64,000 bases of DNA from Actinoplanes xinjiangensis (GTDB lineage: Bacteria; Actinomycetota; Actinomycetes; Mycobacteriales; Micromonosporaceae): assembly GCF_003148685.1 (NCBI RefSeq), contig NZ_QGGR01000001.1, positions 682,001 to 746,000 on the forward strand, given 5' to 3'. The notes under the pieces are model-generated. The model did not search any database. It had not been told where the DNA came from and saw nothing but the letters and a program-made list of their open reading frames with translations. Position numbers and translations under genes: made by a program. Positions 1 through 64,000 of this stretch are shown here, piece by piece. Each line of letters opens with the position of its first letter. Position 1 is the first letter of the stretch.

Positions 1-1208
1 GCGGGATCGCCGGGGACGTGGAAGCAGACGACGTTCAGGCGTACCGGAGCGAGCAGTCGCACGCCCGGGAGAGCGGTGAGGCGCTCGCCGAGCCGGTGAG
101 CCGCGGCGATGGCGCCGGTGACGATCGCACGGTGACCGTCCGTGCCGTAGGCGGTGAGGGTGAACCAGGCGGCGAGGGCGCGCAGGCGGCGGGAGTTCTC
201 CGGAGTTAGGTGGAAGAAGTCCGGGTCGCCGGTGATCGCCGGCAGGTAGGCGGCCGAGTTCTGGAACACGGCGACCTGCAGATCGCGATGCCGGGTGAAC
301 TGGACCGCCGCGTCGTACGGCACGTTGAGCCACTTGTGCAGGTCGATGCAGACCGAGTCGGCGCCGGCCAGCCCGGCGACCAGGTGGGCGTGTTCGGGTG
401 ACAGGGCCGCGAAGCCGCCGAACGCCGCGTCGACGTGCAACCAGAACGGGTAACGGTCCCGCAGCGCGAGGATCGCCCGCAGGTCGTCGAAGTCGACGGT
501 GTTGACCGTTCCGGCGTTGGCGACCACGATCGCCGGGCCGTCCAGGGCGGCGAGCGCCGATTCCAGGGCGGCGACGTCGACGGCCTCCCGGTCCGGCAGG
601 GTCGCCACCGGGCGCAGCGCGTCGCGGCCCAGACCGAGGATCGACAGCGCCTTGTGGACGCTGGAGTGGGCGGCGCCGGAGAGCACGGTGACCTCGCCGA
701 GGGCGGCCAGGCCCTGCCGGGCGACGCTGACCCCGCGCCGGGCGCCGATCCACTCGCGGCCGATGGCGAAGCCGACCAGGTTCGACATGGTGGCGCCGCT
801 GACGAACGCGCCGTGGTGCCCGGTCAGGCCGAACATCTCGCCCAGCCAGGCCACCGTCTCGTCCTCCAGCGCGGCCGCCGACGAGCCGGACCGGTTCGAC
901 ACGTTCTGGTCGAAGGCGCTGGTCAGCCAGTCGCCGGCGAGCGCGGCCGGCGTCGTGCCGCCGGTGACGAAGCCCAGGTAGCGGGGTCCGGCGCTGCCGG
1001 AGAAGCCGGGTGCCCAGCGACGTTCGAATGCGGCCAGCGCCCCGGCCGTGCCGACCCCCGCCACCGGCAGCGGGGCGGCCGGTACCCGGGCCGGGGTGGG
1101 TGCGACCGGCCGTTCGTCGAGGCCGGCGAGGACGGAGACCGCGTAGTCACGGGTGGCCTGCAACAGTTCCGGCAGGGCGGCCAGGTCGTCGGCGAGTGGT
1201 GATGTCAC
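1..1208 (-). CDS. PLP-dependent decarboxylase (group II aromatic amino acid decarboxylase-like), 3' end outside window
   Basis: The gene runs leftwards from a GTG at 1208 and is cut by the window edge after 402 codons, so the C-terminus is missing. The visible protein has the group II fold signatures: an AAHSSVHKAL stretch near residue 180 (cofactor-stacking His), HVDAAFGG near 258 (Asp that pairs with the pyridine nitrogen) and DLHKWLN near 289, where K292 would form the Schiff base. The family decarboxylates aromatic L-amino acids, glutamate, diaminobutyrate or similar substrates in the cytoplasm. The sequence does not tell which. Start choice: the GTG is the first in-frame start after a TGA, and no strong ribosome site is visible. 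The family call is firm; the substrate is unknown. Confidence 0.85.
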   Translation of the reverse strand, partial: MTSPLADDLAALPELLQATRDYAVSVLAGLDERPVAPTPARVPAAPLPVAGVGTAGALAAFERRWAPGFSGSAGPRYLGFVTGGTTPAALAGDWLTSAFDQNVSNRSGSSAAALEDETVAWLGEMFGLTGHHGAFVSGATMSNLVGFAIGREWIGARRGVSVARQGLAALGEVTVLSGAAHSSVHKALSILGLGRDALRPVATLPDREAVDVAALESALAALDGPAIVVANAGTVNTVDFDDLRAILALRDRYPFWLHVDAAFGGFAALSPEHAHLVAGLAGADSVCIDLHKWLNVPYDAAVQFTRHRDLQVAVFQNSAAYLPAITGDPDFFHLTPENSRRLRALAAWFTLTAYGTDGHRAIVTGAIAAAHRLGERLTALPGVRLLAPVRLNVVCFHVPGDP

Positions 1209-1267
1209 ACCAGCACGGTAGGAGACGACCGGGCCGCCCGTCGCGGGCCACTTCGGCGGTCCTGGCC

Positions 1268-2095
1268 TCAGTAGGTGATCGGGACCCGCCAGAGCGGCGC
1301 GGCGATCTCGCGGTCGGCCTGCCGGCGGACCACCAGCAGCCAGGCGACGCCGATCAGGGAGACGCCGACCAGTCCGCCCCAGGAGAGCAGGGTGAACAGG
1401 TGCGGGTCGCGGGCGACGTCGGTGATCACCTGCGCGATGCTCTGCCAGCCGTCCCAGAGGGCATGCAGGACCGCGACGCCGAGGTACGTGACCAGCAGCC
1501 GCCCGGTCAGCGCGAAGTGCCGCCGGCCGCTCGCCGAGAAGAGCACACCACCGAGGGTCGCCGTCCACAGCCCGTGACCGACCGGGGCGAGCACCCCGCG
1601 CAGCAGTTCGGTCTCGACGAGCGTCATCAGCGACATGCCCTGCTGGGTGAAGAGGGCGGTGAAGGCGTACCCGGCCGACTCGAACGCGGCGAACCCGAAG
1701 CCGACGGCGGCGCCGAGGATCACCCCGTCGACCGCGTACTTGTGCTGTAGGCGGCGGCAGAGGAAGGCGAGGGCGGCGAGTTTCGCGGCCTCCTCGATCA
1801 GGCCGACGCCGAGGAAGAACAGCGGGCTCGGGTGCAGCAGGTACGTCTCGAGCAGCGACGCGGCCAGCACGCCGAGGACTCCGCCGGTGACGAACGTGCT
1901 GAACAGCAGTTCCGAGGTGACCTCGCCGCTGTGCCGTCTGGTGAACGCCCAGAGTACGAACGTGACCGGGACCAGGAAACTGCCGAGCAGGACCAGGGTG
2001 GGGATGAGGTTGGGGTTGCCGGTGGCGAACGTGACCACCACGGTCAGCAGCCAGAGTGCGAAGCCGGTCAGAAATACCCGCCGCCACAGTTTCAT
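1268..2095 (-). CDS. PrsW family intramembrane metalloprotease
   Basis: A 275-residue polytopic membrane protein with about eight hydrophobic segments. It shows the PrsW/CPBP-type motifs: EEAAK at residues 101-105, FES at 138-140, H174 in a GHGLW stretch, and HALWD at 211-215. These acidic and histidine residues are thought to bind the catalytic metal inside the membrane. In Bacillus PrsW cleaves an anti-sigma factor, but most actinobacterial members have no known substrate and no anti-sigma gene is next door. The ATG follows a clear GGGAGG ribosome site. A 14-bp palindrome (GCCGGGTACCCGGC, 2126-2139) lies in the 79-bp gap before it. Confidence 0.85.
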   Translation of the reverse strand: MKLWRRVFLTGFALWLLTVVVTFATGNPNLIPTLVLLGSFLVPVTFVLWAFTRRHSGEVTSELLFSTFVTGGVLGVLAASLLETYLLHPSPLFFLGVGLIEEAAKLAALAFLCRRLQHKYAVDGVILGAAVGFGFAAFESAGYAFTALFTQQGMSLMTLVETELLRGVLAPVGHGLWTATLGGVLFSASGRRHFALTGRLLVTYLGVAVLHALWDGWQSIAQVITDVARDPHLFTLLSWGGLVGVSLIGVAWLLVVRRQADREIAAPLWRVPITY

Positions 2096-2174
2096 GTGCG
2101 CCTCCCGCGCTCGATTGGGGCGGCAGCCGGGTACCCGGCCGGATGCCGCCCCACGCGGAGATGAGACCTACGAG

Positions 2175-3476
2175 TCAGCGGCGGCTGTAGATGAGGCCCA
2201 GTTTGTCCACGGCGGTCCCGGAACGTCCGTGGAAACCGGCGAGCTGGTACCCACCCGGTGCGGTCCGGGTGACGCAGTCGGACGTGGTCGTACCGCCGGC
2301 GATGCTGTTGCCCAGGTTGGTGGTGAACCTGGCATAGAAGATCCGGGTACGCCCGTTGTACTGGCCCCGGCACAGGTACGCGCTGGTCACGTACTCCGAC
2401 GAGCCGAGCGTCAGCGACTGCGCGGTGCCGCCGGTGCCGCCGTGCGCCAGGGCGCCGAGGCTGACCTGGTCCACCCGGGTTCCGGCGCGCAGCCCGACGG
2501 TGGCGGGTCGCCCGCTGATCGCGTCGATGTCGTTGTAGTGGCCGCCGTGCGGGCCGCCGAACTGGTCGCTGAACGCGTACGCCGTGTTCGTCGACCAGGT
2601 GAACGCGGTGCTGATCGGGAAGTGGTCGGAGAGCATCTTCCCGTCGTCGGTCCGGAACCCGGCGTCCTCGTTGTGGTAGCCGGTCGCGTTCAGCGTGACG
2701 AACCGGCTGCTCCGGTAGAGGATCTTGTCGACGACCTCGCAGGTGTCGGTGACCGCGGCCGCGTCGCAGACCAGCGCGTCCGACCCGGCCGCCGGTGGGG
2801 TGCCGCCGCGTTCCAGCTTCACCCAGGCGTCGGTCAGGCCGTTCGTCGCCACGAAGGCACGGATGGTGTCGGCCGTACGGGTGTAGCGGGTGTTGGTGTC
2901 GCCCATGACGACGACCGCGTTGCCGACCGAGTGGGTGGCGATGAACGCCGTCAGCTGGCTCAGGTTGTCGGCCCGGGACTGCTGGTCGCCGGCGTTGGTC
3001 CCGGCGTTCGTGTGCAGGTTGTAGAAGTCGACGTAGGCGCCTTCGGCGAGCCGGTGCCGGGCGAAGGTGAAGCCCTTGGGCGTCAGGCAGTCACCGGAGT
3101 CCAGCTGGCAGGAATTCCAGTCGCCGCGCTCGAAGTCGTCGGTGTCGTAGGCGAGCTTCGACAGGCTGTTGAGCCCGGAGCCGATGCCGGCGCCACCGCT
3201 GGTCGGGGTGCGGTGGGCGTGCGTGGTGTCGGCCGCGTACAGGTGGGCGTGGTAGTTGAAGTCCTCCTGCACGTGCACGACGTCGTAGGGGGTCAGCCGC
3301 CGGCCGATCGCGGTGTGCGCGGTCTGCCGGTCGACCTCGGCGCTGGAGATGATGTCGGGCAGCCCGGCGACGTTGTAGGTGAGGACGGTGAACGTGCCGT
3401 CGGCGGCGTGGGCGGGGGTGGGGGCCAGCAGGAGCGGGCTCATCAGGGTGGCGAGGACCACGAGAGCGCGTTTCAT
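2175..3476 (-). CDS. Secreted sphingomyelinase-type phosphodiesterase (endonuclease/exonuclease/phosphatase fold) with C-terminal lectin-like domain
   Basis: The ATG at 3476 was chosen because GGAAGG lies just upstream and the protein then begins with a normal Sec signal peptide (MKRAL..., cleavage near AHA-AD, residue 24). Residues 28-305 form an EEP-fold hydrolase: TYNVAGLP near 33, QED near 70, NLHTNAG near 153, MGDTNTR near 191 and LSDHFPIS near 300, which are the metal and catalytic positions of bacterial neutral sphingomyelinases. From about 315 to the end (433 aa) is a glycine-rich beta domain (FGGPHGGHYNDID ... LGLIYSRR) that looks like a jacalin-type lectin. Likely role: extracellular hydrolysis of sphingomyelin or related phospholipids. 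It is divergent from a secreted PAP2 phosphatase, so both may serve phosphate acquisition (inference). Confidence 0.85.
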   Translation of the reverse strand: MKRALVVLATLMSPLLLAPTPAHAADGTFTVLTYNVAGLPDIISSAEVDRQTAHTAIGRRLTPYDVVHVQEDFNYHAHLYAADTTHAHRTPTSGGAGIGSGLNSLSKLAYDTDDFERGDWNSCQLDSGDCLTPKGFTFARHRLAEGAYVDFYNLHTNAGTNAGDQQSRADNLSQLTAFIATHSVGNAVVVMGDTNTRYTRTADTIRAFVATNGLTDAWVKLERGGTPPAAGSDALVCDAAAVTDTCEVVDKILYRSSRFVTLNATGYHNEDAGFRTDDGKMLSDHFPISTAFTWSTNTAYAFSDQFGGPHGGHYNDIDAISGRPATVGLRAGTRVDQVSLGALAHGGTGGTAQSLTLGSSEYVTSAYLCRGQYNGRTRIFYARFTTNLGNSIAGGTTTSDCVTRTAPGGYQLAGFHGRSGTAVDKLGLIYSRR

Positions 3477-3654
3477 GGGGGAACCTTCCGGCGGACGGAG
3501 GGAACGGGTTACCGGACAGTAGTCATCCATCGATGCCTAGCGAAAGCTCCGTCGAGTTTTGTTCACGTTCACATCAGGGCGCGTTACGTTTTAGGTCGTT
3601 TGATCCACCAAAGCTGGGCGGCGCACTCGCCCCCTTGCGCCTCGTGGAGTCCTC
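3477..3654. promoter_or_regulatory. Divergent promoter region between two secreted phosphoester hydrolases, with tandem GTTCAC
   Basis: This 178-bp gap drives the sphingomyelinase leftwards and the PAP2 phosphatase rightwards. It contains two abutting GTTCAC hexamers (3561-3566 and 3567-3572) in the most AT-rich stretch. GTTCAC is the core of actinobacterial PHO-box repeats, but the 6-bp spacing differs from the usual 11 bp, so PhoP binding is only a suggestion. Confidence 0.4.
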
Positions 3655-5487
3655 GTGAACGTCAGCCGCCGCAGTCTCCTGCTCGCCGGTGCCGCCGGCC
3701 TCGTCGCCGGATCGGCCTCCTCCGGGGGTCCCGCCGCCGCGGCGGCGGTCACGGCGTTCGTCGACTCCTACCGGACGAACCTCCCGGCGAACCTGACCGC
3801 CGACACCAACGCCGCGGTCCGCATCCTCTCCGGTTTCGCGAAGGTGTGGAGCACCGGCACCGCCTGGAACACCGGTACCGCACGGGACGAGGCGTTCCTG
3901 CGGGCGAACATCCGCTACGTCGTGCGGACCACACGCCACCGCACCGCCGCCGAGGCCGCCCGGTCGTTCATCGTCGACCGGCAGCACCAGAGCCACTCGG
4001 TGATCGCCGGCCTCGGCCCGCTCGCCGACATCTACAAGGCCGGCGCACTCGCGGTCACCGGCATCACCACCGCACCGGAGACCACCCCGGCGACCACCGT
4101 CAGCGACACCGTCCCGGCCGGCTCCCCCGCCGGCTCGGCACTGGGCGCCGGCAGTCCGGCCTCCGCCCTCGGCAAGGTCGTCACCCTGGTCAACACGGTG
4201 CGCGGGACCTGGTCGTCCGGCAATCCGAGCAAGTTCGCCTACCAGTACCCGCGGCCGTGGCGGATGACCGGGGACAGCACGGTCGTCGACACCGGCGCGG
4301 TCGACGAGTTCGGCTACCCGGTCTACGACTCCGACGTCGTCGTCACCCCGCAGCTGCTGCGCCAGCGCAGCACCAACCCGGCTGAGGATGGCGGTTATGT
4401 CAGCGGTCACACCAACGCGCTGTACATGGCCGCGCTGGCGTTCGCGTACGCCGTTCCGGAACGCTTCCAGGAGCTGGTCACCACCGCCTACGACTTGGCG
4501 CACACCCGGATCGTCAGCGGCATGCACTCCCCCGCCGACGTGATCGGCGGCCGGGTCCTCGGCACCGCGCTCACCGCGGCGATCCTCAACGACCCGGCCA
4601 ACGCGACCCTCAAGACCGAGGCGCGGGCCCAGGCACTGGCCTACTTCCAGGCGAAGGTGGGCCCGGACGTCACCGCCGCCGCGCGGTCCGGCGCCGAGCG
4701 GGACGCCAACGCCGCGATCGTCGAACCCAAGCAGACGTACGGGCTACCCGCGCGCCGGTCGAACCTGAGGTTCGAGGTCCCCACCGGGGCGGAGGTCCTG
4801 CTGGAGACCCGGCTGCCGTACCTGGACGCCGCCCAGCGCCGGGAAGTGCTCCGGACCACCGCCCTGGCCGCCGGCAACCCGATCCTCGACGGCCCCGAAC
4901 AGTGGGGCCGGATCAACCTGTTCGCGGCCGCCGACGGCTACGGCGCCTTCGACGCCACCGTCGCCGTCACCCTCGACGCGGCCGCGACGGGGTTCGCCGC
5001 CGCCGACACCTGGCGCAACGACATCGACGGCCGTGGCGGCCTGCTGAAGCTCGGCACCGGCACGCTGTCCCTGACCGGCGACAACTGCTACCGGGGCGGC
5101 ACCACGGTCGCGCGGGGCACGCTGGTCGCCGCGCACCGGAAGGCCCTCGGCGCCGGCGACGTCACCGTGAGCGGCGGCACCCTGCGCCTGACCGCGCCGA
5201 AGGTACACGTCAGCGGCTCGGCCCGGCTGTCCGCCGGCACCCTGTCCCTGACGGTCCGCCCGCACGGCGCACCGCCGCTGACCGTGGGCGACGACGTGGT
5301 GATCGGCGCGAACGCGGTCCTCAAGGTCGCCGTGGCGCAGGCCGGCAGGTACGACTCGCCGGTCCCGGTGCTCAAGGCCCGCCGGGTCCGTGGCCGGTTC
5401 GCCCGAGTCGTGGTGACCACCCCCGGCTACGCCGCGACCCTGATCCACCACGGCGACACCGTCGCCCTCCGCCTCCGCCGGGCCTGA
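3655..5487 (+). CDS. Secreted PAP2-superfamily phosphatase with C-terminal autotransporter-type beta repeat
   Basis: It starts at GTG 3655, seven bases after GGAG. The N-terminus (NVSRRSLLLAGAAGL) is a Tat signal peptide. The catalytic PAP2/acid phosphatase motifs are all present: K193-x6-R200-P201, G251-H252 within GGYVSGHT, and R285...H291 within RIVSGMHSPAD. Members of this superfamily are lipid phosphatases, class A acid phosphatases and vanadium haloperoxidases; the substrate here is not clear. After residue ~400 the protein continues into a beta-rich tail. One segment, about 463-492 (LLKLGTGTLSLTGDN...), matches the short repeat usually seen in passenger domains of Gram-negative autotransporters. 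No LPXTG anchor is seen. At 610 residues it is long for a PAP2 enzyme. Confidence 0.82.
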   Translation: MNVSRRSLLLAGAAGLVAGSASSGGPAAAAAVTAFVDSYRTNLPANLTADTNAAVRILSGFAKVWSTGTAWNTGTARDEAFLRANIRYVVRTTRHRTAAEAARSFIVDRQHQSHSVIAGLGPLADIYKAGALAVTGITTAPETTPATTVSDTVPAGSPAGSALGAGSPASALGKVVTLVNTVRGTWSSGNPSKFAYQYPRPWRMTGDSTVVDTGAVDEFGYPVYDSDVVVTPQLLRQRSTNPAEDGGYVSGHTNALYMAALAFAYAVPERFQELVTTAYDLAHTRIVSGMHSPADVIGGRVLGTALTAAILNDPANATLKTEARAQALAYFQAKVGPDVTAAARSGAERDANAAIVEPKQTYGLPARRSNLRFEVPTGAEVLLETRLPYLDAAQRREVLRTTALAAGNPILDGPEQWGRINLFAAADGYGAFDATVAVTLDAAATGFAAADTWRNDIDGRGGLLKLGTGTLSLTGDNCYRGGTTVARGTLVAAHRKALGAGDVTVSGGTLRLTAPKVHVSGSARLSAGTLSLTVRPHGAPPLTVGDDVVIGANAVLKVAVAQAGRYDSPVPVLKARRVRGRFARVVVTTPGYAATLIHHGDTVALRLRRA

Positions 5488-5535
5488 CCCCGCCCACCCC
5501 ACGTCCGACTCGCACCGACCACCGCCGCCGACCCC

Positions 5536-5624
5536 GGCGGGGTCGTCACCGCTGTCTTCGGCGGGGTCGTCAACGACGCTGACCCGGCGGGGTCGTCATG
5601 CTGCTGACCCCTGTGGGGTCGTCA
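5536..5624. repeat. Short tandem repeats GGCGGGGTCGTCA (x4)
   Basis: The 13-mer GGCGGGGTCGTCA begins at 5536, 5560 and 5586, and as TGTGGGGTCGTCA at 5612. Periods are 24, 26 and 26 bp. The fourth copy is the outer arm of the large hairpin at 5611-5667, so the array looks like partial copies of that hairpin's left arm. It lies between two convergent stop codons. Confidence 0.75.
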
Positions 5625-5667
5625 CCGCTGTCTCCGGGGCGTTGAGACAGCGGTGACGACCCCACAG
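5611..5667. repeat. Copy 1 of the dispersed 53-bp palindrome; 24-bp perfect hairpin between convergent genes
   Basis: Two perfect 24-nt inverted arms (5611-5634 and 5644-5667) enclose a 9-nt loop. The inner arm CACCGCTGTCTC/GAGACAGCGGTG is the core shared with elements at 19.3, 24.2, 33.9, 38.8 and 44.2 kb. The outer arm is GTGGGGTCGT here rather than GGCTGGT. It lies 124 bp after the PAP2 stop and 20 bp after the stop of the opposing DeoR gene, so it could end both transcripts. There is no T-tract. Confidence 0.85.
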
Positions 5668-5686
5668 GTCTGTTGCCCGACCGGGG

Positions 5687-6427
5687 TCAGGCGGGGTGGA
5701 CGGGGATGCCGGCGAGGGCCGGATGGGTGGGTGGGGCGTCGGTGACGACGGCGGTCACGGCGGTGCAGGGCAGGACCAGGAACGGTGAGGCGGCGCCGAT
5801 CTTCTCGGTGCTGGCCAGGACGTAGGTGTCGGCGGCGCGGGCGGCCAGAGCGCGTTTCATCGCCGCCTCGTCGGGGTCGCCGGTGGTCAGGCCGGCCTCG
5901 TGGTGCACACCGGTCACGCCGAGCAGGAACAGGTCGGCGGTGACGCCCTGCGCCGCCTCGGCCGCCGCCGCCCCGCACGTGACCGCCGAGTGCTTGAACA
6001 ACCGGCCGCCCAGCACGAACACGTCGACCGACGGATGCTCGACGAGGGCCGCGGCGACGGTCGGGCTGTGGGTGACGACGGTGGCCCGCAGGCCGGGGGG
6101 CAGCGCCGCGGTGACGGCCAGTGCCGTGGTGCCGCCGTCGAGCAGGACGGTCTGCCCGGGCCGGATCAGTGCGGCGGCGGCGGCCGCGACCCGTTCCTTG
6201 CTCGACGTGGCGACGGTGGCCCGGGTCGCGTAGTCGGCGAGGGCCGGCGAGACCGGCAGCGCTCCCCCGTAGACCCGCTGGCACAGCCCGGCCGCGGCCA
6301 TCTCGCGCAGGTCACGGCGAATGGTGTCCTCGGCGACGCCCAGCTCGGCCGCGATGTCCTTGGCGACCACCTTGCCCTCGGCGGCGAGCCGGGCCAGGAG
6401 AAGATCACGACGTTCCGCGGCCAGCAT
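5687..6427 (-). CDS. DeoR family transcriptional regulator
   Basis: A 246-residue protein with an N-terminal winged HTH (residues 1-57; recognition region ELGVAEDTIRRDLREM) and a C-terminal DeoRC sugar-phosphate sensing domain (DGGTT near 118, VLGG near 157). Such proteins usually repress sugar or nucleoside catabolic genes and are released by a phosphorylated sugar. The only adjacent divergent gene is a Nudix hydrolase, so that gene is the likely target together with the regulator itself. GAGGAG precedes the ATG. The inducer cannot be named from sequence. Confidence 0.88.
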   Translation of the reverse strand: MLAAERRDLLLARLAAEGKVVAKDIAAELGVAEDTIRRDLREMAAAGLCQRVYGGALPVSPALADYATRATVATSSKERVAAAAAALIRPGQTVLLDGGTTALAVTAALPPGLRATVVTHSPTVAAALVEHPSVDVFVLGGRLFKHSAVTCGAAAAEAAQGVTADLFLLGVTGVHHEAGLTTGDPDEAAMKRALAARAADTYVLASTEKIGAASPFLVLPCTAVTAVVTDAPPTHPALAGIPVHPA

Positions 6428-6486
6428 TCCGTGTTTCTCCTCATTGTTGTCGACTGTTGCGTGTTTCCGAGTGTAAGTTCCCGATC
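6428..6486. promoter_or_regulatory. DeoR/Nudix divergent promoter with direct repeats
   Basis: The 59-bp gap holds the direct repeat GTGTTTC at 6431-6437 and again at 6461-6467, exactly 30 bp apart, flanking an AT-rich stretch (ATTGTTGTCGACTGTTG). Phased direct repeats like this are plausible DeoR operators controlling both genes. Confidence 0.5.
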
Positions 6487-7158
6487 ATGAGCGAATCAAG
6501 GCCGGGCATCGACGTTCCGGACGCACGCGGGCGGACCGGGCTGGACCGGGTGGGCCGCGACCTGAGCGGGAACCCGTCGGTGATCGTGCGGGACGTGGAG
6601 CTGATCGCGGCCGCCTGGCACGTGCTGCGGCGGACCACGTACGACTACCGCCGACGGGACGGCACCTGGACGCGGGAGCAGCGGGAGACGTACGACCGCG
6701 GCGACGGCGCGACCGTCCTGCTCTACGACCCGCACCGTCGGACCGTGCTGCTGACCAGGCAGTTCCGCTTCCCGGTGTATGTGAACGGCCACCCCGACGG
6801 CATGTTCCTGGAGACGGCGGCGGGCCTGCTCGACGGCGACGACCCGGCCGCGGCGATCCGGCGGGAGGCGGCCGAGGAGCTGGGCGTCACGATCGGCGAA
6901 CTGACGCCGGTGTTCCGCGTGTGGACCAGCCCGGGCTCGGTGACCGAGCGGCTGCACTGTTTCGCCGCGCCGTACTCGGTGGAGTCCCGCACCGGGGTGG
7001 GCGGGGGCCTGGCCGACGACGGGGAGGACATCGAGGCGGTGGAGCTGTCGTTCGACGAGGCGCTGGCGATGGTCGACTCCGGGGAGATCGCCGACGCCAA
7101 GACGATCATGCTGCTCCAGTGGGCGGCGCTGAAGGGGACACTTGACACGGATCGATGA
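6487..7158 (+). CDS. Nudix hydrolase (NudK / nucleoside-diphosphate-sugar pyrophosphatase type)
   Basis: The start ATG at 6487 gives 223 residues; an upstream extension in the same frame runs through the DeoR gene and was rejected. The Nudix helix is at about residues 113-134, with REAAEELGV supplying the Mg-binding glutamates. The preceding TRQFRFPVYVNGHPDGMFLE stretch and the overall layout match the NudK/AdpP-like family, which cleaves GDP-mannose, ADP-ribose or similar sugar nucleotides to a sugar phosphate and NMP. The divergent DeoR regulator senses sugar phosphates in related systems, so the two may form a unit. Exact substrate unknown. Confidence 0.85.
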   Translation: MSESRPGIDVPDARGRTGLDRVGRDLSGNPSVIVRDVELIAAAWHVLRRTTYDYRRRDGTWTREQRETYDRGDGATVLLYDPHRRTVLLTRQFRFPVYVNGHPDGMFLETAAGLLDGDDPAAAIRREAAEELGVTIGELTPVFRVWTSPGSVTERLHCFAAPYSVESRTGVGGGLADDGEDIEAVELSFDEALAMVDSGEIADAKTIMLLQWAALKGTLDTDR

Positions 7159-7189
7159 CGACCGTTGAGTGTTACCGGGAGGTAACGTG

Positions 7190-8545
7190 ATGATCGTCCG
7201 CCGTGCCCTGCTCGCTGCCACGCTGACCGCCGGGATCCTGACCGGGGCCCCGGCCGCCGCCGCCCCGCCGTCGTGCGCGGCGCCGGTGCCGAGTGACACC
7301 AGACCCGGCTATCTGGTCGCCGACCCGGACTGTGAGCTGGACGGAACCCCGTTCACCGCGCTGCCCGGCGCGACCGTGCACACCGGAATCCAGGCGGGTG
7401 CGGCATACCGCATCGAGGTGCCGCAGCGGTGGAACGGGCGGCTCGTCGTCTATGCGCACGGCTACCGCGGGACGGGTTCGACGGTCTACGTCAGCAATCC
7501 CGAGCTGCGGCGGCACTATGTCGACCGCGGCTACGCGTGGGCGGCGTCCAGCTACGCCACCAACGGCTACGACGTCGGTCAGGGGGTGCGTGACACGTAC
7601 GCGCTGATTGGTGTGTTCCGGCAGGTCACCGGCAGGACGGCCGGGAAGGTCTACATCTCCGGCGCGTCGATGGGCGGGCACGTCACCGCGGTCGCGATCG
7701 AGGAGTACCCGCGCGCGTTCGCCGGGGCGATGCCGTACTGCGGGGTCCTCGGCGACGCGGAACTGTTCGACTACTTCCTGGACGCGAACGTGACGGCGGC
7801 CGCCCTGGCCGGCGTCGGCATCGAGTTCCCGTTGCAGCCGGACGCCGCCTATCCGGCCCGGTTCGCCGGCCAGGTCGCCCGGATCACCACCGCGCTCACC
7901 GGCACGCCGGCCGGGCGGACCTGGTCCGACGTGCTGGAACGCCGCAGCGGTGGGGAGCGTCCCGGCTTCCCGGCGGCGTTCGCCTACTGGAACGCGGCGA
8001 GCCAGGGTGGGCTGCCGTTCCTGTTCAGCGTCTACCCCGGGCTCAGCGGCGGAACGGCCGGCATCGCGCCCGGCAACCTGACCGACAACCGGCACACCGT
8101 CTACCGGTCGACCGACCGCCGGTGGCCGACAGCGGCGGAACTGCGGCTCAACGCGTCGGTCCCGCGGGTCGCGCGGACGGCGTACCCGGATCGCGGTCTT
8201 GCCGGTGTCCCCCGCATCGACGGCCGCCCCGGCGTCCCGGTCCTCTCGCTGCACGGCGTCGGCGACCTGTTCGTGCCGTTCTCGATGGAGCAGGAGTACG
8301 CCCGTCGCGCGTGGGCCAACGGGCGCTCCCGCCTGTTCGTCTCGCGGGCCATCCGGACCGTGGCGCACTGCGGCTTCACCGGGGCCGAACTCAGCCGGGC
8401 CTTCGACGACCTGATCGCCTGGACCGACCGGGGCCGGCGCCCGGCGGGCGACGCGATCCTCGACCGGCGCACGGTGGCTTCCGCGACATTCGGTTGCCGT
8501 TTCACGGTCGGGGTACGGCCGGAGTACGCCCCCGACGGTTGCTGA
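7190..8545 (+). CDS. Secreted alpha/beta hydrolase
   Basis: The ATG at 7190 follows GGGAGGTAAC; a GTG three bases earlier is also possible. The first 25 residues ([18 protein letters not shown]...AAAA) are a Sec signal peptide. The mature part has an alpha/beta hydrolase fold: VVYAHGYRG near 87 (oxyanion region), GASMGG at 158-163 with S160 as probable nucleophile, GVGDLFVPF near 360 for the acid, and VAHCGF near 395 for the histidine. Length is 451 aa. Related proteins are annotated as esterases, lipases or peptidases; the substrate is not apparent. Its 3' end overlaps the convergent tctA by 44 bp. Confidence 0.8.
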
Positions 8546-10028
8546 CACCGCCCGGCAGCACCCGCCGGATCAGGGGCCACGCCAGGATGATCAGGACGAT
8601 CGTATAGACCACGTACGACACCGCGCCGCCGAGCAGGCCGGACAGGTCGCCGCCGGAGAGCTGCAACGCCATCCGGCCCTGCCGTTCGGCCAGCGGCCCG
8701 AGGATGACACCGACGATCAGTGGCAGCACCGGCAGTCCGAAGCGGCGCATCGCGAACCCGAGCAGGCCCAGGGTGAGCAGCAGGAACAGGTCGAACGGCT
8801 GGGCGTTGACGGCGTAGGCGCCCATCGAGGCGAAGAAGACGATCCCGGCGTACAGATAGGGCCTCGGGATCCGCAGCAGGCGGGCCCACGCCGGCGCCAG
8901 CGGCAGGTTGAGCAGCAGGAGCATCAGGTTGCCGACGAACAGGCTGGCGATCAGCGTCCACACCAGGGTCGCCTCGCGTTCCAGCAGCAGCGGGCCGGGC
9001 TGGATGCCGTAGGTCTGGAAGGCCGCCAGCATGACCGCGGCCGTGGCGTTGGTGGGCAGCCCGAGCGCGAGCATCGGCACGAGCGTCCCGGCCGCGGAGG
9101 CGTTGTTGGCGGCCTCCGGCCCGGCCACGCCCTCGATGGCGCCCTTCCCGAACTCCTCCGGATGCCGGCTGAGGCGTTTCTCCAGGGCGTAGGAGAGGAA
9201 GGTGGGCAGCTCGGCGCCACCGGCCGGCATCACCCCGAACGGGAAACCGAGGCCGGTGCCGCGCAGCCACGGCTTCCAGGAGCGGCGCCAGTCGTCGCGG
9301 CCCAGCCACGGCTGTCCGACCGGGATCACCTCGACCGGGCGGCGGCGCAGGTGGGCGGCCACCCACAGGGTCTCCCCGACGGCGAAGATGCCGACCGCCA
9401 CCACGATCACGTCGATGCCGTCGGCGAGCTGCGGGATGTCCATGGTGAGGCGGGGCTGGCCGGTCACCCGGTCGATGCCGACCAGGCCGATGACCAGACC
9501 GAGCAGCAGGGCGGAGAAGCCGCGGACCCGGGACGAGCCGAGGACGGCGCTGACCGCGATGAACCCGAGGATCATGATGGCCAGGTAGTCGGGGGCGCCC
9601 AGGTCGATCGCGAACGCCACCATGACCGGGGTGATCAGCACCAGCAGCAGGGTGCCGATCAGGCCGGCGACGAACGAGCCGATCGCGGCGGTGGCCAGCG
9701 CCTGTGCGGCCCGGCCGGAGCGGGCCATCTTGTTGCCCTCGATCGCGGTGACCACCGAGGACGACTCGCCGGGGGTGTTGAGCAGGATCGAGGTGGTGGA
9801 GCCGCCGTACATGCCGCCGTAGAAGATGCCGGCGAACATGATGAAGGCCTGCGTCGGCTCCAGCCCGTAGGTGAGCGGCAGCAGCAGGGCGACGGTCATC
9901 GCCGAGCCGATGCCGGGCAGCACGCCGACCGCGGTGCCGACCGTGACGCCGATCAACGCGACCAGCAGGTTCATCGGCGTGAGGACGTGCCCGAAGCCGT
10001 CCAGCAGCTGGGTCAGGTCGTTGATCAC
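8502..10028 (-). CDS. tctA: Tripartite tricarboxylate transporter permease, large subunit TctA
   Basis: A 508-residue inner membrane protein with about eleven hydrophobic segments and the TctA signatures [18 protein letters not shown] (near 40), [20 protein letters not shown] (near 70) and [17 protein letters not shown] (near 310). It forms the channel of a secondary transporter driven by an ion gradient and fed by a binding protein. It is the last gene of tctC-tctB-tctA: its ATG overlaps the TctB stop by 4 bp (ATGA). The 3' end overlaps the opposite-strand hydrolase gene (8502-8545). Substrate is probably citrate or another tri/dicarboxylate, by family. Confidence 0.93.
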
Positions 10029-10588
10029 AGGATTCCTTGCAGTATTCCGGCGGGCAGGTTCACACCGAGGCCGATGGCGAACCCGTAGAAGGTGATCAGC
10101 GCCATCGCGATCGCGACCGCGGCGGTGAGCAGGTGCCGGCGGGCGCCGAGAGCGAACGCGGTGGACCAGAACAGCAGGGATCCGCTGATCACCCAGCCGA
10201 GCGGCTCGATCAGGACCGCGTTGACGGCGAACGCGAGCGCCACCAGCAGGACGGTGCGCCAGTCGATCGACGAGGTGGGGTCGACGTCCTCGCCGCCCTC
10301 CGGTTCGCCGTGGCCGCCGCGGGCCACGTCGATCGCGTAGACGACGGCGGCGATCAGCAGCAGCGCACCGAGCAGGATCGGCACCGGGCGCGGGCCGATC
10401 GGGTCGTTGCTACTGGTGGCGCTGCCGGTGCCGAGGGCGTCGAGGAGGACGAGGACGCCGGCCAGGGCCAGGAACGCGCACATGCCGTACTGCGCGCGGT
10501 CCCGGCCCCGGCCGCCCGCCGGAGGAGGGGCCTTCTCCGGCGAGCCGGTCGGCGGCTGGATCGCCGCATCGCTCGCGGGCTCGGTCAT
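10025..10588 (-). CDS. tctB: Tripartite tricarboxylate transporter small membrane subunit TctB
   Basis: A 187-residue protein with four hydrophobic helices (about 36-51, 69-86, 111-130 and 132-180) after a proline-rich cytoplasmic N-terminus. Size, topology and position between tctC and tctA identify it as TctB, the small membrane subunit. A longer reading frame extends upstream through tctC and is not coding. The ATG at 10588 overlaps the tctC stop by 4 bp, and its own stop overlaps the tctA start by 4 bp. Translation of the three genes is therefore likely coupled. Confidence 0.9.
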
Positions 10589-11583
10589 GCCAGGCCGAGC
10601 CCGGTCAGGATGTCGGCGACCGCCTTGTCCTGGTCGGTGAGGAACGTGGCGAACTGGTCGCCGGTGACGAATGCGTCGGTCCAGCCGTGTTTGGCCAGCT
10701 CGGCACGCCAGGCGTCGGTGCCGTGCATCTTCGTCAGGGCGTCGATCCAGGTCTGCCGGTCGGCGTCGGTGATACCGGGCGGGGCGACGATGCCGCGCCA
10801 GTTGGTGAAGATCAGGTCGACGCCGGACTCCTTGAGCGTGGGCACGTCGGCGACCGCGTCGATGCGCTTGTCGCTGGTGACCGCCAGGACGCGTACCTGA
10901 CCGGCCTCGACCTGGTCGAGGAACTCGCCGACGCCGCTCGCGCCGAATGCGATCTTGCCGCCGAGGACCGCCGGGAGCAGCTCGCCGCCGCCGTCGTAGG
11001 AGACGTAGCTGACCTGCCGGGCGTCGATGCCGACGGCCTGGGCCAGCTGCATGGGCAGCAGGTGGTCGGGACCGCCGGGCGACGAGCCGCCGCCGACGGC
11101 GAGCTTCTTCGGGTCCGCCTTCCAGGCCGTCACCAGGTCGGTGATGGTGCGGTACGGCGAGTCCTTGGCCACCACGATCGCGCCGGGCTCCTCGATCACC
11201 TTGGCCAGCGGGGTGGTCTCGGTGAGTTTCGCCGGGGACTTCTGCGTGTACGAGGCCCCGACGACGCCGAGGCCCATCTGCATGGCGAGCTTGCCGTTGC
11301 CCTTCTCGTTGACGGTCCGTTGCAGGCCGACCGTGCCGCCGGCGCCGGACAGGTTGAAGACCTCGACACCGGAGGCGATCTTGTCGTCCTCCATGATCTT
11401 GGCGATGCTGCGGGCGGTGGTGTCGTAGCCGCCGCCCGGGCTGTTCGGCACCATCAGCCGCAGCCCGGCGACCGGACCGCCGTCCGCGCCGCCACCTTTG
11501 TCCGCGGTCGCACCGCAACCGCCCGCCGCCAGCACCGTCACGGCGGCGGCCATGCCCAGGAAAGCCCTGGCCAGAGATTTCAT
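10585..11583 (-). CDS. tctC: Tripartite tricarboxylate transporter substrate-binding lipoprotein TctC
   Basis: The ATG at 11583 gives 332 residues with a lipoprotein signal: MKSLARAFLGM... ending in a lipobox around AAGGC, so the Cys near residue 23 should be lipidated. The mature protein has the Bug/TctC fold: PNSPGGGYDTTAR, SGAGG near 80, GGSSPGGPDH near 165 and the NWRG...PPG motif near 265. It would capture carboxylates outside the cell and deliver them to TctAB. It is the first gene of the operon and is divergent from a citrate-type sensor kinase. A weak AAAGAG ribosome site precedes it. Confidence 0.92.
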   Translation of the reverse strand: MKSLARAFLGMAAAVTVLAAGGCGATADKGGGADGGPVAGLRLMVPNSPGGGYDTTARSIAKIMEDDKIASGVEVFNLSGAGGTVGLQRTVNEKGNGKLAMQMGLGVVGASYTQKSPAKLTETTPLAKVIEEPGAIVVAKDSPYRTITDLVTAWKADPKKLAVGGGSSPGGPDHLLPMQLAQAVGIDARQVSYVSYDGGGELLPAVLGGKIAFGASGVGEFLDQVEAGQVRVLAVTSDKRIDAVADVPTLKESGVDLIFTNWRGIVAPPGITDADRQTWIDALTKMHGTDAWRAELAKHGWTDAFVTGDQFATFLTDQDKAVADILTGLGLA

Positions 11584-11652
11584 CGCGGTTTCTCTTTCGT
11601 TTCGTCGATGTCCAGCGCGATGATGGTGGCCCTTCGGCGGCTGCCGGGTCTG

Positions 11653-11668
11653 CGTTGTGACTACAACG
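11653..11668. promoter_or_regulatory. Palindrome in tctC / sensor-kinase divergent region
   Basis: CGTTGT-GACT-ACAACG is a 6-bp inverted repeat with a 4-bp centre, located 16-31 bp before the kinase start and about 70 bp upstream of tctC. It is the best candidate in this 100-bp gap for the binding site of the downstream response regulator. Binding is an inference. Confidence 0.4.
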
Positions 11669-11683
11669 GAGGTTGAGTTAATT

Positions 11684-13303
11684 GTGGTCGTGACGTTCCG
11701 CCGGACCACGCTTGCCGGCCAACTTCTCGCCCTCCAGGTGACGATCATCCTGGTCGTGCTGGTGGCGGTGGCGGCGCTGACGCTGGCCCAGTCGGCGGCC
11801 GCGTTCAGCAGCGTCGAGGGCCGGCGGGTGGCGGCACTCGCCGAGCAACTGGCCGACAGCCCGCTCGTCCGGGACCGGCTGCCCCGGCCCGCACCGGGCG
11901 AGACGCTGGCGCCGCTGGTACAGACCGTGCGTACCCAGTCCGACGTCACGTCGGTGACCATCGCCGACGCCCGCGGCATCGTGGTCAGCTCGACCGACCC
12001 GATCCTGGTGCGCACCCTCCTGCCGCTCGGCGACCCGGGCGTGGCCGAGGGCCGCGGCTGGTCCGGTGAACTGGTCGTCGACGGCTCCCGGGAACTGGTG
12101 GCGCAGGTGCCGGTGCTGAGCGCCGAGCCGGGCACCCTCGGGCAGCGGCTGGGCACGGTGATGATCGGTGAGCGGTCGCCGACGATCTGGCAGCGGGCCC
12201 GCGACGGTGCCGGGAACCTCGCCATCTACCTGGGGATCGCCAGTCTCGTCGGGATCGCCGGGTCCTGGCTGGAGGCGCGGCGGATCAAGCATCAGACGCT
12301 CGGGCTGGAGCCGCGGGAGATCGCGGGGCTCGCCGAATACCGGGAGGCGATGCTCTACGGGATCGCCGAGGGGGTGATCGCGCTCGATCCGCAGCATCGC
12401 ATCACGCTGGTCAACGCGGTCGGCCGGACGCTGCTGGACCTGCCCGAGGACGGCGCCGGCCGCAGCCTCGCCGAGCTGGGCATCGACGGCCGGCTGCACG
12501 ATGTGCTGACCGGGGGCGCCGAGGGCGAACGCGACGAGGTGGTGGTCCGCGGCGGGCGGGTGCTGGTGATGAACCGGATGGACGTCACCAAGGACGGGCG
12601 CCGGCTGGGCTCGGTGACCACCTTGCGGGACCGGACCGAACTGGCGCGGCTGGAGCGGGAGATGGGATCGTTCCGCAGCACGACGGAGGTGCTGCGGGCG
12701 CAGGCGCACGAGTTCGCCAACCAGCTGCACACCATCTCCGGGCTGATCCAGATCCGCGACTACGACGAGGTGGTGCGTTACGTGAACGCGCTGGCCCGGC
12801 ACCGCGAGTCGCTCGATCTCACGCTGACCAGCCGGATCCACGACACGGCGGTGGCGGCGCTGCTGATGGCGAAGTCGGCGCAGGCCGCCGAGCGCCGGGT
12901 ACGGCTGCGCATCTCCGAGAGCACCCATCTGGGCCGGCTGTCCGCGGACCGGTCGGCGGACGTCGCCACGGTCGTCGGCAACCTGGTCGACAACGCGGTC
13001 GACGCGGCCGCGGCCGGCGACCCGGAACGGGACGCGTGGGTGGAGGTCGAGCTGCGCCAGGACACCACGGCCGTGGAGATCGTGGTCCGCGACTCCGGGC
13101 CGGGCGTGGCACCGGAACTGGCGCAGGAGGTGTTCTCGCACGGGTTCACCACGAAGGCGGCCCAGGGTGGCGAACGCGGCATCGGGCTGGCGCTGACCCG
13201 GCTGATCTGCAAACGTCACGGTGGCGAGGTGGCCGTCACGAACACGCCGGACGGGGCGATGTTCACCGCCCGGCTGACCGTCCCGGAGAGGGTTGCCCCA
13301 TGA
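11684..13303 (+). CDS. Sensor histidine kinase, CitA/DcuS type
   Basis: The GTG at 11684 is preferred because GGAGG (11668-11672) lies 11 bases upstream; another GTG at 11657 is in frame but lies before that site. The protein (539 aa) has a first TM helix (about 12-35), an extracytoplasmic sensory domain, a second TM (about 178-195), a PAS-like domain (about 215-320) and a SpoOB-type dimerisation segment with H342 in AQAHEFANQLHTISGL, the phospho-acceptor. A C-terminal HATPase domain follows (NLVDNAVDAA, DSGPGV, GGERGIGLAL). CitA/DcuS kinases sense citrate or C4-dicarboxylates in the periplasm. Position opposite tctCBA makes it the probable regulator of that transporter. Confidence 0.9.
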   Translation: MVVTFRRTTLAGQLLALQVTIILVVLVAVAALTLAQSAAAFSSVEGRRVAALAEQLADSPLVRDRLPRPAPGETLAPLVQTVRTQSDVTSVTIADARGIVVSSTDPILVRTLLPLGDPGVAEGRGWSGELVVDGSRELVAQVPVLSAEPGTLGQRLGTVMIGERSPTIWQRARDGAGNLAIYLGIASLVGIAGSWLEARRIKHQTLGLEPREIAGLAEYREAMLYGIAEGVIALDPQHRITLVNAVGRTLLDLPEDGAGRSLAELGIDGRLHDVLTGGAEGERDEVVVRGGRVLVMNRMDVTKDGRRLGSVTTLRDRTELARLEREMGSFRSTTEVLRAQAHEFANQLHTISGLIQIRDYDEVVRYVNALARHRESLDLTLTSRIHDTAVAALLMAKSAQAAERRVRLRISESTHLGRLSADRSADVATVVGNLVDNAVDAAAAGDPERDAWVEVELRQDTTAVEIVVRDSGPGVAPELAQEVFSHGFTTKAAQGGERGIGLALTRLICKRHGGEVAVTNTPDGAMFTARLTVPERVAP

Positions 13304-13977
13304 TCGGCGTCCTGGTCGTCGACGACGACTTCATGGTGTCGCGCATCCATCGCGGCTTCGTCGAGCAGGTGCCCGGCTTCCAGGTCGTCGGCACCGCGCA
13401 CACCGGGCAGGAGGCCGTCGACGCGGCCACGCGGCTCGCGCCCGACCTGATCCTGCTCGACCTCTACCTGCCGGACATGTTCGGACTCGACGTCGTGGTG
13501 CGGCTGCGGGCCGCCGGTCAGGACTGCGACGTCATGGTCATCACCGCCGCCAAGGAGGCCGACGCGGTCCGCGGGGCGGTCCGGCACGGGGTGGTCAACT
13601 ACCTGCTCAAACCGTTCGGCGTCGACGACCTGCGACAGCGGCTGGAGCAGTACGCGCGGCGCCGGAGCGGACTCGACGGGGTACGGGTGCGCGATCAGGC
13701 CGACGTGGACCGGGCGCTCGCCCGCGCGTCCACGCCCGGCCTGGCCACCGGGCTGCCCAAGGGGCTGAGCCCGGAGACGGCGCGGCTGGTCGAGCAGGCG
13801 CTGCGGTCGGCGGCCGAGACCCTGTCCGCGGCCGAGTGCGCCGACCGGATCGGGATCTCCCGGGTCAGCGCCCGGCGGTACCTGGAGCATCTGCGCGACA
13901 GCGGGCGGGCCGAGGTGCGGCTGCGCTACGCGGTGCCCGGACGCCCGGAGCACCGGTACCGGTGGGTCGGCTCCTGA
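13300..13977 (+). CDS. Response regulator, CitB/DcuR type
   Basis: A 225-residue protein whose ATG overlaps the kinase stop by 4 bp. The receiver domain has D9/D10, phospho-acceptor D54 (LILLDLYLPD), T82 and K104 (YLLKPFG). A linker leads to a C-terminal helix-turn-helix (AAECADRIGISRVSARRYLEHL, about 178-198), as in CitB/DcuR/MalR regulators. Phosphorylated by the adjacent kinase, it should activate the divergent tctCBA operon when the cognate carboxylate is present. Confidence 0.92.
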   Translation: MIGVLVVDDDFMVSRIHRGFVEQVPGFQVVGTAHTGQEAVDAATRLAPDLILLDLYLPDMFGLDVVVRLRAAGQDCDVMVITAAKEADAVRGAVRHGVVNYLLKPFGVDDLRQRLEQYARRRSGLDGVRVRDQADVDRALARASTPGLATGLPKGLSPETARLVEQALRSAAETLSAAECADRIGISRVSARRYLEHLRDSGRAEVRLRYAVPGRPEHRYRWVGS

Positions 13978-13992
13978 CGAGGCCTCTTGCGG

Positions 13993-14907
13993 TCAGGCGG
14001 GGCGGGTGGCCGTACCCGAAGAGGCCTGCTGTTCGAGGAGGTCGCGGAAGGCGCGGGCGGCGGGTGAGGCGGCGCCTGCGGTGCGCTGGGCCGTGAAGAT
14101 CGTGCGGCGCGGGGATCCGGCGAGCGGCAGCAGCCTCGCGGAGGTCTCCCGGCCGGCCCAGATCAGGTCGGGGATGAGGGCGACCGCGTTGCCCGACTCG
14201 ACCAGGCGCATGTGGGCCTGGAGGTCGGCGGTCTCGTAGCGGACGTCGGGCTCGAAGCCGGCGACGCGGCAGGCCTGCTCGGCGAAGTGGCGGGAGGCGG
14301 CGCCGCGCGGCTCCATCACCCACGGCATGTGGCGGGCCGTGTCGAGCGAGTCGACGGGGCGCAGGGACTCCGCCTCCGCGGGCAGGGCCAGGCGGATCGC
14401 GTCGGTGGTCAGGTCGCGCCGGTCGAGGCCGGGATGGTGTGGCGCGGCGTGCGCCGGGTACTGCTCAGCGATGACCATGTCGAAGTCGCGGGCCCACGTC
14501 TCGCGCAGCGCCTCCTCGGGTTCGCGCTGGACCATCTCGACACGGACGTCGGGGTAACGCTGGGCCATCGCGCGGAGGGTGGTGGGCATGAAGGCGAGCG
14601 CGGCGGACTGGAAGACGGCGACCCGGACCCGGCCGGTGACCCGGGTCGCGGCGGCCTGGAGGCGGGCCTCGGCGCGCTCCAGAGTGTCCAGGACCTCGGC
14701 CACCGACGCGACCAGCACCTCGGCCTGCGGGGTGAGCTGGACCCGGCGGCCGGCCTTGCGCAGCAGCTGGGTGCCGGCCTCCTTCTCCAGCTGGCTGAGC
14801 TGCTGGCTGACCGCGGAGGGGGTGAAGTTGAGCGCCTCGGCGACCGCCGCGATGGTGCCCCGGACGGCCAGCTCCCGGAGCAGGATCAGACGGCGGATCT
14901 CCAGCAT
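13993..14907 (-). CDS. LysR family transcriptional regulator, probably of putA
   Basis: A 304-residue LysR protein with an N-terminal winged HTH (residues 1-60; AVAEALNFTPSAVSQQLSQLEKE) and a C-terminal periplasmic-binding-like effector domain. It is divergent from putA with a 103-bp gap that carries two kinds of repeat. PutA lacks the N-terminal ribbon-helix-helix domain that lets the enterobacterial protein repress itself, so a separate regulator is needed; this one is the obvious candidate. Proline as co-inducer is inferred. Confidence 0.88.
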   Translation of the reverse strand: MLEIRRLILLRELAVRGTIAAVAEALNFTPSAVSQQLSQLEKEAGTQLLRKAGRRVQLTPQAEVLVASVAEVLDTLERAEARLQAAATRVTGRVRVAVFQSAALAFMPTTLRAMAQRYPDVRVEMVQREPEEALRETWARDFDMVIAEQYPAHAAPHHPGLDRRDLTTDAIRLALPAEAESLRPVDSLDTARHMPWVMEPRGAASRHFAEQACRVAGFEPDVRYETADLQAHMRLVESGNAVALIPDLIWAGRETSARLLPLAGSPRRTIFTAQRTAGAASPAARAFRDLLEQQASSGTATRPA

Positions 14908-14916
14908 CCCATTACG

Positions 14917-14954
14917 TTAGCTGAACTTAAGTGCATCGCTAATAAAGCATCGCT
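14917..14954. promoter_or_regulatory. LysR-type operator region upstream of putA
   Basis: TTAGC (14917-14921) and GCTAA (14938-14942) form an inverted repeat around a perfect ACTTAAGT palindrome (14924-14931). A direct repeat GCATCGCT occurs at 14933-14940 and 14947-14954, 14 bp apart. Upstream recognition site plus activation site is the usual LysR layout, placed here 56-94 bp before the putA start. Confidence 0.55.
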
Positions 14955-15010
14955 TTTCCTTACCTGATACGGGACTGCAGACTGTTGCGCATTACGGAAG
15001 GAGCATCCCG

Positions 15011-18000
15011 ATGTCTGAGATCGCCGAAGAGACGATCGCCCTTGTCCGGCGCTGGCTGCGCGAGGCGGCGTCCGTTCCCGTCGGCGGCTCGGCAGCGCAG
15101 CTCGCCGGTGTTCTCCGCGACCCGAACGGGCTCGCGTTCACCGTCGGCTTCGTGGACGGGGTGATCCGGCCGGAGGACGTCCGGGTCAGCGCACGCAACC
15201 TGTCGGCGCTGTCGCGGAACATCCCGGCATTCCTCCCGGCGCACCTGCGGCTCGCGGTCCGCGCCGGCGGCTTCTTCGCACCGATCGTGCCGGGCGTGGT
15301 GGTCCCGGTCGCCCGCCGCGCCCTGCGTCACATGGTGGGACACCTGATCGTCGACGCGACCGACGCGCGCCTCGGCAGGGCGATCAAGCGGATCAAACGG
15401 CGCAACGTCCGGCTCAACGTCAACCTGCTGGGCGAGGCGGTCCTCGGGCGCGGCGAGGCGGACCAGCGCCTGAAGAGCACCGAGAAGCTCCTGGCCCGGC
15501 CCGACGTCGACTACGTGTCGATCAAGGTGTCGTCGGCGGTCGCCCCGCACAACCCGTGGGCGTTCGACGAGGCCGTCGAGGAGATCGCCGGCAAGCTCCT
15601 ACCGCTGTTCACCCTGGCCGCCGCGCAGCGCAAGTTCGTGAACCTCGACATGGAGGAGTACAAGGACCTCGACCTCACCATCGCGGTCTTCACCCGGCTC
15701 CTCGACCGGCCCGAGCTGCTCGGCCTCGAAGCCGGCATCGTGCTGCAGGCCTACCTCCCGGACGCGCTCAGCGCCATGATCCGCCTTCAGGAGTGGTCCG
15801 CCTCCCGGCGCGAGCGCGGCGGCGCCGGCATCAAGGTGCGCCTGGTCAAGGGCGCCAACCTGCCGATGGAACGGGTCGAGGCCGAGCTGCACGGCTGGCC
15901 GGTGGCGACCTGCGACAGCAAGCAGGCGACCGACACCAACTACAAGCGGGTCCTCGACTACGCCCTGCACCCGGACCGGATCCGTAACGTGCGCCTCGGC
16001 GTGGCCGGGCACAACCTGTTCGACATCGCGTACGCCTGGGTCCTGGCCGGCCGGCGCGACGTCCGCGACGGCATCGAGTTCGAGATGCTCCTCGGCATGG
16101 CCGAGGGCCAGGCCGAGGCGGTCCGGCGTGAGGTCGGCGGTCTGCTGCTCTACACCCCGGTGGTACGCCCGGAGCAGTTCGACGTGGCCATCGCCTACCT
16201 GATCCGCCGTCTCGAAGAGGGCGCGAGCCCCGACAACTTCATGTCCGCGGTGTTCGAACTGCACTCCTCGGCGGAGCTGTTCGCCCGCGAGGAGGCCCGG
16301 TTCCTCGCCTCGCTGGCCGACCTCACCCCGGACGTCCCGCGGCCGAACCGGGTCGAGGACCGGTTCGCCGCCGTCCCGCGGCCGGTCCCCGGAGCGTTCG
16401 CCGGCACCCCCGACACCGACCCGGCCGTCGCCGCCAACCGCGACCGCGTCCGTCAGGTCCTGACCCGGGTCGAGTCGTCCACACTCGGCGTCGACGTGCC
16501 GCGGATCAGCGACCGGGAGCACCTGGACGAGGCCCTGGAGAAGGCGGCCGCCGCGAATTGGGGCGCCGCCGACCGCCGGGCCGTGCTGCACGCCGTCGGT
16601 GACGCCCTGGAGGAGCACCGGTACACGCTGCTCGAGGTGATGGCCGCCGAGGCCGGCAAGACCGTCGACCAGGCCGACCCCGAGGTGTCCGAGGCGATCG
16701 ACTTCGCCCACTACTACGCCGAGCGGGCCTTCGAGCTGAGCCGGACCGACGGCGCCGTCCCGGTCCCGGCCCGGCTCACCCTGGTCACGCCGCCGTGGAA
16801 CTTCCCGGTCGCCATCCCGGCCGGCTCGGTCCTGGCCGCCCTCGCCGCCGGCTCGCCGGTCGTGCTCAAGCCGGCCGGCCCCGCCGAACGCTGCGGCACC
16901 GTCCTGGCCGGCATCCTCCGCGACGCGCTCTCCGCGGCCGGCGCCGACCCGAACCTGGTCACCCTGCTCCAGGTCGACGAGGGCACGCTCGGCCGGGAAC
17001 TGATCGCGCACCCGCTCGTCGACCGGGTCATCCTGACCGGGGCGTACGAGACCGCCGAACTGTTCCGCTCGTTCCGCGCCGACCTGCCGCTGCTCGCCGA
17101 GACCAGCGGCAAGAACGCCATCATCGTCACCCCCAGCGCCGACCTCGACCTGGCCGTCAAGGACGTGGTGTCGTCGGCGTTCGGGCACGCCGGCCAGAAG
17201 TGCTCGGCGGCGTCGCTGGTCGTGCTGGTCGGCAGTGTCGCCCGGTCGCAGCGGTTCCGGACCCAACTGCTGGACGCGGTGTCGTCGCTCGACGTGGGAT
17301 ATCCGGCGGACGCGCGTACCACGATGGGCCCGCTCGTCGAACCGGCCGCCGGGAAGCTGCTCGACGGGCTGACCACCCTCGGTGCCGGCGAGACGTGGCT
17401 GCTCGAACCCCGCAGGCTCGACGACTCGGGCAAGCTGTGGAGCCCCGGGGTCCGCGACGGGGTACGGCGCGGATCGGCCTACCACCGCACCGAGTACTTC
17501 GGCCCGATCCTCGGCATCATGACCGCCGACACCCTGGACGCGGCGATCGACCTCGTCAACGAGGTCGACTACGGCCTGACCTCGGGTCTGCACTCCCTCG
17601 ACGAGGGCGAGATCCGGACCTGGCTCGACCGCGTCCAGGCCGGCAACCTGTACGTCAACCGCGGCATCACCGGCGCCATCGTGCAGCGGCAGCCGTTCGG
17701 CGGCTGGAAGCGCTCGGCGGTCGGTCCCGGCACCAAGGCGGGTGGCCCCAACTACCTGGTCGGCCTCACCGGCTGGGCGCCCCGCCCCGCCACGTCCGCC
17801 GTCGAGATCACGCACCCGGGAGTCCGCGACCTGCTCGCCGACGCCCGCCCGGTGATCGACGCCGGCGCCTTCGCGTCGGTCGAGCGGGCGGCCCGCAGTG
17901 ACGCCGCCTTCGACTTCCGCACCCCCGCGGACGTCACCGGCCTCACCGTGGAACGCAACGTGTTCCGCTACCTGCCGGCGCCGGTCACCGTGCGCCTCGC

Positions 18001-18364
18001 CGACGGCGGCTCGATCGCCGACCTGGTGCGGGTCCTCGCGGCCGGGCTGCTCACCGGCGCCGAGGTGCGGGTCAGCAGTGCGGTCCCGCTGCCGGACGCG
18101 CTGGCCGCGCGCTGCCCCGGCCTCACCGTGGAGGACGACGCGACGTTCGCGGCCGGGCTCACCGCCGGCCGGGTCCGCCTCGTCGGCGGCGACGCGCCGG
18201 CACTGGCCGCCGCCACCGGCGGGCGCCCCGACCTGGCGGTCTGGTCCGGGCCGGTCACCGAGGCGGGACGGGTGGAACTGCTGCCGTTCCTGCGGGAGCA
18301 GGCGATCAGCATCACCGCCCACCGGTTCGGCAACCCGCTGCCCCTGGCCGCCGCCGTCCTCTGA
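15011..18364 (+). CDS. putA: Bifunctional proline dehydrogenase / L-glutamate gamma-semialdehyde dehydrogenase PutA
   Basis: A 1117-residue fusion. Residues ~60-440 are the FAD-dependent proline dehydrogenase barrel (VNLDMEEYKDLDLT, LVKGANLPMERVEAELHGWP, and RLGVAGHNLFDIAYA). Residues ~490-985 are the NAD-dependent aldehyde dehydrogenase: TPPWNFPVAIPAG near 595, general base E697 in LLAETSGKNAI and catalytic C731 in GQKCSAAS. The tail (about 990-1117) is a non-catalytic extension. It oxidises proline to glutamate, channelling pyrroline-5-carboxylate between sites. There is no DNA-binding N-terminus. GGAAGGAG precedes the ATG, and a strong hairpin follows the stop. Confidence 0.96.
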   Translation: MSEIAEETIALVRRWLREAASVPVGGSAAQLAGVLRDPNGLAFTVGFVDGVIRPEDVRVSARNLSALSRNIPAFLPAHLRLAVRAGGFFAPIVPGVVVPVARRALRHMVGHLIVDATDARLGRAIKRIKRRNVRLNVNLLGEAVLGRGEADQRLKSTEKLLARPDVDYVSIKVSSAVAPHNPWAFDEAVEEIAGKLLPLFTLAAAQRKFVNLDMEEYKDLDLTIAVFTRLLDRPELLGLEAGIVLQAYLPDALSAMIRLQEWSASRRERGGAGIKVRLVKGANLPMERVEAELHGWPVATCDSKQATDTNYKRVLDYALHPDRIRNVRLGVAGHNLFDIAYAWVLAGRRDVRDGIEFEMLLGMAEGQAEAVRREVGGLLLYTPVVRPEQFDVAIAYLIRRLEEGASPDNFMSAVFELHSSAELFAREEARFLASLADLTPDVPRPNRVEDRFAAVPRPVPGAFAGTPDTDPAVAANRDRVRQVLTRVESSTLGVDVPRISDREHLDEALEKAAAANWGAADRRAVLHAVGDALEEHRYTLLEVMAAEAGKTVDQADPEVSEAIDFAHYYAERAFELSRTDGAVPVPARLTLVTPPWNFPVAIPAGSVLAALAAGSPVVLKPAGPAERCGTVLAGILRDALSAAGADPNLVTLLQVDEGTLGRELIAHPLVDRVILTGAYETAELFRSFRADLPLLAETSGKNAIIVTPSADLDLAVKDVVSSAFGHAGQKCSAASLVVLVGSVARSQRFRTQLLDAVSSLDVGYPADARTTMGPLVEPAAGKLLDGLTTLGAGETWLLEPRRLDDSGKLWSPGVRDGVRRGSAYHRTEYFGPILGIMTADTLDAAIDLVNEVDYGLTSGLHSLDEGEIRTWLDRVQAGNLYVNRGITGAIVQRQPFGGWKRSAVGPGTKAGGPNYLVGLTGWAPRPATSAVEITHPGVRDLLADARPVIDAGAFASVERAARSDAAFDFRTPADVTGLTVERNVFRYLPAPVTVRLADGGSIADLVRVLAAGLLTGAEVRVSSAVPLPDALAARCPGLTVEDDATFAAGLTAGRVRLVGGDAPALAAATGGRPDLAVWSGPVTEAGRVELLPFLREQAISITAHRFGNPLPLAAAVL

Positions 18365-18379
18365 CGATTCTCATCCGGT

Positions 18380-18413
18380 ACGCCCTCCGCGCCCACACCG
18401 GCGCGGAGGGCGT
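18380..18413 (+). terminator. Hairpin terminator after putA
   Basis: A perfect 14-bp stem (ACGCCCTCCGCGCC / GGCGCGGAGGGCGT) with a 6-nt loop, followed by TTTC, begins 15 bp after the putA stop. Because it is symmetrical and lies between convergent genes, it may also serve the opposing isoprenyl synthase gene. Confidence 0.8.
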
Positions 18414-18448
18414 TTCACGTCGCCACGGCTCGCGGACCGGTCGCGGGG

Positions 18449-19246
18449 TCAGGCGCCGAAACGGCGGTTGCGGGCGGCGTACGAACGCAGGGCCCGCAGG
18501 AAGTCGATCCGCCGGAAGCCGGGCCAGTAGACGTCGCAGAAGTGCAGCTCCGAGTAGGCGGCCTGCCACAGCAGGAAGCCCGACATACGGCGTTCGCCGC
18601 TCGTGCGGATGACCAGATCCGGGTCGGGCTGGCCACCGGTGTACAGATGCGCGGCGATCCGGTCGGCGGTCAGCCGCTGGGCGATGTCGGCGACGCTGTA
18701 CCCGGCCTTCGCCTCCTCGTCGAGCAGGGCGCGGATGGCGGTGACGATCTCCTCCCGCCCGTCGTAGCCGATCGCGATATTGAGATGGAAGCCGCCGTGA
18801 CCGTCCGCGGTGGAACGCGCGGCGTCCCGGCTGGAGTCCGCGGCCAGCTTGAGGGCGTCCCGGGTGGAGTCCGGGAGGACGTCGAGCCGGCCGGCCAGGT
18901 GCAGGCGCCACACGCTGGACGGGCGGGACAGCCGTTCGGCGACGACGTCCTCGATCATGCGCATCAGGTTGCCGACCTCACCGGCGTCACGTCGGCGCAT
19001 GTTGTCGACCGACGCGACGAAGACCGTGACGTGCCGGATCCCCATCTCCGCGCACCAGCCGAGCACCTCGTCCAGGTGTTCGGCGCCGTACCGGTGCCCG
19101 ACCCGCGGATCGTCGAAGCCCATCTGCCGGGCCCACCGCCGGTTGCCGTCCATCACCATCGCCAGATGCCGCGGCAGGTTCGCCCCGTCGAGCCGTTTGC
19201 GGAGCCGCCGCGCGTAGACCGCGTACAGGAACTGTCTCAACCACAT
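18449..19246 (-). CDS. Short-chain Z-isoprenyl diphosphate synthase (cis-prenyltransferase)
   Basis: The ATG at 19246 gives 265 residues starting MWLRQFLYAVYARRL; a longer upstream frame has no other feature. The cis-prenyltransferase signatures are complete: VMDGNRRWAR (D33 binds Mg-IPP), NIAIGYDGREE near 165 and DLVIRTSGERRMSGFLLWQ near 205 with the SELHF stretch. The basic N-terminus with LYxxYxRRL resembles the mycobacterial Rv1086 enzyme that makes Z,E-farnesyl diphosphate, the precursor extended to decaprenyl phosphate, rather than the long-chain UppS. Product chain length cannot be proved from sequence. It acts at the membrane in lipid-carrier synthesis for the cell wall. Confidence 0.88.
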   Translation of the reverse strand: MWLRQFLYAVYARRLRKRLDGANLPRHLAMVMDGNRRWARQMGFDDPRVGHRYGAEHLDEVLGWCAEMGIRHVTVFVASVDNMRRRDAGEVGNLMRMIEDVVAERLSRPSSVWRLHLAGRLDVLPDSTRDALKLAADSSRDAARSTADGHGGFHLNIAIGYDGREEIVTAIRALLDEEAKAGYSVADIAQRLTADRIAAHLYTGGQPDPDLVIRTSGERRMSGFLLWQAAYSELHFCDVYWPGFRRIDFLRALRSYAARNRRFGA

Positions 19247-19347
19247 CCGGACAACGAACCACTCCACCGGCCCGGCGGGGCCCTTCCGCGGGCAGCCTTC
19301 ACCCCACCCACACGTCCCGCGCACACGATCGCCACAATCCGGGGCCC

Positions 19348-19443
19348 GGCTGGTGCCCACCGCTGTCTACCGCGCCGCGAGACAGCGGTGGGAACCAGCC
19401 CGGTCGGCCGCGCCGCGCCGCGAGACAGCGGTGGGGAGCAGCC
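19348..19443. repeat. Copy 2 of the 53-bp palindrome plus a half copy
   Basis: A full element at 19348-19400 has 21-nt arms (GGCTGGTGCCCACCGCTGTCT and its complement with one mismatch) and an 11-nt loop. Forty-three bp further on, at 19422-19443, the right arm alone is repeated (GAGACAGCGGTGGGGAGCAGCC with one change), with the surrounding CCGCGCCGCG and CGGTCGGCC also duplicated. The full element lies 88 bp and the half copy 45 bp beyond the stop of the mycothiol-isomerase-like gene. Confidence 0.85.
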
Positions 19444-19487
19444 GGTCGGCCGGCGACGTGATCGGCGGGCCGGGAGAGCGCGGTCGG

Positions 19488-20111
19488 TCAGACGACGGTG
19501 AAGCCGGTGGGGAGGGCGGCCCGGCCGGTCAGGGCGCGGATCGTGGGGATGCCCTGGCCGACGGCGACGGCGATGCGGGCGGCGAGGGCGGCCGTCGACG
19601 CCAGCGTGTCATGGTCGAAACCGATCGGCAGGCCGGCCGCCACGGCGGCGTCCGAGGCGTGCACGACCAGTTCGAACGTCCGGGTGGGCAGCCAGTCCTC
19701 GACGCGCATACCGCCGGCCGGGGTGGCGACCAGGTCGTCGTCGCCGACGCCGGCGAGGGCGGCCGTCGCCTTGCCGATGTAGCCGCTGACGGCCTCGGCC
19801 GGGTCGTCGCCGAGGGTGGCGCCGGTGGCGCGGGCATCGTCGGTCGACGCCGTGCGGACGGCGGCGATCAGGTCGGCGGGCGCGACCCGGGCCAGGGCGA
19901 AATACGCCTCGGGCGCCGGGACCAGCAGCGTCGGCGCACGGTCGGCGAGCACCGTGGGAACCTGGCGCAACGCCGAACTGACGGTGTGGCCGAGCAGGTC
20001 ACGCAGTGTCCACTCGCCGAGGCCGGGGCCGTCGAGGGCGGCCGGCGGGATCCGGGAGACCAGGTCGGCGAAGGCGATGGCGGCCGATCGGTAGTTGCGG
20101 CGGTAGTCCAT
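19488..20111 (-). CDS. Maleylpyruvate isomerase / mycothiol-dependent DinB-like protein
   Basis: A 207-residue protein of the MDMPI_N/DinB-like family. The N-terminus (RRNYRSAAIAFADLVSRIPPAALDGPGLGEWTLRDLLGHTVSSALR) carries the WTLRDLLGH motif, whose His is part of a metal site, and the later TRTFELVVHASD stretch supplies the second. Founding members isomerise maleylpyruvate with mycothiol as cofactor; most relatives are uncharacterised mycothiol-dependent enzymes. No gentisate-pathway gene is nearby, so the specific reaction is open. Presence of this family fits an actinobacterium. Confidence 0.8.
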   Translation of the reverse strand: MDYRRNYRSAAIAFADLVSRIPPAALDGPGLGEWTLRDLLGHTVSSALRQVPTVLADRAPTLLVPAPEAYFALARVAPADLIAAVRTASTDDARATGATLGDDPAEAVSGYIGKATAALAGVGDDDLVATPAGGMRVEDWLPTRTFELVVHASDAAVAAGLPIGFDHDTLASTAALAARIAVAVGQGIPTIRALTGRAALPTGFTVV

Positions 20112-20145
20112 GCCACCACGGTGCCACGCGCGACGCTCGTCCCCC

Positions 20146-20640
20146 TCACCGAACCGCGGCGTGCGCGTTTCCGGTGGGATCCAGCGGATCGATGACCCGG
20201 TTGCGGTGGTGCTGGTAGATCACCGAGCTGCGGAAGCCGACGATCTCCCGGCGGCCGGAGAAGCGGTCCATCAGGAAGGCGTGCAGGCCCTCGACGCTGG
20301 GCACCGCCACGTGCACGAGGAAGTCGTCACCGCCGGCCAGGACGAAGACCGACAGCACCTCGGGCAGGCCGGAGGCGTACGACTTGAACCCCTCGATCAC
20401 CTCCCGGTTCAGGGGGCGGACCTGGACGTGCAGGAGCGCCTGCACCTCCCGGCCGAGCGCGGTGAGGCTGACGTCCGCGTGATACCCGGTGATCACCCCG
20501 CGGTCACGCAGCAGACGCACCCGCTCCAGACAGGTCGACGGCGCGACACCGACGGCCCGGGCCAGCTCCCGGTTGGTCTGCCGGGCGTTCGTCTGCAATT
20601 CCCGCACGATCGCCGAATCAATGTCATCCACGACCATCAT
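20146..20640 (-). CDS. Lrp/AsnC family transcriptional regulator
   Basis: A 164-residue Lrp-type protein: HTH at residues 6-55 (DIDSAIVRELQTNARQTNRELARAVGVAPSTCLERVRLL) followed by the RAM ligand-binding domain (about 65-150). It is divergent from a leucine/valine-type dehydrogenase with a 17-bp palindrome between them, as expected for a branched-chain amino acid-responsive activator of that gene. The effector is inferred, not visible. Confidence 0.92.
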   Translation of the reverse strand: MMVVDDIDSAIVRELQTNARQTNRELARAVGVAPSTCLERVRLLRDRGVITGYHADVSLTALGREVQALLHVQVRPLNREVIEGFKSYASGLPEVLSVFVLAGGDDFLVHVAVPSVEGLHAFLMDRFSGRREIVGFRSSVIYQHHRNRVIDPLDPTGNAHAAVR

Positions 20641-20652
20641 TATGGCCCGTGA

Positions 20653-20669
20653 GCCGAACGATGTTCGGC
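20653..20669. promoter_or_regulatory. Lrp operator candidate
   Basis: GCCGAAC-GAT-GTTCGGC is a perfect 7-bp inverted repeat with a 3-bp centre, 13 bp from the Lrp start and 72 bp before the dehydrogenase start. Size (15-17 bp) and symmetry fit an Lrp-family dimer site. Confidence 0.55.
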
Positions 20670-20740
20670 GTGATCACTGGCGGTCCGTCCGGCGTCCTAG
20701 GTTCAAAACCACAAACCCTTCAGATGTACGGGAGAAGCAC

Positions 20741-21766
20741 ATGCCGATCCACCAGCGGGTCGTGGTCGAACGCGGCACACGGTCCGGGTTCCCGATCGTC
20801 GTCGCGGTGCACTCCACCGCGCTCGGGCAGGCGGTGGGGGGCTGCCGGCTGGCCGTCTACCGCGACTGGCGCGCCGGACTCGACGACGCGCTGCGCCTGT
20901 CCGCGGCGATGACGTCGAAGACGGCGCTGGCCGGCCTGCCGAACGGGGGCGGCAAGACCGTGGTGGTGCTGCCGGCGTGCGGGCCCGTGGACCGGCGGGC
21001 CGTCCTGCACGACGTCGCCGACGTGATCGAGGGTCTCGGCGGGATCTACGCGACCGGGCCGGACGTCGGGACCGGGCCCGCTGACATAGCGATCATCGGG
21101 GAGCGTACGGCCCATGTGCTCGGCCGGGGCGGCGGCTCCTCCCCCGCGACCGCGGCGGGCGTGGTCGCGGCGATCCAGGCCGTCGTCGCCGACCGTTTCG
21201 GATCGCCCTCGCTGTCCGGGCGGAGCTTCGCCGTCCTCGGGGCCGGCCGGGTCGGCGCGCACGTCGTGGACCTGCTGTCGGCGGCCGGTGGCAAGGTCGT
21301 CGCGTCGGATGTGGACGGCTCCCGGCGTACCGTCGCTGAATCTCTGGGAGCGACCTGGACCGATCCGCAGAGCTGTCTCACCGCGGAGGTGGACGTGCTC
21401 GTCCCGGCCGCCCTCGGTGGCCTGCTCACCGCCGCGACCGTCCCGGCGTTGCGGTGCGCCGCCGTCGCCGGCCCGGCGAACGCCCAGCTCGACGAACCGG
21501 AGACGGCGGACCTGCTGCACGCACGGGACATCCTGTGGGCGCCGGACGTGGTGGTCGGCTCGGGCGGGATCATCCACGCCGTCGCGACCGACCTGCACCG
21601 GGAGACGCCGGCGCAGGTCGCGACCCGGATCGCCGCCGTCGGTGACACCCTCGCCCGGATCCTGGACGCCGCCCGGGAGACCTCGTCGACACCCGCCGCG
21701 GCGGCGTCCCGGCTCGCCGGTTTCCTGATCGGAGAGCCGGTGGTCTCCACCATGGCGGCCTGCTGA
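20741..21766 (+). CDS. Glu/Leu/Phe/Val dehydrogenase (leucine/valine dehydrogenase type)
   Basis: ATG 20741 follows GGGAGAAG; the frame is open upstream through the Lrp gene but is not coding there. The 341-residue enzyme has the catalytic region MTSKTALAGLPNGGGKTVV (K60 binds the carboxylate, K72 is the catalytic lysine), GPDVGTGPADI near 108, and the Rossmann motif VLGAGRVGAHV near 165. The length and GGGK motif match leucine/valine dehydrogenases, which reversibly deaminate branched-chain amino acids with NAD+. These supply branched 2-oxo acids for energy or for branched fatty acid starters. Regulated, probably, by the divergent Lrp protein. Confidence 0.9.
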   Translation: MPIHQRVVVERGTRSGFPIVVAVHSTALGQAVGGCRLAVYRDWRAGLDDALRLSAAMTSKTALAGLPNGGGKTVVVLPACGPVDRRAVLHDVADVIEGLGGIYATGPDVGTGPADIAIIGERTAHVLGRGGGSSPATAAGVVAAIQAVVADRFGSPSLSGRSFAVLGAGRVGAHVVDLLSAAGGKVVASDVDGSRRTVAESLGATWTDPQSCLTAEVDVLVPAALGGLLTAATVPALRCAAVAGPANAQLDEPETADLLHARDILWAPDVVVGSGGIIHAVATDLHRETPAQVATRIAAVGDTLARILDAARETSSTPAAAASRLAGFLIGEPVVSTMAAC

Positions 21767-21841
21767 CCGGCGCCCCGGCCAGCCTGCCGCTGCCGGTCCA
21801 GGCGATCGTGCCGGGTGTCCCGATCCGCGGCTACGCCGAGG

Positions 21842-23305
21842 TCAGAACGGGTAGCGGCGGGGCTCCTGGCGGGCGCTGACCCACTGCACCTCGGTGAACT
21901 CCTCGGCGGCGAAACCGATGCCGAAGCGGCCCGCCCCGCTGTCCTTGACGCCACCGAAGGGCATCTGGGGCTGGTCGTTGACCGGCTGATCGTTGACGTG
22001 CACGATGCCGGCCCGGAGCCGGCAGGCCAGGTCGAGGCCACGATACGGGTCGCCGGTGATGATGCCGGCGGTCAGGCCGAAGTCGGTGGCGTTCGCCCGG
22101 CGCAGTGCGTCCTCGGCGCCGTCGCACGCCTCGAGCAGGACGACCGGGCCGAACGTCTCGTCGAAGGCCAGCTCCGAGGTCGGCGGGACGTCGGCGAGGA
22201 CCGTCGGCGGGAAGCAGCGGCCGGCGGGGACACCGCCGGTGAGCAGGCGCGCACCCTGGTCGACGGCCTCGCGGACGCGGCGTTCCAGCAGCGACAGCGC
22301 CCATTCGTTGACGACCGGGCCGACGACCGTCGCCGGATCGGTGGGGTCGCCGACGGGCAGAGCCGCGGCCCGGGCGACGAACCGGACCGCGAAGTCGTCG
22401 AACAGTGCCCGGTCGACGATGATCCGGCGGGCGCACATGCAGGTCTGGCCGCTGTGCACGAACGCACCGTAGATCGCGGCGTCCACGGCCCGGTCGAGGG
22501 GCGCGTCGGCGAGCACGAGCAACGGATTGTGGCCGCCGAGCTGGAGGACGGCGCGTTTGAGGTGGCGGCCGGCGGTCTCGGCGATGCGGCGGCCGGTGAC
22601 GGTGGAACCGGTGAAGCTGATCCGGCGCACCCGCGGGTCGGCGATCAGGGCCTCGGCGACCGCGCCGGCCTCACCGGGGGCGTGGGTGACGACGTTGAGC
22701 ACCCCGGCGGGCAGGCCGGCCTCGCTGAGCAGGGCGGCCCAGAAGGCGCCACCGGTGTACGGCGCCTCCTCCGACGGTTTCAGGACGACGGTGTTGCCGG
22801 TGGCGATCGGGGCGACGACGGCACGGCCGGCGAGCACGAGCGACGCGTTCCACGGGGCGATGGCGGCGACCACACCGACCGGGCGCCGGATGGCGAGCGC
22901 CCGGGTGCCGGCCAGGTCGGACGGCAGGACCTGACCGGCCGGGGCGTACGCCAGAGCGGCCGCCTGCCGGAGCAGATTGACACAGAAGTCCAGCTGGACC
23001 TCCGCGAAGTGGACACCGCAGCCAGTCTCGGCGGCGAGCAGTCCGCGTACCTCGTCACGGCGCCGGTCGAGGGCGTCGGCGGCACGCAGCAGGACCTGCT
23101 GTCGCTCGATCGGCAGTGAGTCCGACCAGGCCGGGAAGGCGGCGTCGGCGGCGGTGACCGCAGCGAGGGCGTCCTCCGCGTCGCCCGCGGCCACCTCGGC
23201 GAAGAGCGCGCCGGTCCACGGGTCGGTCTTGGGGTAGGTGCGCCCGCCGGCGGAGTCCAGCCAGTCCCCGCCGATGTGGTGTCGCACGTCGATCGCCCGG
23301 TCCAT
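21842..23305 (-). CDS. Aldehyde dehydrogenase family protein with Gln in place of the general-base Glu
   Basis: The ATG at 23305 (MDRAIDV) gives 487 residues; the frame extends upstream across the divergent regulator and was trimmed. The ALDH fold is complete: APWNASLVLAGRA near 150, KPSEE near 176, FTGSTVTGRR near 231, catalytic C289 in GQTCMCARR and FGPVV near 390. However, the position that is ELGGK in most members reads LQLGGH (codon CAG), so the general base is glutamine. The protein resembles vanillin/benzaldehyde-type dehydrogenases. It is divergent from an IclR regulator and near a second aldehyde dehydrogenase with the normal Glu, so aromatic or terpene aldehyde catabolism is plausible. 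Confidence 0.88.
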   Translation of the reverse strand: MDRAIDVRHHIGGDWLDSAGGRTYPKTDPWTGALFAEVAAGDAEDALAAVTAADAAFPAWSDSLPIERQQVLLRAADALDRRRDEVRGLLAAETGCGVHFAEVQLDFCVNLLRQAAALAYAPAGQVLPSDLAGTRALAIRRPVGVVAAIAPWNASLVLAGRAVVAPIATGNTVVLKPSEEAPYTGGAFWAALLSEAGLPAGVLNVVTHAPGEAGAVAEALIADPRVRRISFTGSTVTGRRIAETAGRHLKRAVLQLGGHNPLLVLADAPLDRAVDAAIYGAFVHSGQTCMCARRIIVDRALFDDFAVRFVARAAALPVGDPTDPATVVGPVVNEWALSLLERRVREAVDQGARLLTGGVPAGRCFPPTVLADVPPTSELAFDETFGPVVLLEACDGAEDALRRANATDFGLTAGIITGDPYRGLDLACRLRAGIVHVNDQPVNDQPQMPFGGVKDSGAGRFGIGFAAEEFTEVQWVSARQEPRRYPF

Positions 23306-23375
23306 CGCGTCGCCGATGGTATCCGACCGCAGGCGACGGCGTTCCGACAGTTCGAACGGAGGGTTAGGCTGCGCC
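23306..23375. promoter_or_regulatory. IclR / aldehyde dehydrogenase divergent promoter
   Basis: This 70-bp gap contains CGTTC-N9-GAACG (23340-23358) with a nested GTTCGAAC palindrome (23350-23357). It overlaps the GGAGG upstream of the IclR start. It is the likely IclR operator for both genes. Confidence 0.45.
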
Positions 23376-24185
23376 ATGCCCGTCGACGAAGAAGCCGGTA
23401 GCGGCGCAGCGTTCTCCCAGTCCCTGGAGCGCGGGCTGATGATCCTGTCGTCGTTCGACGAGACCCGGCCGGTGCTGGGCATCGCCGACATCTCCCGCGC
23501 GGTGACGCTGAACAAGAGCACCACCCATCGGTACGTGGCCACCCTGACCCGCCTCGGCTACCTGCAACAGGACCCGGAGACGAAGAAGTACTCGCTCGGG
23601 CCGAAGGTGGTGGACCTGGGGTTCGCGGCGCTCGACTCCCTGGAGATCAACCGGGTGGCGGCGCCCTGCCTGCAGAACCTGGCCGACGAGACGGGCTACA
23701 CGGTGAGCATGGCGATCCTCGACGGGCCTGACATCGTCTACGTGGAGCGGCGCCGCAGCGGACGGCCGGTCGGCGGGTTCGCGATCGGGCTGAACCTGCA
23801 CGTGGGGTCGCGGCTGCCGGCGTACTGCACGTCGATGGGGAAGGTGCTGCTCGCCCATCAGGAGCCGGCCGTGCTGCGCCGGCTGCTGGACCGGACCGAC
23901 TTCGCCCGGCGCGGGCCGAAGACGCTGACCAACCGGGAACAGCTGATGGCTGCGCTCGCGAAGATCCGGCAGACCGGGGTGTCGGTGAACGACGAGGAGC
24001 TGGCGTCCGGGCTGCGGTCGGTGGCGGCACCGGTGCGGGACCGGACCGGCCGGGTGGTCGCCGCCGTCAACATCGCGGTGCACCTGACCGTCTGGTCGAC
24101 CAGCGCGGACGCCGTGGTCGCCCGCCTGGAACGCCCGCTGCGCCAGTGCACCGCCGAGATCAGCACCCGCCTCGGCCACCGCTGA
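23376..24185 (+). CDS. IclR family transcriptional regulator
   Basis: A 269-residue protein: winged HTH at about 15-70 (ADISRAVTLNKSTTHRYVATLTRLGYL) and an IclR effector domain (about 85-265; DIVYVERRRSGRP, YCTSMGKVLLA, SVNDEELASGLRSVAAPV). Its pattern is close to the PcaR/PobR-type subgroup that controls aromatic acid catabolism. It lies between two aldehyde dehydrogenase genes, one divergent and one downstream in the same direction but separated by a 319-bp repeat-filled gap. Effector unknown. Confidence 0.9.
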   Translation: MPVDEEAGSGAAFSQSLERGLMILSSFDETRPVLGIADISRAVTLNKSTTHRYVATLTRLGYLQQDPETKKYSLGPKVVDLGFAALDSLEINRVAAPCLQNLADETGYTVSMAILDGPDIVYVERRRSGRPVGGFAIGLNLHVGSRLPAYCTSMGKVLLAHQEPAVLRRLLDRTDFARRGPKTLTNREQLMAALAKIRQTGVSVNDEELASGLRSVAAPVRDRTGRVVAAVNIAVHLTVWSTSADAVVARLERPLRQCTAEISTRLGHR

Positions 24186-24193
24186 CCCCCACC

Positions 24194-24372
24194 GGCTGGC
24201 TCCCACCGCTGCCTCAGCCACGCTGAGACAGCGGTGACGACCAGCCCACACCACCCGGCTGGCTCCCACCGTCGTCTCAGCCACGCTGAGACAGCGGTGA
24301 CGACCAGCCCACACCACCCGGCTGGCTCCCACCGTCGTCTCAGCGGCGCTGAGACAGCGGTGAGGGCCAGCC
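24194..24372. repeat. Copies 3-5 of the 53-bp palindrome in tandem (63-bp period)
   Basis: Three elements at 24194-24246, 24257-24309 and 24320-24372 are joined by two identical 10-bp linkers (CACACCACCC), giving an exact 63-bp period. Each has a GGCTGGC..CAGC left arm and a GCTGAGACAGCGG..CCAGCC right arm. The loop is CAC in the first two and GGC in the third. Copies 2 and 3 carry the same change (CACCGTCGTCTC for CACCGCTGCCTC) in the left arm. The array starts 9 bp after the IclR stop and fills much of the gap to the next gene; nothing else is evident in 24373-24504. Confidence 0.9.
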
Positions 24373-24504
24373 GGGGGGAAGTGGATGCTGGTGCGGGCGG
24401 TGTTCGGTTTTCGGGGGTGGTGTTCGAGTGGATGGAACGAGTCGTTGATCTGCCGGAAACACCGGCATACCTTCGGCGCACCCCTGCGCTTGGAGGCGAC
24501 CCCC

Positions 24505-25965
24505 ATGCTTCTCGACGACAAACTCTGGACCGGCAACATCTTTCTCGGCGGCGAGTGGCGGCCGGGGCGCGGCGGCACGTACGACGTGACCGAACCCGCC
24601 ACCGGTGCGGTGCTGGGCCGGATCGGGCGGGCCACCGCGGAGGACGTGACCGAGGCCGGGCGGATCGCGGCCGAGGCCCAGCGCGCCTGGGCGGACACCC
24701 CGCACCCCCGCCGGGCCGCGGTGCTGCGCCGTGCCGCGCAACTGTGGATGGAGCACGCCGACGAGATCTCCGGCTGGAACGTCCGCGAGGTCGGCGCGAT
24801 CGCGCCGATGGCCGGGTTCGCGCTGCACGTCGCCGAGCAGGAGTGTTACGAGGCGGCGGGGCTGCCGGCCCGCCCGTACGGCGAGTTGCTGCCCAGCGAG
24901 GAGCCCCGCCTGTCGATGACCCGCCGGGTGCCGGCCGGCGTGGTCGCGGTGATCGCGCCGTTCAACGTGCCCATCATCCTGGCCATCCGTTCGGTGGCGC
25001 CGGCCCTGGCACTGGGCAACGCCGTCCTGCTCAAGCCGGACCCGCGCACCGCGGTCACCGGTGGCGTGACGCTGGCCCGGATCTTCGAGGAGGCCGGGCT
25101 GCCGCCGGGGGTGCTCCAGATGCTGCCGGGCGCGGCCGACGTCGGCGAGGCCCTGGTCACCGACCCGAACGTGCGGGTCATCTCGTTCACCGGGTCGACC
25201 GCGGCCGGCCGCCGGGTCGGCGCGTTGGCCGGGGAGCACCTGAAGCGCGCGCATCTGGAGCTGGGCGGCAACTCGGCGCTCGTGGTGCTGGAGGACGCCG
25301 ACATCGAGGGTGCGGTCGCGGCGGCGTCGTTCGGGTCGTGGTTCCACCAGGGGCAGATCTGCATGACCACCGGCCGGCATCTGGTGCACACGAGCCTCTA
25401 CGACCAGTTCGTCGAGGCCCTGGTCGCGAAGGCGGCGAACCTGCCGGTCGGCGATCCGGCGCGGGAGCAGGTGGCGCTCGGTCCGATCATCGACGCCGGA
25501 CAGCGCGACAAGATCCACTCGGTGGTGACCCGGTCGTCGGGCGCGGGGGCCCGGGTGGCGGCCGGCGGCACCTACCGGGATCTGTTCTACGCCCCCACGG
25601 TGCTGGCCGACGTCTCCGGCGACACGCCCGCATTCCGGGAAGAGATCTTCGGGCCGGTGGCTCCGGTCATCCGATTCGGTGACACCGACGAGGCGGTCCG
25701 GCTGGCCACCGCGAGTGAGTACGGCCTGTCGCTGGGCATCGTCACCCGGGACGTGATGCGCGGCCTGGCCCTGGCCGACCGGATCCCCACCGGCATCGTG
25801 CACATCAACGACCAGACCGTCAGCGACGAGGCGAACAGCCCGTTCGGCGGTGTCGGGGCGTCCGGGACCGGCTCCCGGTTCGGTGGCGCGGCGGCCAACG
25901 TGGAGGCGTTCACCGAGACCCGCTGGGTCACTCTGCGTGACAAGCCGCCTGCGTACCCGTTCTGA
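24505..25965 (+). CDS. Benzaldehyde-dehydrogenase-like aldehyde dehydrogenase
   Basis: ATG 24505 follows TGGAGG; 486 residues. ALDH signatures: APFNVPIILAIR near 151, KPDPRTAVTGG near 177, general base E252 in LELGGN, and catalytic C286 in HQGQICMTTGR. The GNSALVVLEDAD stretch and the short histidine-rich active-site segment (SFGSWFHQGQICM) match bacterial benzaldehyde and related aromatic aldehyde dehydrogenases. It oxidises an aldehyde to the acid with NAD(P)+. It lies downstream of the IclR gene, but the intervening hairpin array suggests a separate promoter. Confidence 0.88.
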   Translation: MLLDDKLWTGNIFLGGEWRPGRGGTYDVTEPATGAVLGRIGRATAEDVTEAGRIAAEAQRAWADTPHPRRAAVLRRAAQLWMEHADEISGWNVREVGAIAPMAGFALHVAEQECYEAAGLPARPYGELLPSEEPRLSMTRRVPAGVVAVIAPFNVPIILAIRSVAPALALGNAVLLKPDPRTAVTGGVTLARIFEEAGLPPGVLQMLPGAADVGEALVTDPNVRVISFTGSTAAGRRVGALAGEHLKRAHLELGGNSALVVLEDADIEGAVAAASFGSWFHQGQICMTTGRHLVHTSLYDQFVEALVAKAANLPVGDPAREQVALGPIIDAGQRDKIHSVVTRSSGAGARVAAGGTYRDLFYAPTVLADVSGDTPAFREEIFGPVAPVIRFGDTDEAVRLATASEYGLSLGIVTRDVMRGLALADRIPTGIVHINDQTVSDEANSPFGGVGASGTGSRFGGAAANVEAFTETRWVTLRDKPPAYPF

Positions 25966-26005
25966 TCGAAGTTGTTTCCGTGCCGTTACATGCCCTCCGG
26001 GAGGC

Positions 26006-26034
26006 TTGCGTTAAATGCACGTTCATCAATAATG
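26006..26034 (+). promoter_or_regulatory. Possible promoter for a leaderless small gene
   Basis: TTGCGT (26006-26011), a 17-bp spacer and ATAATG (26029-26034) resemble a housekeeping promoter. The predicted transcription start would fall at about 26041, exactly on the ATG of the small ORF that follows, so the message could be leaderless. The block is markedly AT-richer than its surroundings. Confidence 0.4.
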
Positions 26035-26040
26035 AGCGCC

Positions 26041-26406
26041 ATGAATCGAGCCGAGGCGATACCGGTTGACGGGTCCCGGAGCACGACCGAGCCCCCCAGC
26101 GGCCACGTGCCGGCGGTCCCGCCGCCGGCACCCGGCCACACCGTCCCGGCCCGGCCGGGCGGTGGCGGCAACACTCTGGTGGTGCCCGCCCTCACCCCCC
26201 ATCGAGGCCCCCGACGGCCGGAGAACACGCCGGACAGGCTCCCGGTCCGGCGTGCCGAACCGGCTTTGCCGGAGCCGTGGGAACCGGCCCTGCCGGAGCC
26301 GTGGACCGACCCGTCGGCCGACGTCCGGGGCACCGGCACCGCGGTGACCCGCCGCACCGGGCGCCGTCGGGGTGCGATCGCCGCCCGTCGGGTGGTCGGC
26401 CTGTGA
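26041..26406 (+). CDS. Hypothetical proline-rich small protein
   Basis: I do not recognise this 121-residue ORF. Codons end in G or C at a high rate, as in the surrounding genes, which supports coding. It is rich in Pro, Arg and Gly, without a signal peptide or TM segment. It contains an imperfect duplicated unit, EPALPEPW, followed by another PALPEPW (about residues 78-93), and an Arg-rich C-terminus. An in-frame ATG lies nine bases upstream (26032). A promoter-like block ends where the ORF begins. A second, weaker frame overlaps its stop by 4 bp (GTGA at 26403). It could also be non-coding. Confidence 0.4.
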   Translation: MNRAEAIPVDGSRSTTEPPSGHVPAVPPPAPGHTVPARPGGGGNTLVVPALTPHRGPRRPENTPDRLPVRRAEPALPEPWEPALPEPWTDPSADVRGTGTAVTRRTGRRRGAIAARRVVGL

Positions 26407-27062
26407 ACGCCACGGCACGACCGGTGGCGCGACCGGCGGGGCGACCACGACGAGGTGACCGGGGACGGTCCGAGCCCGCGGACAGTCACCCACGTGCGGT
26501 GACGGGGGACGAGCGGAACGGGACCAGCGGGCTCTGCCGGCCACGATGCGGCCGGGGTGGCCTGTCACGAACGACGGAGCGTCTGCTGACGAGGTCGGCG
26601 CACCGGGACACGCCGCCCGCGGTCCGGCGCCCGCAACCACGGCCACGGCCACGGCCACGGCCGGAGAGTGCCGCCGGGCCTACCGGGGCGGTCGTGCGGG
26701 CACCTGCTGGAGCGGGGGCGCGTGGCCGTACCGAAATATGCACTTTCGGGGAATCGCGGACCGTGACCATTCTCGCAAACCGGGCGCCGAACGGACCCGG
26801 CAGTGACGCTCCGCCACCATCGGTGGCCCATCCGGGACGGCCACCACCCTGAGCCGGTTGCGTCCGGCTTTTAACCACGTTGTCACAGCTTGTCACGAGA
26901 TTCTCACCGAAGCCGGGTGATACCGCGCTCCCTCGGTGGGCACCCGTGAGACCTTTGTTGGGACGGCCCCCTCTTCGGGTACAAGTGAGGCACATCGCTC
27001 GCCTCGCCGGTCACCGTCGGCGAGCCGGGCGGCCACACCCGCTGAAGAGGAGAGCATTCTCC
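26407..27062. other. Intergenic region with no assignable gene
   Basis: Two overlapping frames could be read here: GTG 26403 to 26852 (149 codons, many rare CGA/CCA codons) and ATG 26546 to 26806 (86 codons, better codon use). Neither resembles anything I know. The stretch also has a CCACGG hexamer x4 (26637-26660), a small hairpin with TTTT (AGCCGG..CCGGCT, 26852-26872) that could end a short transcript, and TTGTCAC twice 10 bp apart (26880-26896). A possible promoter for the next gene (TTGTTG..TACAAG, about 26955-26984) lies before it. Confidence 0.5.
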
Positions 27063-27887
27063 ATGGGCGACACGCCTGTCATCACGCTCAACAACGGCGT
27101 CACGATTCCGCAGATCGGTTTCGGCGTCTTCCAGATTCCCGAGGCGCAGACCGCGGCCGCGGTCACCACGGCTCTGGAAGCGGGCTACCGCAGCATCGAC
27201 ACCGCCGCCATCTACCACAACGAGTCGGGCGTCGGCGAAGCACTGAAATCGGCCGGGGTGCCGCGTGACGACCTGTTCATCACGACCAAGGTCTGGAACA
27301 CCGATCAGGGGTACGACGAGACGCTGCGCGCCTTCGACGCCAGTACCGCCCGGCTCGGGGTGGACCGTCTCGACCTCTACCTCATCCACTGGCCCACCCC
27401 GAAACGCGGGAAGTACCTGGACACCTGGCGGGCGCTGGAGAAGCTGCTGGCCGACGGACGGGTACGGGCGATCGGCGTCTCCAACTTCCTGCCCGAGCAC
27501 CTGCGGGCCGTCGCCGACCTGGGCGGCACGGTGCCCGCGGTCAACCAGATCGAGGTGCACCCGGCCCTGCAGCAGCGGGACGCCCAGGCGGCCAACGCGG
27601 AGCTGGGAGTGATCACCGAGGCGTGGAGCCCGCTCGCGCAGGCCGGCGTGCTCGGTGACCCGGCCGTGCTGGCGATCGCCACCGACCACGACCGCACCCC
27701 CGCCCAGGTCGTGCTGCGCTGGCACGTGCAGCAGGGCCGGATCGTGATCCCCAAGTCGGTGACCCCGTCGCGGATCGCGGAGAACCTGCGGATCTTCGAC
27801 TTCGAACTGTCCGCCGACGAGCTGGCCGCGATCGACGCGCTGGAGAGCGACGGCCGGACCGGGCCGCACCCGGACCACTTCAACTGA
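27063..27887 (+). CDS. Aldo/keto reductase (2,5-diketo-D-gluconate reductase type)
   Basis: A 274-residue AKR with the full catalytic tetrad D46, Y51, K76 and H109 (DTAAIYHNE, FITTKVWN, LYLIHWP) and the NADPH-binding IPKSVTPSRI segment near 235. The short form and the DTAAIY/GVGEAL pattern fit bacterial AKR5-type enzymes that reduce 2,5-diketogluconate or a broad range of small carbonyls. GAGGAGAG precedes the ATG. It stands alone, followed by a strong hairpin. The physiological substrate is uncertain. Confidence 0.92.
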   Translation: MGDTPVITLNNGVTIPQIGFGVFQIPEAQTAAAVTTALEAGYRSIDTAAIYHNESGVGEALKSAGVPRDDLFITTKVWNTDQGYDETLRAFDASTARLGVDRLDLYLIHWPTPKRGKYLDTWRALEKLLADGRVRAIGVSNFLPEHLRAVADLGGTVPAVNQIEVHPALQQRDAQAANAELGVITEAWSPLAQAGVLGDPAVLAIATDHDRTPAQVVLRWHVQQGRIVIPKSVTPSRIAENLRIFDFELSADELAAIDALESDGRTGPHPDHFN

Positions 27888-27895
27888 CCTGCCGC

Positions 27896-27931
27896 TCTGT
27901 GACGGTCACGTCATCCGGTGACCGTCACAGA
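27896..27931 (+). terminator. Perfect hairpin after the aldo/keto reductase
   Basis: TCTGTGACGGTCAC (27896-27909) and GTGACCGTCACAGA (27918-27931) form a perfect 14-bp stem with an 8-nt loop, beginning 8 bp past the stop. There is no T-tract. It is most simply a transcription terminator or 3' stabiliser; the internal GTGACGGTCAC is itself near-palindromic, so an operator for the next gene is an alternative. Confidence 0.65.
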
Positions 27932-27998
27932 GATCGTCAAGCGGCTTCACAGGAACCCGCCGCACACTGGGGTCACGTTCCCCTCACAGGAGGTTCCG

Positions 27999-28271
27999 AT
28001 GGGTCTTCTCGCCCTGGTCAGCTTCGTGTTGCTGCTGGTCCAGCTGGTGCTGCTGGTTCGGGTGGCGCTCGACTGGAGCGTCATGCTGGCCGGTCCCGCC
28101 ATGCCCGGGTCGGCCCGGGCCAAGGCCCTCGACGTGATCTACCGCATCACCGAGCCGATCCTCGCCCCGGTCCGGAAGGTGCTGCCCCCGCTGCGGGTCG
28201 GCGGCGTCTCCATCGACCTGGCGTTCATCGTCGTCTTCGTGGTGATCGGCATCATCCGCGCGCTGCTCTGA
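27999..28271 (+). CDS. YggT family membrane protein
   Basis: A 90-residue protein starting at ATG 27999 right after AGGAGG. It has two hydrophobic helices (about 3-24 and 72-90) joined by a loop with YRITEPILAPVRKVLPP, the conserved YggT motif. YggT proteins usually sit next to sepF/ftsZ in division clusters; this copy is solitary. Function in membrane or division biology is not established. A GC-rich hairpin follows the stop. Confidence 0.85.
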   Translation: MGLLALVSFVLLLVQLVLLVRVALDWSVMLAGPAMPGSARAKALDVIYRITEPILAPVRKVLPPLRVGGVSIDLAFIVVFVVIGIIRALL

Positions 28272-28275
28272 CCGG

Positions 28276-28306
28276 CCGGCCGGCCCGGTCGGACCGGGCC
28301 GGCCGG
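28276..28306. terminator. Bidirectional hairpin between yggT-like and esterase genes
   Basis: CCGGCCGGCCCGGT and ACCGGGCCGGCCGG form a 14-bp perfect stem with a 3-nt loop. It occupies almost the whole 40-bp gap between two convergent stop codons, so it can serve both transcripts. Confidence 0.7.
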
Positions 28307-28311
28307 GCAGG

Positions 28312-29286
28312 TCAGCTGAGCCGGTCGTCGACGAACTCCAGCGCCGCGGTGTCGAAGAAGCTGCGGCCGCCGGCGTGGTCGTCCCACGGGTAGACCTCGA
28401 TCTCCTTCTGCCCCTCGATCGCGTTGTAGGCGGCGAACACCCCGGACGGCGGGCACACGTCGTCCATCAGGGCCGCCGACATTATCGACGGCGCGGTGAT
28501 CCGCCGGGCGAAGTGCACGGCGTCCACGTGGTCGAGGGTGTCCAGGGTCCGCTGCGCGGCCCGCGGGTTGGCCCGCAGGAACCGGACCACCTCGGCGTAC
28601 GGGTTGCTGTCGGTGATCGTGATCGCCCGCTGGATGTCGCAGAGGAACGGCACCCCGGCGACCACCGCCGCCACCAGTTCCGGGACGAGACCGGCGGCCG
28701 ACAGCGCGAGCGCACCGCCCTGGCTCTTGCCGGTCACGACGAGCCGGGAGGCGTCGGCACCGGGCAGCTCGGTGGCGGTCTCCACGGCCCGGACCGCGTC
28801 GGTGATCAGCCGCCGGTAGTAGAACGTCTCCGGGGCGAGCACCCCGCGGGTCAGGAAGCCGGGCGACGACGGGCCGGCGCCGTGATCGTCCGGGTCCGGG
28901 GTGTCGCCGCCACGCCAGCCGCCACCCTGACCCCGGGTGTCCATGATCAGGTGGGCGTACCCGGCGCTGGTCCAGGTCAGCCAGTCGATCGGCAGGCCGC
29001 GGCCACCGCCGTACCCGATGAACTCGACGGCGATCGGCAGCGGGCCGTCGGCGGTGGACGGGCGGTTGAGCCAGGCCCGGACCGGCTGGCCGGCGTAACC
29101 GGTGAAGGTGACGTCGAACGTGGTGACGCCCTTCAGCGGCGTGCCGACCTCGGTCAGCTTCGGTGGCAGGGCCGCCCGGCGTGCCGCGGTGAGCGTGCCG
29201 GACCAGAAGTCGTCGAAGCCGGCCGGCTCCGGGCGGGAGAGGCGGTACTCGCGCAATTCGTGGAGTGGGAAGTCAAACAGCGCCAT
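28312..29286 (-). CDS. Acetyl xylan esterase-like deacetylase (AXE1/CE7 family)
   Basis: 324 residues from ATG 29286. The CE7 layout is clear: FDDFWSGTLT near 24, the GYGGGRG oxyanion region near 91, MDTRGQGGGWRGGDTPDPDDHG near 115, nucleophile S188 in GKSQGGALAL, an acid in MDDVCPPS near 273, and a histidine in PWDDHAGG near 303. CE7 enzymes remove acetyl groups from xylo-oligosaccharides or cephalosporin C and lack signal peptides, as here. With the xylanase and arabinofuranosidase of this window it would complete intracellular processing of acetylated xylan fragments (inference). No clear ribosome site precedes the start. Confidence 0.88.
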   Translation of the reverse strand: MALFDFPLHELREYRLSRPEPAGFDDFWSGTLTAARRAALPPKLTEVGTPLKGVTTFDVTFTGYAGQPVRAWLNRPSTADGPLPIAVEFIGYGGGRGLPIDWLTWTSAGYAHLIMDTRGQGGGWRGGDTPDPDDHGAGPSSPGFLTRGVLAPETFYYRRLITDAVRAVETATELPGADASRLVVTGKSQGGALALSAAGLVPELVAAVVAGVPFLCDIQRAITITDSNPYAEVVRFLRANPRAAQRTLDTLDHVDAVHFARRITAPSIMSAALMDDVCPPSGVFAAYNAIEGQKEIEVYPWDDHAGGRSFFDTAALEFVDDRLS

Positions 29287-29346
29287 GGTGATCACGCTAG
29301 GCGCCCACGTTGGCCGGAACCAGCCCCGACCGGGCACCATGGTCGC

Positions 29347-31524
29347 GTGCCACCGGAGACCTCCCGCCCCCCGCACGTCCTCGAAGCCGTTCTCGAGCGG
29401 CTGACCTATGTGAACGAGGAGACCGGCTACACGGTGGCCCGGGTCGCCCACAAGAGCAGCACCGACCTGTTGACCGTGGTCGGCGCGCTGCTCGGCGCGC
29501 AACCCGGGGAGAGCCTGCGGCTGAGCGGCTGGTGGTCGTCACACCCCCAGTACGGGCGGCAGTTCGAGGTCGTCTCGTACACGACGGTGCTGCCCGCCAC
29601 CATCCAGGGCATCCGCCGCTACCTGGGGTCGGGGCTGGTCAAGGGCATCGGGCCGGTGTTCGCCGAGCGGATCGTGGACCACTTCGGACTGGACACCCTG
29701 GAGATCATCGAGACCGCGCCGGAGCGGCTCATCGAGGTCGCCGGGCTGGGGCCGAAACGCACCAAGAAGATCACCGCGGCGTGGGCCGAACAGAAAGCGA
29801 TCAAGGAGGTGATGGTCTTCCTCCAGGGGGTGGGCGTGTCCACCTCGATCGCCGTGCGGATCTACAAGAAGTACGGTGACTCGTCCATCTCGGTCGTCAA
29901 GAACTCGCCCTACAAGCTGGCGGCGGACGTCTGGGGCATCGGGTTCAAGACCGCCGACACGATCGCGCAGGCGGTCGGCATCCCGCACGACAGCCCCGAA
30001 CGGGTGAAGGCCGGCCTCCAGTACACGCTGTCGCAGGCCACCGACAACGGGCACTGCTTCCTGCCCCTGCCGGATCTGACGGCCGACGCGGCGAAGATCC
30101 TCGACGTCCCGGCCGCACTGATCCCCGCCTGCCTGGCCGAACTCGTCGAGGAGGAGGGCGTGGTACGGGAGCAGGACGAGATCTACCTCGTGCCGTTCCA
30201 CCGGGCGGAGCAGTCCCTCTCCTCGTCGCTGCTGGCCCTGCTGCGGGACCGGGCGGACCGGATGCCGCACTTCCGCGACGTGGACTGGGGCCGGGCTCTG
30301 ACATGGCTGCACCAGCGCACCGGGTCGACCCTCGCCACCGAGCAGGAGCAGGCGGTACGGCTCGCCCTGACCGAGAAGGTCGCGGTCCTCACCGGCGGGC
30401 CGGGATGCGGGAAGAGCTTCACCGTACGCTCGATCGTCGAACTCGCCGCCGCGAAGAAGGCGAAGATCCAGCTCGTCGCCCCGACCGGTCGCGCCGCGAA
30501 ACGGCTCGCCGAGTTGACCGGCCACCCGGCCGCCACCGTGCACCGCCTGCTCAAACTCCAGCCCGGCGGCGACGCCACCTTCGACCGCGACAACCCGCTC
30601 GACGCCGACCTGGTGGTCGTCGACGAGGCCTCGATGCTCGACCTGATCCTGGCGAACAAACTGGTCAAGGCGATCCCGCCGGGCGCGCACCTGCTGCTCG
30701 TCGGCGACGTCGACCAGCTGCCGTCGGTCGGCGCCGGCGAGGTGCTGCGCGACCTGCTGGCCGCCGACGTGATCCCCCGGGTACGGCTCACCCAGATCTT
30801 CCGGCAGGCCGCGGAGAGCGGCGTCGTCACCAACGCGCACCGGATCAACCAGGGCCGGCCGCCCCGCTTCGAGGGCCTGACCGACTTCTTCCTGTTCCCC
30901 TGCGACGACACCGAGGCCACCGCGGCACTCACCGTCGACGTCGCGTGCCGCCGGATGCCGAAGAAATTCGGCCTCGACCCGCGCCGCGACATCCAGATCC
31001 TCACCCCGATGCACCGCGGCCCGGCCGGCGCGGGGGCGCTCAACGTGCTCCTCCAGCAGGAACTCACCCCGCACCGCGACGGCCTGCCGGAGCGGCGGCT
31101 GGGCGGGCGGGTGTTCCGGGTGGGCGACAAGGTCACCCAGATCCGCAACAACTACGACAAGGGCGTGGCCGGCGTCTTCAACGGCACCGTCGGCGTCGTC
31201 ACCGGGCTGTCGCCCGAGGAGCAGACCCTGACGGTACGCACGGACGAGGACGAGCAGATCGAGTACGACTTCGACGAACTGGACGAGCTGGCGCACGCGT
31301 ACGCCATCACCATCCACCGCTCGCAGGGGTCGGAGTATCCGGCGGTGGTCATCCCGCTGACCACCAGCGCCTGGATGATGTTGCAGCGCAACCTGCTCTA
31401 CACCGCGATCACCCGGGCGAAGCGACTGGTCGTGCTGGTCGGCTCCCGCCGTGCGCTGGCCGCGGCGGTACGCACGGTCGGCGCGGGCCGCCGGCACACC
31501 GCCCTGACCAGGCGTCTCGGCTGA
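29347..31524 (+). CDS. recD2: RecD2-type ATP-dependent DNA helicase
   Basis: GTG 29347 gives 725 residues; the frame is open far upstream through the divergent esterase, which is not coding in that sense. Order of domains: N-terminal OB-like region, helix-hairpin-helix repeats (about 95-200; LVKGIGPVFAERIV, EVAGLGPKRTKKI, DVWGIGFKTAD), then an SF1B helicase core with Walker A GGPGCGKS (K356), DEAS at 426-429, GDVDQLPSVG near 457 and a C-terminal motif AITIHRSQGSEYPAV near 655. RecD2 proteins without RecBC unwind 5'-overhang DNA in recombination and mismatch repair. Confidence 0.92.
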   Translation: MPPETSRPPHVLEAVLERLTYVNEETGYTVARVAHKSSTDLLTVVGALLGAQPGESLRLSGWWSSHPQYGRQFEVVSYTTVLPATIQGIRRYLGSGLVKGIGPVFAERIVDHFGLDTLEIIETAPERLIEVAGLGPKRTKKITAAWAEQKAIKEVMVFLQGVGVSTSIAVRIYKKYGDSSISVVKNSPYKLAADVWGIGFKTADTIAQAVGIPHDSPERVKAGLQYTLSQATDNGHCFLPLPDLTADAAKILDVPAALIPACLAELVEEEGVVREQDEIYLVPFHRAEQSLSSSLLALLRDRADRMPHFRDVDWGRALTWLHQRTGSTLATEQEQAVRLALTEKVAVLTGGPGCGKSFTVRSIVELAAAKKAKIQLVAPTGRAAKRLAELTGHPAATVHRLLKLQPGGDATFDRDNPLDADLVVVDEASMLDLILANKLVKAIPPGAHLLLVGDVDQLPSVGAGEVLRDLLAADVIPRVRLTQIFRQAAESGVVTNAHRINQGRPPRFEGLTDFFLFPCDDTEATAALTVDVACRRMPKKFGLDPRRDIQILTPMHRGPAGAGALNVLLQQELTPHRDGLPERRLGGRVFRVGDKVTQIRNNYDKGVAGVFNGTVGVVTGLSPEEQTLTVRTDEDEQIEYDFDELDELAHAYAITIHRSQGSEYPAVVIPLTTSAWMMLQRNLLYTAITRAKRLVVLVGSRRALAAAVRTVGAGRRHTALTRRLG

Positions 31525-31763
31525 CCCGCCACGGCCCCGGCCCACGGTGGCCGCCTACCACACCGCCCCACGGCCTGGGCGGTGATTACGGAAATCCGGC
31601 CGAATGGTCGTGTTGTCCGGACGCTGGTACGGCTGTTTCGCGCACCGCTCCCGACAGTTCCTGATCTCGCTAGTGTGAGCTTGTAAATCAATTCTTCCAG
31701 GCCTTTTCCGAACCATTTTTCGGTTTCGGGAAAGGGGCTCGAGAACTGACGGGGGAAATGCTC

Positions 31764-32402
31764 ATGTTGCGTTCGATGACGGCGGGCACAGCGCTTCTCG
31801 GCGTGCTCGCGATGGCCGCTCCGGCCCATGCCCAGCCGCAGCCGCCGAAGCCCGACAAGATGATGGTGATCGACGTGGTCTCCGCGAACGGGTCCGGATG
31901 TCCGGACGGCAGCGCGGACATCCAGGTCTCGCCCGACTACACCGCCTTCACGGTGACCTATTCGCAGTACACCGCCTCGGTCGGGCCGCAGGCCTCACCG
32001 CTGGACTTCCGGAAGAACTGCCAGCTGGCGCTGGACATCAAGGTGCCGTCCGGATACACGTTCGCCATCGCCAGCGCGGACTACCGCGGATACGCCAGTC
32101 TCCGGCCCGGCGCGTACGGCCAGCAGGCGGCCAACTACTACTTCCAGGGGCACACGCAGAGCACGCGCAGCCGGCACGACTTCAAGGGCCCGATGGAGGA
32201 CTCCTGGCAGCGCACCGACAAGGTGGCGATCGTGTCGTACAGCTACCTGCCGTGCGGTGAACGCCGGTACCTCAACATCAACACCGAACTGCGGGTCAAC
32301 CGGGGATCGTCGGACGCGAAGAAGCACACCAACTTCCTGTCCATGGACTCGACCGACGCCGCGATCAACACGCTCTACCGGGTCGCCTGGAAGAAGTGCT
32401 GA
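31764..32402 (+). CDS. Secreted DUF4360 protein
   Basis: ATG 31764 lies 8 bases after GGGGG; an in-frame ATG at 31758 is too close to that site. The protein (212 aa) has a Sec signal peptide ending near APAHA. The mature domain matches DUF4360: VVSANGSGCPDGSADI, FTVTYSQYTASVG, DFRKNCQLALDI and VSYSYLPCGERRYLNINTELRVN, with conserved cysteines likely forming disulfides. Function of the family is unknown; it is common in actinomycete and fungal secretomes. The 5' leader contains an imperfect inverted repeat (CCTTTTCCGAA...TTCGGGAAAGG, about 31700-31733). Confidence 0.85.
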   Translation: MLRSMTAGTALLGVLAMAAPAHAQPQPPKPDKMMVIDVVSANGSGCPDGSADIQVSPDYTAFTVTYSQYTASVGPQASPLDFRKNCQLALDIKVPSGYTFAIASADYRGYASLRPGAYGQQAANYYFQGHTQSTRSRHDFKGPMEDSWQRTDKVAIVSYSYLPCGERRYLNINTELRVNRGSSDAKKHTNFLSMDSTDAAINTLYRVAWKKC

Positions 32403-32469
32403 TCCGCTCACCGTTCCCGCCCATACGTGTCGCCTCGCCGTTCCTCGGCGACCCGCTCCACTTATCGGC

Positions 32470-32559
32470 TCGCCGTTCCTTGTCGATTCACTGTTCCTTG
32501 TCGACTCACTGGTCCCTGTCGACTCATTGGTCCTTGTCGACTCACTGGTCCTTGTCGAC
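32470..32559. repeat. Five 18-bp tandem repeats containing the stop codon of the YibE/F gene
   Basis: On the minus strand the unit is GTCGACAAGGACCAGTGA. Units lie at 32542-32559 (the last five codons VDKDQ plus the stop of the YibE/F gene), 32524-32541, 32506-32523, 32488-32505 and 32470-32487, with one to several changes each. Because 18 is a multiple of 3, four of the five units keep an in-frame TGA. Further decayed copies (for example 32435-32452) reach towards the convergent DUF4360 stop at 32402, so the whole gap appears built from the end of this gene. Confidence 0.9.
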
Positions 32560-33777
32560 GAAGGCCGCCCACGGGTCACCGGCCGGTCGTGGCTCCGCCC
32601 GCACGGGTGGGGCTGCCACCGGCCGGGACCGCCGGGCGGCCAGCAGTGCGGCCAGGGCCGTGGTGATCGGCACCGCGGCGACCAGGCCGATCGTGCCGAC
32701 CGCGCTGCGCACCAGCTCCTGCGCGATCATCTGTGAGGTGAGCAGCTCGTCGAGCGGGGTGTCACCGGCCGCGAACAGCAGCATCAGCGGCAGCGACGCC
32801 CCGGCGTAGGCGAGCACGATCGTGTTGATCACCGAGGCGATGTGGGCCCGGCCGATCCGGGTGGCGGCGCTGTAGAGGCGGCGGAACCCGTACGACGGGT
32901 TGGCCAGTGCCAGCTCGGTGACCGTGGCCGACTGGGTGACCGTCACGTCGTCGAGCACCCCGAGCGAGCCGATCACGATGCCGGCCAGCAGCAGGCCCCG
33001 CATGTTGACGTCGCCCCGGGTGATGGTGAGGAAGTTCGACGTCTCGTCGGCGACACCGGTCAGGTGCACCGCCCCGGTGGCGAGGGCGGCCAGGATCGCG
33101 GTGATCGCCAGGCTGGCCAGGGTGCCGGCCACCGCGATGGTCGTGGTCATCGACAGCCCGTGCGTCAGATAGAGCACGACCAGCATGATCGCGGCGGCGC
33201 CGACCACCGCGACCAGCACCGGGGACCGGCCGTCCAGAATCGCCGGGACGATGAAATAGAGCAGGATCGCGAAGGTGACCGCCAGACCGCCCAGCGCCGT
33301 CACCCCGCGCCACCGGCCGAAGGCGATCACCGCCAGTGCGAACGCGACGCCGAGCATCCACAGCTCGTCGCCCCGCTGGTGGTCGGAGATCGAATAGCTG
33401 GTGCTGCCCTCGTCGTTGAGTGTCAGCATCGTGACGTCGTCACCGGACTCCACCGTCGGCGCGCCCGGACCGTTCGGGATGTCCGTGGTGATCACCGGCC
33501 CGTCGTCGAGCCGCACCTGGACGGTTCCGCAGTTCTCCAGCGGGGTGTCGCCCTCCGGCACCGGCGGGCACTCCTGCGGGGTGACCGCCACCACCTCGCC
33601 GGTCACCACGGCCGGGCCCGCCGCGCCCTCGGCCTGCGGGGTGTCGCGCGGCCAGAGCAGCAGCATCCCGACCAGGGTGACCAGCACCGCCGGCACGAGC
33701 AGCAGCAGGGTGAGCCGCCGGGCGTGCGGGAACTCCGGTAGCTCCCGGTGGGCGTGGTGATGGTGGTCGCCGCTCAT
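32542..33777 (-). CDS. YibE/F family membrane protein
   Basis: 411 residues from ATG 33777. A His-rich N-terminus (GDHHHHAHRE) precedes a first TM helix (about 22-39), an extracytoplasmic beta region (about 45-130) and seven or more further helices. YibE/F signatures are seen in GRSPVLVAVVGAAAIMLVVLYLTHG near 190 and the GSLGVLDDVTVTQSATV stretch near 270. Such proteins are predicted polytopic transporters or permeases of unknown substrate. The last five codons and stop are tandemly repeated downstream. It lies downstream of, and on the same strand as, the decarboxylase-like gene. Confidence 0.88.
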   Translation of the reverse strand: MSGDHHHHAHRELPEFPHARRLTLLLLVPAVLVTLVGMLLLWPRDTPQAEGAAGPAVVTGEVVAVTPQECPPVPEGDTPLENCGTVQVRLDDGPVITTDIPNGPGAPTVESGDDVTMLTLNDEGSTSYSISDHQRGDELWMLGVAFALAVIAFGRWRGVTALGGLAVTFAILLYFIVPAILDGRSPVLVAVVGAAAIMLVVLYLTHGLSMTTTIAVAGTLASLAITAILAALATGAVHLTGVADETSNFLTITRGDVNMRGLLLAGIVIGSLGVLDDVTVTQSATVTELALANPSYGFRRLYSAATRIGRAHIASVINTIVLAYAGASLPLMLLFAAGDTPLDELLTSQMIAQELVRSAVGTIGLVAAVPITTALAALLAARRSRPVAAPPVRAEPRPAGDPWAAFVDKDQ

Positions 33778-33932
33778 CGTGCTCCTCGACGCGTTCGCTG
33801 GTTCGGCCGCGCGAGAACCGTACCCGCCCGGTCCCCGGTCCCGCCCCCACGCCGCCTCAGACCCGCCCACCCGCCGCGTCAGGTCCGTGCCGGCCGCCCC
33901 GTCAGGTCCCGGCCGGCCGCCGCGTCAGATTC

Positions 33933-33985
33933 GGCTGGCTCTCACCGCTGTCTCAGCGGCGCTGAGACAGCGGTGGGGACCAGCC
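33933..33985. repeat. Copy 6 of the 53-bp palindrome
   Basis: The cleanest single copy: a 25-nt left arm (GGCTGGCTCTCACCGCTGTC continuing TCAGC), a GGC loop, and a right arm GCTGAGACAGCGGTGG-GGACCAGCC. It lies 84 bp beyond the stop of the minus-strand acetoacetate-decarboxylase-like gene. Its right end runs directly into a 19-bp tandem array. On the other side, GTCAGGTCC..CCGGCCGCC-type short repeats fill about 33868-33930. Confidence 0.9.
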
Positions 33986-34073
33986 GGGCCTCTCGGAACC
34001 AGCCGGGCCTCTCAGGACCAGCCGGGCCTCATGGGACCGGCCGGGCCTCCCGGGACCGGCCGGGCTTTTCAGG
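33979..34073. repeat. Five 19-bp tandem repeats reaching the stop codon of the decarboxylase-like gene
   Basis: Units of the form ACCAGCCGGGCCTCTCGGA begin at 33979, 33998, 34017, 34036 and 34055 with an exact 19-bp period and increasing divergence. The first unit shares its ACCAGCC with the right end of the 53-bp palindrome, and the last contains the stop codon (34069-34071) of the adjacent gene. The array therefore bridges gene end and palindrome. Confidence 0.88.
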
Positions 34074-34731
34074 TTGCTGAACGGGACTTCGCGCGGTCCT
34101 CGGCGGAACGGCCGAAGGTCAGCCAGAAGTCGGTGACGGCCAGGCTCAGCACCGGGCGCCGCCCGCTCAGGTAGCCCAGCGGGCCGTCCGGCTCGGGACG
34201 CCACGCCGCCGCGGCCGTACGCAGCCCCGCCCGGCCCCGGACCGGGGTGCGCCGCACGTGCTCACCGAGCTGCTGCGCCACCGTGAACCCGAGCGGATAC
34301 CGGCCCGGCAGCCGCCGCTTGAGCCGGACCAGCGCCGATCCGATCGCCGCGCCGCCGGGGGCGGTGAGGGTGGCGTCGACGAGCGGCTCGGTCTCCGCGT
34401 CCAGGGTGAAGTCGGCGAGTTCCTTGGGGATGCCCCAGAGCCTGCGGCCGCCCTCGCGGGAGGCGACGCTGTCCACCCAGATGTCGGTGATGCTGACCCG
34501 TGGACGGCCGCGCTCGTGCACCAGGACGGCGCTGAGCAGTTCCCTGTAGTGCAGGACGCCGCCCGGTTCGTACGACACCCAGGCGGCACCGACCGCGACG
34601 CGGCCGCCGACGGTGACCGGGCGCACCGCGGCGCCGAGCACCGGAGGCAGGGCCGGCATGTCCCGGCGGGGGATCAGGAACACCGACAGATACATCTGTC
34701 CGCGCAGGTGCCAGGGCTCGGGCGGGTACAT
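34069..34731 (-). CDS. Acetoacetate decarboxylase family protein
   Basis: A 220-residue protein of the ADC beta-barrel fold: MYLSVFLIPRRDMPALP near the start, YRELLSAVLV near 62, WVDSVASREGGRRLWGIPKELADF near 85 (a Lys in the position of the Schiff-base region) and a C-terminal LAVTDFWLTFG. True acetoacetate decarboxylases have a paired-lysine active site; here a single Lys in GIPKEL is seen, so the activity may differ. Many actinobacterial members act in secondary metabolism or are unknown. The stop lies inside a 19-bp tandem repeat. Confidence 0.75.
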   Translation of the reverse strand: MYPPEPWHLRGQMYLSVFLIPRRDMPALPPVLGAAVRPVTVGGRVAVGAAWVSYEPGGVLHYRELLSAVLVHERGRPRVSITDIWVDSVASREGGRRLWGIPKELADFTLDAETEPLVDATLTAPGGAAIGSALVRLKRRLPGRYPLGFTVAQQLGEHVRRTPVRGRAGLRTAAAAWRPEPDGPLGYLSGRRPVLSLAVTDFWLTFGRSAEDRAKSRSAT

Positions 34732-34779
34732 GACTCCACCCTGGCACCCCGCGGGCGTACGTTCAACGCTCTCGATGCC

Positions 34780-36348
34780 TCAGTATCGGAACCGGGAGAC
34801 GACCGCCTGCAGCTGCGCCGCGGTCTGGCCGAGGTCCTCGGCCGCGTGGCGGGTCTCGCCGACGGTGTCGGTGGTGCGGCGGGTCGCCTCGGAGACCGTG
34901 CCGATCGTCATCGCGATGTCGCCGGCACCGTTGGCCGCCTCGCTGAGGGTGCGGTTCATCTCGGCGGTGGTGGCGGTCTGCTCCTCGACCGCCGAGGCGA
35001 TGGTCAGCTGGATGCCGTTGATCCGCTCGATGATCTCGGTGATCTCCCCGATCGCGGTGACCGCGCCGCTGGTGTCGGCCTGGATGGCCTGCACCCGCTG
35101 GGAGATGTCCTCGGTGGCCTTGGCCGTCTCCTGGGCCAGGTCCTTGACCTCGCCGGCGACGACGGCGAAGCCCTTGCCCACCTCGCCGGCGCGGGCCGCC
35201 TCGATGGTCGCGTTCAGGGCCAGCAGGTTGGTCTGCTCGGCGATGCTGGTGATCACCTTGACGACGGTGAAGATCTCCTCGGACGAGGCGCCGAGACGCC
35301 CGACGATCGCGTTGGTCTCGGCGGCGACCCGGACGGCCTGCGCGGCCACCTCGGTCGCCTCCGACGTGGAGACGCTGATGTCGCGGATCGCCGAGCCCAT
35401 CTCCTGGGAGCCGGCCGAGACCACCTGGAGGTTGTGCGACACCGTGTCGGCGGCGGCCGCGACGGTGCCGGCCTGCACCGAGGCCTCGCTGGCGGCGGCG
35501 TCCACGCCACCGGCCACCGAACTGAGCCGGCCGGCCGCGTCCTGGAGGGTGCCGACGCTGCCGCCGAGCTGCACCATGTCCTCGCGGAGGCGGGCCACGC
35601 CCTGGTCGAGGGCGGCGGCCATCCGGCCGATCTCGTCGCGGCTGGTGATCCCGGACGTACGGGTGAGGTCGCCCTCGGCCAGCCCTTCGGCGATCCGGGA
35701 GACCTCCTTCACGGTCCGGCGCACCCGGCCGGCCACCTGGAAGCCGATGAGCAGACTCAGGACCATGCCCACGACCAGCACCACCGCGACCGTCCAGGCG
35801 GCGCTGGAACCCGCCGACTCGGCATCGGTGATGCTCTTGTCGGCCACCTGGACCGCCCGTTCCCGCAGCGCGGTCTGGTCTTCGGCCAGCGCGCTGCGCA
35901 GCGCGTCGTACTCCTTGAGCGCGTCGGCGAGTTGGGCCGGTGAGGCCGTGCCGCGGTCGGCGCTGATGAAGGCCAGGTAATCGGCCCAGTCGGTCTTGGC
36001 CTTGGCCACCGTGTCGTCGCCGGGGAGGTGGGTGTCCAGCGCCGCGAAGGCCTCGGTGACGGCGGCCTGGTTCGCCGCCATGCCCTCCTTGATCCGGTCG
36101 GCGATGGACGGGTAGAGCTGCATCGCGGACACGTTGCCGCTGAACGCCTCGATGTTCGTGCTGAAGGAGCCGACCGCCGACTCGATGGCCAGCGATTGCC
36201 GCTGTGCCGCGGCGCCCTCGTCGTTCAGGTTGTGGATCGTCGTCACCGCCAGCGCGCCGACGATGAGGCCGCTGACCGTCGCGGTCAACGCGGCGGCCCC
36301 GATCTTCGTCCGCAGCGACCGGTCGTCGAACAGACTACTCAGCCCCAT
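34780..36348 (-). CDS. Methyl-accepting chemotaxis protein
   Basis: The ATG at 36348 follows GAGGGGAC; 522 residues. TM1 is at about 17-38, an extracytoplasmic four-helix ligand domain follows (about 40-185), then TM2 (about 185-207), HAMP (about 208-260) and the signalling domain (about 270-522), with the conserved hairpin tip [20 protein letters not shown] and paired helices without gaps. It senses a small ligand and signals to CheA, implying motility or a related chemosensory pathway elsewhere in the genome. Motile zoospores are typical of Actinoplanes, consistent with the genus guess. No che gene is in the window. Confidence 0.93.
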
Positions 36349-36498
36349 CAGTGTCCCCTCTTCGTGCCGGCTCGCCGTCGACCGCATGATCGGCAACGCC
36401 GGTCCGCGCTTGAGGGAGCCGCCCGACCCCCAGTCTCCAGCGCGGGGTGACCTTGACGGGCCGACTCGTCCAGATTGACGGGAGGGACGGGTGGGACG

Positions 36499-37125
36499 TC
36501 AGGGGGCGGTCACGTCGGCCAGGGCCTGGAAGATCAGCCAGGTGGAAGTGGCGCCGGGATCCTGGTGGCCGGCGCTGCGTTCGCCCAGGTAGGAGGCCCG
36601 GCCCTTACGCGCCGTCAGCGAGACGGTGGCGCGGGCCCCGTCACCGGCGGCCCGGGCCGCGCCGGCCGCCGCCTCGGGCAGGGCGGCACCACCGGCCACC
36701 GCCTCCCCGAACGCCATCACCGCCGGCCGGTAGGCGTCCACGATGGTCTTGTCGCCGGGCACCGCACCGCCCAGCGCGGACACCGCGTCCAGGCCCGCGC
36801 GCAGGGCTGTGACCAGGTCGGCCGGCGTCACCGCCGGGCCCGGGGGCAGCGCCTTGCCGACGGCCCGGAAGGCGCTGCCGTACAGCGGGCCGGAGGCACC
36901 GCCGACCTTGGAGATCAGGGTGCCGCCGGCCCGGACGAAGACGTCGCCGACACTGGTGAATGCGGTGCCGTCCAGCAGCGCGGCGACCGCGGTGAACCCG
37001 CGCCGCAGGTTGACGCCGTGGTCACCGTCGCCGATCGCGGAGTCCAGTTTCGTGAGTTCGTCGGCGTCGGCGTCGACGGATTCCGCGACGGCACGCAGCC
37101 AGGCGGTGGCGAGAGCGACGTCCAC
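36499..37125 (-). CDS. dhaL: Dihydroxyacetone kinase, ADP-binding subunit DhaL
   Basis: It starts at GTG 37125, one base after the DhaK stop, so translation is coupled. The 208-residue all-helical protein has the Mg/nucleotide motif SAIGDGDHGVN with D28, D33 and D35 corresponding to the three metal ligands. In PTS-dependent systems DhaL holds ADP permanently and passes phosphate from DhaM to dihydroxyacetone bound on DhaK. The partner DhaM and an HPr-like protein are encoded divergently from dhaK. Confidence 0.95.
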   Translation of the reverse strand: MDVALATAWLRAVAESVDADADELTKLDSAIGDGDHGVNLRRGFTAVAALLDGTAFTSVGDVFVRAGGTLISKVGGASGPLYGSAFRAVGKALPPGPAVTPADLVTALRAGLDAVSALGGAVPGDKTIVDAYRPAVMAFGEAVAGGAALPEAAAGAARAAGDGARATVSLTARKGRASYLGERSAGHQDPGATSTWLIFQALADVTAP

Positions 37126-37126
37126 G

Positions 37127-38125
37127 TCAGGCGCCCCACCGTAGACCGGGGGTACGCACCGGCGCGTCGAACAACCGCACCATCTCGCCGGTCACCCGGG
37201 TCACGGTGATCGACAGCCCGGCCATGTCCAGGCTCGTCACGTAGTTGCCGACCAGACGCCGGCTGATCTCGATCCCACGTGCGGCCAGTACCGTGGCGAC
37301 CTCGCCGTAGACCAGGTACAGCTCGATCAGCGGGGTGCCGCCGAGCCCGTTGACCAGCACGATCACCCGGTCCCCCGACTCGACCGGCTTCGCCTCCAGG
37401 ATCGCGTCGAGCGCGGACCGGACCAGTTCACCGGCGGGGCGCAGCTTCTCCCGGCGGCGGCCCGGTTCCCCGTGGATGCCGACGCCGGCCTCGATCTCGT
37501 CGTCCGGCAGGTCGAACCCGGGACGGCCGGCCGCGGGGGTGGTGACGGCCGTCAGCGCGTACGCGAACGAGGCGGACGCGGCGTTGACCTCGCGCCCGAT
37601 CGCCGCGACCTCGCCGAGTTTGCCGCCCTCCTCGGCGAGCGCCCCGGCGATCTTCTCCACCAGCAGGGTGGCGCCGGTGCCGCGCCGGCCGGCGGTCCAC
37701 GTCGAGTCCTCCACCGCCACGTCGTCGTCGACGAGCACCGTCTCCACCGTGATGCCCTCGTCGGCGGCGAGTTCCGCGGCCATCCGGAAGTTCATCACGT
37801 CGCCGGTGTAGTTCTTCACCACGTGGACCACACCGGCGCCGCCGTCGACCGCCTTCGTCGCGGCCAGGATCTGATCGGGCACCGGCGACGTGAAGACCTC
37901 GCCGGGGCAGGCCGCGTCGAGCATGCCGGGCCCGACGAACCCGCCGTGCAGCGGCTCGTGCCCGGAGCCACCCCCGGAGACCAGCGCCACCTTGCCGGAG
38001 CGCGGGGCGTCCGCCCTGGCCACGTACTGTTCGGTGTGGTCGACGCGCAGCTCGGGATGGGCGGCGGCGAGCCCCGCGAGCGCCTCGGCCACCACGTCGT
38101 TCGGATCGTTGATGAATTTCTTCAC
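37127..38125 (-). CDS. dhaK: Dihydroxyacetone kinase, substrate-binding subunit DhaK
   Basis: 332 residues. All the substrate-site residues known from E. coli DhaK are at identical positions: H56 (GSGHEP), D109 (NYTGD) and H218 (GVGIHGEPG), the last forming the hemiaminal with dihydroxyacetone. It belongs to the PTS-dependent class because the kinase domain is a separate protein (DhaL) and a DhaM gene is adjacent. The product, dihydroxyacetone phosphate, enters glycolysis. GAGCCGG precedes the ATG. Confidence 0.96.
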   Translation of the reverse strand: MKKFINDPNDVVAEALAGLAAAHPELRVDHTEQYVARADAPRSGKVALVSGGGSGHEPLHGGFVGPGMLDAACPGEVFTSPVPDQILAATKAVDGGAGVVHVVKNYTGDVMNFRMAAELAADEGITVETVLVDDDVAVEDSTWTAGRRGTGATLLVEKIAGALAEEGGKLGEVAAIGREVNAASASFAYALTAVTTPAAGRPGFDLPDDEIEAGVGIHGEPGRRREKLRPAGELVRSALDAILEAKPVESGDRVIVLVNGLGGTPLIELYLVYGEVATVLAARGIEISRRLVGNYVTSLDMAGLSITVTRVTGEMVRLFDAPVRTPGLRWGA

Positions 38126-38209
38126 GGCCGGCTCCTTTGCCTCGGTCCCCTCAGCATGGTCGCGCTGAGTGATTCGGCCAAGCCTTTGGCGTGACTACCA
38201 TCGGGACCC
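38126..38209. promoter_or_regulatory. dhaK / dhaM divergent promoter region
   Basis: The 84-bp gap contains CTCAGC-N8-GCTGAG (38150-38169) and GCCAA-GCCT-TTGGC (38177-38190). Either could be an operator shared by the two halves of the dha system. No regulator gene is adjacent, so control may come from a distant factor. Confidence 0.4.
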
Positions 38210-38596
38210 ATGGCGTACGTGGGAATCGTGCTCGTGTCACACAGCTCAACGCTCGCCGCCGGCGTGCACGAACTGCTCGCGCAGGTCGCGGGTCCGGAGG
38301 TCCGGGTGGAACCGGCCGGTGGCACCGACGACGGTTCGCTCGGCACCAGCGCCGACAAGATCGAGGCGGCGGTCCGGGCCGCCGACACCGGCGCCGGGGT
38401 GCTGGTCCTGGCCGATCTGGGCAGCGCCGTGCTGACCGCCCGCGCGGTGCTGGCCGATCTGCCGGCCGGCCGGCTGCTGGTGGACGCGCCGTTCGTCGAG
38501 GGGGCGGTGGCCGCCGCGGTCGTCGCGTCCACCGGCGCCGACCTGGCGGCCGTCGCCGAGGCGGCCGGGGAGGCCCGCGATGTCCCCAAGTTCTGA
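38210..38596 (+). CDS. dhaM: PTS-dependent dihydroxyacetone kinase phosphotransferase subunit DhaM
   Basis: A 128-residue EIIA-Man-like domain with the phospho-accepting H11 in GIVLVSHSSTLAAG and the GGTDDGSLGTS segment near 37. It takes phosphate from HPr and recharges ADP on DhaL. This is the minimal DhaM, without the HPr and EI-like domains fused in E. coli; the HPr function is supplied by the next gene, which it overlaps by 17 bp. Confidence 0.94.
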   Translation: MAYVGIVLVSHSSTLAAGVHELLAQVAGPEVRVEPAGGTDDGSLGTSADKIEAAVRAADTGAGVLVLADLGSAVLTARAVLADLPAGRLLVDAPFVEGAVAAAVVASTGADLAAVAEAAGEARDVPKF

Positions 38597-38840
38597 GGTC
38601 GAGGTGGTGCTGCCCGCGGCGTTGCACGCCCGCCCGGCCGCCGAGGCGGTCCGGGCCGCGTCGATCTTCACCGCGGATGTCGAGGTGTGTCTCGGCGAGC
38701 GTTCCGTGAGCGCCCGCAGCGCCCTGCGCCTGATGTCGCTGGGCGCGAACGCGGGCGCCACGGTCACCGTGCGGGCCACCGGCGACGACGCCGATCTCGC
38801 CGCGCGCGCGGTGGCGGAGGTGCTGCGCGCCGCGCAGTGA
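38580..38840 (+). CDS. HPr family phosphocarrier protein
   Basis: An 86-residue HPr with active-site H16 in the LHARPA motif and the usual open-faced sandwich length. The start overlaps the end of dhaM by 17 bp, which suggests coupled translation. It probably relays phosphate from PTS enzyme I to DhaM. Whether it also serves sugar PTS permeases cannot be told; its position suggests a dedicated role. A hairpin with seven T follows. Confidence 0.92.
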   Translation: MSPSSEVEVVLPAALHARPAAEAVRAASIFTADVEVCLGERSVSARSALRLMSLGANAGATVTVRATGDDADLAARAVAEVLRAAQ

Positions 38841-38844
38841 GATC

Positions 38845-38909
38845 CCGGCTGGTTCTCACCGCTGTCTCACGGGGGTCGAGACAGCGGTGAGGACCAGCCG
38901 GATTTTTTT
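38845..38909 (+). terminator. Copy 7 of the 53-bp palindrome acting as intrinsic terminator
   Basis: A 24-bp stem (arms 38845-38868 and 38878-38901, one G-U type mismatch) with a 9-nt loop is followed by A and seven T (38903-38909). It begins 5 bp after the HPr stop. The arms are the dispersed element (GGCTGGTTCTCACCGC...). This is the only copy with a T-tract, and it makes a textbook Rho-independent terminator. Confidence 0.9.
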
Positions 38910-38922
38910 GTCGATCTCGAGC

Positions 38923-38939
38923 CTCCGAAAGTTTCGGAG
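38923..38939. promoter_or_regulatory. Operator palindrome upstream of xylanase
   Basis: CTCCGAAA-G-TTTCGGAG is a perfect 17-bp palindrome, 115 bp before the xylanase start. CGAAA/TTTCG inverted repeats with this spacing are known upstream of xylanolytic genes in streptomycetes, where LacI/ROK-type regulators act. Binding here is inferred. A second short palindrome, TTCCGGAA, occurs near 38979. Confidence 0.65.
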
Positions 38940-38975
38940 CATAACTGCCTGCTCTTCGTCGACTCAGCCGGTTGA

Positions 38976-40418
<1,443 letters not shown>

Positions 40419-40422
40419 GACG

Positions 40423-40458
40423 CCGGTTCCGGGGCGCCCGTCCGCGCCCCGGAACCGG
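40423..40458. terminator. Bidirectional hairpin between xylanase and thiolase
   Basis: CCGGTTCCGGGGCGC and GCGCCCCGGAACCGG form a perfect 15-bp stem with a 6-nt loop. It fills the 41-bp gap between the convergent stop codons (5 bp after the xylanase stop, 1 bp before the thiolase stop). Confidence 0.8.
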
Positions 40459-40459
40459 T

Positions 40460-41737
40460 TCAGCGTTCCAGGATCGCCACGACGCCCTGGCCGCCCGCGG
40501 CGCAGATGGAGATCAGGCCACGGCCGGAGCCCTTCTGTGCCAGCAGCTTGGCCAGGGTGGCGACGATCCGGCCGCCGGTCGCCGCGAACGGGTGACCGGC
40601 CGCCAGGGACGAGCCGTTGACGTTCAGCTTCGCCCGGTCGATCGCACCGAGCGGGGCGTCCAGGCCGAGCTTCTCCTTGCAGAACGACGGGGACTCCCAG
40701 GCCGCCAGCGTGGACAGCACCTGCGACGCGAACGCCTCGTGGATCTCGTAGAAGTCGAAGTCCTGGAGGGTCAGGCCGTTGCGGGCCAGCATCCGGGGCA
40801 CCGCGTAGGCGGGTGCCATCAGCAGCCCCTCCTCGCCGTGCACGTAGTCGACCGCCGCGGTCTCCGAATCGGCGAGATACGCGAGCACCGGCAGCGACCG
40901 GGCCGCCGCCCACTCCTCCGACGCCAGCAGCACCGCGGAGGCACCGTCGGTGAGCGGCGTCGAGTTGCCCGCCGTCATCGTCGGGTTCTCCCGGCCGTAC
41001 ACCGGCTTGAGCCGGGAAAGCTTCTCCAGACTGCTGTCGGGGCGCAGATTCTGGTCACGGGTGAGCCCCAGATAGGGCGTCAGAAGATCATCGAAGAAAC
41101 CGCTGTCGTACGCCGCCGCGAGCCGCTGATGCGACGTCAGGGCCAGCTCGTCCTGGGCGGCCCGGTCGACGTTCCAGGTCAGCGCGGTGATCGCCGCGTG
41201 CTCCCCCATCGACAGACCGGTCCGCGGCTCGGCGTTGCGCGGCAGCTCCGGCCTGACCGCGTGCTGCGGGCGCAGTTTCGCGACGGCCTTGAGCCGGGCA
41301 CCGAGCGTCCGGGCCCGGTTGAGTTCCAGCAGGGCCCGGCGCATGTCCTCGTTGAGCTGCAACGGGGCGTCCGATGTGGTGTCCACGCCACCGGCCACGC
41401 CGACGTCGATCTGCCCGAGCGCGATCTTGTTGGCGACCAGGATCGCCGCCTCCAGGCCCGTGCCGCACGCCTGCTGGATGTCGTAGGCCGGGGTCCGTGG
41501 GTCGAGCCGGGAACCGAGCACCACCTCGCGGGTCAGATTGAAGTCACGCGAGTGCTTGAGGACGGCGCCCGCGACCACCTCACCGAGCCGCTCCCCGGCC
41601 AGCCCGAACCGCGCGACCAGGCCGTCCAGCGCCGCGGTCAGCATGTCCTGGTTCGACGCCTCGGCGTAACGGCTGTCGGACCGGGCGAACGGAATGCGGT
41701 TCCCGCCCAGCACGGCCACACGGCGCACGTTCGTCAC
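40460..41737 (-). CDS. Acetyl-CoA C-acyltransferase (thiolase, FadA2/FadI-like)
   Basis: GTG 41737 follows GGAGAG six bases upstream; 425 residues. The thiolase signatures are present: nucleophile C91 in QQACGTGLEAA, EIHEAFA near 315, NVNGSSLAAGHPFAATGGR near 370 and SICAAGGQG with the second cysteine near 413. It cleaves 3-ketoacyl-CoA to acetyl-CoA in beta-oxidation or works in reverse. The gene is divergent from a FabG4-like reductase and MaoC hydratase, the same order as mycobacterial fadA2-fabG4-htdX. Confidence 0.94.
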   Translation of the reverse strand: MTNVRRVAVLGGNRIPFARSDSRYAEASNQDMLTAALDGLVARFGLAGERLGEVVAGAVLKHSRDFNLTREVVLGSRLDPRTPAYDIQQACGTGLEAAILVANKIALGQIDVGVAGGVDTTSDAPLQLNEDMRRALLELNRARTLGARLKAVAKLRPQHAVRPELPRNAEPRTGLSMGEHAAITALTWNVDRAAQDELALTSHQRLAAAYDSGFFDDLLTPYLGLTRDQNLRPDSSLEKLSRLKPVYGRENPTMTAGNSTPLTDGASAVLLASEEWAAARSLPVLAYLADSETAAVDYVHGEEGLLMAPAYAVPRMLARNGLTLQDFDFYEIHEAFASQVLSTLAAWESPSFCKEKLGLDAPLGAIDRAKLNVNGSSLAAGHPFAATGGRIVATLAKLLAQKGSGRGLISICAAGGQGVVAILER

Positions 41738-41774
41738 GACTACTCTCCATATCGACAGGTGCACGTGTTCACAG

Positions 41775-41792
41775 GGTTACTCACCGGTAGGC
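41775..41792. promoter_or_regulatory. Operator candidate in thiolase / reductase divergent promoter
   Basis: GGTTACTCACCGGTAGGC lies 8 bp before the reductase ATG and 38 bp from the thiolase start. The reverse complement of the element before the acyl-CoA dehydrogenase gene (44455-44473) reads GGTTAACTCGCCGGTAACC, nearly the same. A shared fatty-acid regulator, probably TetR-type, is inferred. Confidence 0.5.
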
Positions 41793-41799
41793 TACTCGC

Positions 41800-43140
41800 A
41801 TGGCTGACAGGTACGCGAACTTCGCCAACTCCGGTCTCGGCCGGACCATGGTCAAGCGCCTCGGGCTTCCTGATCCGCCCCGGCTGCGCCGCCACACGGC
41901 CGGCGATCCGCTGGTCACCGGGCCGGTCCTGCTCGGCGCGGCCCCCGGCGGCCGGCTCGGCGAGCCGACCCGCAAACTGCTGGAGACCGCAGGCGCCGAG
42001 GTCACCGACAAGACCGACGAAGGGGTACGGGTCAGCGCGCTCGTCTTCGACGCAACAGGCATCGTCGACTCCCCACAGCTTCGTGAGCTCTACGACTTCT
42101 TCCACCCGTACGCGCGTGCTCTGCAATCGTCGGGCCGGGTGATCGTGCTCGGGACACCTCCGGAGGCCACCGCATCGCCGAAGGAGGCGATCGCGCAGCG
42201 GAGCCTGGAAGGGCTGACCCGCAGCATCGGCAAGGAGTTCGGCCGCGGCACCACCGCCCAGCTGGTGTATGTGGCGCCCGGCGGCGAAGCGGGTGCCGAG
42301 TCGACGCTGCGGTTCCTGCTCAGCGGCCGGTCGGCGTACGTCTCCGGTCAGGTGATCCGGATCGGTGCCGCGCCCGCACCCGCGCCCGCCGACTGGGAAC
42401 GCCCCCTCGACGGCAAGCTCGCCCTGGTCACCGGTGCGGCCCGGGGCATCGGCGCGGCCATCGCCCGGATCCTGGCCCGCGACGGCGCCGAGGTCATCGC
42501 CCTCGACGTGCCGGCCGCCGGCGACGCGCTCGCCGGAGTCGCCAACGAGACCCGCGGCCGGGCCCTGCAGATCGACCTGACCGCCCCGGACGCGCCGGCC
42601 CGGCTCGCCGGTTACCTGGCCGCCGGACCGCACGCCGGGGTCGACATCCTCGTGCACAACGCCGGCATCACCCGCGACAAGACGATCGCCCGGATGTCCG
42701 CCGACCGGTGGGACTCGGTGATCGGGGTCAACCTGACCGCTCCCGAACGCGTCAACGACCTGCTGCTGGAACGCGGTCTGATCCCGTCCGGCGGGCGGAT
42801 CGTCGGGGTCGCGTCGATCGCCGGCATCGCCGGGAACCGCGGCCAGACCAACTACGCCACCAGCAAGGCCGGCGTGATCGGGCAGGTGCAGGCGTACGCT
42901 CCGGTGCTCGCCGGGCGGGGCATCACCATCAACGCGGTGGCGCCCGGCTTCATCGAGACGGCCATGACCGCGAAGATGCCGCTCGGGCTACGCGAGGCCG
43001 GCCGGCGGCTCAACAGCATGTCGCAGGGCGGTCTGCCGGCCGACGTCGCCGAGACGGTCGCCTGGTTCGCGTCCCCCGGCTCGGCCGCCGTCACCGGCAA
43101 CGTGGTGCGGGTCTGCGGTCAGAGCCTGCTGGGGGCCTGA
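41800..43140 (+). CDS. 3-ketoacyl-(ACP/CoA) reductase, FabG4-type
   Basis: A 446-residue high-molecular-weight FabG. Residues 1-200 form a degenerate flavodoxin-like Rossmann domain without a nucleotide motif. Residues ~205-446 form the active SDR: TGAARGIGAAIARI cofactor motif near 213, HNAG near 284, and the catalytic triad S339, Y352 and K356 (ASIAG, NYATSKAG). Length and two-domain layout match mycobacterial FabG4, which uses NADH and acts on CoA or ACP thioesters. The MaoC gene follows after a single base, so the two are co-translated. Confidence 0.93.
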   Translation: MADRYANFANSGLGRTMVKRLGLPDPPRLRRHTAGDPLVTGPVLLGAAPGGRLGEPTRKLLETAGAEVTDKTDEGVRVSALVFDATGIVDSPQLRELYDFFHPYARALQSSGRVIVLGTPPEATASPKEAIAQRSLEGLTRSIGKEFGRGTTAQLVYVAPGGEAGAESTLRFLLSGRSAYVSGQVIRIGAAPAPAPADWERPLDGKLALVTGAARGIGAAIARILARDGAEVIALDVPAAGDALAGVANETRGRALQIDLTAPDAPARLAGYLAAGPHAGVDILVHNAGITRDKTIARMSADRWDSVIGVNLTAPERVNDLLLERGLIPSGGRIVGVASIAGIAGNRGQTNYATSKAGVIGQVQAYAPVLAGRGITINAVAPGFIETAMTAKMPLGLREAGRRLNSMSQGGLPADVAETVAWFASPGSAAVTGNVVRVCGQSLLGA

Positions 43141-43141
43141 C

Positions 43142-44152
43142 GTGGTCGCGGTCGTCGAGCTCAGTGCCGGGCCCGGCACCACCGCGGCGTACGCCCGCGC
43201 CGCCCTCGGCCTGATCCCCGGATTCACCCGGTCCGGCGGTGCCCTTCCCGACGTGGAGGTCCGCCGGCGGGACGTCACCGTCGACCGTTCCCACCTGGCC
43301 GCCTACGACCGGGTCTGCGGGTTCCGCCTCACCGACACGCTGCCGCCGACCTATCCGCACGTGCTCGCGTTCCCGCTGGCTATGCGCCTGATGACGGCCC
43401 CGGATTTTCCGCTGCCGCTGATCGGCCTCGTGCACATCGCCAACCGGATCACCGTCCACCGGCCGATCCCGTCCGGTGCCGCCCTGGACCTGTCGGTCCG
43501 GGCCACCGCGCTGGGTGACCACCCGCGGGGCCGCCGCTTCGACATCCTGGCGACCGCGGCCCTGGACGGCACCGAGGTGTGGCGCGGCCTCTCCACCTAC
43601 CTACGCCTCGCCCCGCCCCAGCCGGCCCCTGCCCCTGACACGACCCCGGATACGGCCCAGGCCCCGGAGACGACGGGCGAGGACTCCCCGAACGGGTCGC
43701 GCTCGCTCCCGTCGGCCGCGGCCGGTCCAGGCACGGCCGGTCCAGGCGCGGCCGGTCCAGGCGCGGCCGGTCCAGGCGCGGCCGGTCCAGGCGCGGCCGG
43801 TCCAGGCGCGGCCGCTTCGAGCGCGGGCAGCGAGTGGCGGGTACCGGCACGGGTGGGCACCGACTACGCCGCCGTCTCCGGGGACCGGAACCCGATCCAC
43901 ACGTCCCGGCTGGGCGCGAGGCTCTTCGGCTTCCCCCGGCCGATCGCCCACGGCATGTGGACCAAGGCCCACGCGCTGGCCGCACTGGAAGGCCGCCTCC
44001 CGGACGCCTACACGGTCGACGTCACGTTCAGGAAGCCACTGCTCCTGCCGGCCCGGGCCACGTTCACCACGGTGTCCACCCCGGACGGATGGTCCTTCGC
44101 CCTCGCCTCCAGCCATCCCCACCTCACCGGCATCGTCACCGGCCCAACCTGA
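43142..44152 (+). CDS. MaoC family (R)-enoyl hydratase, HtdX-like, with repeat-expanded linker
   Basis: It starts at GTG 43142, one base after the reductase stop; 336 residues. Two hot-dog halves: a non-catalytic N-terminal half (about 1-150) and a C-terminal half (about 230-336) with the hydratase-2 motif YAAVSGDRNPIH, where D248 and H253 are catalytic. The halves are joined by a low-complexity linker (about 155-228) that includes six GAAGP-like pentads encoded by a 15-bp tandem repeat. It would hydrate trans-2-enoyl thioesters to (R)-3-hydroxyacyl forms, the substrate of the FabG4-like partner. Mycobacterial HtdX is shorter, mainly because of the linker. Confidence 0.9.
   Translation: MVAVVELSAGPGTTAAYARAALGLIPGFTRSGGALPDVEVRRRDVTVDRSHLAAYDRVCGFRLTDTLPPTYPHVLAFPLAMRLMTAPDFPLPLIGLVHIANRITVHRPIPSGAALDLSVRATALGDHPRGRRFDILATAALDGTEVWRGLSTYLRLAPPQPAPAPDTTPDTAQAPETTGEDSPNGSRSLPSAAAGPGTAGPGAAGPGAAGPGAAGPGAAGPGAAASSAGSEWRVPARVGTDYAAVSGDRNPIHTSRLGARLFGFPRPIAHGMWTKAHALAALEGRLPDAYTVDVTFRKPLLLPARATFTTVSTPDGWSFALASSHPHLTGIVTGPT
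43721..43810 (+). repeat. Six in-frame 15-bp tandem repeats in the MaoC linker
   Basis: GCCGGTCCAGGCGCG occurs six times in direct tandem (43721, 43736, 43751, 43766, 43781 and 43796), identical except for one base in the first unit. It codes for AGPGA pentads between the two hot-dog domains. Near-perfect identity implies recent expansion and likely length variation between strains. Confidence 0.95.
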
Positions 44153-44164
44153 CCCCGAAAACCC

Positions 44165-44280
44165 AGCTGGTCGTCACCGCTGCCTCAGCGCAGCTGAGAC
44201 AACGGTGGGAACCAGCCCGAAAAACCCAGCTGGCCGTCACCGGTGGCTCGGCGGAGCTGAGGCAGCGGTGGGGACCAGCC
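44165..44280. repeat. Copies 8 and 9 of the 53-bp palindrome (63-bp period)
   Basis: Two elements at 44165-44217 and 44228-44280 are spaced by exactly 63 bp, with similar A-rich linkers (CGAAAA(A)CCC). Both start AGCTGG rather than GGCTGG. The first retains most pairing; the second has several changes (CACCGGTGGCTCGGC). The pair begins 13 bp after the MaoC stop. The rest of the gap, 44281-44453, holds no gene that I can support. Confidence 0.88.
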
Positions 44281-44453
44281 GGGGAGGGCTGGCGGTGGGT
44301 GGCGCGTATGCCCGGCGGGCGCGCTGCGGCCGGGAGTGGCGCGGATGTCGCGTTGTAGGCCCGGGGCGGCGTGGCATGGCGGGAGGGGTGGCCCGTACGA
44401 GAAGAGGGGTTTTGTTCATTGATGATGGTTGTCAGGGTGGTTACGCGCTCGTA

Positions 44454-44474
44454 AGGTTACCGGCGAGTTAACCT
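44454..44474. promoter_or_regulatory. TetR-type operator candidate before acyl-CoA dehydrogenase
   Basis: AGGTTA-N9-TAACCT is an inverted repeat ending 19 bp before the GTG start. Read on the opposite strand it closely matches the site at 41775-41792 in the thiolase/reductase promoter, so the two transcription units may share one regulator. Confidence 0.5.
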
Positions 44475-44493
44475 GCTGGCGGAGGGGCTGTCC

Positions 44494-45705
44494 GTGGAGT
44501 TCTGGCTCGATCTCAATGATGAACAACGTGAGCTGCGTGACTGGGTGCACGGGTTCGCCGCGTCGGTGGTCCGGCCGGCCGCCTCGGAGTGGGACGAGCG
44601 GGAGGAGACTCCCTGGCCGGTCCTTCAGGAGGCGGCGAAGATCGGCCTGTACGGGTTCGAGTTCCTGGCCAACACCTGGGCCGACACCAGTGGCCTGAGT
44701 CTGCCGATCGCCAACGAGGAGCTGTTCTGGGGTGACGGCGGGATCGGGATGGCGCTGTCCGGGACGTCCCTCGCGGTGGCGGCGATCTTCGGGTCGGGGA
44801 CGCCGGATCAGCTGATGGAGTGGGTGCCGCAGTGCTTCGGTGACGCCGCGGACCCGAAGGTGGGGGCGTTCTGCAGCACCGAGCCGGAGGCCGGTTCGGA
44901 TGTCGCGGCGATGCGGACGCGGGCGGTCTATCACGAGGCCACCGACGAGTGGGTGCTCAGCGGGCAGAAGGCGTATGCGACGAACGGCGGCATCGCGAAC
45001 ATCCACGTGGTGACGGCGAGTGTGGACCCGTCGCTCGGGTCGCGGGGGCAGGCCGCGTTCGTGGTGCCGCCGAACACGAAGGGCCTGGCCGCGACGCGGA
45101 AGCTGAAGAAGCTGGGGCTGCGGGCCTCGCACACCGCGGACGTGTTCCTCGACGACGTGCGGGTGCCCGGCAGCTGTCTGCTGGGCGGCAAGGAGGCCCT
45201 GGACAAGCGGCTGGCCCGGGCCCGTGAGGGGCAGCGACGGTCGGGGCAGGCGGCGATGCGGACGTTCGAGTTGTCCCGGCCGGCTGTCGGTGCGCAGGCG
45301 CTGGGCATCGCGCGGGCGGCGTACGAGTACGCGCTGGAGTACGCGAAGACCCGCGTCCAGTTCGGCCGGCCGATCATCGAGAACCAGGCGGTGGCGTTCG
45401 CGCTGGCCGACATGCGCACCGAGATCGACGCGGCGCGGCTGCTGGTGTGGCGGGCCGCGTGGATGGGGCGCAACGAGAAGCCGTTCGAGGCCGGTGAGGG
45501 CTCGATGTCGAAGTTGAAGGCCGGTGAGGTGGCGGTCGCCGTCACCGAGAAGGCGGTGCAGATCCTCGGCGGGGCCGGCTACCTGCGGGAGCACCCGGTG
45601 GAACGGATGTACCGGGACGCCAAGATCTACACGATCTTCGAGGGCACCTCGGAGATTCAGCGGCTGGTGATCGCCCGTGCCGTCTCCGGCGTCCAGATCC
45701 GCTGA
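44494..45705 (+). CDS. Acyl-CoA dehydrogenase
   Basis: GTG 44494 follows GGCGGAGGGG; 403 residues of the standard ACAD fold. FAD/substrate motifs: [15 protein letters not shown] near 130, YATNGG near 161, and the C-terminal [17 protein letters not shown] in which E383 is the expected catalytic base. It performs the first step of beta-oxidation or a branched-chain acyl-CoA oxidation with an electron-transfer flavoprotein. Its stop overlaps the start of the synthetase gene by one base. Confidence 0.95.
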
Positions 45706-47195
45706 TGGACGCCCTGTTCATCGCGTCGACGATGGCGCGGCGGGGGCTGCTGACGCCGGGTGACCCGGTGCGGGTGGCACGGCAGTTCGGGGCACTGGGC
45801 CGGTGGGGTTTCGGGCTGGCCGGCGAGTTGCGGCAGGCGGCGGCCCGCAGCCCGCGGCGGATCGCGGTGATCGACGACGAGCGGCAGGTGACGTACGCCG
45901 AACTGCTGGACCGCTCGGCCCGGCTGGCCGCCGCGCTGCCGGTGCGGGCCGGTGACCGGGTCGGCCTGCTGTGCCGCAATTCGGCCCGCATGCTGGGGGC
46001 CATGATCGGGGTCGCCACCCGGGGCGCCGACGTGGTGCTGATCAACACCGGGTTGTCGGGGCACCAGCTCGACCAGGTCGTGCAGGGCCAGGGGCTGGCC
46101 GCGCTGATCCACGACGACGAGTTCGCCGACCGGATCGCCGGCGTCCCGCACCGGATCGGCGGGACACAGGTCGACGAGCTGATCGAGGCCACCCCGGCCG
46201 GGCTCACGGTGCCACCGGAACGGCCGGGCCGGACGATCGTGCTGACTTCCGGGACGACCGGGGTGCCGAAGGGCGCGCGACGGCCGACGCCCGGCGGGTT
46301 CAGCCCGCTCTGCTCGGTGATCGACCGGATCCCGCTGCGCGCCGGGGAACGGATCATGATCGCGGCGCCGCTGTTCCACACCTGGGGTTACGCCGGCATG
46401 CAGATCGCGCTGGCGTTGCGGGCGACGATCGTGCTGCGCCGGCGCTTCGACCCGGCCGGGCTGGTGGCGGATCTCGGGGAGCACCGGGTCACGGCGCTGG
46501 TGGCCGTACCGGTGATGCTCCAGAATCTGATGGACGTCTCCACCGCCTATCGCGGGCTGCGGGTGGCGGCGGTGAGCGGCTCGGCGTTGCCCGGTGGCCT
46601 CGCCACCCGGTTCATGGACCGGTACGGCGACGTGCTCTACAACCTGTACGGCTCGACCGAGGCCTCGTGGGTCTCCATCGCCACCCCCGCCGACCTGCGG
46701 GAGGCGCCCACGACGGCGGGCCGGCCGCCGCACGGCACGCGGATCCGGATCGTCGACGGCCAGATCCACGTCAGCAACGGCATGCTGTTCGAGGGCTACA
46801 CCGGGCAGGACACCGCCGGGCGCACCGAGGTCTGCACCGGTGACCTGGGCCATCTCGACGACGAGGGGCGGCTCTACGTCGACGGCCGGGCCGACGACAT
46901 GATCGTCTCCGGTGGGGAGAACATCTTCCCGGCCGAGGTGGAGGACCTGCTGGCCGCGCTGCCGCAGGTCCGTGAGGTGGCGGTGGTCGGCGTCCCGGAC
47001 GACGACTGGGGCCAGCGGCTCGCCGCCCATCTGGTGCTGCGCCCGGGTGAGCGGCTCGACGCCGAGGCGGTTCGTGAGCACGTGCGCCGGCACCTGGCCC
47101 GGTTCTGCGTGCCCCGTGACGTGCTGTTCCTGGACGAACTGCCGCGCAACGCCACCGGCAAGGTCCTGAAACGGGATCTCCCGCGCAACTCCTGA
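45705..47195 (+). CDS. Fatty-acid/acyl-CoA synthetase (AMP-binding, FadD-like)
   Basis: A 496-residue ANL-superfamily enzyme. P-loop TSGTTGVPKG at 181-190, FHTWGY near 223, YNLYGSTEASWVS near 309, TGDLG near 380, and the C-terminal catalytic lysine region LPRNATGKVLKRDLP near 480. It activates a carboxylic acid to the acyl-CoA, probably the substrate of the coupled acyl-CoA dehydrogenase. The chain length is not evident. The ATG overlaps the preceding stop (TGATG). Confidence 0.94.
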   Translation: MDALFIASTMARRGLLTPGDPVRVARQFGALGRWGFGLAGELRQAAARSPRRIAVIDDERQVTYAELLDRSARLAAALPVRAGDRVGLLCRNSARMLGAMIGVATRGADVVLINTGLSGHQLDQVVQGQGLAALIHDDEFADRIAGVPHRIGGTQVDELIEATPAGLTVPPERPGRTIVLTSGTTGVPKGARRPTPGGFSPLCSVIDRIPLRAGERIMIAAPLFHTWGYAGMQIALALRATIVLRRRFDPAGLVADLGEHRVTALVAVPVMLQNLMDVSTAYRGLRVAAVSGSALPGGLATRFMDRYGDVLYNLYGSTEASWVSIATPADLREAPTTAGRPPHGTRIRIVDGQIHVSNGMLFEGYTGQDTAGRTEVCTGDLGHLDDEGRLYVDGRADDMIVSGGENIFPAEVEDLLAALPQVREVAVVGVPDDDWGQRLAAHLVLRPGERLDAEAVREHVRRHLARFCVPRDVLFLDELPRNATGKVLKRDLPRNS

Positions 47196-47273
47196 ACGCG
47201 AGTTTTGCTCCCACCTGCACCAACGTGACCTTCGAGTGGACCGGGCACGTCCATTGTGGTCAGGGTGGGATGC

Positions 47274-47792
47274 ATGCTGCTGCTGCCGGGCGACGCGTTT
47301 CCGGGCATGTTCCGGTCGTTCGAGCGGACCGCCTTCCACCTGGAGGTCCGCGACGTCTATCACGCGCCTGAGGAGGCGGTGCCGTTCCAGCGGTTCCTGG
47401 ACGGCGAGCCCGACGACTTCGCCTGGCAGCGGCCATGGCTCGAGCTGATGCGGGAGGTGACCGAGTCGGGCCGCAGCGTGCGCCGGCTGCGGGTGGCGCC
47501 GGTGCCGCACGTGGACTACACGCGCTGGCTGCTGAGCATCTCCGGGGCCAACGTGGAGGCCGGCGAGGACATCCGGTGGCTGCCGCGGACCGCCGCGGAG
47601 GGGCTTCCGGTCGCCGACGACGACTTCTGGCTCTTCGACGACCGGCGGGTGGTGTTCACCCTGTTCGCCCCGGACGGGTCCGGGGCGGGCGGCGCGGTCA
47701 CCGAGGACCCGGCGATCGTCCGGCACTGTGTACGGATCCGGACCGCCCTGTGGGCGGCCGGCATCCCGCACGACGACTACCTCAAAGGTTGA
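47274..47792 (+). CDS. DUF6879 family protein
   Basis: ATG 47274 lies after AGGGTGGGA; 172 residues. The sequence (FERTAFHLEVRDVYHAPEEAVPFQRFLDGEPDD..., then WLSISGANVEAGEDIRWLPR-like and FWLFDDRRVVFTLF) matches DUF6879, small actinobacterial proteins often found beside XRE regulators. No helix-turn-helix or TM segment is visible, and function is unknown. Its 3' end overlaps that of the convergent giant helicase gene by 11 bp. Confidence 0.8.
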   Translation: MLLLPGDAFPGMFRSFERTAFHLEVRDVYHAPEEAVPFQRFLDGEPDDFAWQRPWLELMREVTESGRSVRRLRVAPVPHVDYTRWLLSISGANVEAGEDIRWLPRTAAEGLPVADDDFWLFDDRRVVFTLFAPDGSGAGGAVTEDPAIVRHCVRIRTALWAAGIPHDDYLKG

Positions 47793-50700
47793 CCTCGATC
47801 CGCATCCCGGCGCCGGCCTCCTCGCGGCGGGGCAGGGTCGCCGGGTCGGGCAGGTCCAGCAGGTCGTTCTCGGGCGCCGCGATCAGCCCGTTGCGGTGGG
47901 CGATGAGCCGCCCCGCCGCCACCAGCTCGTCGAGCATCGCGGCGAGCCGGGCCGCGCCGGTACGGCTGCCGCTCCACCCGAAGAGCCGGCCGGCCGCGGC
48001 GAGCAGGTCCTCGCCCTCGACCAGCCCGGCGTCGAGCACCAGATACTCCAGGGCGAGCTGGAGTTCGGCTTCGGCGACCTGGTCGGGTTTGCGGTTCACC
48101 CCGTCCGCGGGGACCCGGACCGCCGGGATCGGCGCGTCGGGGCCGGTCACGAACGCCCCGTCGAACCCGGCCCGGGACTGCGTGATCGCCGCCTCGATGG
48201 CGGCCTTGAGCTGCTGGGTGAGGCGGCTCAGGCCCCACGCCTCGCGGATCCGGCGGGTCAGGGTGGCCACGTGCACCGGGCCCTCCACCTCGGCGATGTG
48301 CTCGACCGTGTCGATGAGCAGCCGCCGGGCCGCGGCATCGTCCAGCCGGGTCGTGGCCGGCAGTGGTGCCACCTCGGCCCGCTCGTAGGGCAGCGCCCAC
48401 TCGGGCCGCTGCGCCGGGCGGACGGTCAGCGTCTGCTCCGGCAGGTCGGCGAAGACGTCCGGGGTGGCCAGGGCGTTCTCGACGGCGACCCGCAGGCGGG
48501 CCTCCTCGGTCTCCCGGTCGGTGTGCCAGGCGACACTCCACACCCGGTGCAGGCGCCAGCCGAGGTCCTGGAGAACCTGGTCGTGCAGGCGGTCCCGGTC
48601 GCGGGCCGGTCCGGCCGACGGTTCGCAGCGGACACCGAGGACGTACGCGTCGCCGAGTCGTACCCCGATGCCGATGGGCAGCCCGTCCACCTGATGTCCC
48701 CAGCCGGTCAGGGTGGCCCGGACGGCCTCCTCCAGTGGGGTCAGCGGGCGTGTGCCGGTCGTCGGGCCACCGCATTCGACGTGGTCGAGGTAGGCAGCCA
48801 GCCGGCGTTCGCCCTCGCCGCCGGGCTCGTCACGGTCGGCGGCGCTGATCGCGGAGATCACCTCGACCCGCTGCCGGGCCCGGGTGATCGCCACGTCGAG
48901 ACGGCGGGCGCCGGTGGGCCCGCCGGCCGCGCCCAGGTCGGCGCCGGTGGACAGGATGATCACGTCGCGTTCGTCGCCCTGGGCGGCGTCGGCGCCCTCG
49001 ACCACGAAGTCGCCGAGGAAGCCCTCCAGATCGGGACGGCCGGTGAGGGTGGCCTCGACCGCGTCGGCGATGTCGTCGGCGTGCGCGGCGGTCAGCGTGA
49101 CGACACCCAGCGACAGCGACGGCCGGGTGGTGAGGTGGTGCAGGACGCGCTCGGCGACCGTACCGGCCTCGTCGTCCGGGGTCGCCGGGTAGAGCTGCAC
49201 GCCCAGGTCCGGCCCCGGCTCCTGAGCGGACGGGAAGGTGACCAGCCGGTCCTGGTAGAAGGCGTGGTTGGCGAAGGCGATCAGGCTCTCGTGCCGGCTG
49301 CGGTAGTGGGTGGTCAGGCCGAGCCGGGTGAAGGCGCCGCAGTCGTTCGCCACCACCAGCACCGACGGCTGGTCGCCGGCCGGCGGCAGCTGCGCGTCGT
49401 CGCCGACGATGACCAGCGACGTGCCGCGGTAGGCGCAGGCGACCGCGGCGGCCGGGGTCATCCGGGACGCCTCGTCGATCACCACGACGTCGAAGGCGGC
49501 CTGGCCGGGCAGCAGCCGGCTGACCGCGGACGGCGGCATGACCAGGCACGGTTTGAGGACGGTGACGGTGTCCCAGGCGGCGGCCAGCTGGTCACGGACC
49601 GGGAGGTGGCCGTTCTTCTTCTCGCCCTCCATCCGGATCCGTGCCGGGCCGCCGTCGCCCGCGTCCGGCCGGCGGGCGTGGAGCGCCTCGATGACGGCGC
49701 CGGCCGCGTCCTGCACCAGTTCGGCGTCGAGGCGGCGGAACTCGGCGGTCAGCTCGTCCCGGGCGGCGGACGCGAGCGGTTGCAGGCGCTCGTCCTCGGC
49801 GAGGATCGCATCGATCCAGGAGCGGTACACGGCCCGTTCGATCACCTCGCCGAGCCGGTGCACGTCCACCGCGTGGTCGGCGCAGTAGTCGACGACGCTG
49901 TCCACGCCGTATTCGGCGAGCACCCCGCGGGCCGCCAGGTACTCGAACCACTCGCCCTGGCCGGTGTCGTCGTCGAGCAGGTCACGCAGCAGGTCACGGG
50001 CGGTCTCGTAGCGGTCCAGCGCGGTGCCGAGGCGGACCTGACGGGCCGGGCCGAACGCGTCGATGATCCGCTGCCGGGCCGACTGCCACGTCTCGAGCAG
50101 GCCGGTCAGGTCCGGGGCCCGCCGTCCGGCGGTCATCGCCTGCGCCTGCTCGTTGTTGAGTGCGGCGTCGGTGCCGGTACGCAGCGTACGGGCGTGCGCC
50201 GTCCACTCGATCGCGTCCTCCAGCGCCCGCAGATCGGTCTGCTTGCCCTGGAACACCGGTCCGAGGGTGGTCTCGTAGCCGTGGCCGGCGGCGGCGAACG
50301 CCTGCTCGGCCTCGATCACGTCCCGGCGTACCTCGATGACGCCGATCGCCTCGGCGACGTTGAGGTCCCGGCCCACCGCGTCGCCGAGCTGCTTGAGCAG
50401 GGCGGCGGTGTCGCGCAGCGGCCCGACCTGGGCGCGCATCCAGCTGATGGCGTGCTGCACCGGGCCGTGGCCGAGTTCGGGCCGGCCCGCCGGGTCGGGT
50501 TCCGGGCGCAGCGTGGCCCGCCAGTGCCGGAACACGTCGCGGGCCTCGGTGACCGCCCGGTGCAGCTCGTCGCCGGCCACATGCGGGGCGCAGACGTAGT
50601 CGACGACCTGGCCGAGCGCCTCCGGCGGGGTGACCCGCAGGACCTCGGCGACGGTCTGCAGGGCCCGGCCGATCGCCGGGAAGTCGGTGTCGAGCCGCTT

Positions 50701-53058
50701 CCAGTAGCGGCCGAGCATGTGCGCCTGCTGCTGTTCGGCGGCGACCAGGCCCTCGTGGGCGCGGCGCCACGCGACGGCGAGCCCGAGTTCGGCGACCGCC
50801 TCCTCGACGCCGATCCCCGGCTGGGTGAACCCGGCGACCGTCTCCTTGTCGCGGCGGTGCGGGGCGAGCAGCTTGCGGGCGCCGCGGTGCACGGTGGCGA
50901 ACCGTTCGGCCAGTTCCTCGACGGGGGCGGAGAGCGCCGCGTCGGTGAAGATCTCCCGGGCCACCGCACGGGCGGCGCTGACCGCCTCGACGTGCAGTCG
51001 CAACGTGCCGGCGGCGGTGTGCACGGCGGACTGGGCGCCCGGCGAGAACCACGACCGGTCCGGTTTGTCGGGCCGGGCACCCAGTTCGGTGATCAGGTGG
51101 ACCAGCTCGACGTCGGAGAAGGTGATCACGTCGGGCAGGCCGAGACGGGTGGTCGCCCGGTCCAGGTTGCGCTGCTGGTGCTCCAGTTCGTCGGCGTCCG
51201 CGGCGAACCGGCCGGCCAGCGCCTTGGCCTCGGCGGCGGTGAGCGGCTCGGTGCGGACCGCCGGCGGTTCCAGGCGCGGCGTCTCGGGGACGGCGTCCAG
51301 GTCCATCGGGGCGGCCAGCACCTCCCACGGGACACCGGCGCGGTGCCGGACCGCCTCCGCGGCGCGCCGGCTCACCTCCAGACGCTGGGCCAGCTCCTCG
51401 GCGGCCTGCCGGACCGGGCGCAGGCTGATCGCGGTCAGCCACTGGTCGGCGACCCCGGGCGGGCGCTGCGCGGCGTGCTCGGCGATCTCGGAGAGGGTGG
51501 CGGCGTCGGTCGGCAGGCGCAGGTGGAACGCGGCGGTGACGGCCGCGTTCTCGGCGGCGGCCGCGGCCAGACTCTCCAGCGCGAGCAGGGCCTCCTGCAG
51601 CGCCTCGCCCAGCGGCTCCGGCTCGACGACCTCACGCCACCGGAACCCGCTGCGCTCGTTGGCCGGCCGCCAGGCCCGGGTGAGGCGCTCAGCGGCGCCC
51701 CGGATGCGGTCCAGGGCCTCGTCGGTCAGGGCCGCGGCGTGCAGCGCGGGCGCGGGCGCCTCCGGCACCCCAGCGAGCCCGGCGAAACGGCCGATCATGT
51801 CCTGCAGGCTGCGGCTCAGCGGTGGGCGCGGTTCGTTCACGGCCCGGGCGTACGCGTTGAGCTGCTCCCGCCGTTCCCGGAGCAGGTCACGGGCGTCGGC
51901 GTCCATGCCGGGCCCGGGAAGGGCGGCGGCGTCGAGGGCGGCGGCGAGCGTGGCGGCCACCTGCTTACGGGAGGCGCGGGGCCCATGCAGGTCGAGCAGG
52001 TAGTTGCCGAGTCCCGCGGCGGCCAGCCGGTGCTGGACGGTGTCCAGGGCGGACGCCTTCTCGGAGACGAACAGGACCCGCTTCCCGGCGTGCGCGAGAG
52101 CGCCGATCATGTTGGCGATGGTCTGCGACTTGCCGGTACCGGGCGGGCCGTCGACGACGAAGCTGTGCCCCTCGCAGGCGGCCGCCACGCAGGCACGCTG
52201 GGCGGCGTCGGCGTCCAGGACCAGCGGCACGTCGTCGGGCGGGGCCAGGGCGTCGATCTCGTCGGCGGAGGCCGGTTCGAACGCGAACGCCCCCGGGGTG
52301 CCGTCGGCCTCGGAGAGCGCCCGGACCACCGGGTGCGCCAGGACACGATCCTCGTTCTCCAGCAGGTCGCGGTGGATCGCCTCGGCCGCCGGGTCGAACC
52401 GGGCCAGCACCGTGATCGCGGCGGTGCGCCAGCCGGGCTGCCGGCTCACCGCGGCACCGATCGCGGCGGTGAGCGCGGCCACGTCGAAGTCGGCCAGGTC
52501 CGCGCCGTCCAGCAGGTCGTCCACCTCGGGCAGGGTGATGCCGAGCCGGCCCAGCCGGGCGGCCAGCGCCGGGTTGACGATCGGGTCACCGGCGCCGGCC
52601 CGCAGCCGCGGCACCTCGCCGGGACCGAGGGTGACCAGGTCGACGGGGATCAGCAGCAGTGGACTGGCATGGGCGGTGCCGTCGGTGTCCTGCCAGTGCA
52701 GCAGGCCGACGGCCAGGTGGAGCACGTCGACGCCGCGGTCGGCCTGCTCCAGCTGGGCGTGCCGGCGCAGGCGGCGCAGCAGTGGGGTGAGCACCCCCTC
52801 GGGCAGGTCGGTCCGCAGGGCGCCGGTGGTCTTCTTCGCCCCGGCGCCGGTCAACGGGCAGTCGCGGCCGTGGCGCAGGGCCGCGACGACACCGGCCGGA
52901 TCGGGGGCGACGATCTCGACGAGGTCGGCGCCGCCGCGCGGCAGGTCGATGAGACGGTTGGCGCCGCCGGGTTCGACGAGCCCGTCGCGCCAGGCCGCGA
53001 GCGCCGCCCGGACGTCGTCGCCCGGGTCGGCAGGTCCTTCAGCATCATCGGGCCGCAT
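47782..53058 (-). CDS. DUF4011-type SF1 helicase with degenerate nuclease-like domain (Hhe-like)
   Basis: A 1758-residue protein. Order: DUF4011-like N-terminus (about 30-200; ANRLIDLPRG, SPLLLIPVDL), SF1 helicase with Walker A DGPPGTGKSQT (303-313), a long alpha-helical insertion (about 400-1150), Walker B VVIDEASRM (about 1190), GDDAQLPP, and a final motif VAITRARQRVEV (about 1393). Then comes a restriction-endonuclease-like/Vsr-like domain (about 1430-1520; GWGHQVDGLPIGIG...LQDLGWRLHRVWS) and a DUF3320-like C-terminus. This architecture is that of Hhe, a single-gene antiphage system described from defence-island mining. The usual D and E of the nuclease core seem replaced (see findings). 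It stands alone, convergent with a DUF6879 gene. Confidence 0.85.
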   Translation of the reverse strand: MRPDDAEGPADPGDDVRAALAAWRDGLVEPGGANRLIDLPRGGADLVEIVAPDPAGVVAALRHGRDCPLTGAGAKKTTGALRTDLPEGVLTPLLRRLRRHAQLEQADRGVDVLHLAVGLLHWQDTDGTAHASPLLLIPVDLVTLGPGEVPRLRAGAGDPIVNPALAARLGRLGITLPEVDDLLDGADLADFDVAALTAAIGAAVSRQPGWRTAAITVLARFDPAAEAIHRDLLENEDRVLAHPVVRALSEADGTPGAFAFEPASADEIDALAPPDDVPLVLDADAAQRACVAAACEGHSFVVDGPPGTGKSQTIANMIGALAHAGKRVLFVSEKASALDTVQHRLAAAGLGNYLLDLHGPRASRKQVAATLAAALDAAALPGPGMDADARDLLRERREQLNAYARAVNEPRPPLSRSLQDMIGRFAGLAGVPEAPAPALHAAALTDEALDRIRGAAERLTRAWRPANERSGFRWREVVEPEPLGEALQEALLALESLAAAAAENAAVTAAFHLRLPTDAATLSEIAEHAAQRPPGVADQWLTAISLRPVRQAAEELAQRLEVSRRAAEAVRHRAGVPWEVLAAPMDLDAVPETPRLEPPAVRTEPLTAAEAKALAGRFAADADELEHQQRNLDRATTRLGLPDVITFSDVELVHLITELGARPDKPDRSWFSPGAQSAVHTAAGTLRLHVEAVSAARAVAREIFTDAALSAPVEELAERFATVHRGARKLLAPHRRDKETVAGFTQPGIGVEEAVAELGLAVAWRRAHEGLVAAEQQQAHMLGRYWKRLDTDFPAIGRALQTVAEVLRVTPPEALGQVVDYVCAPHVAGDELHRAVTEARDVFRHWRATLRPEPDPAGRPELGHGPVQHAISWMRAQVGPLRDTAALLKQLGDAVGRDLNVAEAIGVIEVRRDVIEAEQAFAAAGHGYETTLGPVFQGKQTDLRALEDAIEWTAHARTLRTGTDAALNNEQAQAMTAGRRAPDLTGLLETWQSARQRIIDAFGPARQVRLGTALDRYETARDLLRDLLDDDTGQGEWFEYLAARGVLAEYGVDSVVDYCADHAVDVHRLGEVIERAVYRSWIDAILAEDERLQPLASAARDELTAEFRRLDAELVQDAAGAVIEALHARRPDAGDGGPARIRMEGEKKNGHLPVRDQLAAAWDTVTVLKPCLVMPPSAVSRLLPGQAAFDVVVIDEASRMTPAAAVACAYRGTSLVIVGDDAQLPPAGDQPSVLVVANDCGAFTRLGLTTHYRSRHESLIAFANHAFYQDRLVTFPSAQEPGPDLGVQLYPATPDDEAGTVAERVLHHLTTRPSLSLGVVTLTAAHADDIADAVEATLTGRPDLEGFLGDFVVEGADAAQGDERDVIILSTGADLGAAGGPTGARRLDVAITRARQRVEVISAISAADRDEPGGEGERRLAAYLDHVECGGPTTGTRPLTPLEEAVRATLTGWGHQVDGLPIGIGVRLGDAYVLGVRCEPSAGPARDRDRLHDQVLQDLGWRLHRVWSVAWHTDRETEEARLRVAVENALATPDVFADLPEQTLTVRPAQRPEWALPYERAEVAPLPATTRLDDAAARRLLIDTVEHIAEVEGPVHVATLTRRIREAWGLSRLTQQLKAAIEAAITQSRAGFDGAFVTGPDAPIPAVRVPADGVNRKPDQVAEAELQLALEYLVLDAGLVEGEDLLAAAGRLFGWSGSRTGAARLAAMLDELVAAGRLIAHRNGLIAAPENDLLDLPDPATLPRREEAGAGMRIEVNL

Positions 53059-53258
53059 GTGCCCATTCCAGCAAGGCCATGGGTGCCACGTTGCCTATTT
53101 GCCCGCAAACAGTAGGCCAATAGCCGGACATATCACCCGTCACGCCCCGCCAGTCATCGCCCACTGGGGTATCACGGCCGCCGAATCCGCCCCCGAACGA
53201 CGGCCGGCCGCCACTCAGCCCGGTGATCCGGTGGTGGGCTGAGCGGCGCCGCCGGGCG

Positions 53259-54836
53259 TCACGGGTGGCGCTGGGCCACCAGGACCGCGTCGTGGATGGT
53301 GATCTCGCGGCCCTCCGGGTCGGTCCCCGGGCGCGGGCGGGCCTCCGCGGTGACGACCTTCCAGCCGTCGGACGGCAGCAGGGCGGCGATCTCCTCGGCG
53401 GTGAACAGCATGTCCGGGAAGTGCATCCGGCCGACGAACGTCGCCAGGTCCGACGGGTGGTGGCCGACCACCAGCAGGGTGCCGCCCGGCGCGACGGACG
53501 CGATCAGCCGGGTGTACAGCTCCCGGCGCGGCTCCGGCGGAAGGTGCATGAACTGGGCGCTCACCAGGTCGTACCCCTGATCGGGTTGATCCTGCTGCAG
53601 GTCCGCGTGCCGGAAGGTGATCCGCTCGCCGACACCCGCCGCGGCGGCATGGCCGGCCGCCCGCTCCAGGGCGACCGTCGAGATGTCCACCCCCGTCACC
53701 TGCCAGCCCCGCTGGGCCAGCCACACCGCGTCCGCGCCCTCACCGCAGCCGACGTCCAGGGCCCGGCCCGCGGCCAGCCCACTCACCTCGGTGACCAGCA
53801 CCGGGTTGGGGCGCCCGCTCCAGATCGCGTCCCGTCCGCGGTAGCGCTCCTCCCAGGCGTCCTCGGTGAACATGGTGGCGATGCGGTCCCGGTAGGCGGC
53901 GACGGCGTCCCGGGTGTCCTCGGCGATCAGGTCCATGTTGATCGCCGCCCCCGCGGTCTGCCCGCCGGCGATCGCAACCGCCACGGTGGCGCCCAGGTTC
54001 GTCACGTTCCCGGCCACCCACACGCCCGGCACCGTGGTGGCGCCGCTCTCGTCCGCGGTGATCCGCCGGCCCAGTACGTGACCGTGCATCTCGAACGCGG
54101 CCGCCTCCAGACCCAGCGACTCCAGCACCCCGGAGCGGGCGGTGAACCGGGGCCCGGCCACCACGGCGTCCACCGCGACCACGTCGCCGCCGGCCAGCCG
54201 TACCCCGGTCAGCCGGTCCCCGGACACCTGGAGGCCCTCGATCACGCCCGGCACCACCGGGATACCGCGGGCCGCCAGCTCCTCCGACGGCCCGGCACCG
54301 AACCCGTCACCGCCGTTGAGCAGGATCAGCACGTGCGGGCTGATCTGCCGCCACATCTGCGCCTGGATCACGCTCAGCGGCCCGTTCGCGATCACCCCGA
54401 TCCGCCGGTCCCGCAGCTCCCAGCCGTGGCAGTACGGGCAGTGCGCCACGTCCCGGCCCCAGCGGTCGGCCAGTCCCGGGATCTCCGGCAGCTCGTCGAC
54501 CAGCCCGGTCGCCACCAGCAGCCGCCGGCCGCGCGCCACCCGCCCGTCGTCGAGCGTCACCCGGAACCCGTCGCCGTCGCGCACCGCCGACTCGGCCCGC
54601 CCGGACACCACCTCGGCGCCGTACCCGATGATCTCGGCCCGGCCCGCGGCCGACAGCTCCCCCGGTGGTGTGCCGTCCCGGCCCAGGATGTTGTGCATGT
54701 GCGCGGCGGGCGCATTACGCGGCTCCCCGCTGTCCACCACCAGCACCGACCGCCGCGAGCGGGCCAGCGCCAGGGCCCCGCTCAGGCCGGCCGCCCCGCC
54801 ACCGATCACCACGACGTCGTATGTCTGCTTCTCCAC
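53259..54836 (-). CDS. Fused thioredoxin-reductase-like flavoprotein and SAM-dependent methyltransferase
   Basis: The start is GTG 54836, preceded by GAGAGGAG; 525 residues. Residues 1-310 are a two-dinucleotide-binding flavoprotein: VVIGGGAAGLSGA (9-21), redox pair C133-C136 in HCPYCHGWE, and a GVWVAGNVTN FAD motif near 292. From about 335 a class I methyltransferase begins: ALDVGCGEGADAVWLAQRG with VTGVDIS, then DLVSAQFMHLP. Similar fusions are annotated in actinobacterial genomes without a known product. The oxidoreductase could generate or reduce a disulfide or quinone that the other half methylates. A divergent XRE-cupin regulator adjoins it. Confidence 0.87.
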   Translation of the reverse strand: MEKQTYDVVVIGGGAAGLSGALALARSRRSVLVVDSGEPRNAPAAHMHNILGRDGTPPGELSAAGRAEIIGYGAEVVSGRAESAVRDGDGFRVTLDDGRVARGRRLLVATGLVDELPEIPGLADRWGRDVAHCPYCHGWELRDRRIGVIANGPLSVIQAQMWRQISPHVLILLNGGDGFGAGPSEELAARGIPVVPGVIEGLQVSGDRLTGVRLAGGDVVAVDAVVAGPRFTARSGVLESLGLEAAAFEMHGHVLGRRITADESGATTVPGVWVAGNVTNLGATVAVAIAGGQTAGAAINMDLIAEDTRDAVAAYRDRIATMFTEDAWEERYRGRDAIWSGRPNPVLVTEVSGLAAGRALDVGCGEGADAVWLAQRGWQVTGVDISTVALERAAGHAAAAGVGERITFRHADLQQDQPDQGYDLVSAQFMHLPPEPRRELYTRLIASVAPGGTLLVVGHHPSDLATFVGRMHFPDMLFTAEEIAALLPSDGWKVVTAEARPRPGTDPEGREITIHDAVLVAQRHP

Positions 54837-54922
54837 CGGCGTACTCCTCTCACCCGTACCTGCCACGCCCGGTCCACTCGCCGTCCGTCTGCGCCCACGG
54901 TGCCCGCCACGTCGGCCGGGTG

Positions 54923-54947
54923 GCAACTATCGTTGCTGTTATGGCAA
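54923..54947. promoter_or_regulatory. Operator candidate overlapping the start of the XRE-cupin gene
   Basis: GCAAC-TATC-GTTGC (54923-54936), followed by GGCAA at 54943-54947, gives three phased half sites, the last covering the ATG at 54941. Autoregulation of the XRE gene and control of the divergent flavoprotein gene are likely. Confidence 0.5.
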
Positions 54948-55507
54948 AAGCCCTCACCGCTGTCGGTCCCCGGCTACGCGAACTACGACAACAGCGCGAC
55001 ATCACCCTCACCCGGCTGGCCGAGACCACCGGCATCTCGGTGAGCACCCTGTCCCGCCTCGAATCCGGCAGCCGCCGGCCCACCCTCGAACTGCTGCTGC
55101 CGCTCGCCGAGGCGTACCAGGTCACCCTCGACGAGCTGGTGGACGCGCCGGAGACCGGCGACCCACGGATCCGGGCCCGCCCCATCCAGCGCGACGGGCA
55201 CACCTTCATCCCGCTCAGCCGCCGGCCCGGCGGGCCCCAGGCCTTCAAGCAGATCCTGCCGCCCGGCACGCCGTCGTGCGGGCAGGAACAGCAGACCCAC
55301 GAGGGGTACGAGTGGCTCTACGTCCTGTCCGGTCAGGTCCGGCTGCGGCTCGGTGACCACGACCTGCTGCTCAACCCGGGCGAGGCCGCCGAGTTCGACA
55401 CCCGGCTACCGCACTCGATCGCCAACGCCGGCACCGAACCCGCCGAACTGATCAACATCTTCGGCCCCCAGGGCGAGCGCCTCCACGTCCGCGCCCGCTC
55501 CCGCTGA
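54941..55507 (+). CDS. XRE family regulator with C-terminal cupin domain
   Basis: 188 residues from ATG 54941. HTH_3 domain about 10-65 (LRELRQQRDITLTRLAETTGISVSTLSRLESGSRRPTLELL), then a cupin barrel about 105-182 (THEGYEWLYVLSGQVRLRLG, LNPGEAAEFDTRLPHSI). XRE-cupin regulators bind a small ligand or metal in the barrel. It is divergent from the flavoprotein-methyltransferase gene and probably regulates it. There is no separate ribosome site, and the operator overlaps the start, so translation may be leaderless. Confidence 0.9.
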   Translation: MAKALTAVGPRLRELRQQRDITLTRLAETTGISVSTLSRLESGSRRPTLELLLPLAEAYQVTLDELVDAPETGDPRIRARPIQRDGHTFIPLSRRPGGPQAFKQILPPGTPSCGQEQQTHEGYEWLYVLSGQVRLRLGDHDLLLNPGEAAEFDTRLPHSIANAGTEPAELINIFGPQGERLHVRARSR

Positions 55508-55512
55508 TCCCA

Positions 55513-55750
55513 CCCCGGCGCTGTCAACGGGTGACGGGACAGCGCCCCTCCCCGGCCGCGCACGCTCCCGCCGCACTCATCACGGCGCGGTGAACGGGTG
55601 ACGGGATAGCGGCCCTCCCCGGCCGCGCACGCTCCCGCTGCACTCACCACGGCGCGGTCAGCGGATTGCGGAGCGGCCGTCCCTCCGCGCCCGCTCGACC
55701 CGCCACGGCGCGGTCAGCGGGTGACGGGATTGCGGAGGGGGCGGCCCTCC
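55513..55750. repeat. Tandem degenerate copies of the 3' end of the hydroxyacid dehydrogenase gene
   Basis: Four related units fill the gap between two convergent stops: about 55513-55579, 55580-55646, 55647-55702, and the gene's own end from 55703. Each has CACGGCGCGGT..GCGGGTGACGGGAT or a shortened form, which in the gene encodes the final PVTR, the stop and what follows. The two most distal units are very alike (also sharing CCGGCCGCGCACGCTCCCGC), while the middle one has lost about ten bases. Several units keep a TGA at or near the duplicated stop. Confidence 0.85.
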
Positions 55751-56655
55751 CGGTAGGCGGCGATGTTCTCGCTGAGCAGCGCGGACGCGCCCTCCGGTCG
55801 TCCGCCGGCGGCATGCGGGGTGATGATCACGTTCGGTTCGTCCCAGAGACCGGACGTGGCCGGGAGCGGCTCGGTCTCGAAGACGTCGAGGGCCGCGCCC
55901 GCCAGCCGCCCGGAACGGATCGCGGCGAGCAGGGCGGCCTCGTCGAGGGTGGCCCCGCGCCCGACGTTCACCACCCAGGCGTGGGCGGGCAGCTGGTCGA
56001 ACACCGCCGCGCCGACGGCCCGCTCGGTCGACGGGGTGGCCGGCAGGATGTTGATCAACAGGTCCGTGGTCGGCAGCAGATCCGGCAGCTCGGCGGCGGT
56101 GACGACCGGGAAGCCGTGCCGCTCCCCGGCATGCTGCGCCACGCCGGTGACGTTCGCCCCGAGGGCGGCGAGCAGCGGTGCGAGCCGGGCGGCGATACCG
56201 CCGAAGCCCCAGACGACCACGTCGGCGTCACCGAGCGTACGGAACGATCCGCTCTCCCGGACCGGCTGGAGCCCGCCGAGTTCACCCGCCCAGCGCCGCC
56301 CGATCTGCGCCCGGACCAGCAGGTTCAGCCGCCGGGCCGCGGCCAGCACGAGCCCGAGGGTGTGCTCGGCCACGGTCCGGTCGTGCAGCCCGAGCCCCGC
56401 CGTCACGACGACGTCCGCGGCGAACCCGGCGCTCAGCACCGCGTCCGGCCCCGCGGCGAGCGTCTGCACCCACCGGAGCGACCCCAGCCGGCGGGCCGCA
56501 TCGGCCAGGTTGTCCGCCGTGTTGCCCCAGACCACCATCACCTCGGCGTCGGTGTGCTCGTCCGGCACCGGCGCCTGCACGTCATAGACGACCGTCTGAA
56601 CACCGGCGGGCAGTTCCGGATCGAGCGCGAGGGAACCGGGCAGCAGAACCTTCAT
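55714..56655 (-). CDS. D-isomer-specific 2-hydroxyacid dehydrogenase
   Basis: A 313-residue NAD(P)-dependent enzyme. The nucleotide-binding motif is VVWGFGGIAARLAPLLAALG (near 145); the catalytic residues lie in VVNVGRGATLDE (Arg near 231), ALDVFETEPLP (Glu near 260) and VIITPHAAGG (His near 279). Family members reduce 2-oxo acids such as glyoxylate, hydroxypyruvate or phosphoglycerate; the substrate is not evident here. The 3' end of the gene has been copied in tandem downstream. Confidence 0.9.
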   Translation of the reverse strand: MKVLLPGSLALDPELPAGVQTVVYDVQAPVPDEHTDAEVMVVWGNTADNLADAARRLGSLRWVQTLAAGPDAVLSAGFAADVVVTAGLGLHDRTVAEHTLGLVLAAARRLNLLVRAQIGRRWAGELGGLQPVRESGSFRTLGDADVVVWGFGGIAARLAPLLAALGANVTGVAQHAGERHGFPVVTAAELPDLLPTTDLLINILPATPSTERAVGAAVFDQLPAHAWVVNVGRGATLDEAALLAAIRSGRLAGAALDVFETEPLPATSGLWDEPNVIITPHAAGGRPEGASALLSENIAAYREGRPLRNPVTR

Positions 56656-57170
56656 GCCGGCCAGCCTGCCATCCCCACCGCCACAGCGGGAGATCGACCG
56701 ACCGCGAAGATCAACGCCGCCCGATTCCCCGCAACTGCCGTTCCCGCTACGCCCGCCGCTCCGGCTGCGCCCGCCGATCCCGCGGTGCCGCCGTTCGCGC
56801 CTGCCTGCCGTAGTGCCGTTCGCGCCGTTCCCGCGGTTTCCGCGGTGCCGCCGTTCCCGCCGCTCCGCCCTTCCCGCCGCTCCGCCCTTCCCGCCGCTCC
56901 CGCCGGGATGATCGACACGCCGCCGGTCGCCGACGACAGCGCGGGCGACGTTGGTCAGCGCACACGATCATTGAACGTGAGCGGCCACTTGCGTCATGGC
57001 ACATGCGGACGCACACAATCCGGGGATTGTGTGCGTCCAGCCGGGTCATGACAACGACAGCAGCCCGCACAACCGTTATGTGTGCTCCCGTCGCCGCTCG
57101 CAGACCACTGTCCCGGACGATGCAACCGATACGTGTTGCTCGGCGATCACCCGGCCAGGCAGGATTCGGT
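56656..57170. other. Non-coding gap with low-complexity C-rich DNA and a long palindrome
   Basis: No ORF here resembles a protein. The stretch about 56736-56911 is built of imperfect CCGTTCCCGC / CCGCTCCGCC repeats and reads in any frame as low-complexity Gly/Ala/Arg or Pro/Arg/Ser. It is followed by AT-richer DNA containing a 32-nt perfect palindrome (57007-57038). I see no clear promoter for either flanking gene, both of which are on the minus strand. Confidence 0.6.
57007..57038. repeat. 32-nt perfect palindrome
   Basis: GGACGCACACAATCC (57007-57021), GG, GGATTGTGTGCGTCC (57024-57038). It lies 132 bp downstream of the glycosyltransferase stop is not the case; rather, reading the minus strand, it sits past the hydroxyacid dehydrogenase start and 132 bp beyond the glycosyltransferase's 3' end. 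It could be a terminator for that gene without a T-tract, or a regulator site for the dehydrogenase. Confidence 0.75.
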
Positions 57171-58688
57171 CTAGTTCTTCTCGTAGAGGGCGATCGTCGC
57201 GCTCTTCGGCTGCCAGAAACCGACCCGCCGGTAACCCGACGTGATCAACGGCTTCAGATCGGGCCGCGCGGTGAGCGGTTCGGCGCGCCGGTCGGCGATG
57301 ACGAGCCAGATCCGTGGGGCGCCGGTGACCCGGGGTACGGGGTCCGGGTATTCGTGGGCGATCAGCCATCCGGTCCGGGCGGACGGCACCTCGACCAGCA
57401 CGTCAGCCGGCGCGGCGGGCTGACGGCGCAGGTAGTAGCTGGTCCCGGCACGGATCGCCCGGTTGCGGTCGGGATAGACGACGACGTCACCGGGTCGTAC
57501 GTCCGCGCCGATGATCTTCGCGATGGTGCGGTAGTCGGGGCCGTTCTTGGCGGTGGCACCGCGGACGGCCAGTTCGCCGGGCACGGCGGCGAACGCGACG
57601 ATCAGGATCACGGCGACGGCACGGGTGATCGCCCAGCGGGACCGGACATCGAGCAGGGCCGCGGCGGCGAGCAGGGCCACCGGTGCGAGGACGATCAGCA
57701 GGTACCGGGCCACCCACATCGGGGAGATCAGCGCGGACACGGCGGCCACGGTGACGAGCGGGACGACGGCGTAGACGGCGATCGGGACCAACTGCCGGGC
57801 GGGCCGCCACACGGCCAGGGCGGCGAGGCCGATCAGCAGCCAGGCGACCTCGCGGGAGCCGGCGATCTCGCCGGGCATGGCGTAGATCCGTTGCGGGTTG
57901 ATCGGCGCGACCCAGTGCAGTTGGGTGTCCTCCTGGGTGGTGCCGAGGTAGGCGATCGGCAGTACGGGCAGGATCGCCACGCCGGTGACGATCGCCCACG
58001 TCGGTAGCCGGTGTCGCGCATGGACGGCGAGCCAGGCGGCGTGCGCGGCGAGGGTGGTGAGGGCGATCAGGTGGGAGAGGCCGAGCAGCAGGACGCTCAG
58101 GCCGTACCAGATCCATCGCAGGCGCCCGCCCCGCTGGACCGCCTCGATCAGCAGGAGCAGCGCGAGGACCGCGAAGAAGCAGGCGAACGCGTAGGGGCGC
58201 GCCTCGGCCGCGTACCGCGAGGTGTTCGGTACGAAGCACAGGAGCAGCCCGGCGACCACCCCGGTGGCCGGGGTGAACAGCCGTCGGCCGAGTTCGGCGG
58301 TGATCGTGACGGCGCCGGCCATCGCGAGGATCGACGGGAGCCGCAGCGCCACCTCGGAGGTGCCGGCCAGGGCTGTCCAGAAGTGCAGGAACAGGTAGTA
58401 CGGGCCGAACACGGCGTCGATGTTGGGGATGACGTCGAGGATCTGCGGCACCGACCGCGAGGCGACCTCGGCGGAGGTGACCTCGTCCCAGCTGAGGACC
58501 GGCCGGCCGGCGCCGACCAGGGCGATGGCGAGCATCAGCAGACCGGGCAGGAGCGGAAGCAGCCGGCGTACGTCGCGCCGCGGTGCCGGGGCGGGAGTGG
58601 GTGGGGCGGCGGCCGGTGGTTCGTCCACCGGTTTCCGGGGCGCCGGCGCTGTCCCTGACCTGGTCGTGGTCGGCGTCTTACCCACCAT
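57171..58688 (-). CDS. Membrane glycosyltransferase, GT39/PMT-like (GT-C fold)
   Basis: A 505-residue membrane protein: a Pro/Ala-rich cytoplasmic N-terminus (1-40), about eleven TM helices and a C-terminal soluble part (about 395-505). The first loop has LSWDEVTSAEVASRS with D68 in the position of the catalytic aspartate of GT-C enzymes, then GPYYLFLHFWTAL and RLPSILA, typical of ArnT/PMT-like transferases using polyprenyl-phosphate sugars. It would transfer a sugar outside the membrane to lipid, polymer or protein; acceptor unknown. Confidence 0.85.
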   Translation of the reverse strand: MVGKTPTTTRSGTAPAPRKPVDEPPAAAPPTPAPAPRRDVRRLLPLLPGLLMLAIALVGAGRPVLSWDEVTSAEVASRSVPQILDVIPNIDAVFGPYYLFLHFWTALAGTSEVALRLPSILAMAGAVTITAELGRRLFTPATGVVAGLLLCFVPNTSRYAAEARPYAFACFFAVLALLLLIEAVQRGGRLRWIWYGLSVLLLGLSHLIALTTLAAHAAWLAVHARHRLPTWAIVTGVAILPVLPIAYLGTTQEDTQLHWVAPINPQRIYAMPGEIAGSREVAWLLIGLAALAVWRPARQLVPIAVYAVVPLVTVAAVSALISPMWVARYLLIVLAPVALLAAAALLDVRSRWAITRAVAVILIVAFAAVPGELAVRGATAKNGPDYRTIAKIIGADVRPGDVVVYPDRNRAIRAGTSYYLRRQPAAPADVLVEVPSARTGWLIAHEYPDPVPRVTGAPRIWLVIADRRAEPLTARPDLKPLITSGYRRVGFWQPKSATIALYEKN

Positions 58689-58886
58689 CCCGTCACCCCC
58701 GCGGTGTTCGGCCTGTCTGCGCCCCTGACCCGGCGGACATCACAGGTGACCGGGGCTGGTCCCGATTCGCCGGGCCCGCGTTCCCCACCCTGGCCCGTAC
58801 AAAACCCTCGGACATCCACCTTTCAGCCGCATTGGCACGTTCACGTGAGGTCATCGCGCGATGCGACGCAACCGACAAAAGGCCAT

Positions 58887-59612
58887 CTACGGTACGGCCG
58901 GAGGCCCGGCCCAGGCGGCGATGAGGCGATCCCGTTCCGCCGCCGCACCGATGGCGGGGCGCAGTTCGGGCCGGTGGGCGTACTCGTGGATGACCCGGGA
59001 CAGGAAGACCGGATCGTTGCCGGGGACCGGCAGCAGGGGTCCGTACACCCGCCATCCGGTCTTGCGGACCGCCCCCGGGGCCGAACAGGTCAGGAGAAGG
59101 CGGTTGCGCCCGTAGGCGACAGCCGGATAGTCGACACCGGCGAACGCCTCCCACGGCACGAACAACGTGCCGAAGGTCCGGACGTCCTCGATGCCGTCGG
59201 GCCGTAGCCGTACCCCGGCCGGACGCAGGACCTGCACCCCGCCCACGGCGGTGGCCCCGATCGCGACGAGGCCGACGACCAGGGCCACACTTCCGCTCTC
59301 GTCGCCCCGGGCGATGCCCACACCGAACTCCACCAGCTGACTGATGGCCAGGAATATGCAACCGCCGAGGCTGAACAGGTTCACGACGTGGTTGGTGAGG
59401 TCGAAGGCACGGGGCTCGTCCCGGACCGTCAGGTTCGCCGGGTGGAACCGATAGTCGGCGAGGATTACGAGCCCGACCACCGCGACCAGGACCACTGAAC
59501 TGACGATGCGGTCTTCCCTGTCCAGCAGCCCGACAGCGGTAGCGAGCGCCAGGCAGACCAGCAGAAAACTGGTCGGATGCCGCCCCACCTGCGTGAACAG
59601 CTTGTTGAGCAC
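58887..59612 (-). CDS. Hypothetical membrane protein with C-terminal PH-like domain
   Basis: I do not recognise this 241-residue protein by name. It has four hydrophobic segments (about 14-30, 37-52, 78-96 and 108-127) and a soluble C-terminal half in which VRLRPDGIEDVRTFGTLFVPWEAFAGV resembles bacterial PH-like domains. A basic/acidic tail follows. It is preceded by PhoX on the same strand but 64 bp downstream of that gene's stop, so co-transcription is possible. The 198-bp gap 58689-58886 beyond it contains only an AT-richer stretch with a TCGCGCGA palindrome. Confidence 0.65.
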   Translation of the reverse strand: MLNKLFTQVGRHPTSFLLVCLALATAVGLLDREDRIVSSVVLVAVVGLVILADYRFHPANLTVRDEPRAFDLTNHVVNLFSLGGCIFLAISQLVEFGVGIARGDESGSVALVVGLVAIGATAVGGVQVLRPAGVRLRPDGIEDVRTFGTLFVPWEAFAGVDYPAVAYGRNRLLLTCSAPGAVRKTGWRVYGPLLPVPGNDPVFLSRVIHEYAHRPELRPAIGAAAERDRLIAAWAGPPAVP

Positions 59613-59676
59613 GGCGTCATGGTAGGCCGGACAGGCCGGGAGCGGCCGCGGTTCGACCGCGGCCGCTCACCGGGTG

Positions 59677-61785
59677 TCAGCTGCCGATCGGGCCGCCGTC
59701 CTTGCGCCAGGTGACGACGACGCCGGGCTTGGCGAAGTCGCCGTCGGGCCAGACCGAGGCCGGCTTGTCGAGCGAGGCGCCGGCGATCTCGCCCGGGTGC
59801 TGGACCGCGACGAAGACGGACCGGTCGTCGGAGGTGATGAACGGCCCGCAGGTCTCGGCACCCTTGGGCACGGTCAGGAACTGGCGCAGGTGGCCGCGCT
59901 CCTTGCCCTCGATCGGCGTGGCGAACAGGCCGTCGTTGCTGCCCAGGGCGTTGCCGTCGGTGGAGATCCACAGGTTGCCGGCGCTGTCGAAGGCGACGTT
60001 GTCGGGGCAGGAGATCGGGGACACCGCCTCCTTGTCGTACCCGCCGAAGTAGGTGTCGGCGGCCTTCGGGTCGCCGCACACGATCGGCAGCTGCCAGGTG
60101 AAGCCGGTGCCGGTGTGGTCGCCGCGGTCCTCGGTGATCTCGAAGATGTGGCCGTGCTTGTTGGCGTTGCGCGGGTTGGCCTCGTCCGCCTTGGCGTTGG
60201 TGCCGACACCGCGGTTGGTGTTGTTGGTCATCGCCGCGTAGATCTTGCCGGTACGCAGGCTCGGCTGGACGTCCTCGGGGCGGTCCATCTTGGTGGCGCC
60301 GACAGCGTCCCCGGCGAGCCGGGTGAAGGTGAGCACGTCGACGGCGGTCATACCGGGCACGAACGAGGTGTTGCCGGAGACCAGCTTGATCCACTGGCCC
60401 TTGCCGTCGAACCGGCCGTCGGCGGGCGGCTTGCCGGTGCCGTCGATCTCGGTGGGGTCGCTGTCGCCGGTGACCTTGGCGACGTAGAGCGTGCCCGACT
60501 CGAGCAGGGTCAGGTTGTGCCGGCGCGCCCACGGGGAGTCGCTGTCGATGTACTTCTTGTCCGAGACGAACTTGTACAGGTAGTCGAAGCGCTCGTCGTC
60601 ACCCATGTACGCGACGACCTTGCCGTTCTTGGCGACGATGACGTTCGCGCCCTCGTGCTTGAAGCGGCCCAGCGCGGTGTGCTTGCGCGGGCGGCCCTCG
60701 GGGTCGAACGGGTCGACCTCGACGATCCAGCCGAACCGGTTCGCCTCGTTGGGGTGCCGGGCCAGGTCGAAGCGCTCCTGGGCCCGGTCCCACTTGCGGC
60801 TGTCGCTGGGGTAACGGGCCGTGGTGGAGATGCCGTAGCGGTTGAGCTTCGGCTTGACGTCGGCCGCGACCGCGTCGCCGCCGACGAAGTACTGGTTGAA
60901 GTTCTCCTCACCGGACAGCACGGTGCCCCACGGGGTGACGCCGCCGGCGCAGTTGTTCAGCGTGCCGATGACGATCCGGCCGGACGGGTCGGCGGCGGTC
61001 CGCACCACGGCGGAGCCGGCGACCGGGCCGGTCAGCTGGAACTCGGTGGCCAGCGCCGTGATCCGGCGGTTGTACCGCAGCCGGCGGCTCTTGACGGGCT
61101 TCCAGTCACCGGTGCGCCCGACGCGCTCGATCTCCACGACGGAGAGGCCGTGCGCCGCCATCGCGACCTTCAGCTGCTCGACGCTGAGGGCGTCCATGGT
61201 GGTGAAGCCGCGGAACATCAGGTTCTCGTTGGTGTACTCGTGGTTGACCACGAGCAGGGCCCGGTCACCGCCACAGCCCGGGATCGGGAGGACCCCGACG
61301 AAGTCGTTGTTGTAGCCGAACTGCCGGGACTGGGCGGCCGCCGTCTGGTTGTCCACGTCGAACGCGGGCGCGCCGGGCACCACCGGGTCGCCCCAGCGGA
61401 TCACCACGGACGAGCGGTACCCGGCCGGGATGCTGACCTGGTCCAGAGTGTTCGGGGCGACGGTCTCGAAGCTGAGCCGGCCGGCCCGGTGCGGGCGGTG
61501 GCCGTGTTCCCGAGCGCCACCGAGGGCCGGGGCGGCCGCGGCGGGCGAGGCGGCCGCCAGCGCGGAGCCGCCGAAGCCGAGCACCATGGCGCCGACGGCG
61601 CCGGCGCGGACCACACCACGGCGGGTCATCTCGGCGTTGACGACGTCACCCAGGTACGGGTTGCCCGACTCGTTCGGGGCGGGGTGGTCACAGGCGTTGC
61701 CACAGCGGTACAGACAGGTCATCGCGTCGCGACTACCGCCACTGTGTCCCAGCAGCGGCAGCAGTCGGCGATTGAGGTCCGGCAT
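59677..61785 (-). CDS. phoX: Alkaline phosphatase PhoX family (DUF839)
   Basis: A 702-residue protein. An unusual leader (MPDLNRRLLPLLGHSGGSRDAMTCL with Cys pairs) precedes a Tat motif TRRGVVRAGAVG near 54 and a hydrophobic stretch. The catalytic barrel follows, with PhoX signatures PIPGCGGDRALLVVNHEYTNE near 176, NNCAGGVTPWGTVLSGEENFNQYF near 275 and RPEDVQPS near 490. PhoX enzymes need Ca/Fe and release phosphate from many esters outside the cell. A PHO-box-like repeat lies about 96 bp upstream, so it should be induced by phosphate starvation. Confidence 0.93.
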   Translation of the reverse strand: MPDLNRRLLPLLGHSGGSRDAMTCLYRCGNACDHPAPNESGNPYLGDVVNAEMTRRGVVRAGAVGAMVLGFGGSALAAASPAAAAPALGGAREHGHRPHRAGRLSFETVAPNTLDQVSIPAGYRSSVVIRWGDPVVPGAPAFDVDNQTAAAQSRQFGYNNDFVGVLPIPGCGGDRALLVVNHEYTNENLMFRGFTTMDALSVEQLKVAMAAHGLSVVEIERVGRTGDWKPVKSRRLRYNRRITALATEFQLTGPVAGSAVVRTAADPSGRIVIGTLNNCAGGVTPWGTVLSGEENFNQYFVGGDAVAADVKPKLNRYGISTTARYPSDSRKWDRAQERFDLARHPNEANRFGWIVEVDPFDPEGRPRKHTALGRFKHEGANVIVAKNGKVVAYMGDDERFDYLYKFVSDKKYIDSDSPWARRHNLTLLESGTLYVAKVTGDSDPTEIDGTGKPPADGRFDGKGQWIKLVSGNTSFVPGMTAVDVLTFTRLAGDAVGATKMDRPEDVQPSLRTGKIYAAMTNNTNRGVGTNAKADEANPRNANKHGHIFEITEDRGDHTGTGFTWQLPIVCGDPKAADTYFGGYDKEAVSPISCPDNVAFDSAGNLWISTDGNALGSNDGLFATPIEGKERGHLRQFLTVPKGAETCGPFITSDDRSVFVAVQHPGEIAGASLDKPASVWPDGDFAKPGVVVTWRKDGGPIGS

Positions 61786-61880
61786 CGGTTCGTTCTCCTC
61801 GGTCTCTCGTCACCTTGCGATGACGGGCTGAGCGGACGCTAAAAGCCCAGGTCGACGGCGACCACCACGACCTGGTGGAG

Positions 61881-61902
61881 CGAAGGTGAACTGGCTATGA
61901 AC
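61881..61902 (-). promoter_or_regulatory. PHO box upstream of phoX
   Basis: On the minus strand, GTTCATAGCCA and GTTCACCTTCG are two abutting 11-nt direct repeats (61892-61902 and 61881-61891); a weaker third unit, CTCCACCAGGT, follows. Eleven-base GTTCA-type repeats are the recognised PhoP-binding unit in actinomycetes. The site lies 96 bp before the phoX start. An overlapping palindrome, TATGAACGT-N5-ACGTTCATA (61896-61918), is also present. Confidence 0.7.
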
Positions 61903-61934
61903 GTACGTCACGTTCATACGGCCGACCCGGAGTG

Positions 61935-61946
61935 GTTAGCGCTAAC
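61935..61946. promoter_or_regulatory. LacI-family operator candidate
   Basis: GTTAGCGCTAAC is a perfect 12-bp palindrome with the central CG typical of LacI/GalR-family operators. It lies 143 bp before the arabinofuranosidase start in the phoX/arabinofuranosidase divergent region. No LacI gene is in the window. Confidence 0.6.
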
Positions 61947-61975
61947 AAAAATGACTCTCCTGGGGTTTCAGCGCT

Positions 61976-62026
61976 GCAAACATCGAGCCCGAACTCTTGA
62001 CAGGGGTATCGATGTTTGCGTACACA
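61976..62026 (+). promoter_or_regulatory. Promoter with flanking operator arms for the arabinofuranosidase
   Basis: TTGACA (61997-62002), an 18-bp spacer and TACACA (62021-62026) form a good housekeeping promoter. It is bracketed by inverted arms GCAAACATCGA (61976-61986) and TCGATGTTTGC (62009-62019). The arms start 33 bp apart, three helical turns, and the second lies between -35 and -10, so repression by a bound dimer or looped pair is plausible. Confidence 0.6.
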
Positions 62027-62089
62027 TTGCTGAGCTAGTCCACCGGAAACACACCTGAAACCGTTGCGCTCCGCACCGGAGGACCCCTC

Positions 62090-64000
62090 ATGCGCAGAAT
62101 CCCCTTCCGCCTCGCGGGCGCGGCCGCCGTTCTGGTCTCGCTCCCGCTCGCGGTCTCGCCGCCGGTCGCCGCACACGCGGTCGAACCGGACTACACCATC
62201 ACGGTCGACCGCTCGTCGACCGGCGCCGCCATCCCCAGGTCGATGTACGGCGTCTTCTTCGAGGACATCAACTACGCGGCCGACGGCGGTCTCTACGCCG
62301 AACTGGTCCGCAACCGCTCGTTCGAGTTCAACGGCACCGACGCGGCCGGCTGGAACGGACTGACCGGCTGGGCCGCCACCGGCTCCGCGGTGGTGACCAA
62401 CGACGACCAGCGACTCAACGAGCGCAACCGCAACTACCTGAAGGTCACCGGGGCGGCGAGCCTGACCAACTCCGGCTACAACACCGGGCTCGCGGTCCGC
62501 AGATCCGACAGGTACGACTTCTCCGTCTGGGCCCGGTCCGACGCGCCCACCACTGTCGAGGTCACACTGCACACCGCGGACGGTACCGCCCTCGCCGCGC
62601 CGGTCCGGGTCGCCGTCACCGGTGACACGTGGAAGAAGTACACCGGCACGCTCAGGGCCACCGCGACCAGCGACGTCGCCCGGCTGTCGGTGAAGACGGC
62701 CGGCAGCGCCACGACCCGCCTCGACGAGGTCTCGCTGTTCCCGCGCGACACCTACAAGGGACGCGCCAACGGCCTGCGCAAGGATCTCGCCGAGAAGGTG
62801 GCGGACCTCAAGCCCGGCTTCGTCCGCTTCCCCGGCGGCTGCCTGGTCAACACCGGCAGCATGTACGCCTACGACGCGGCGAACAACTACCCGCGCGCCC
62901 GGTCCTACCAGTGGAAGGACACCGTCGGGCCGGTCGAGACGCGCGCCACCAACAAGAACTTCTGGGGCTACAACCAGACCTACGGCCTCGGCTACCACGA
63001 GTACTTCCAGTTCTCCGAGGACATCGGCGCCATGCCGCTGCCGGTGGTGCCGGCCTTGGTGACCGGCTGCGGCCAGAACCGGGCCACCGTGGACGAGGCG
63101 CTGCTGCAGCGGCACATCCAGGACGCGCTCGACCTCATCGAGTACGCCAACGGGCCGGTCACCAGCACGTGGGGCAAGGTGCGCGCCGCCGCCGGGCACC
63201 CGAAGCCGTTCAACCTCACCACCATCGCGGTCGGCAACGAGGAGAACCTGCCCGAGGAGTACTGGGCGAACTTCCTCAGGTTCGAGTCGGCGATCAAGGC
63301 CAAATACCCGAGCATCACCGTGGTCAGCAACTCCGGTCCGGACGACCAGGGCGGCACGTTCGAGAACCTGTGGGCCAAGAACCGGGCACACGGGTCGGAC
63401 ATGGTCGATGAGCACTACTACAACAGCCCGGCGTGGTTCCTGCAGAACAACCGGCGCTATGACGCGTACGACCGCGGTGGTCCCAAGGTCTTCCTCGGCG
63501 AATACGCGTCACTGGACAACAAGCTGTACAACTCGCTGGCCGAGGCCGCGTACATGACCGGCCTGGAGCGCAACGCCGACGTGGTGAAGATGGCGTCCTA
63601 CGCGCCGCTGCTCGCCAACATCGACAACGTGCAGTGGAAGCCGGACATGATCTGGTTCGACAACGACGAGTCGTGGGGCTCCACCAGCTACCAGGTGCAG
63701 AAGCTGTTCATGAACAACGTCGGCGACAGGGTGCTGCCGTCGACCGCGACCGGCGACGTGCTCCAGCCCAAGCCGATCACCGGCGCGATCGGGCTCTCCA
63801 CCTGGCGTACCGCCGCGACCTACGACGACGTCAAGGTGACGAGGCCGGACGGCACCGTGCTCTACAGCGACGACTTCAGCGACGGCAACGCCGACGGCTG
63901 GACGTCGGTGACCAACCGCGGCAACTGGGCGGTGACCGACGGCGCCTACACCCAGACGACCACGGACACCGAGGACACCATGGTCAAGGCCGCCACGATC
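62090..64000 (+). CDS. Secreted alpha-L-arabinofuranosidase, GH51, 3' end outside window
   Basis: ATG 62090 follows CCGGAGGAC; 637 codons are visible before the right edge. Signal peptide about 1-31. The GH51 domain starts at MYGVFFEDINYAADGGLYAELVRNRSFEF and has an inserted CBM-like beta domain (about 85-220; LNERNRNYLKVTG ... RLDEVSLFP). The catalytic residues are acid/base E384 in AVGNEENL and nucleophile E471 in FLGEYAS. After about 575 a second carbohydrate-binding-like module begins (ATYDDVKVTRPDG...DDFSDGNADGW) and is cut off. It removes arabinose side chains from arabinoxylan, complementing the xylanase. Confidence 0.94.
   Translation, partial: MRRIPFRLAGAAAVLVSLPLAVSPPVAAHAVEPDYTITVDRSSTGAAIPRSMYGVFFEDINYAADGGLYAELVRNRSFEFNGTDAAGWNGLTGWAATGSAVVTNDDQRLNERNRNYLKVTGAASLTNSGYNTGLAVRRSDRYDFSVWARSDAPTTVEVTLHTADGTALAAPVRVAVTGDTWKKYTGTLRATATSDVARLSVKTAGSATTRLDEVSLFPRDTYKGRANGLRKDLAEKVADLKPGFVRFPGGCLVNTGSMYAYDAANNYPRARSYQWKDTVGPVETRATNKNFWGYNQTYGLGYHEYFQFSEDIGAMPLPVVPALVTGCGQNRATVDEALLQRHIQDALDLIEYANGPVTSTWGKVRAAAGHPKPFNLTTIAVGNEENLPEEYWANFLRFESAIKAKYPSITVVSNSGPDDQGGTFENLWAKNRAHGSDMVDEHYYNSPAWFLQNNRRYDAYDRGGPKVFLGEYASLDNKLYNSLAEAAYMTGLERNADVVKMASYAPLLANIDNVQWKPDMIWFDNDESWGSTSYQVQKLFMNNVGDRVLPSTATGDVLQPKPITGAIGLSTWRTAATYDDVKVTRPDGTVLYSDDFSDGNADGWTSVTNRGNWAVTDGAYTQTTTDTEDTMVKAATI

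What the first reader, a model, noticed from the sequence alone, without database searches (positions are those of the whole stretch)
5611..44280. Dispersed 53-bp intergenic palindrome family, nine copies at six loci
Elements at 5611-5667, 19348-19400, 24194-24246, 24257-24309, 24320-24372, 33933-33985, 38845-38901, 44165-44217 and 44228-44280 share arms GGCTGGT/C..CACCGCTGTCTC and GAGACAGCGGTG..ACCAGCC; the core length is 53 bp in every copy. All six loci lie just 3' of a stop codon (5 to about 124 bp) and none is inside a gene. Such uniform, dense, gene-end-associated palindromes look like a genome-wide REP-like or terminator-type family. I know of no named family with this consensus.
Basis: seen in the sequence. 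Interest (0 to 1): 0.85.

Follow-up and report, generated by a model that had tools for sequence, protein, structure and literature searches.

The report
REP-like hairpin family oriented by replication
At least 172 copies of a 53-base hairpin sequence are scattered through this bacterium's genome, mostly beside the ends of genes in the part examined; related species carry their own versions with matching changes on both arms, and the element likely spreads as a single-stranded hairpin during DNA replication while probably also serving as a two-way stop signal for transcription.

Summary
Confirmed: all nine copies lie where stated, with a 53-bp core (GGCTGG-YYSY-CACCGCTGTCTC-N9-GAGACAGCGGTG-RSRR-CCAGCC). 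The genome (genus Actinoplanes, inferred) holds 172 copies with exact inner boxes; the reversed control has 0. In 1.99 Mb read closely there are 148 copies at 66 loci: 42 convergent, 18 tandem, 4 divergent, 2 inside called ORFs.

New here: (1) Both arms change together between species (14 of 22 pairs with double changes, 0/500 shuffles); isolated copies covary too. (2) Convergent gaps with a copy and 40-250 bp outside it mostly lack an ordinary hairpin (1/20 against 56/91). (3) In the 63-bp-period arrays, mismatches are mainly G·T on the fork-parallel strand (lagging-strand template) and A·C on the other. This flips between replichores in two complete genomes and does not follow transcription; ordinary hairpins do follow it. 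(4) The family belongs mainly to one clade. It lacks the GTAG/CGTC tags of known REPs, and two copy-rich relatives have no RAYT-type transposase match.

Best reading: an untagged, RAYT-less REP-like hairpin element, propagated as lagging-strand ssDNA by an unknown factor (inferred), with isolated copies probably acting as bidirectional terminators (inferred). No mobility, binding or RNA data exist here.

The parts
5611..5667 (.). Isolated copy between convergent genes; inner boxes exact, outer arms replaced but complementary (CTGTGGGG/CCCCACAG)
   Evidence: relative G048 has a homologous palindrome with different, mostly pairing arms at the same site
5537..5558 (+). Degenerate left-arm remnant near the 5611 copy
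19348..19400 (.). Copy between two minus-strand genes, 87 bp after the stop of 19488-20111
19422..19443 (+). Lone right arm (rest of a partly deleted second unit)
24194..24246 (.). Array unit 1 of 3, 8 bp after the stop of an IclR-type gene (23376-24185, +)
24257..24309 (.). Array unit 2 of 3 (63-bp period)
24320..24372 (.). Array unit 3 of 3 (63-bp period)
33933..33985 (.). Isolated copy between two minus-strand genes, 83 bp after the stop of 34069-34731
   Evidence: G048 has a homologous 53-bp palindrome with the same 9-nt loop and other arm sequence
38845..38901 (.). Isolated copy between plus-strand genes, followed by a run of T (the only such window copy)
44165..44217 (.). Array unit 1 of 2, 12 bp after the stop of 43142-44152 (+)
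44228..44280 (.). Array unit 2 of 2 (63-bp period)

Best explanation
These are copies of a clade-specific REP-like hairpin element that is predicted to be recognised by an unidentified protein and copied as a single-stranded hairpin on the lagging-strand template, and whose isolated copies likely serve as two-way transcription terminators. Shown: fixed 53-bp architecture, gene-end placement, arm covariation between species and among isolated copies, near absence of ordinary hairpins from short convergent gaps that hold a copy, and strand asymmetry of array copies that flips with the replichore. Inferred: (a) a trans-acting recogniser, because a 6-bp and a 12-bp box stay fixed within a genome while the stretch between them and the loop drift, and the 12-bp box differs from species to species; (b) propagation or array growth on the lagging-strand template, because that strand keeps a better-folding hairpin (G.T wobbles) while its complement has A.C mismatches; (c) retention at gene ends because a near-perfect 22-bp stem can replace a terminator in both directions.
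For: 172 exact copies, 0 control. Spacer 9 bp in 147 of 148 counted copies. 42 of 66 loci convergent, 4 divergent. Interspecies alignment of 28 copies from 19 genomes: 90.9% of cells paired, 14 of 22 pairs with double changes, 0/500 shuffles as high. Isolated copies: 13 of 30 with exactly complementary 4-nt variable stretches against 3.7 in shuffles; arrays 7 of 118 against 5.7. Array mismatches on the + strand A.C:G.T 278:90, in 32 of 34 untied arrays. Replichore flip, per locus A.C>G.T: G.T>A.C: G038 0:4 against 4:0 (p 0.029), G060 1:8 against 7:2 (p 0.015); pooled pairs p 2.5e-5 and 6.5e-8. Model-strand test p 3.5e-5 and 3.1e-5. Between two + genes the family gives 66:16, ordinary hairpins 15:25 (p 4e-6). 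Array units fold better on the fork-parallel-type strand in 82 of 118, worse in 23. Ordinary hairpin in 1 of 20 convergent gaps with copies against 56 of 91 without (40-250 bp outside copies). IS200/IS605 orientation follows replication in other bacteria (PMC5371812, passages).
Against: No transposase or binding protein was found; no lone arm scoring 35 or more of 40 lies away from a copy in 1.99 Mb, so no autonomous parent is seen. No clean target duplication or exact empty site at about 90% identity. Isolated copies show no strand bias (21:17), so the replication signature rests on arrays, whose units are related by duplication. Own contigs C1-C3 all lean the same way although their orientation to the fork is not known. 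Pooled pairs are not independent. Rows of the interspecies alignment passed a filter asking for 13 of 22 pairs, which favours pairing. In convergent gaps over 250 bp, array-bearing ones have an ordinary hairpin in 8 of 9, against 16 of 34 without the family. T-tracts are rare.
Confidence: 0.45

Rival explanations
1. A family of intrinsic bidirectional terminators acting only in RNA; the shared sequence reflects common descent and gene conversion, with no mobility enzyme.
For: Convergent placement, covariation, very stable stems (about -45 kcal/mol as RNA for isolated copies, both strands), replacement of ordinary hairpins. G048 and the own genome share two of ten compared sites with changed, still largely pairing arms.
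Against: Array wobbles follow replication, not transcription: 66:16 A.C:G.T between two + genes, where ordinary hairpins give 15:25. Pairing alone does not explain fixed boxes of 6 and 12 bp and a fixed loop length. At C1:681.5 kb the array stands beside an ordinary hairpin that both genomes keep. Few T-tracts.
Confidence: 0.25
2. Double-stranded sites for a dimeric DNA-binding protein (chromosome organisation, gyrase-like or nucleoid role); the palindrome reflects two-fold protein symmetry, not folding.
For: Symmetric fixed boxes, half-site spacing of 21 bp and array period of 63 bp, both multiples of 10.5 (helical reading is mine); no covariation within arrays.
Against: Arm covariation in the variable stretch of isolated copies and between species points to a folded strand. 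A duplex site should not care which strand carries the wobble.
Confidence: 0.12
3. The strand asymmetry is only mutational: hairpin- or strand-specific mutation on the lagging-strand template acts on decaying array copies, and nothing is mobilised.
For: The direction (C and A enriched on the fork-antiparallel strand) agrees with the weak intergenic skew, GC -0.024 and AT +0.040; isolated, well-paired copies show no bias.
Against: The intergenic skew is a few per cent while array mismatches run about 3:1. Ordinary hairpins in the same DNA follow transcription instead.
Confidence: 0.12
4. Ordinary REP/REPIN elements mobilised by a RAYT (Y1 tyrosine) transposase.
For: Layout resembles REPINs: conserved boxes, length-conserved spacer, compensatory changes, ordered tandem clusters (PMC3116915, passages); gene-end placement resembles other REPs (PMC3733652, passages).
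Against: No GTAG at 298 stem feet, GTGG at 3, CGTC at 11. No PF01797 match in copy-rich G028 and G066; the own genome's single match has no copy of the element within its 3.4-kb locus.
Confidence: 0.03

Closest known systems
REPINs / GTAG-tagged REPs with RAYT transposases
   Same: Dispersed extragenic hairpins, conserved boxes around a length-conserved variable stretch, compensatory changes, ordered tandem clusters, species-specific versions (PMC3116915, PMC6006769, passages)
   Different: No GTAG/GTGG tag at the stem foot, no RAYT-type gene detected in two copy-rich relatives, 9-nt loop and 22-bp stem, Actinoplanes host
CGTC-tagged REPs
   Same: Palindromes near gene ends, reported without a dedicated transposase (PMC3733652, passages)
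   Different: Those have 8-9 bp stems, 4-5 nt loops and an unpaired CGTC end; here CGTC is at 11 of 298 stem feet
IS200/IS605 single-strand transposons
   Same: Orientation follows replication through the lagging-strand template (PMC5371812, passages)
   Different: No gene inside the element; the own genome's IS200-like gene is not flanked by copies
Intrinsic (Rho-independent) terminators
   Same: Stable hairpins between convergent genes, rarely together with an ordinary hairpin in short gaps
   Different: Sequence-fixed boxes and loop length, arrays, few T-tracts, wobble strand set by replication in arrays

Membership tests
REP (broad sense: repetitive extragenic palindrome) | Short palindromic repeat in many extragenic copies | tested here: met
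   172 exact copies; 64 of 66 examined loci outside called ORFs
REPIN / GTAG REP | GTAG or GTGG tetranucleotide at the 5' foot of the stem | tested here: not met
   0 GTAG and 3 GTGG at 298 stem feet
REPIN / GTAG REP | Associated RAYT (Y1_Tnp) gene, flanked by copies | tested here: not met
   PF01797: none in G028 and G066; own single match without copies in its locus; a very divergent RAYT is not excluded
CGTC REP | Unpaired CGTC at one end, 8-9 bp stem, 4-5 nt loop | tested here: not met
   CGTC at 11 of 298 feet; 22-bp stem, 9-nt loop (definition)
MITE of a TIR-bounded insertion sequence | Autonomous element with the same terminal repeats | tested here: not met
   No lone arm scoring 35 or more of 40 away from a copy in 1.99 of 10.8 Mb; the rest of the genome was not read
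MITE of a TIR-bounded insertion sequence | Target-site duplication at exact borders | tested here: inconclusive
   Ten orthologous sites in G048 compared by eye; borders blurred at about 90% identity
Intrinsic terminator | Stable hairpin downstream of stop codons | tested here: met
Intrinsic terminator | T-tract after the stem | tested here: not met
   TTTT within 14 nt at 2 and 4 of 148 copies on the two strands
Intrinsic terminator | Transcript 3' ends at the element | not testable with these tools
   no RNA data available
IS200/IS605-like single-strand mobility | Orientation set by replication direction | tested here: met
   arrays in G038 and G060; isolated copies have no measurable orientation
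IS200/IS605-like single-strand mobility | HUH transposase acting on the element | not testable with these tools
   needs biochemistry; no candidate found

The most novel reading that the evidence does not exclude
A new kind of bacterial hairpin element: it is read and multiplied only as single-stranded DNA on the lagging-strand template, by a factor unrelated to RAYTs. It leaves a wobble-strand record of fork direction in its arrays and has displaced ordinary terminators at about a quarter of the convergent gaps examined.
Probability: 0.25. Interest if true: 0.85.

Novelty: new variant of a known kind. Interest (0 to 1): 0.62.

Why it matters
It adds an untagged REP-like family without a detectable RAYT, in Actinoplanes, where the searches made here found none described. 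The strand test (on which strand the wobble pairs sit, set against transcription and against replication) separates terminator-like hairpins from replication-linked ones and could be run on any palindrome family. If the reading holds, an enzyme or binding protein that handles lagging-strand hairpins awaits discovery in this clade.

Tried and rejected
RAYT partner: not supported. Autonomous insertion sequence with the same ends: none in the 1.99 Mb read. Known RNA family: no Rfam match at gathering threshold. Neutral strand skew as full cause: too small. My first view that arms do not covary came from mixed copies and did not hold for isolated copies once they were split from arrays. A partner gene between neighbouring loci: six stretches translated, only ordinary-looking genes by eye, no profile search of them. 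Genes beside copies in different genomes are mostly unrelated; the only shared flanks were between L128 and L130 and between L129 and L134. Literature: listings; passages of PMC6006769, PMC3116915, PMC3733652, PMC5371812 and PMC4681348.

Rows dropped before counting: of 166 matches, 17 with spacers other than 9 or 12 (13 of 22 bp, 2 of 32, 1 of 39, 1 of 7; most overlap a counted copy, but the 7-bp one at C2 about 234.9 kb looks real) and one 9-bp match at C2 about 660.9 kb inside a called gene with arm-like GC repeats. From the interspecies set G005 and G052 (spacer 8 or 10) were left out, and for A3 at most three copies per relative and four own copies were taken, ranked in part by pairing.

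Full report
Observation. The inner palindrome CACCGCTGTCTC-N-GAGACAGCGGTG occurs 172 times exactly in the genome and its reversed control never. With mismatches allowed these hold 148 counted copies, 47 of them exact, at 66 loci. Scaling by 172/47 suggests roughly 540 copies in all, an extrapolation.

Anatomy. The consensus is GGCTGG-YYSY-CACCGCTGTCTC-N9-GAGACAGCGGTG-RSRR-CCAGCC. The spacer is 9 bp in 147 of the 148 counted copies and 12 in one; a match with spacer 7 was dropped. 30 copies are isolated and 118 stand in 36 arrays of 2-6 units; 71 of 82 array steps are exactly 63 bp. The 6-bp and 12-bp boxes vary little, the YYSY stretch and the loop a lot.

Placement. With my own gene caller, 42 loci lie between convergent genes, 18 between tandem genes, 4 between divergent genes and 2 in called ORFs. 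For the 60 loci with a gene 3' end the median distance is 31.5 bp; 38 are within 50 bp. Copies sit in 41 of 153 convergent gaps of 60 bp or more against 22 of 758 other gaps. One of the two ORF loci is a four-unit array that reads in frame, so 'never inside a gene' does not hold genome-wide.

Covariation. Mixed copies first showed none. Split, isolated copies do: 13 of 30 have an exactly complementary YYSY stretch against 3.7 in shuffles; arrays have 7 of 118 against 5.7. Eleven isolated copies of G038 average 21.8 of 22 pairs, and positions 7 and 8 covary (p 0.003 and 0.011). Between species, 28 copies from 19 genomes give 14 of 22 pairs with double changes and no shuffle of 500 as high; these rows had passed a filter asking for 13 of 22 pairs, which favours pairing but does not by itself produce double changes. 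Examples: G038 CACGGGTGTCTC/GAGACACCCGTG, G037 CAGGGTTGTCTC/GAGACAACCCTG.

Range. A sequence model finds the family in 21 of 67 genomes of the genus. A structure model finds it in 27 of 67, and in 9 of 233 other genomes of the family, weakly (best E 1.4e-6, not inspected). By identity over a 3.2-kb segment, 25 of 27 genomes at 80% or more are positive against 2 of 40 below, so the family belongs mainly to one clade. Candidate caps and double counting of strands make match numbers in relatives unreliable as copy counts. The genus name Actinoplanes is inferred from the closest named records.

Orthologous sites. Of 26 loci on C1, 16 fell in the G048 stretch and ten were printed beside it. By my reading two hold a homologous palindrome with changed, largely pairing arms, one a possible remnant, and seven lack it. 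A further locus (window 44165) coincides in position with a weakly paired G048 palindrome. At C1:681.5 kb both genomes keep the same ordinary hairpin and only the own genome has the array beside it. In the named relative A. philippinensis the site of window 19348 holds a short GC palindrome instead (by eye).

Terminator test. In convergent gaps with 40-250 bp outside the copies, an ordinary hairpin is present in 56 of 91 gaps without the family and 1 of 20 with it (p 2e-6). My hairpin search masks about 30 bp on each side of a copy, which lowers the second figure somewhat. In gaps above 250 bp arrays go the other way, 8 of 9 against 16 of 34 without the family, singles 1 of 5. T-tracts are rare: 2 and 4 of 148 on the two strands.

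Strand test. Mismatched pairs were counted as A.C or G.T on the + strand. Own arrays give 278:90, A.C ahead in 32 of 34 untied arrays; isolated copies give 21:17. In 321 ordinary intergenic hairpins the wobble lies on the transcript strand: minus-minus gaps 47:15, plus-plus 15:25, convergent 33:24, divergent 11:10. The family gives 66:16 in plus-plus gaps, against transcription (p 4e-6; 8 loci), 38:17 in minus-minus gaps (p 0.53, not different) and 183:69 in convergent gaps (p 0.04). In two complete genomes, with dnaA located and the terminus taken as its antipode, the bias flips with the replichore: G038 7:19 against 33:8, G060 26:65 against 85:44; per locus p 0.029 and 0.015 (41 and 75 copies from the best-scoring loci). 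The strand preference of the sequence model agrees, p 3.5e-5 and 3.1e-5. Put in the own genome's frame, lagging-strand tandem gaps lean the same way, G038 3:2 and G060 24:12. So G.T pairs favour the fork-parallel strand, which is the lagging-strand template. Intergenic skew has the same direction but is only a few per cent. The fork orientation of own contigs C1-C3 is not known; that all three lean alike is unexplained.

Interpretation. Fixed boxes plus pairing in the variable stretch point to a recogniser of a folded strand; the array asymmetry points to replication rather than transcription. I commit to a REP-like element handled as lagging-strand ssDNA by an unknown factor, with isolated copies kept as two-way terminators. 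Recogniser, mobility and termination are all inferred. IS200/IS605 elements give the precedent for orientation set by replication (PMC5371812, passages). REPINs and CGTC REPs are the nearest repeat families (PMC3116915 and PMC3733652, passages), but their tags and the RAYT are missing here.

Noticed in passing
G000 C2:509904-513014 (-), array at about C2:511976-512217: Four units of the element read in frame inside a large regulator-like gene (63 bp = 21 codons), giving a repeated peptide; the gene type (SARP/AfsR-like) is my reading by eye.
   Followed up: partly
G000 C2, about 660818-660940: Tandem GC-rich repeats resembling the left arm inside a called gene; left out of the counts.
   Followed up: no
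G000 C3, about 207586-207680: Three left-half arms in tandem at 35-bp steps directly before a full copy, a different array type.
   Followed up: no
window 3655-5487 (+): PAP2-domain protein that also matches PATR (PF12951, E 2.7e-8), a repeat named for autotransporter passengers, unexpected in this host.
   Followed up: no
G000 C21:117952-118314, locus L141: IS200-type TnpA gene beside a TnpB-like gene (the latter by eye), without the palindrome.
   Followed up: partly
own genome, 321 ordinary intergenic hairpins: Ordinary gene-end hairpins carry their wobble pairs on the transcript strand, a simple sign of function in RNA.
   Followed up: yes
G048 C1 (reverse strand), site matching own C1:658056: A different strong hairpin (GATCTGGTGAGGTC ... 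GACCTCACCAGATC) stands where the own genome has a family copy.
   Followed up: no
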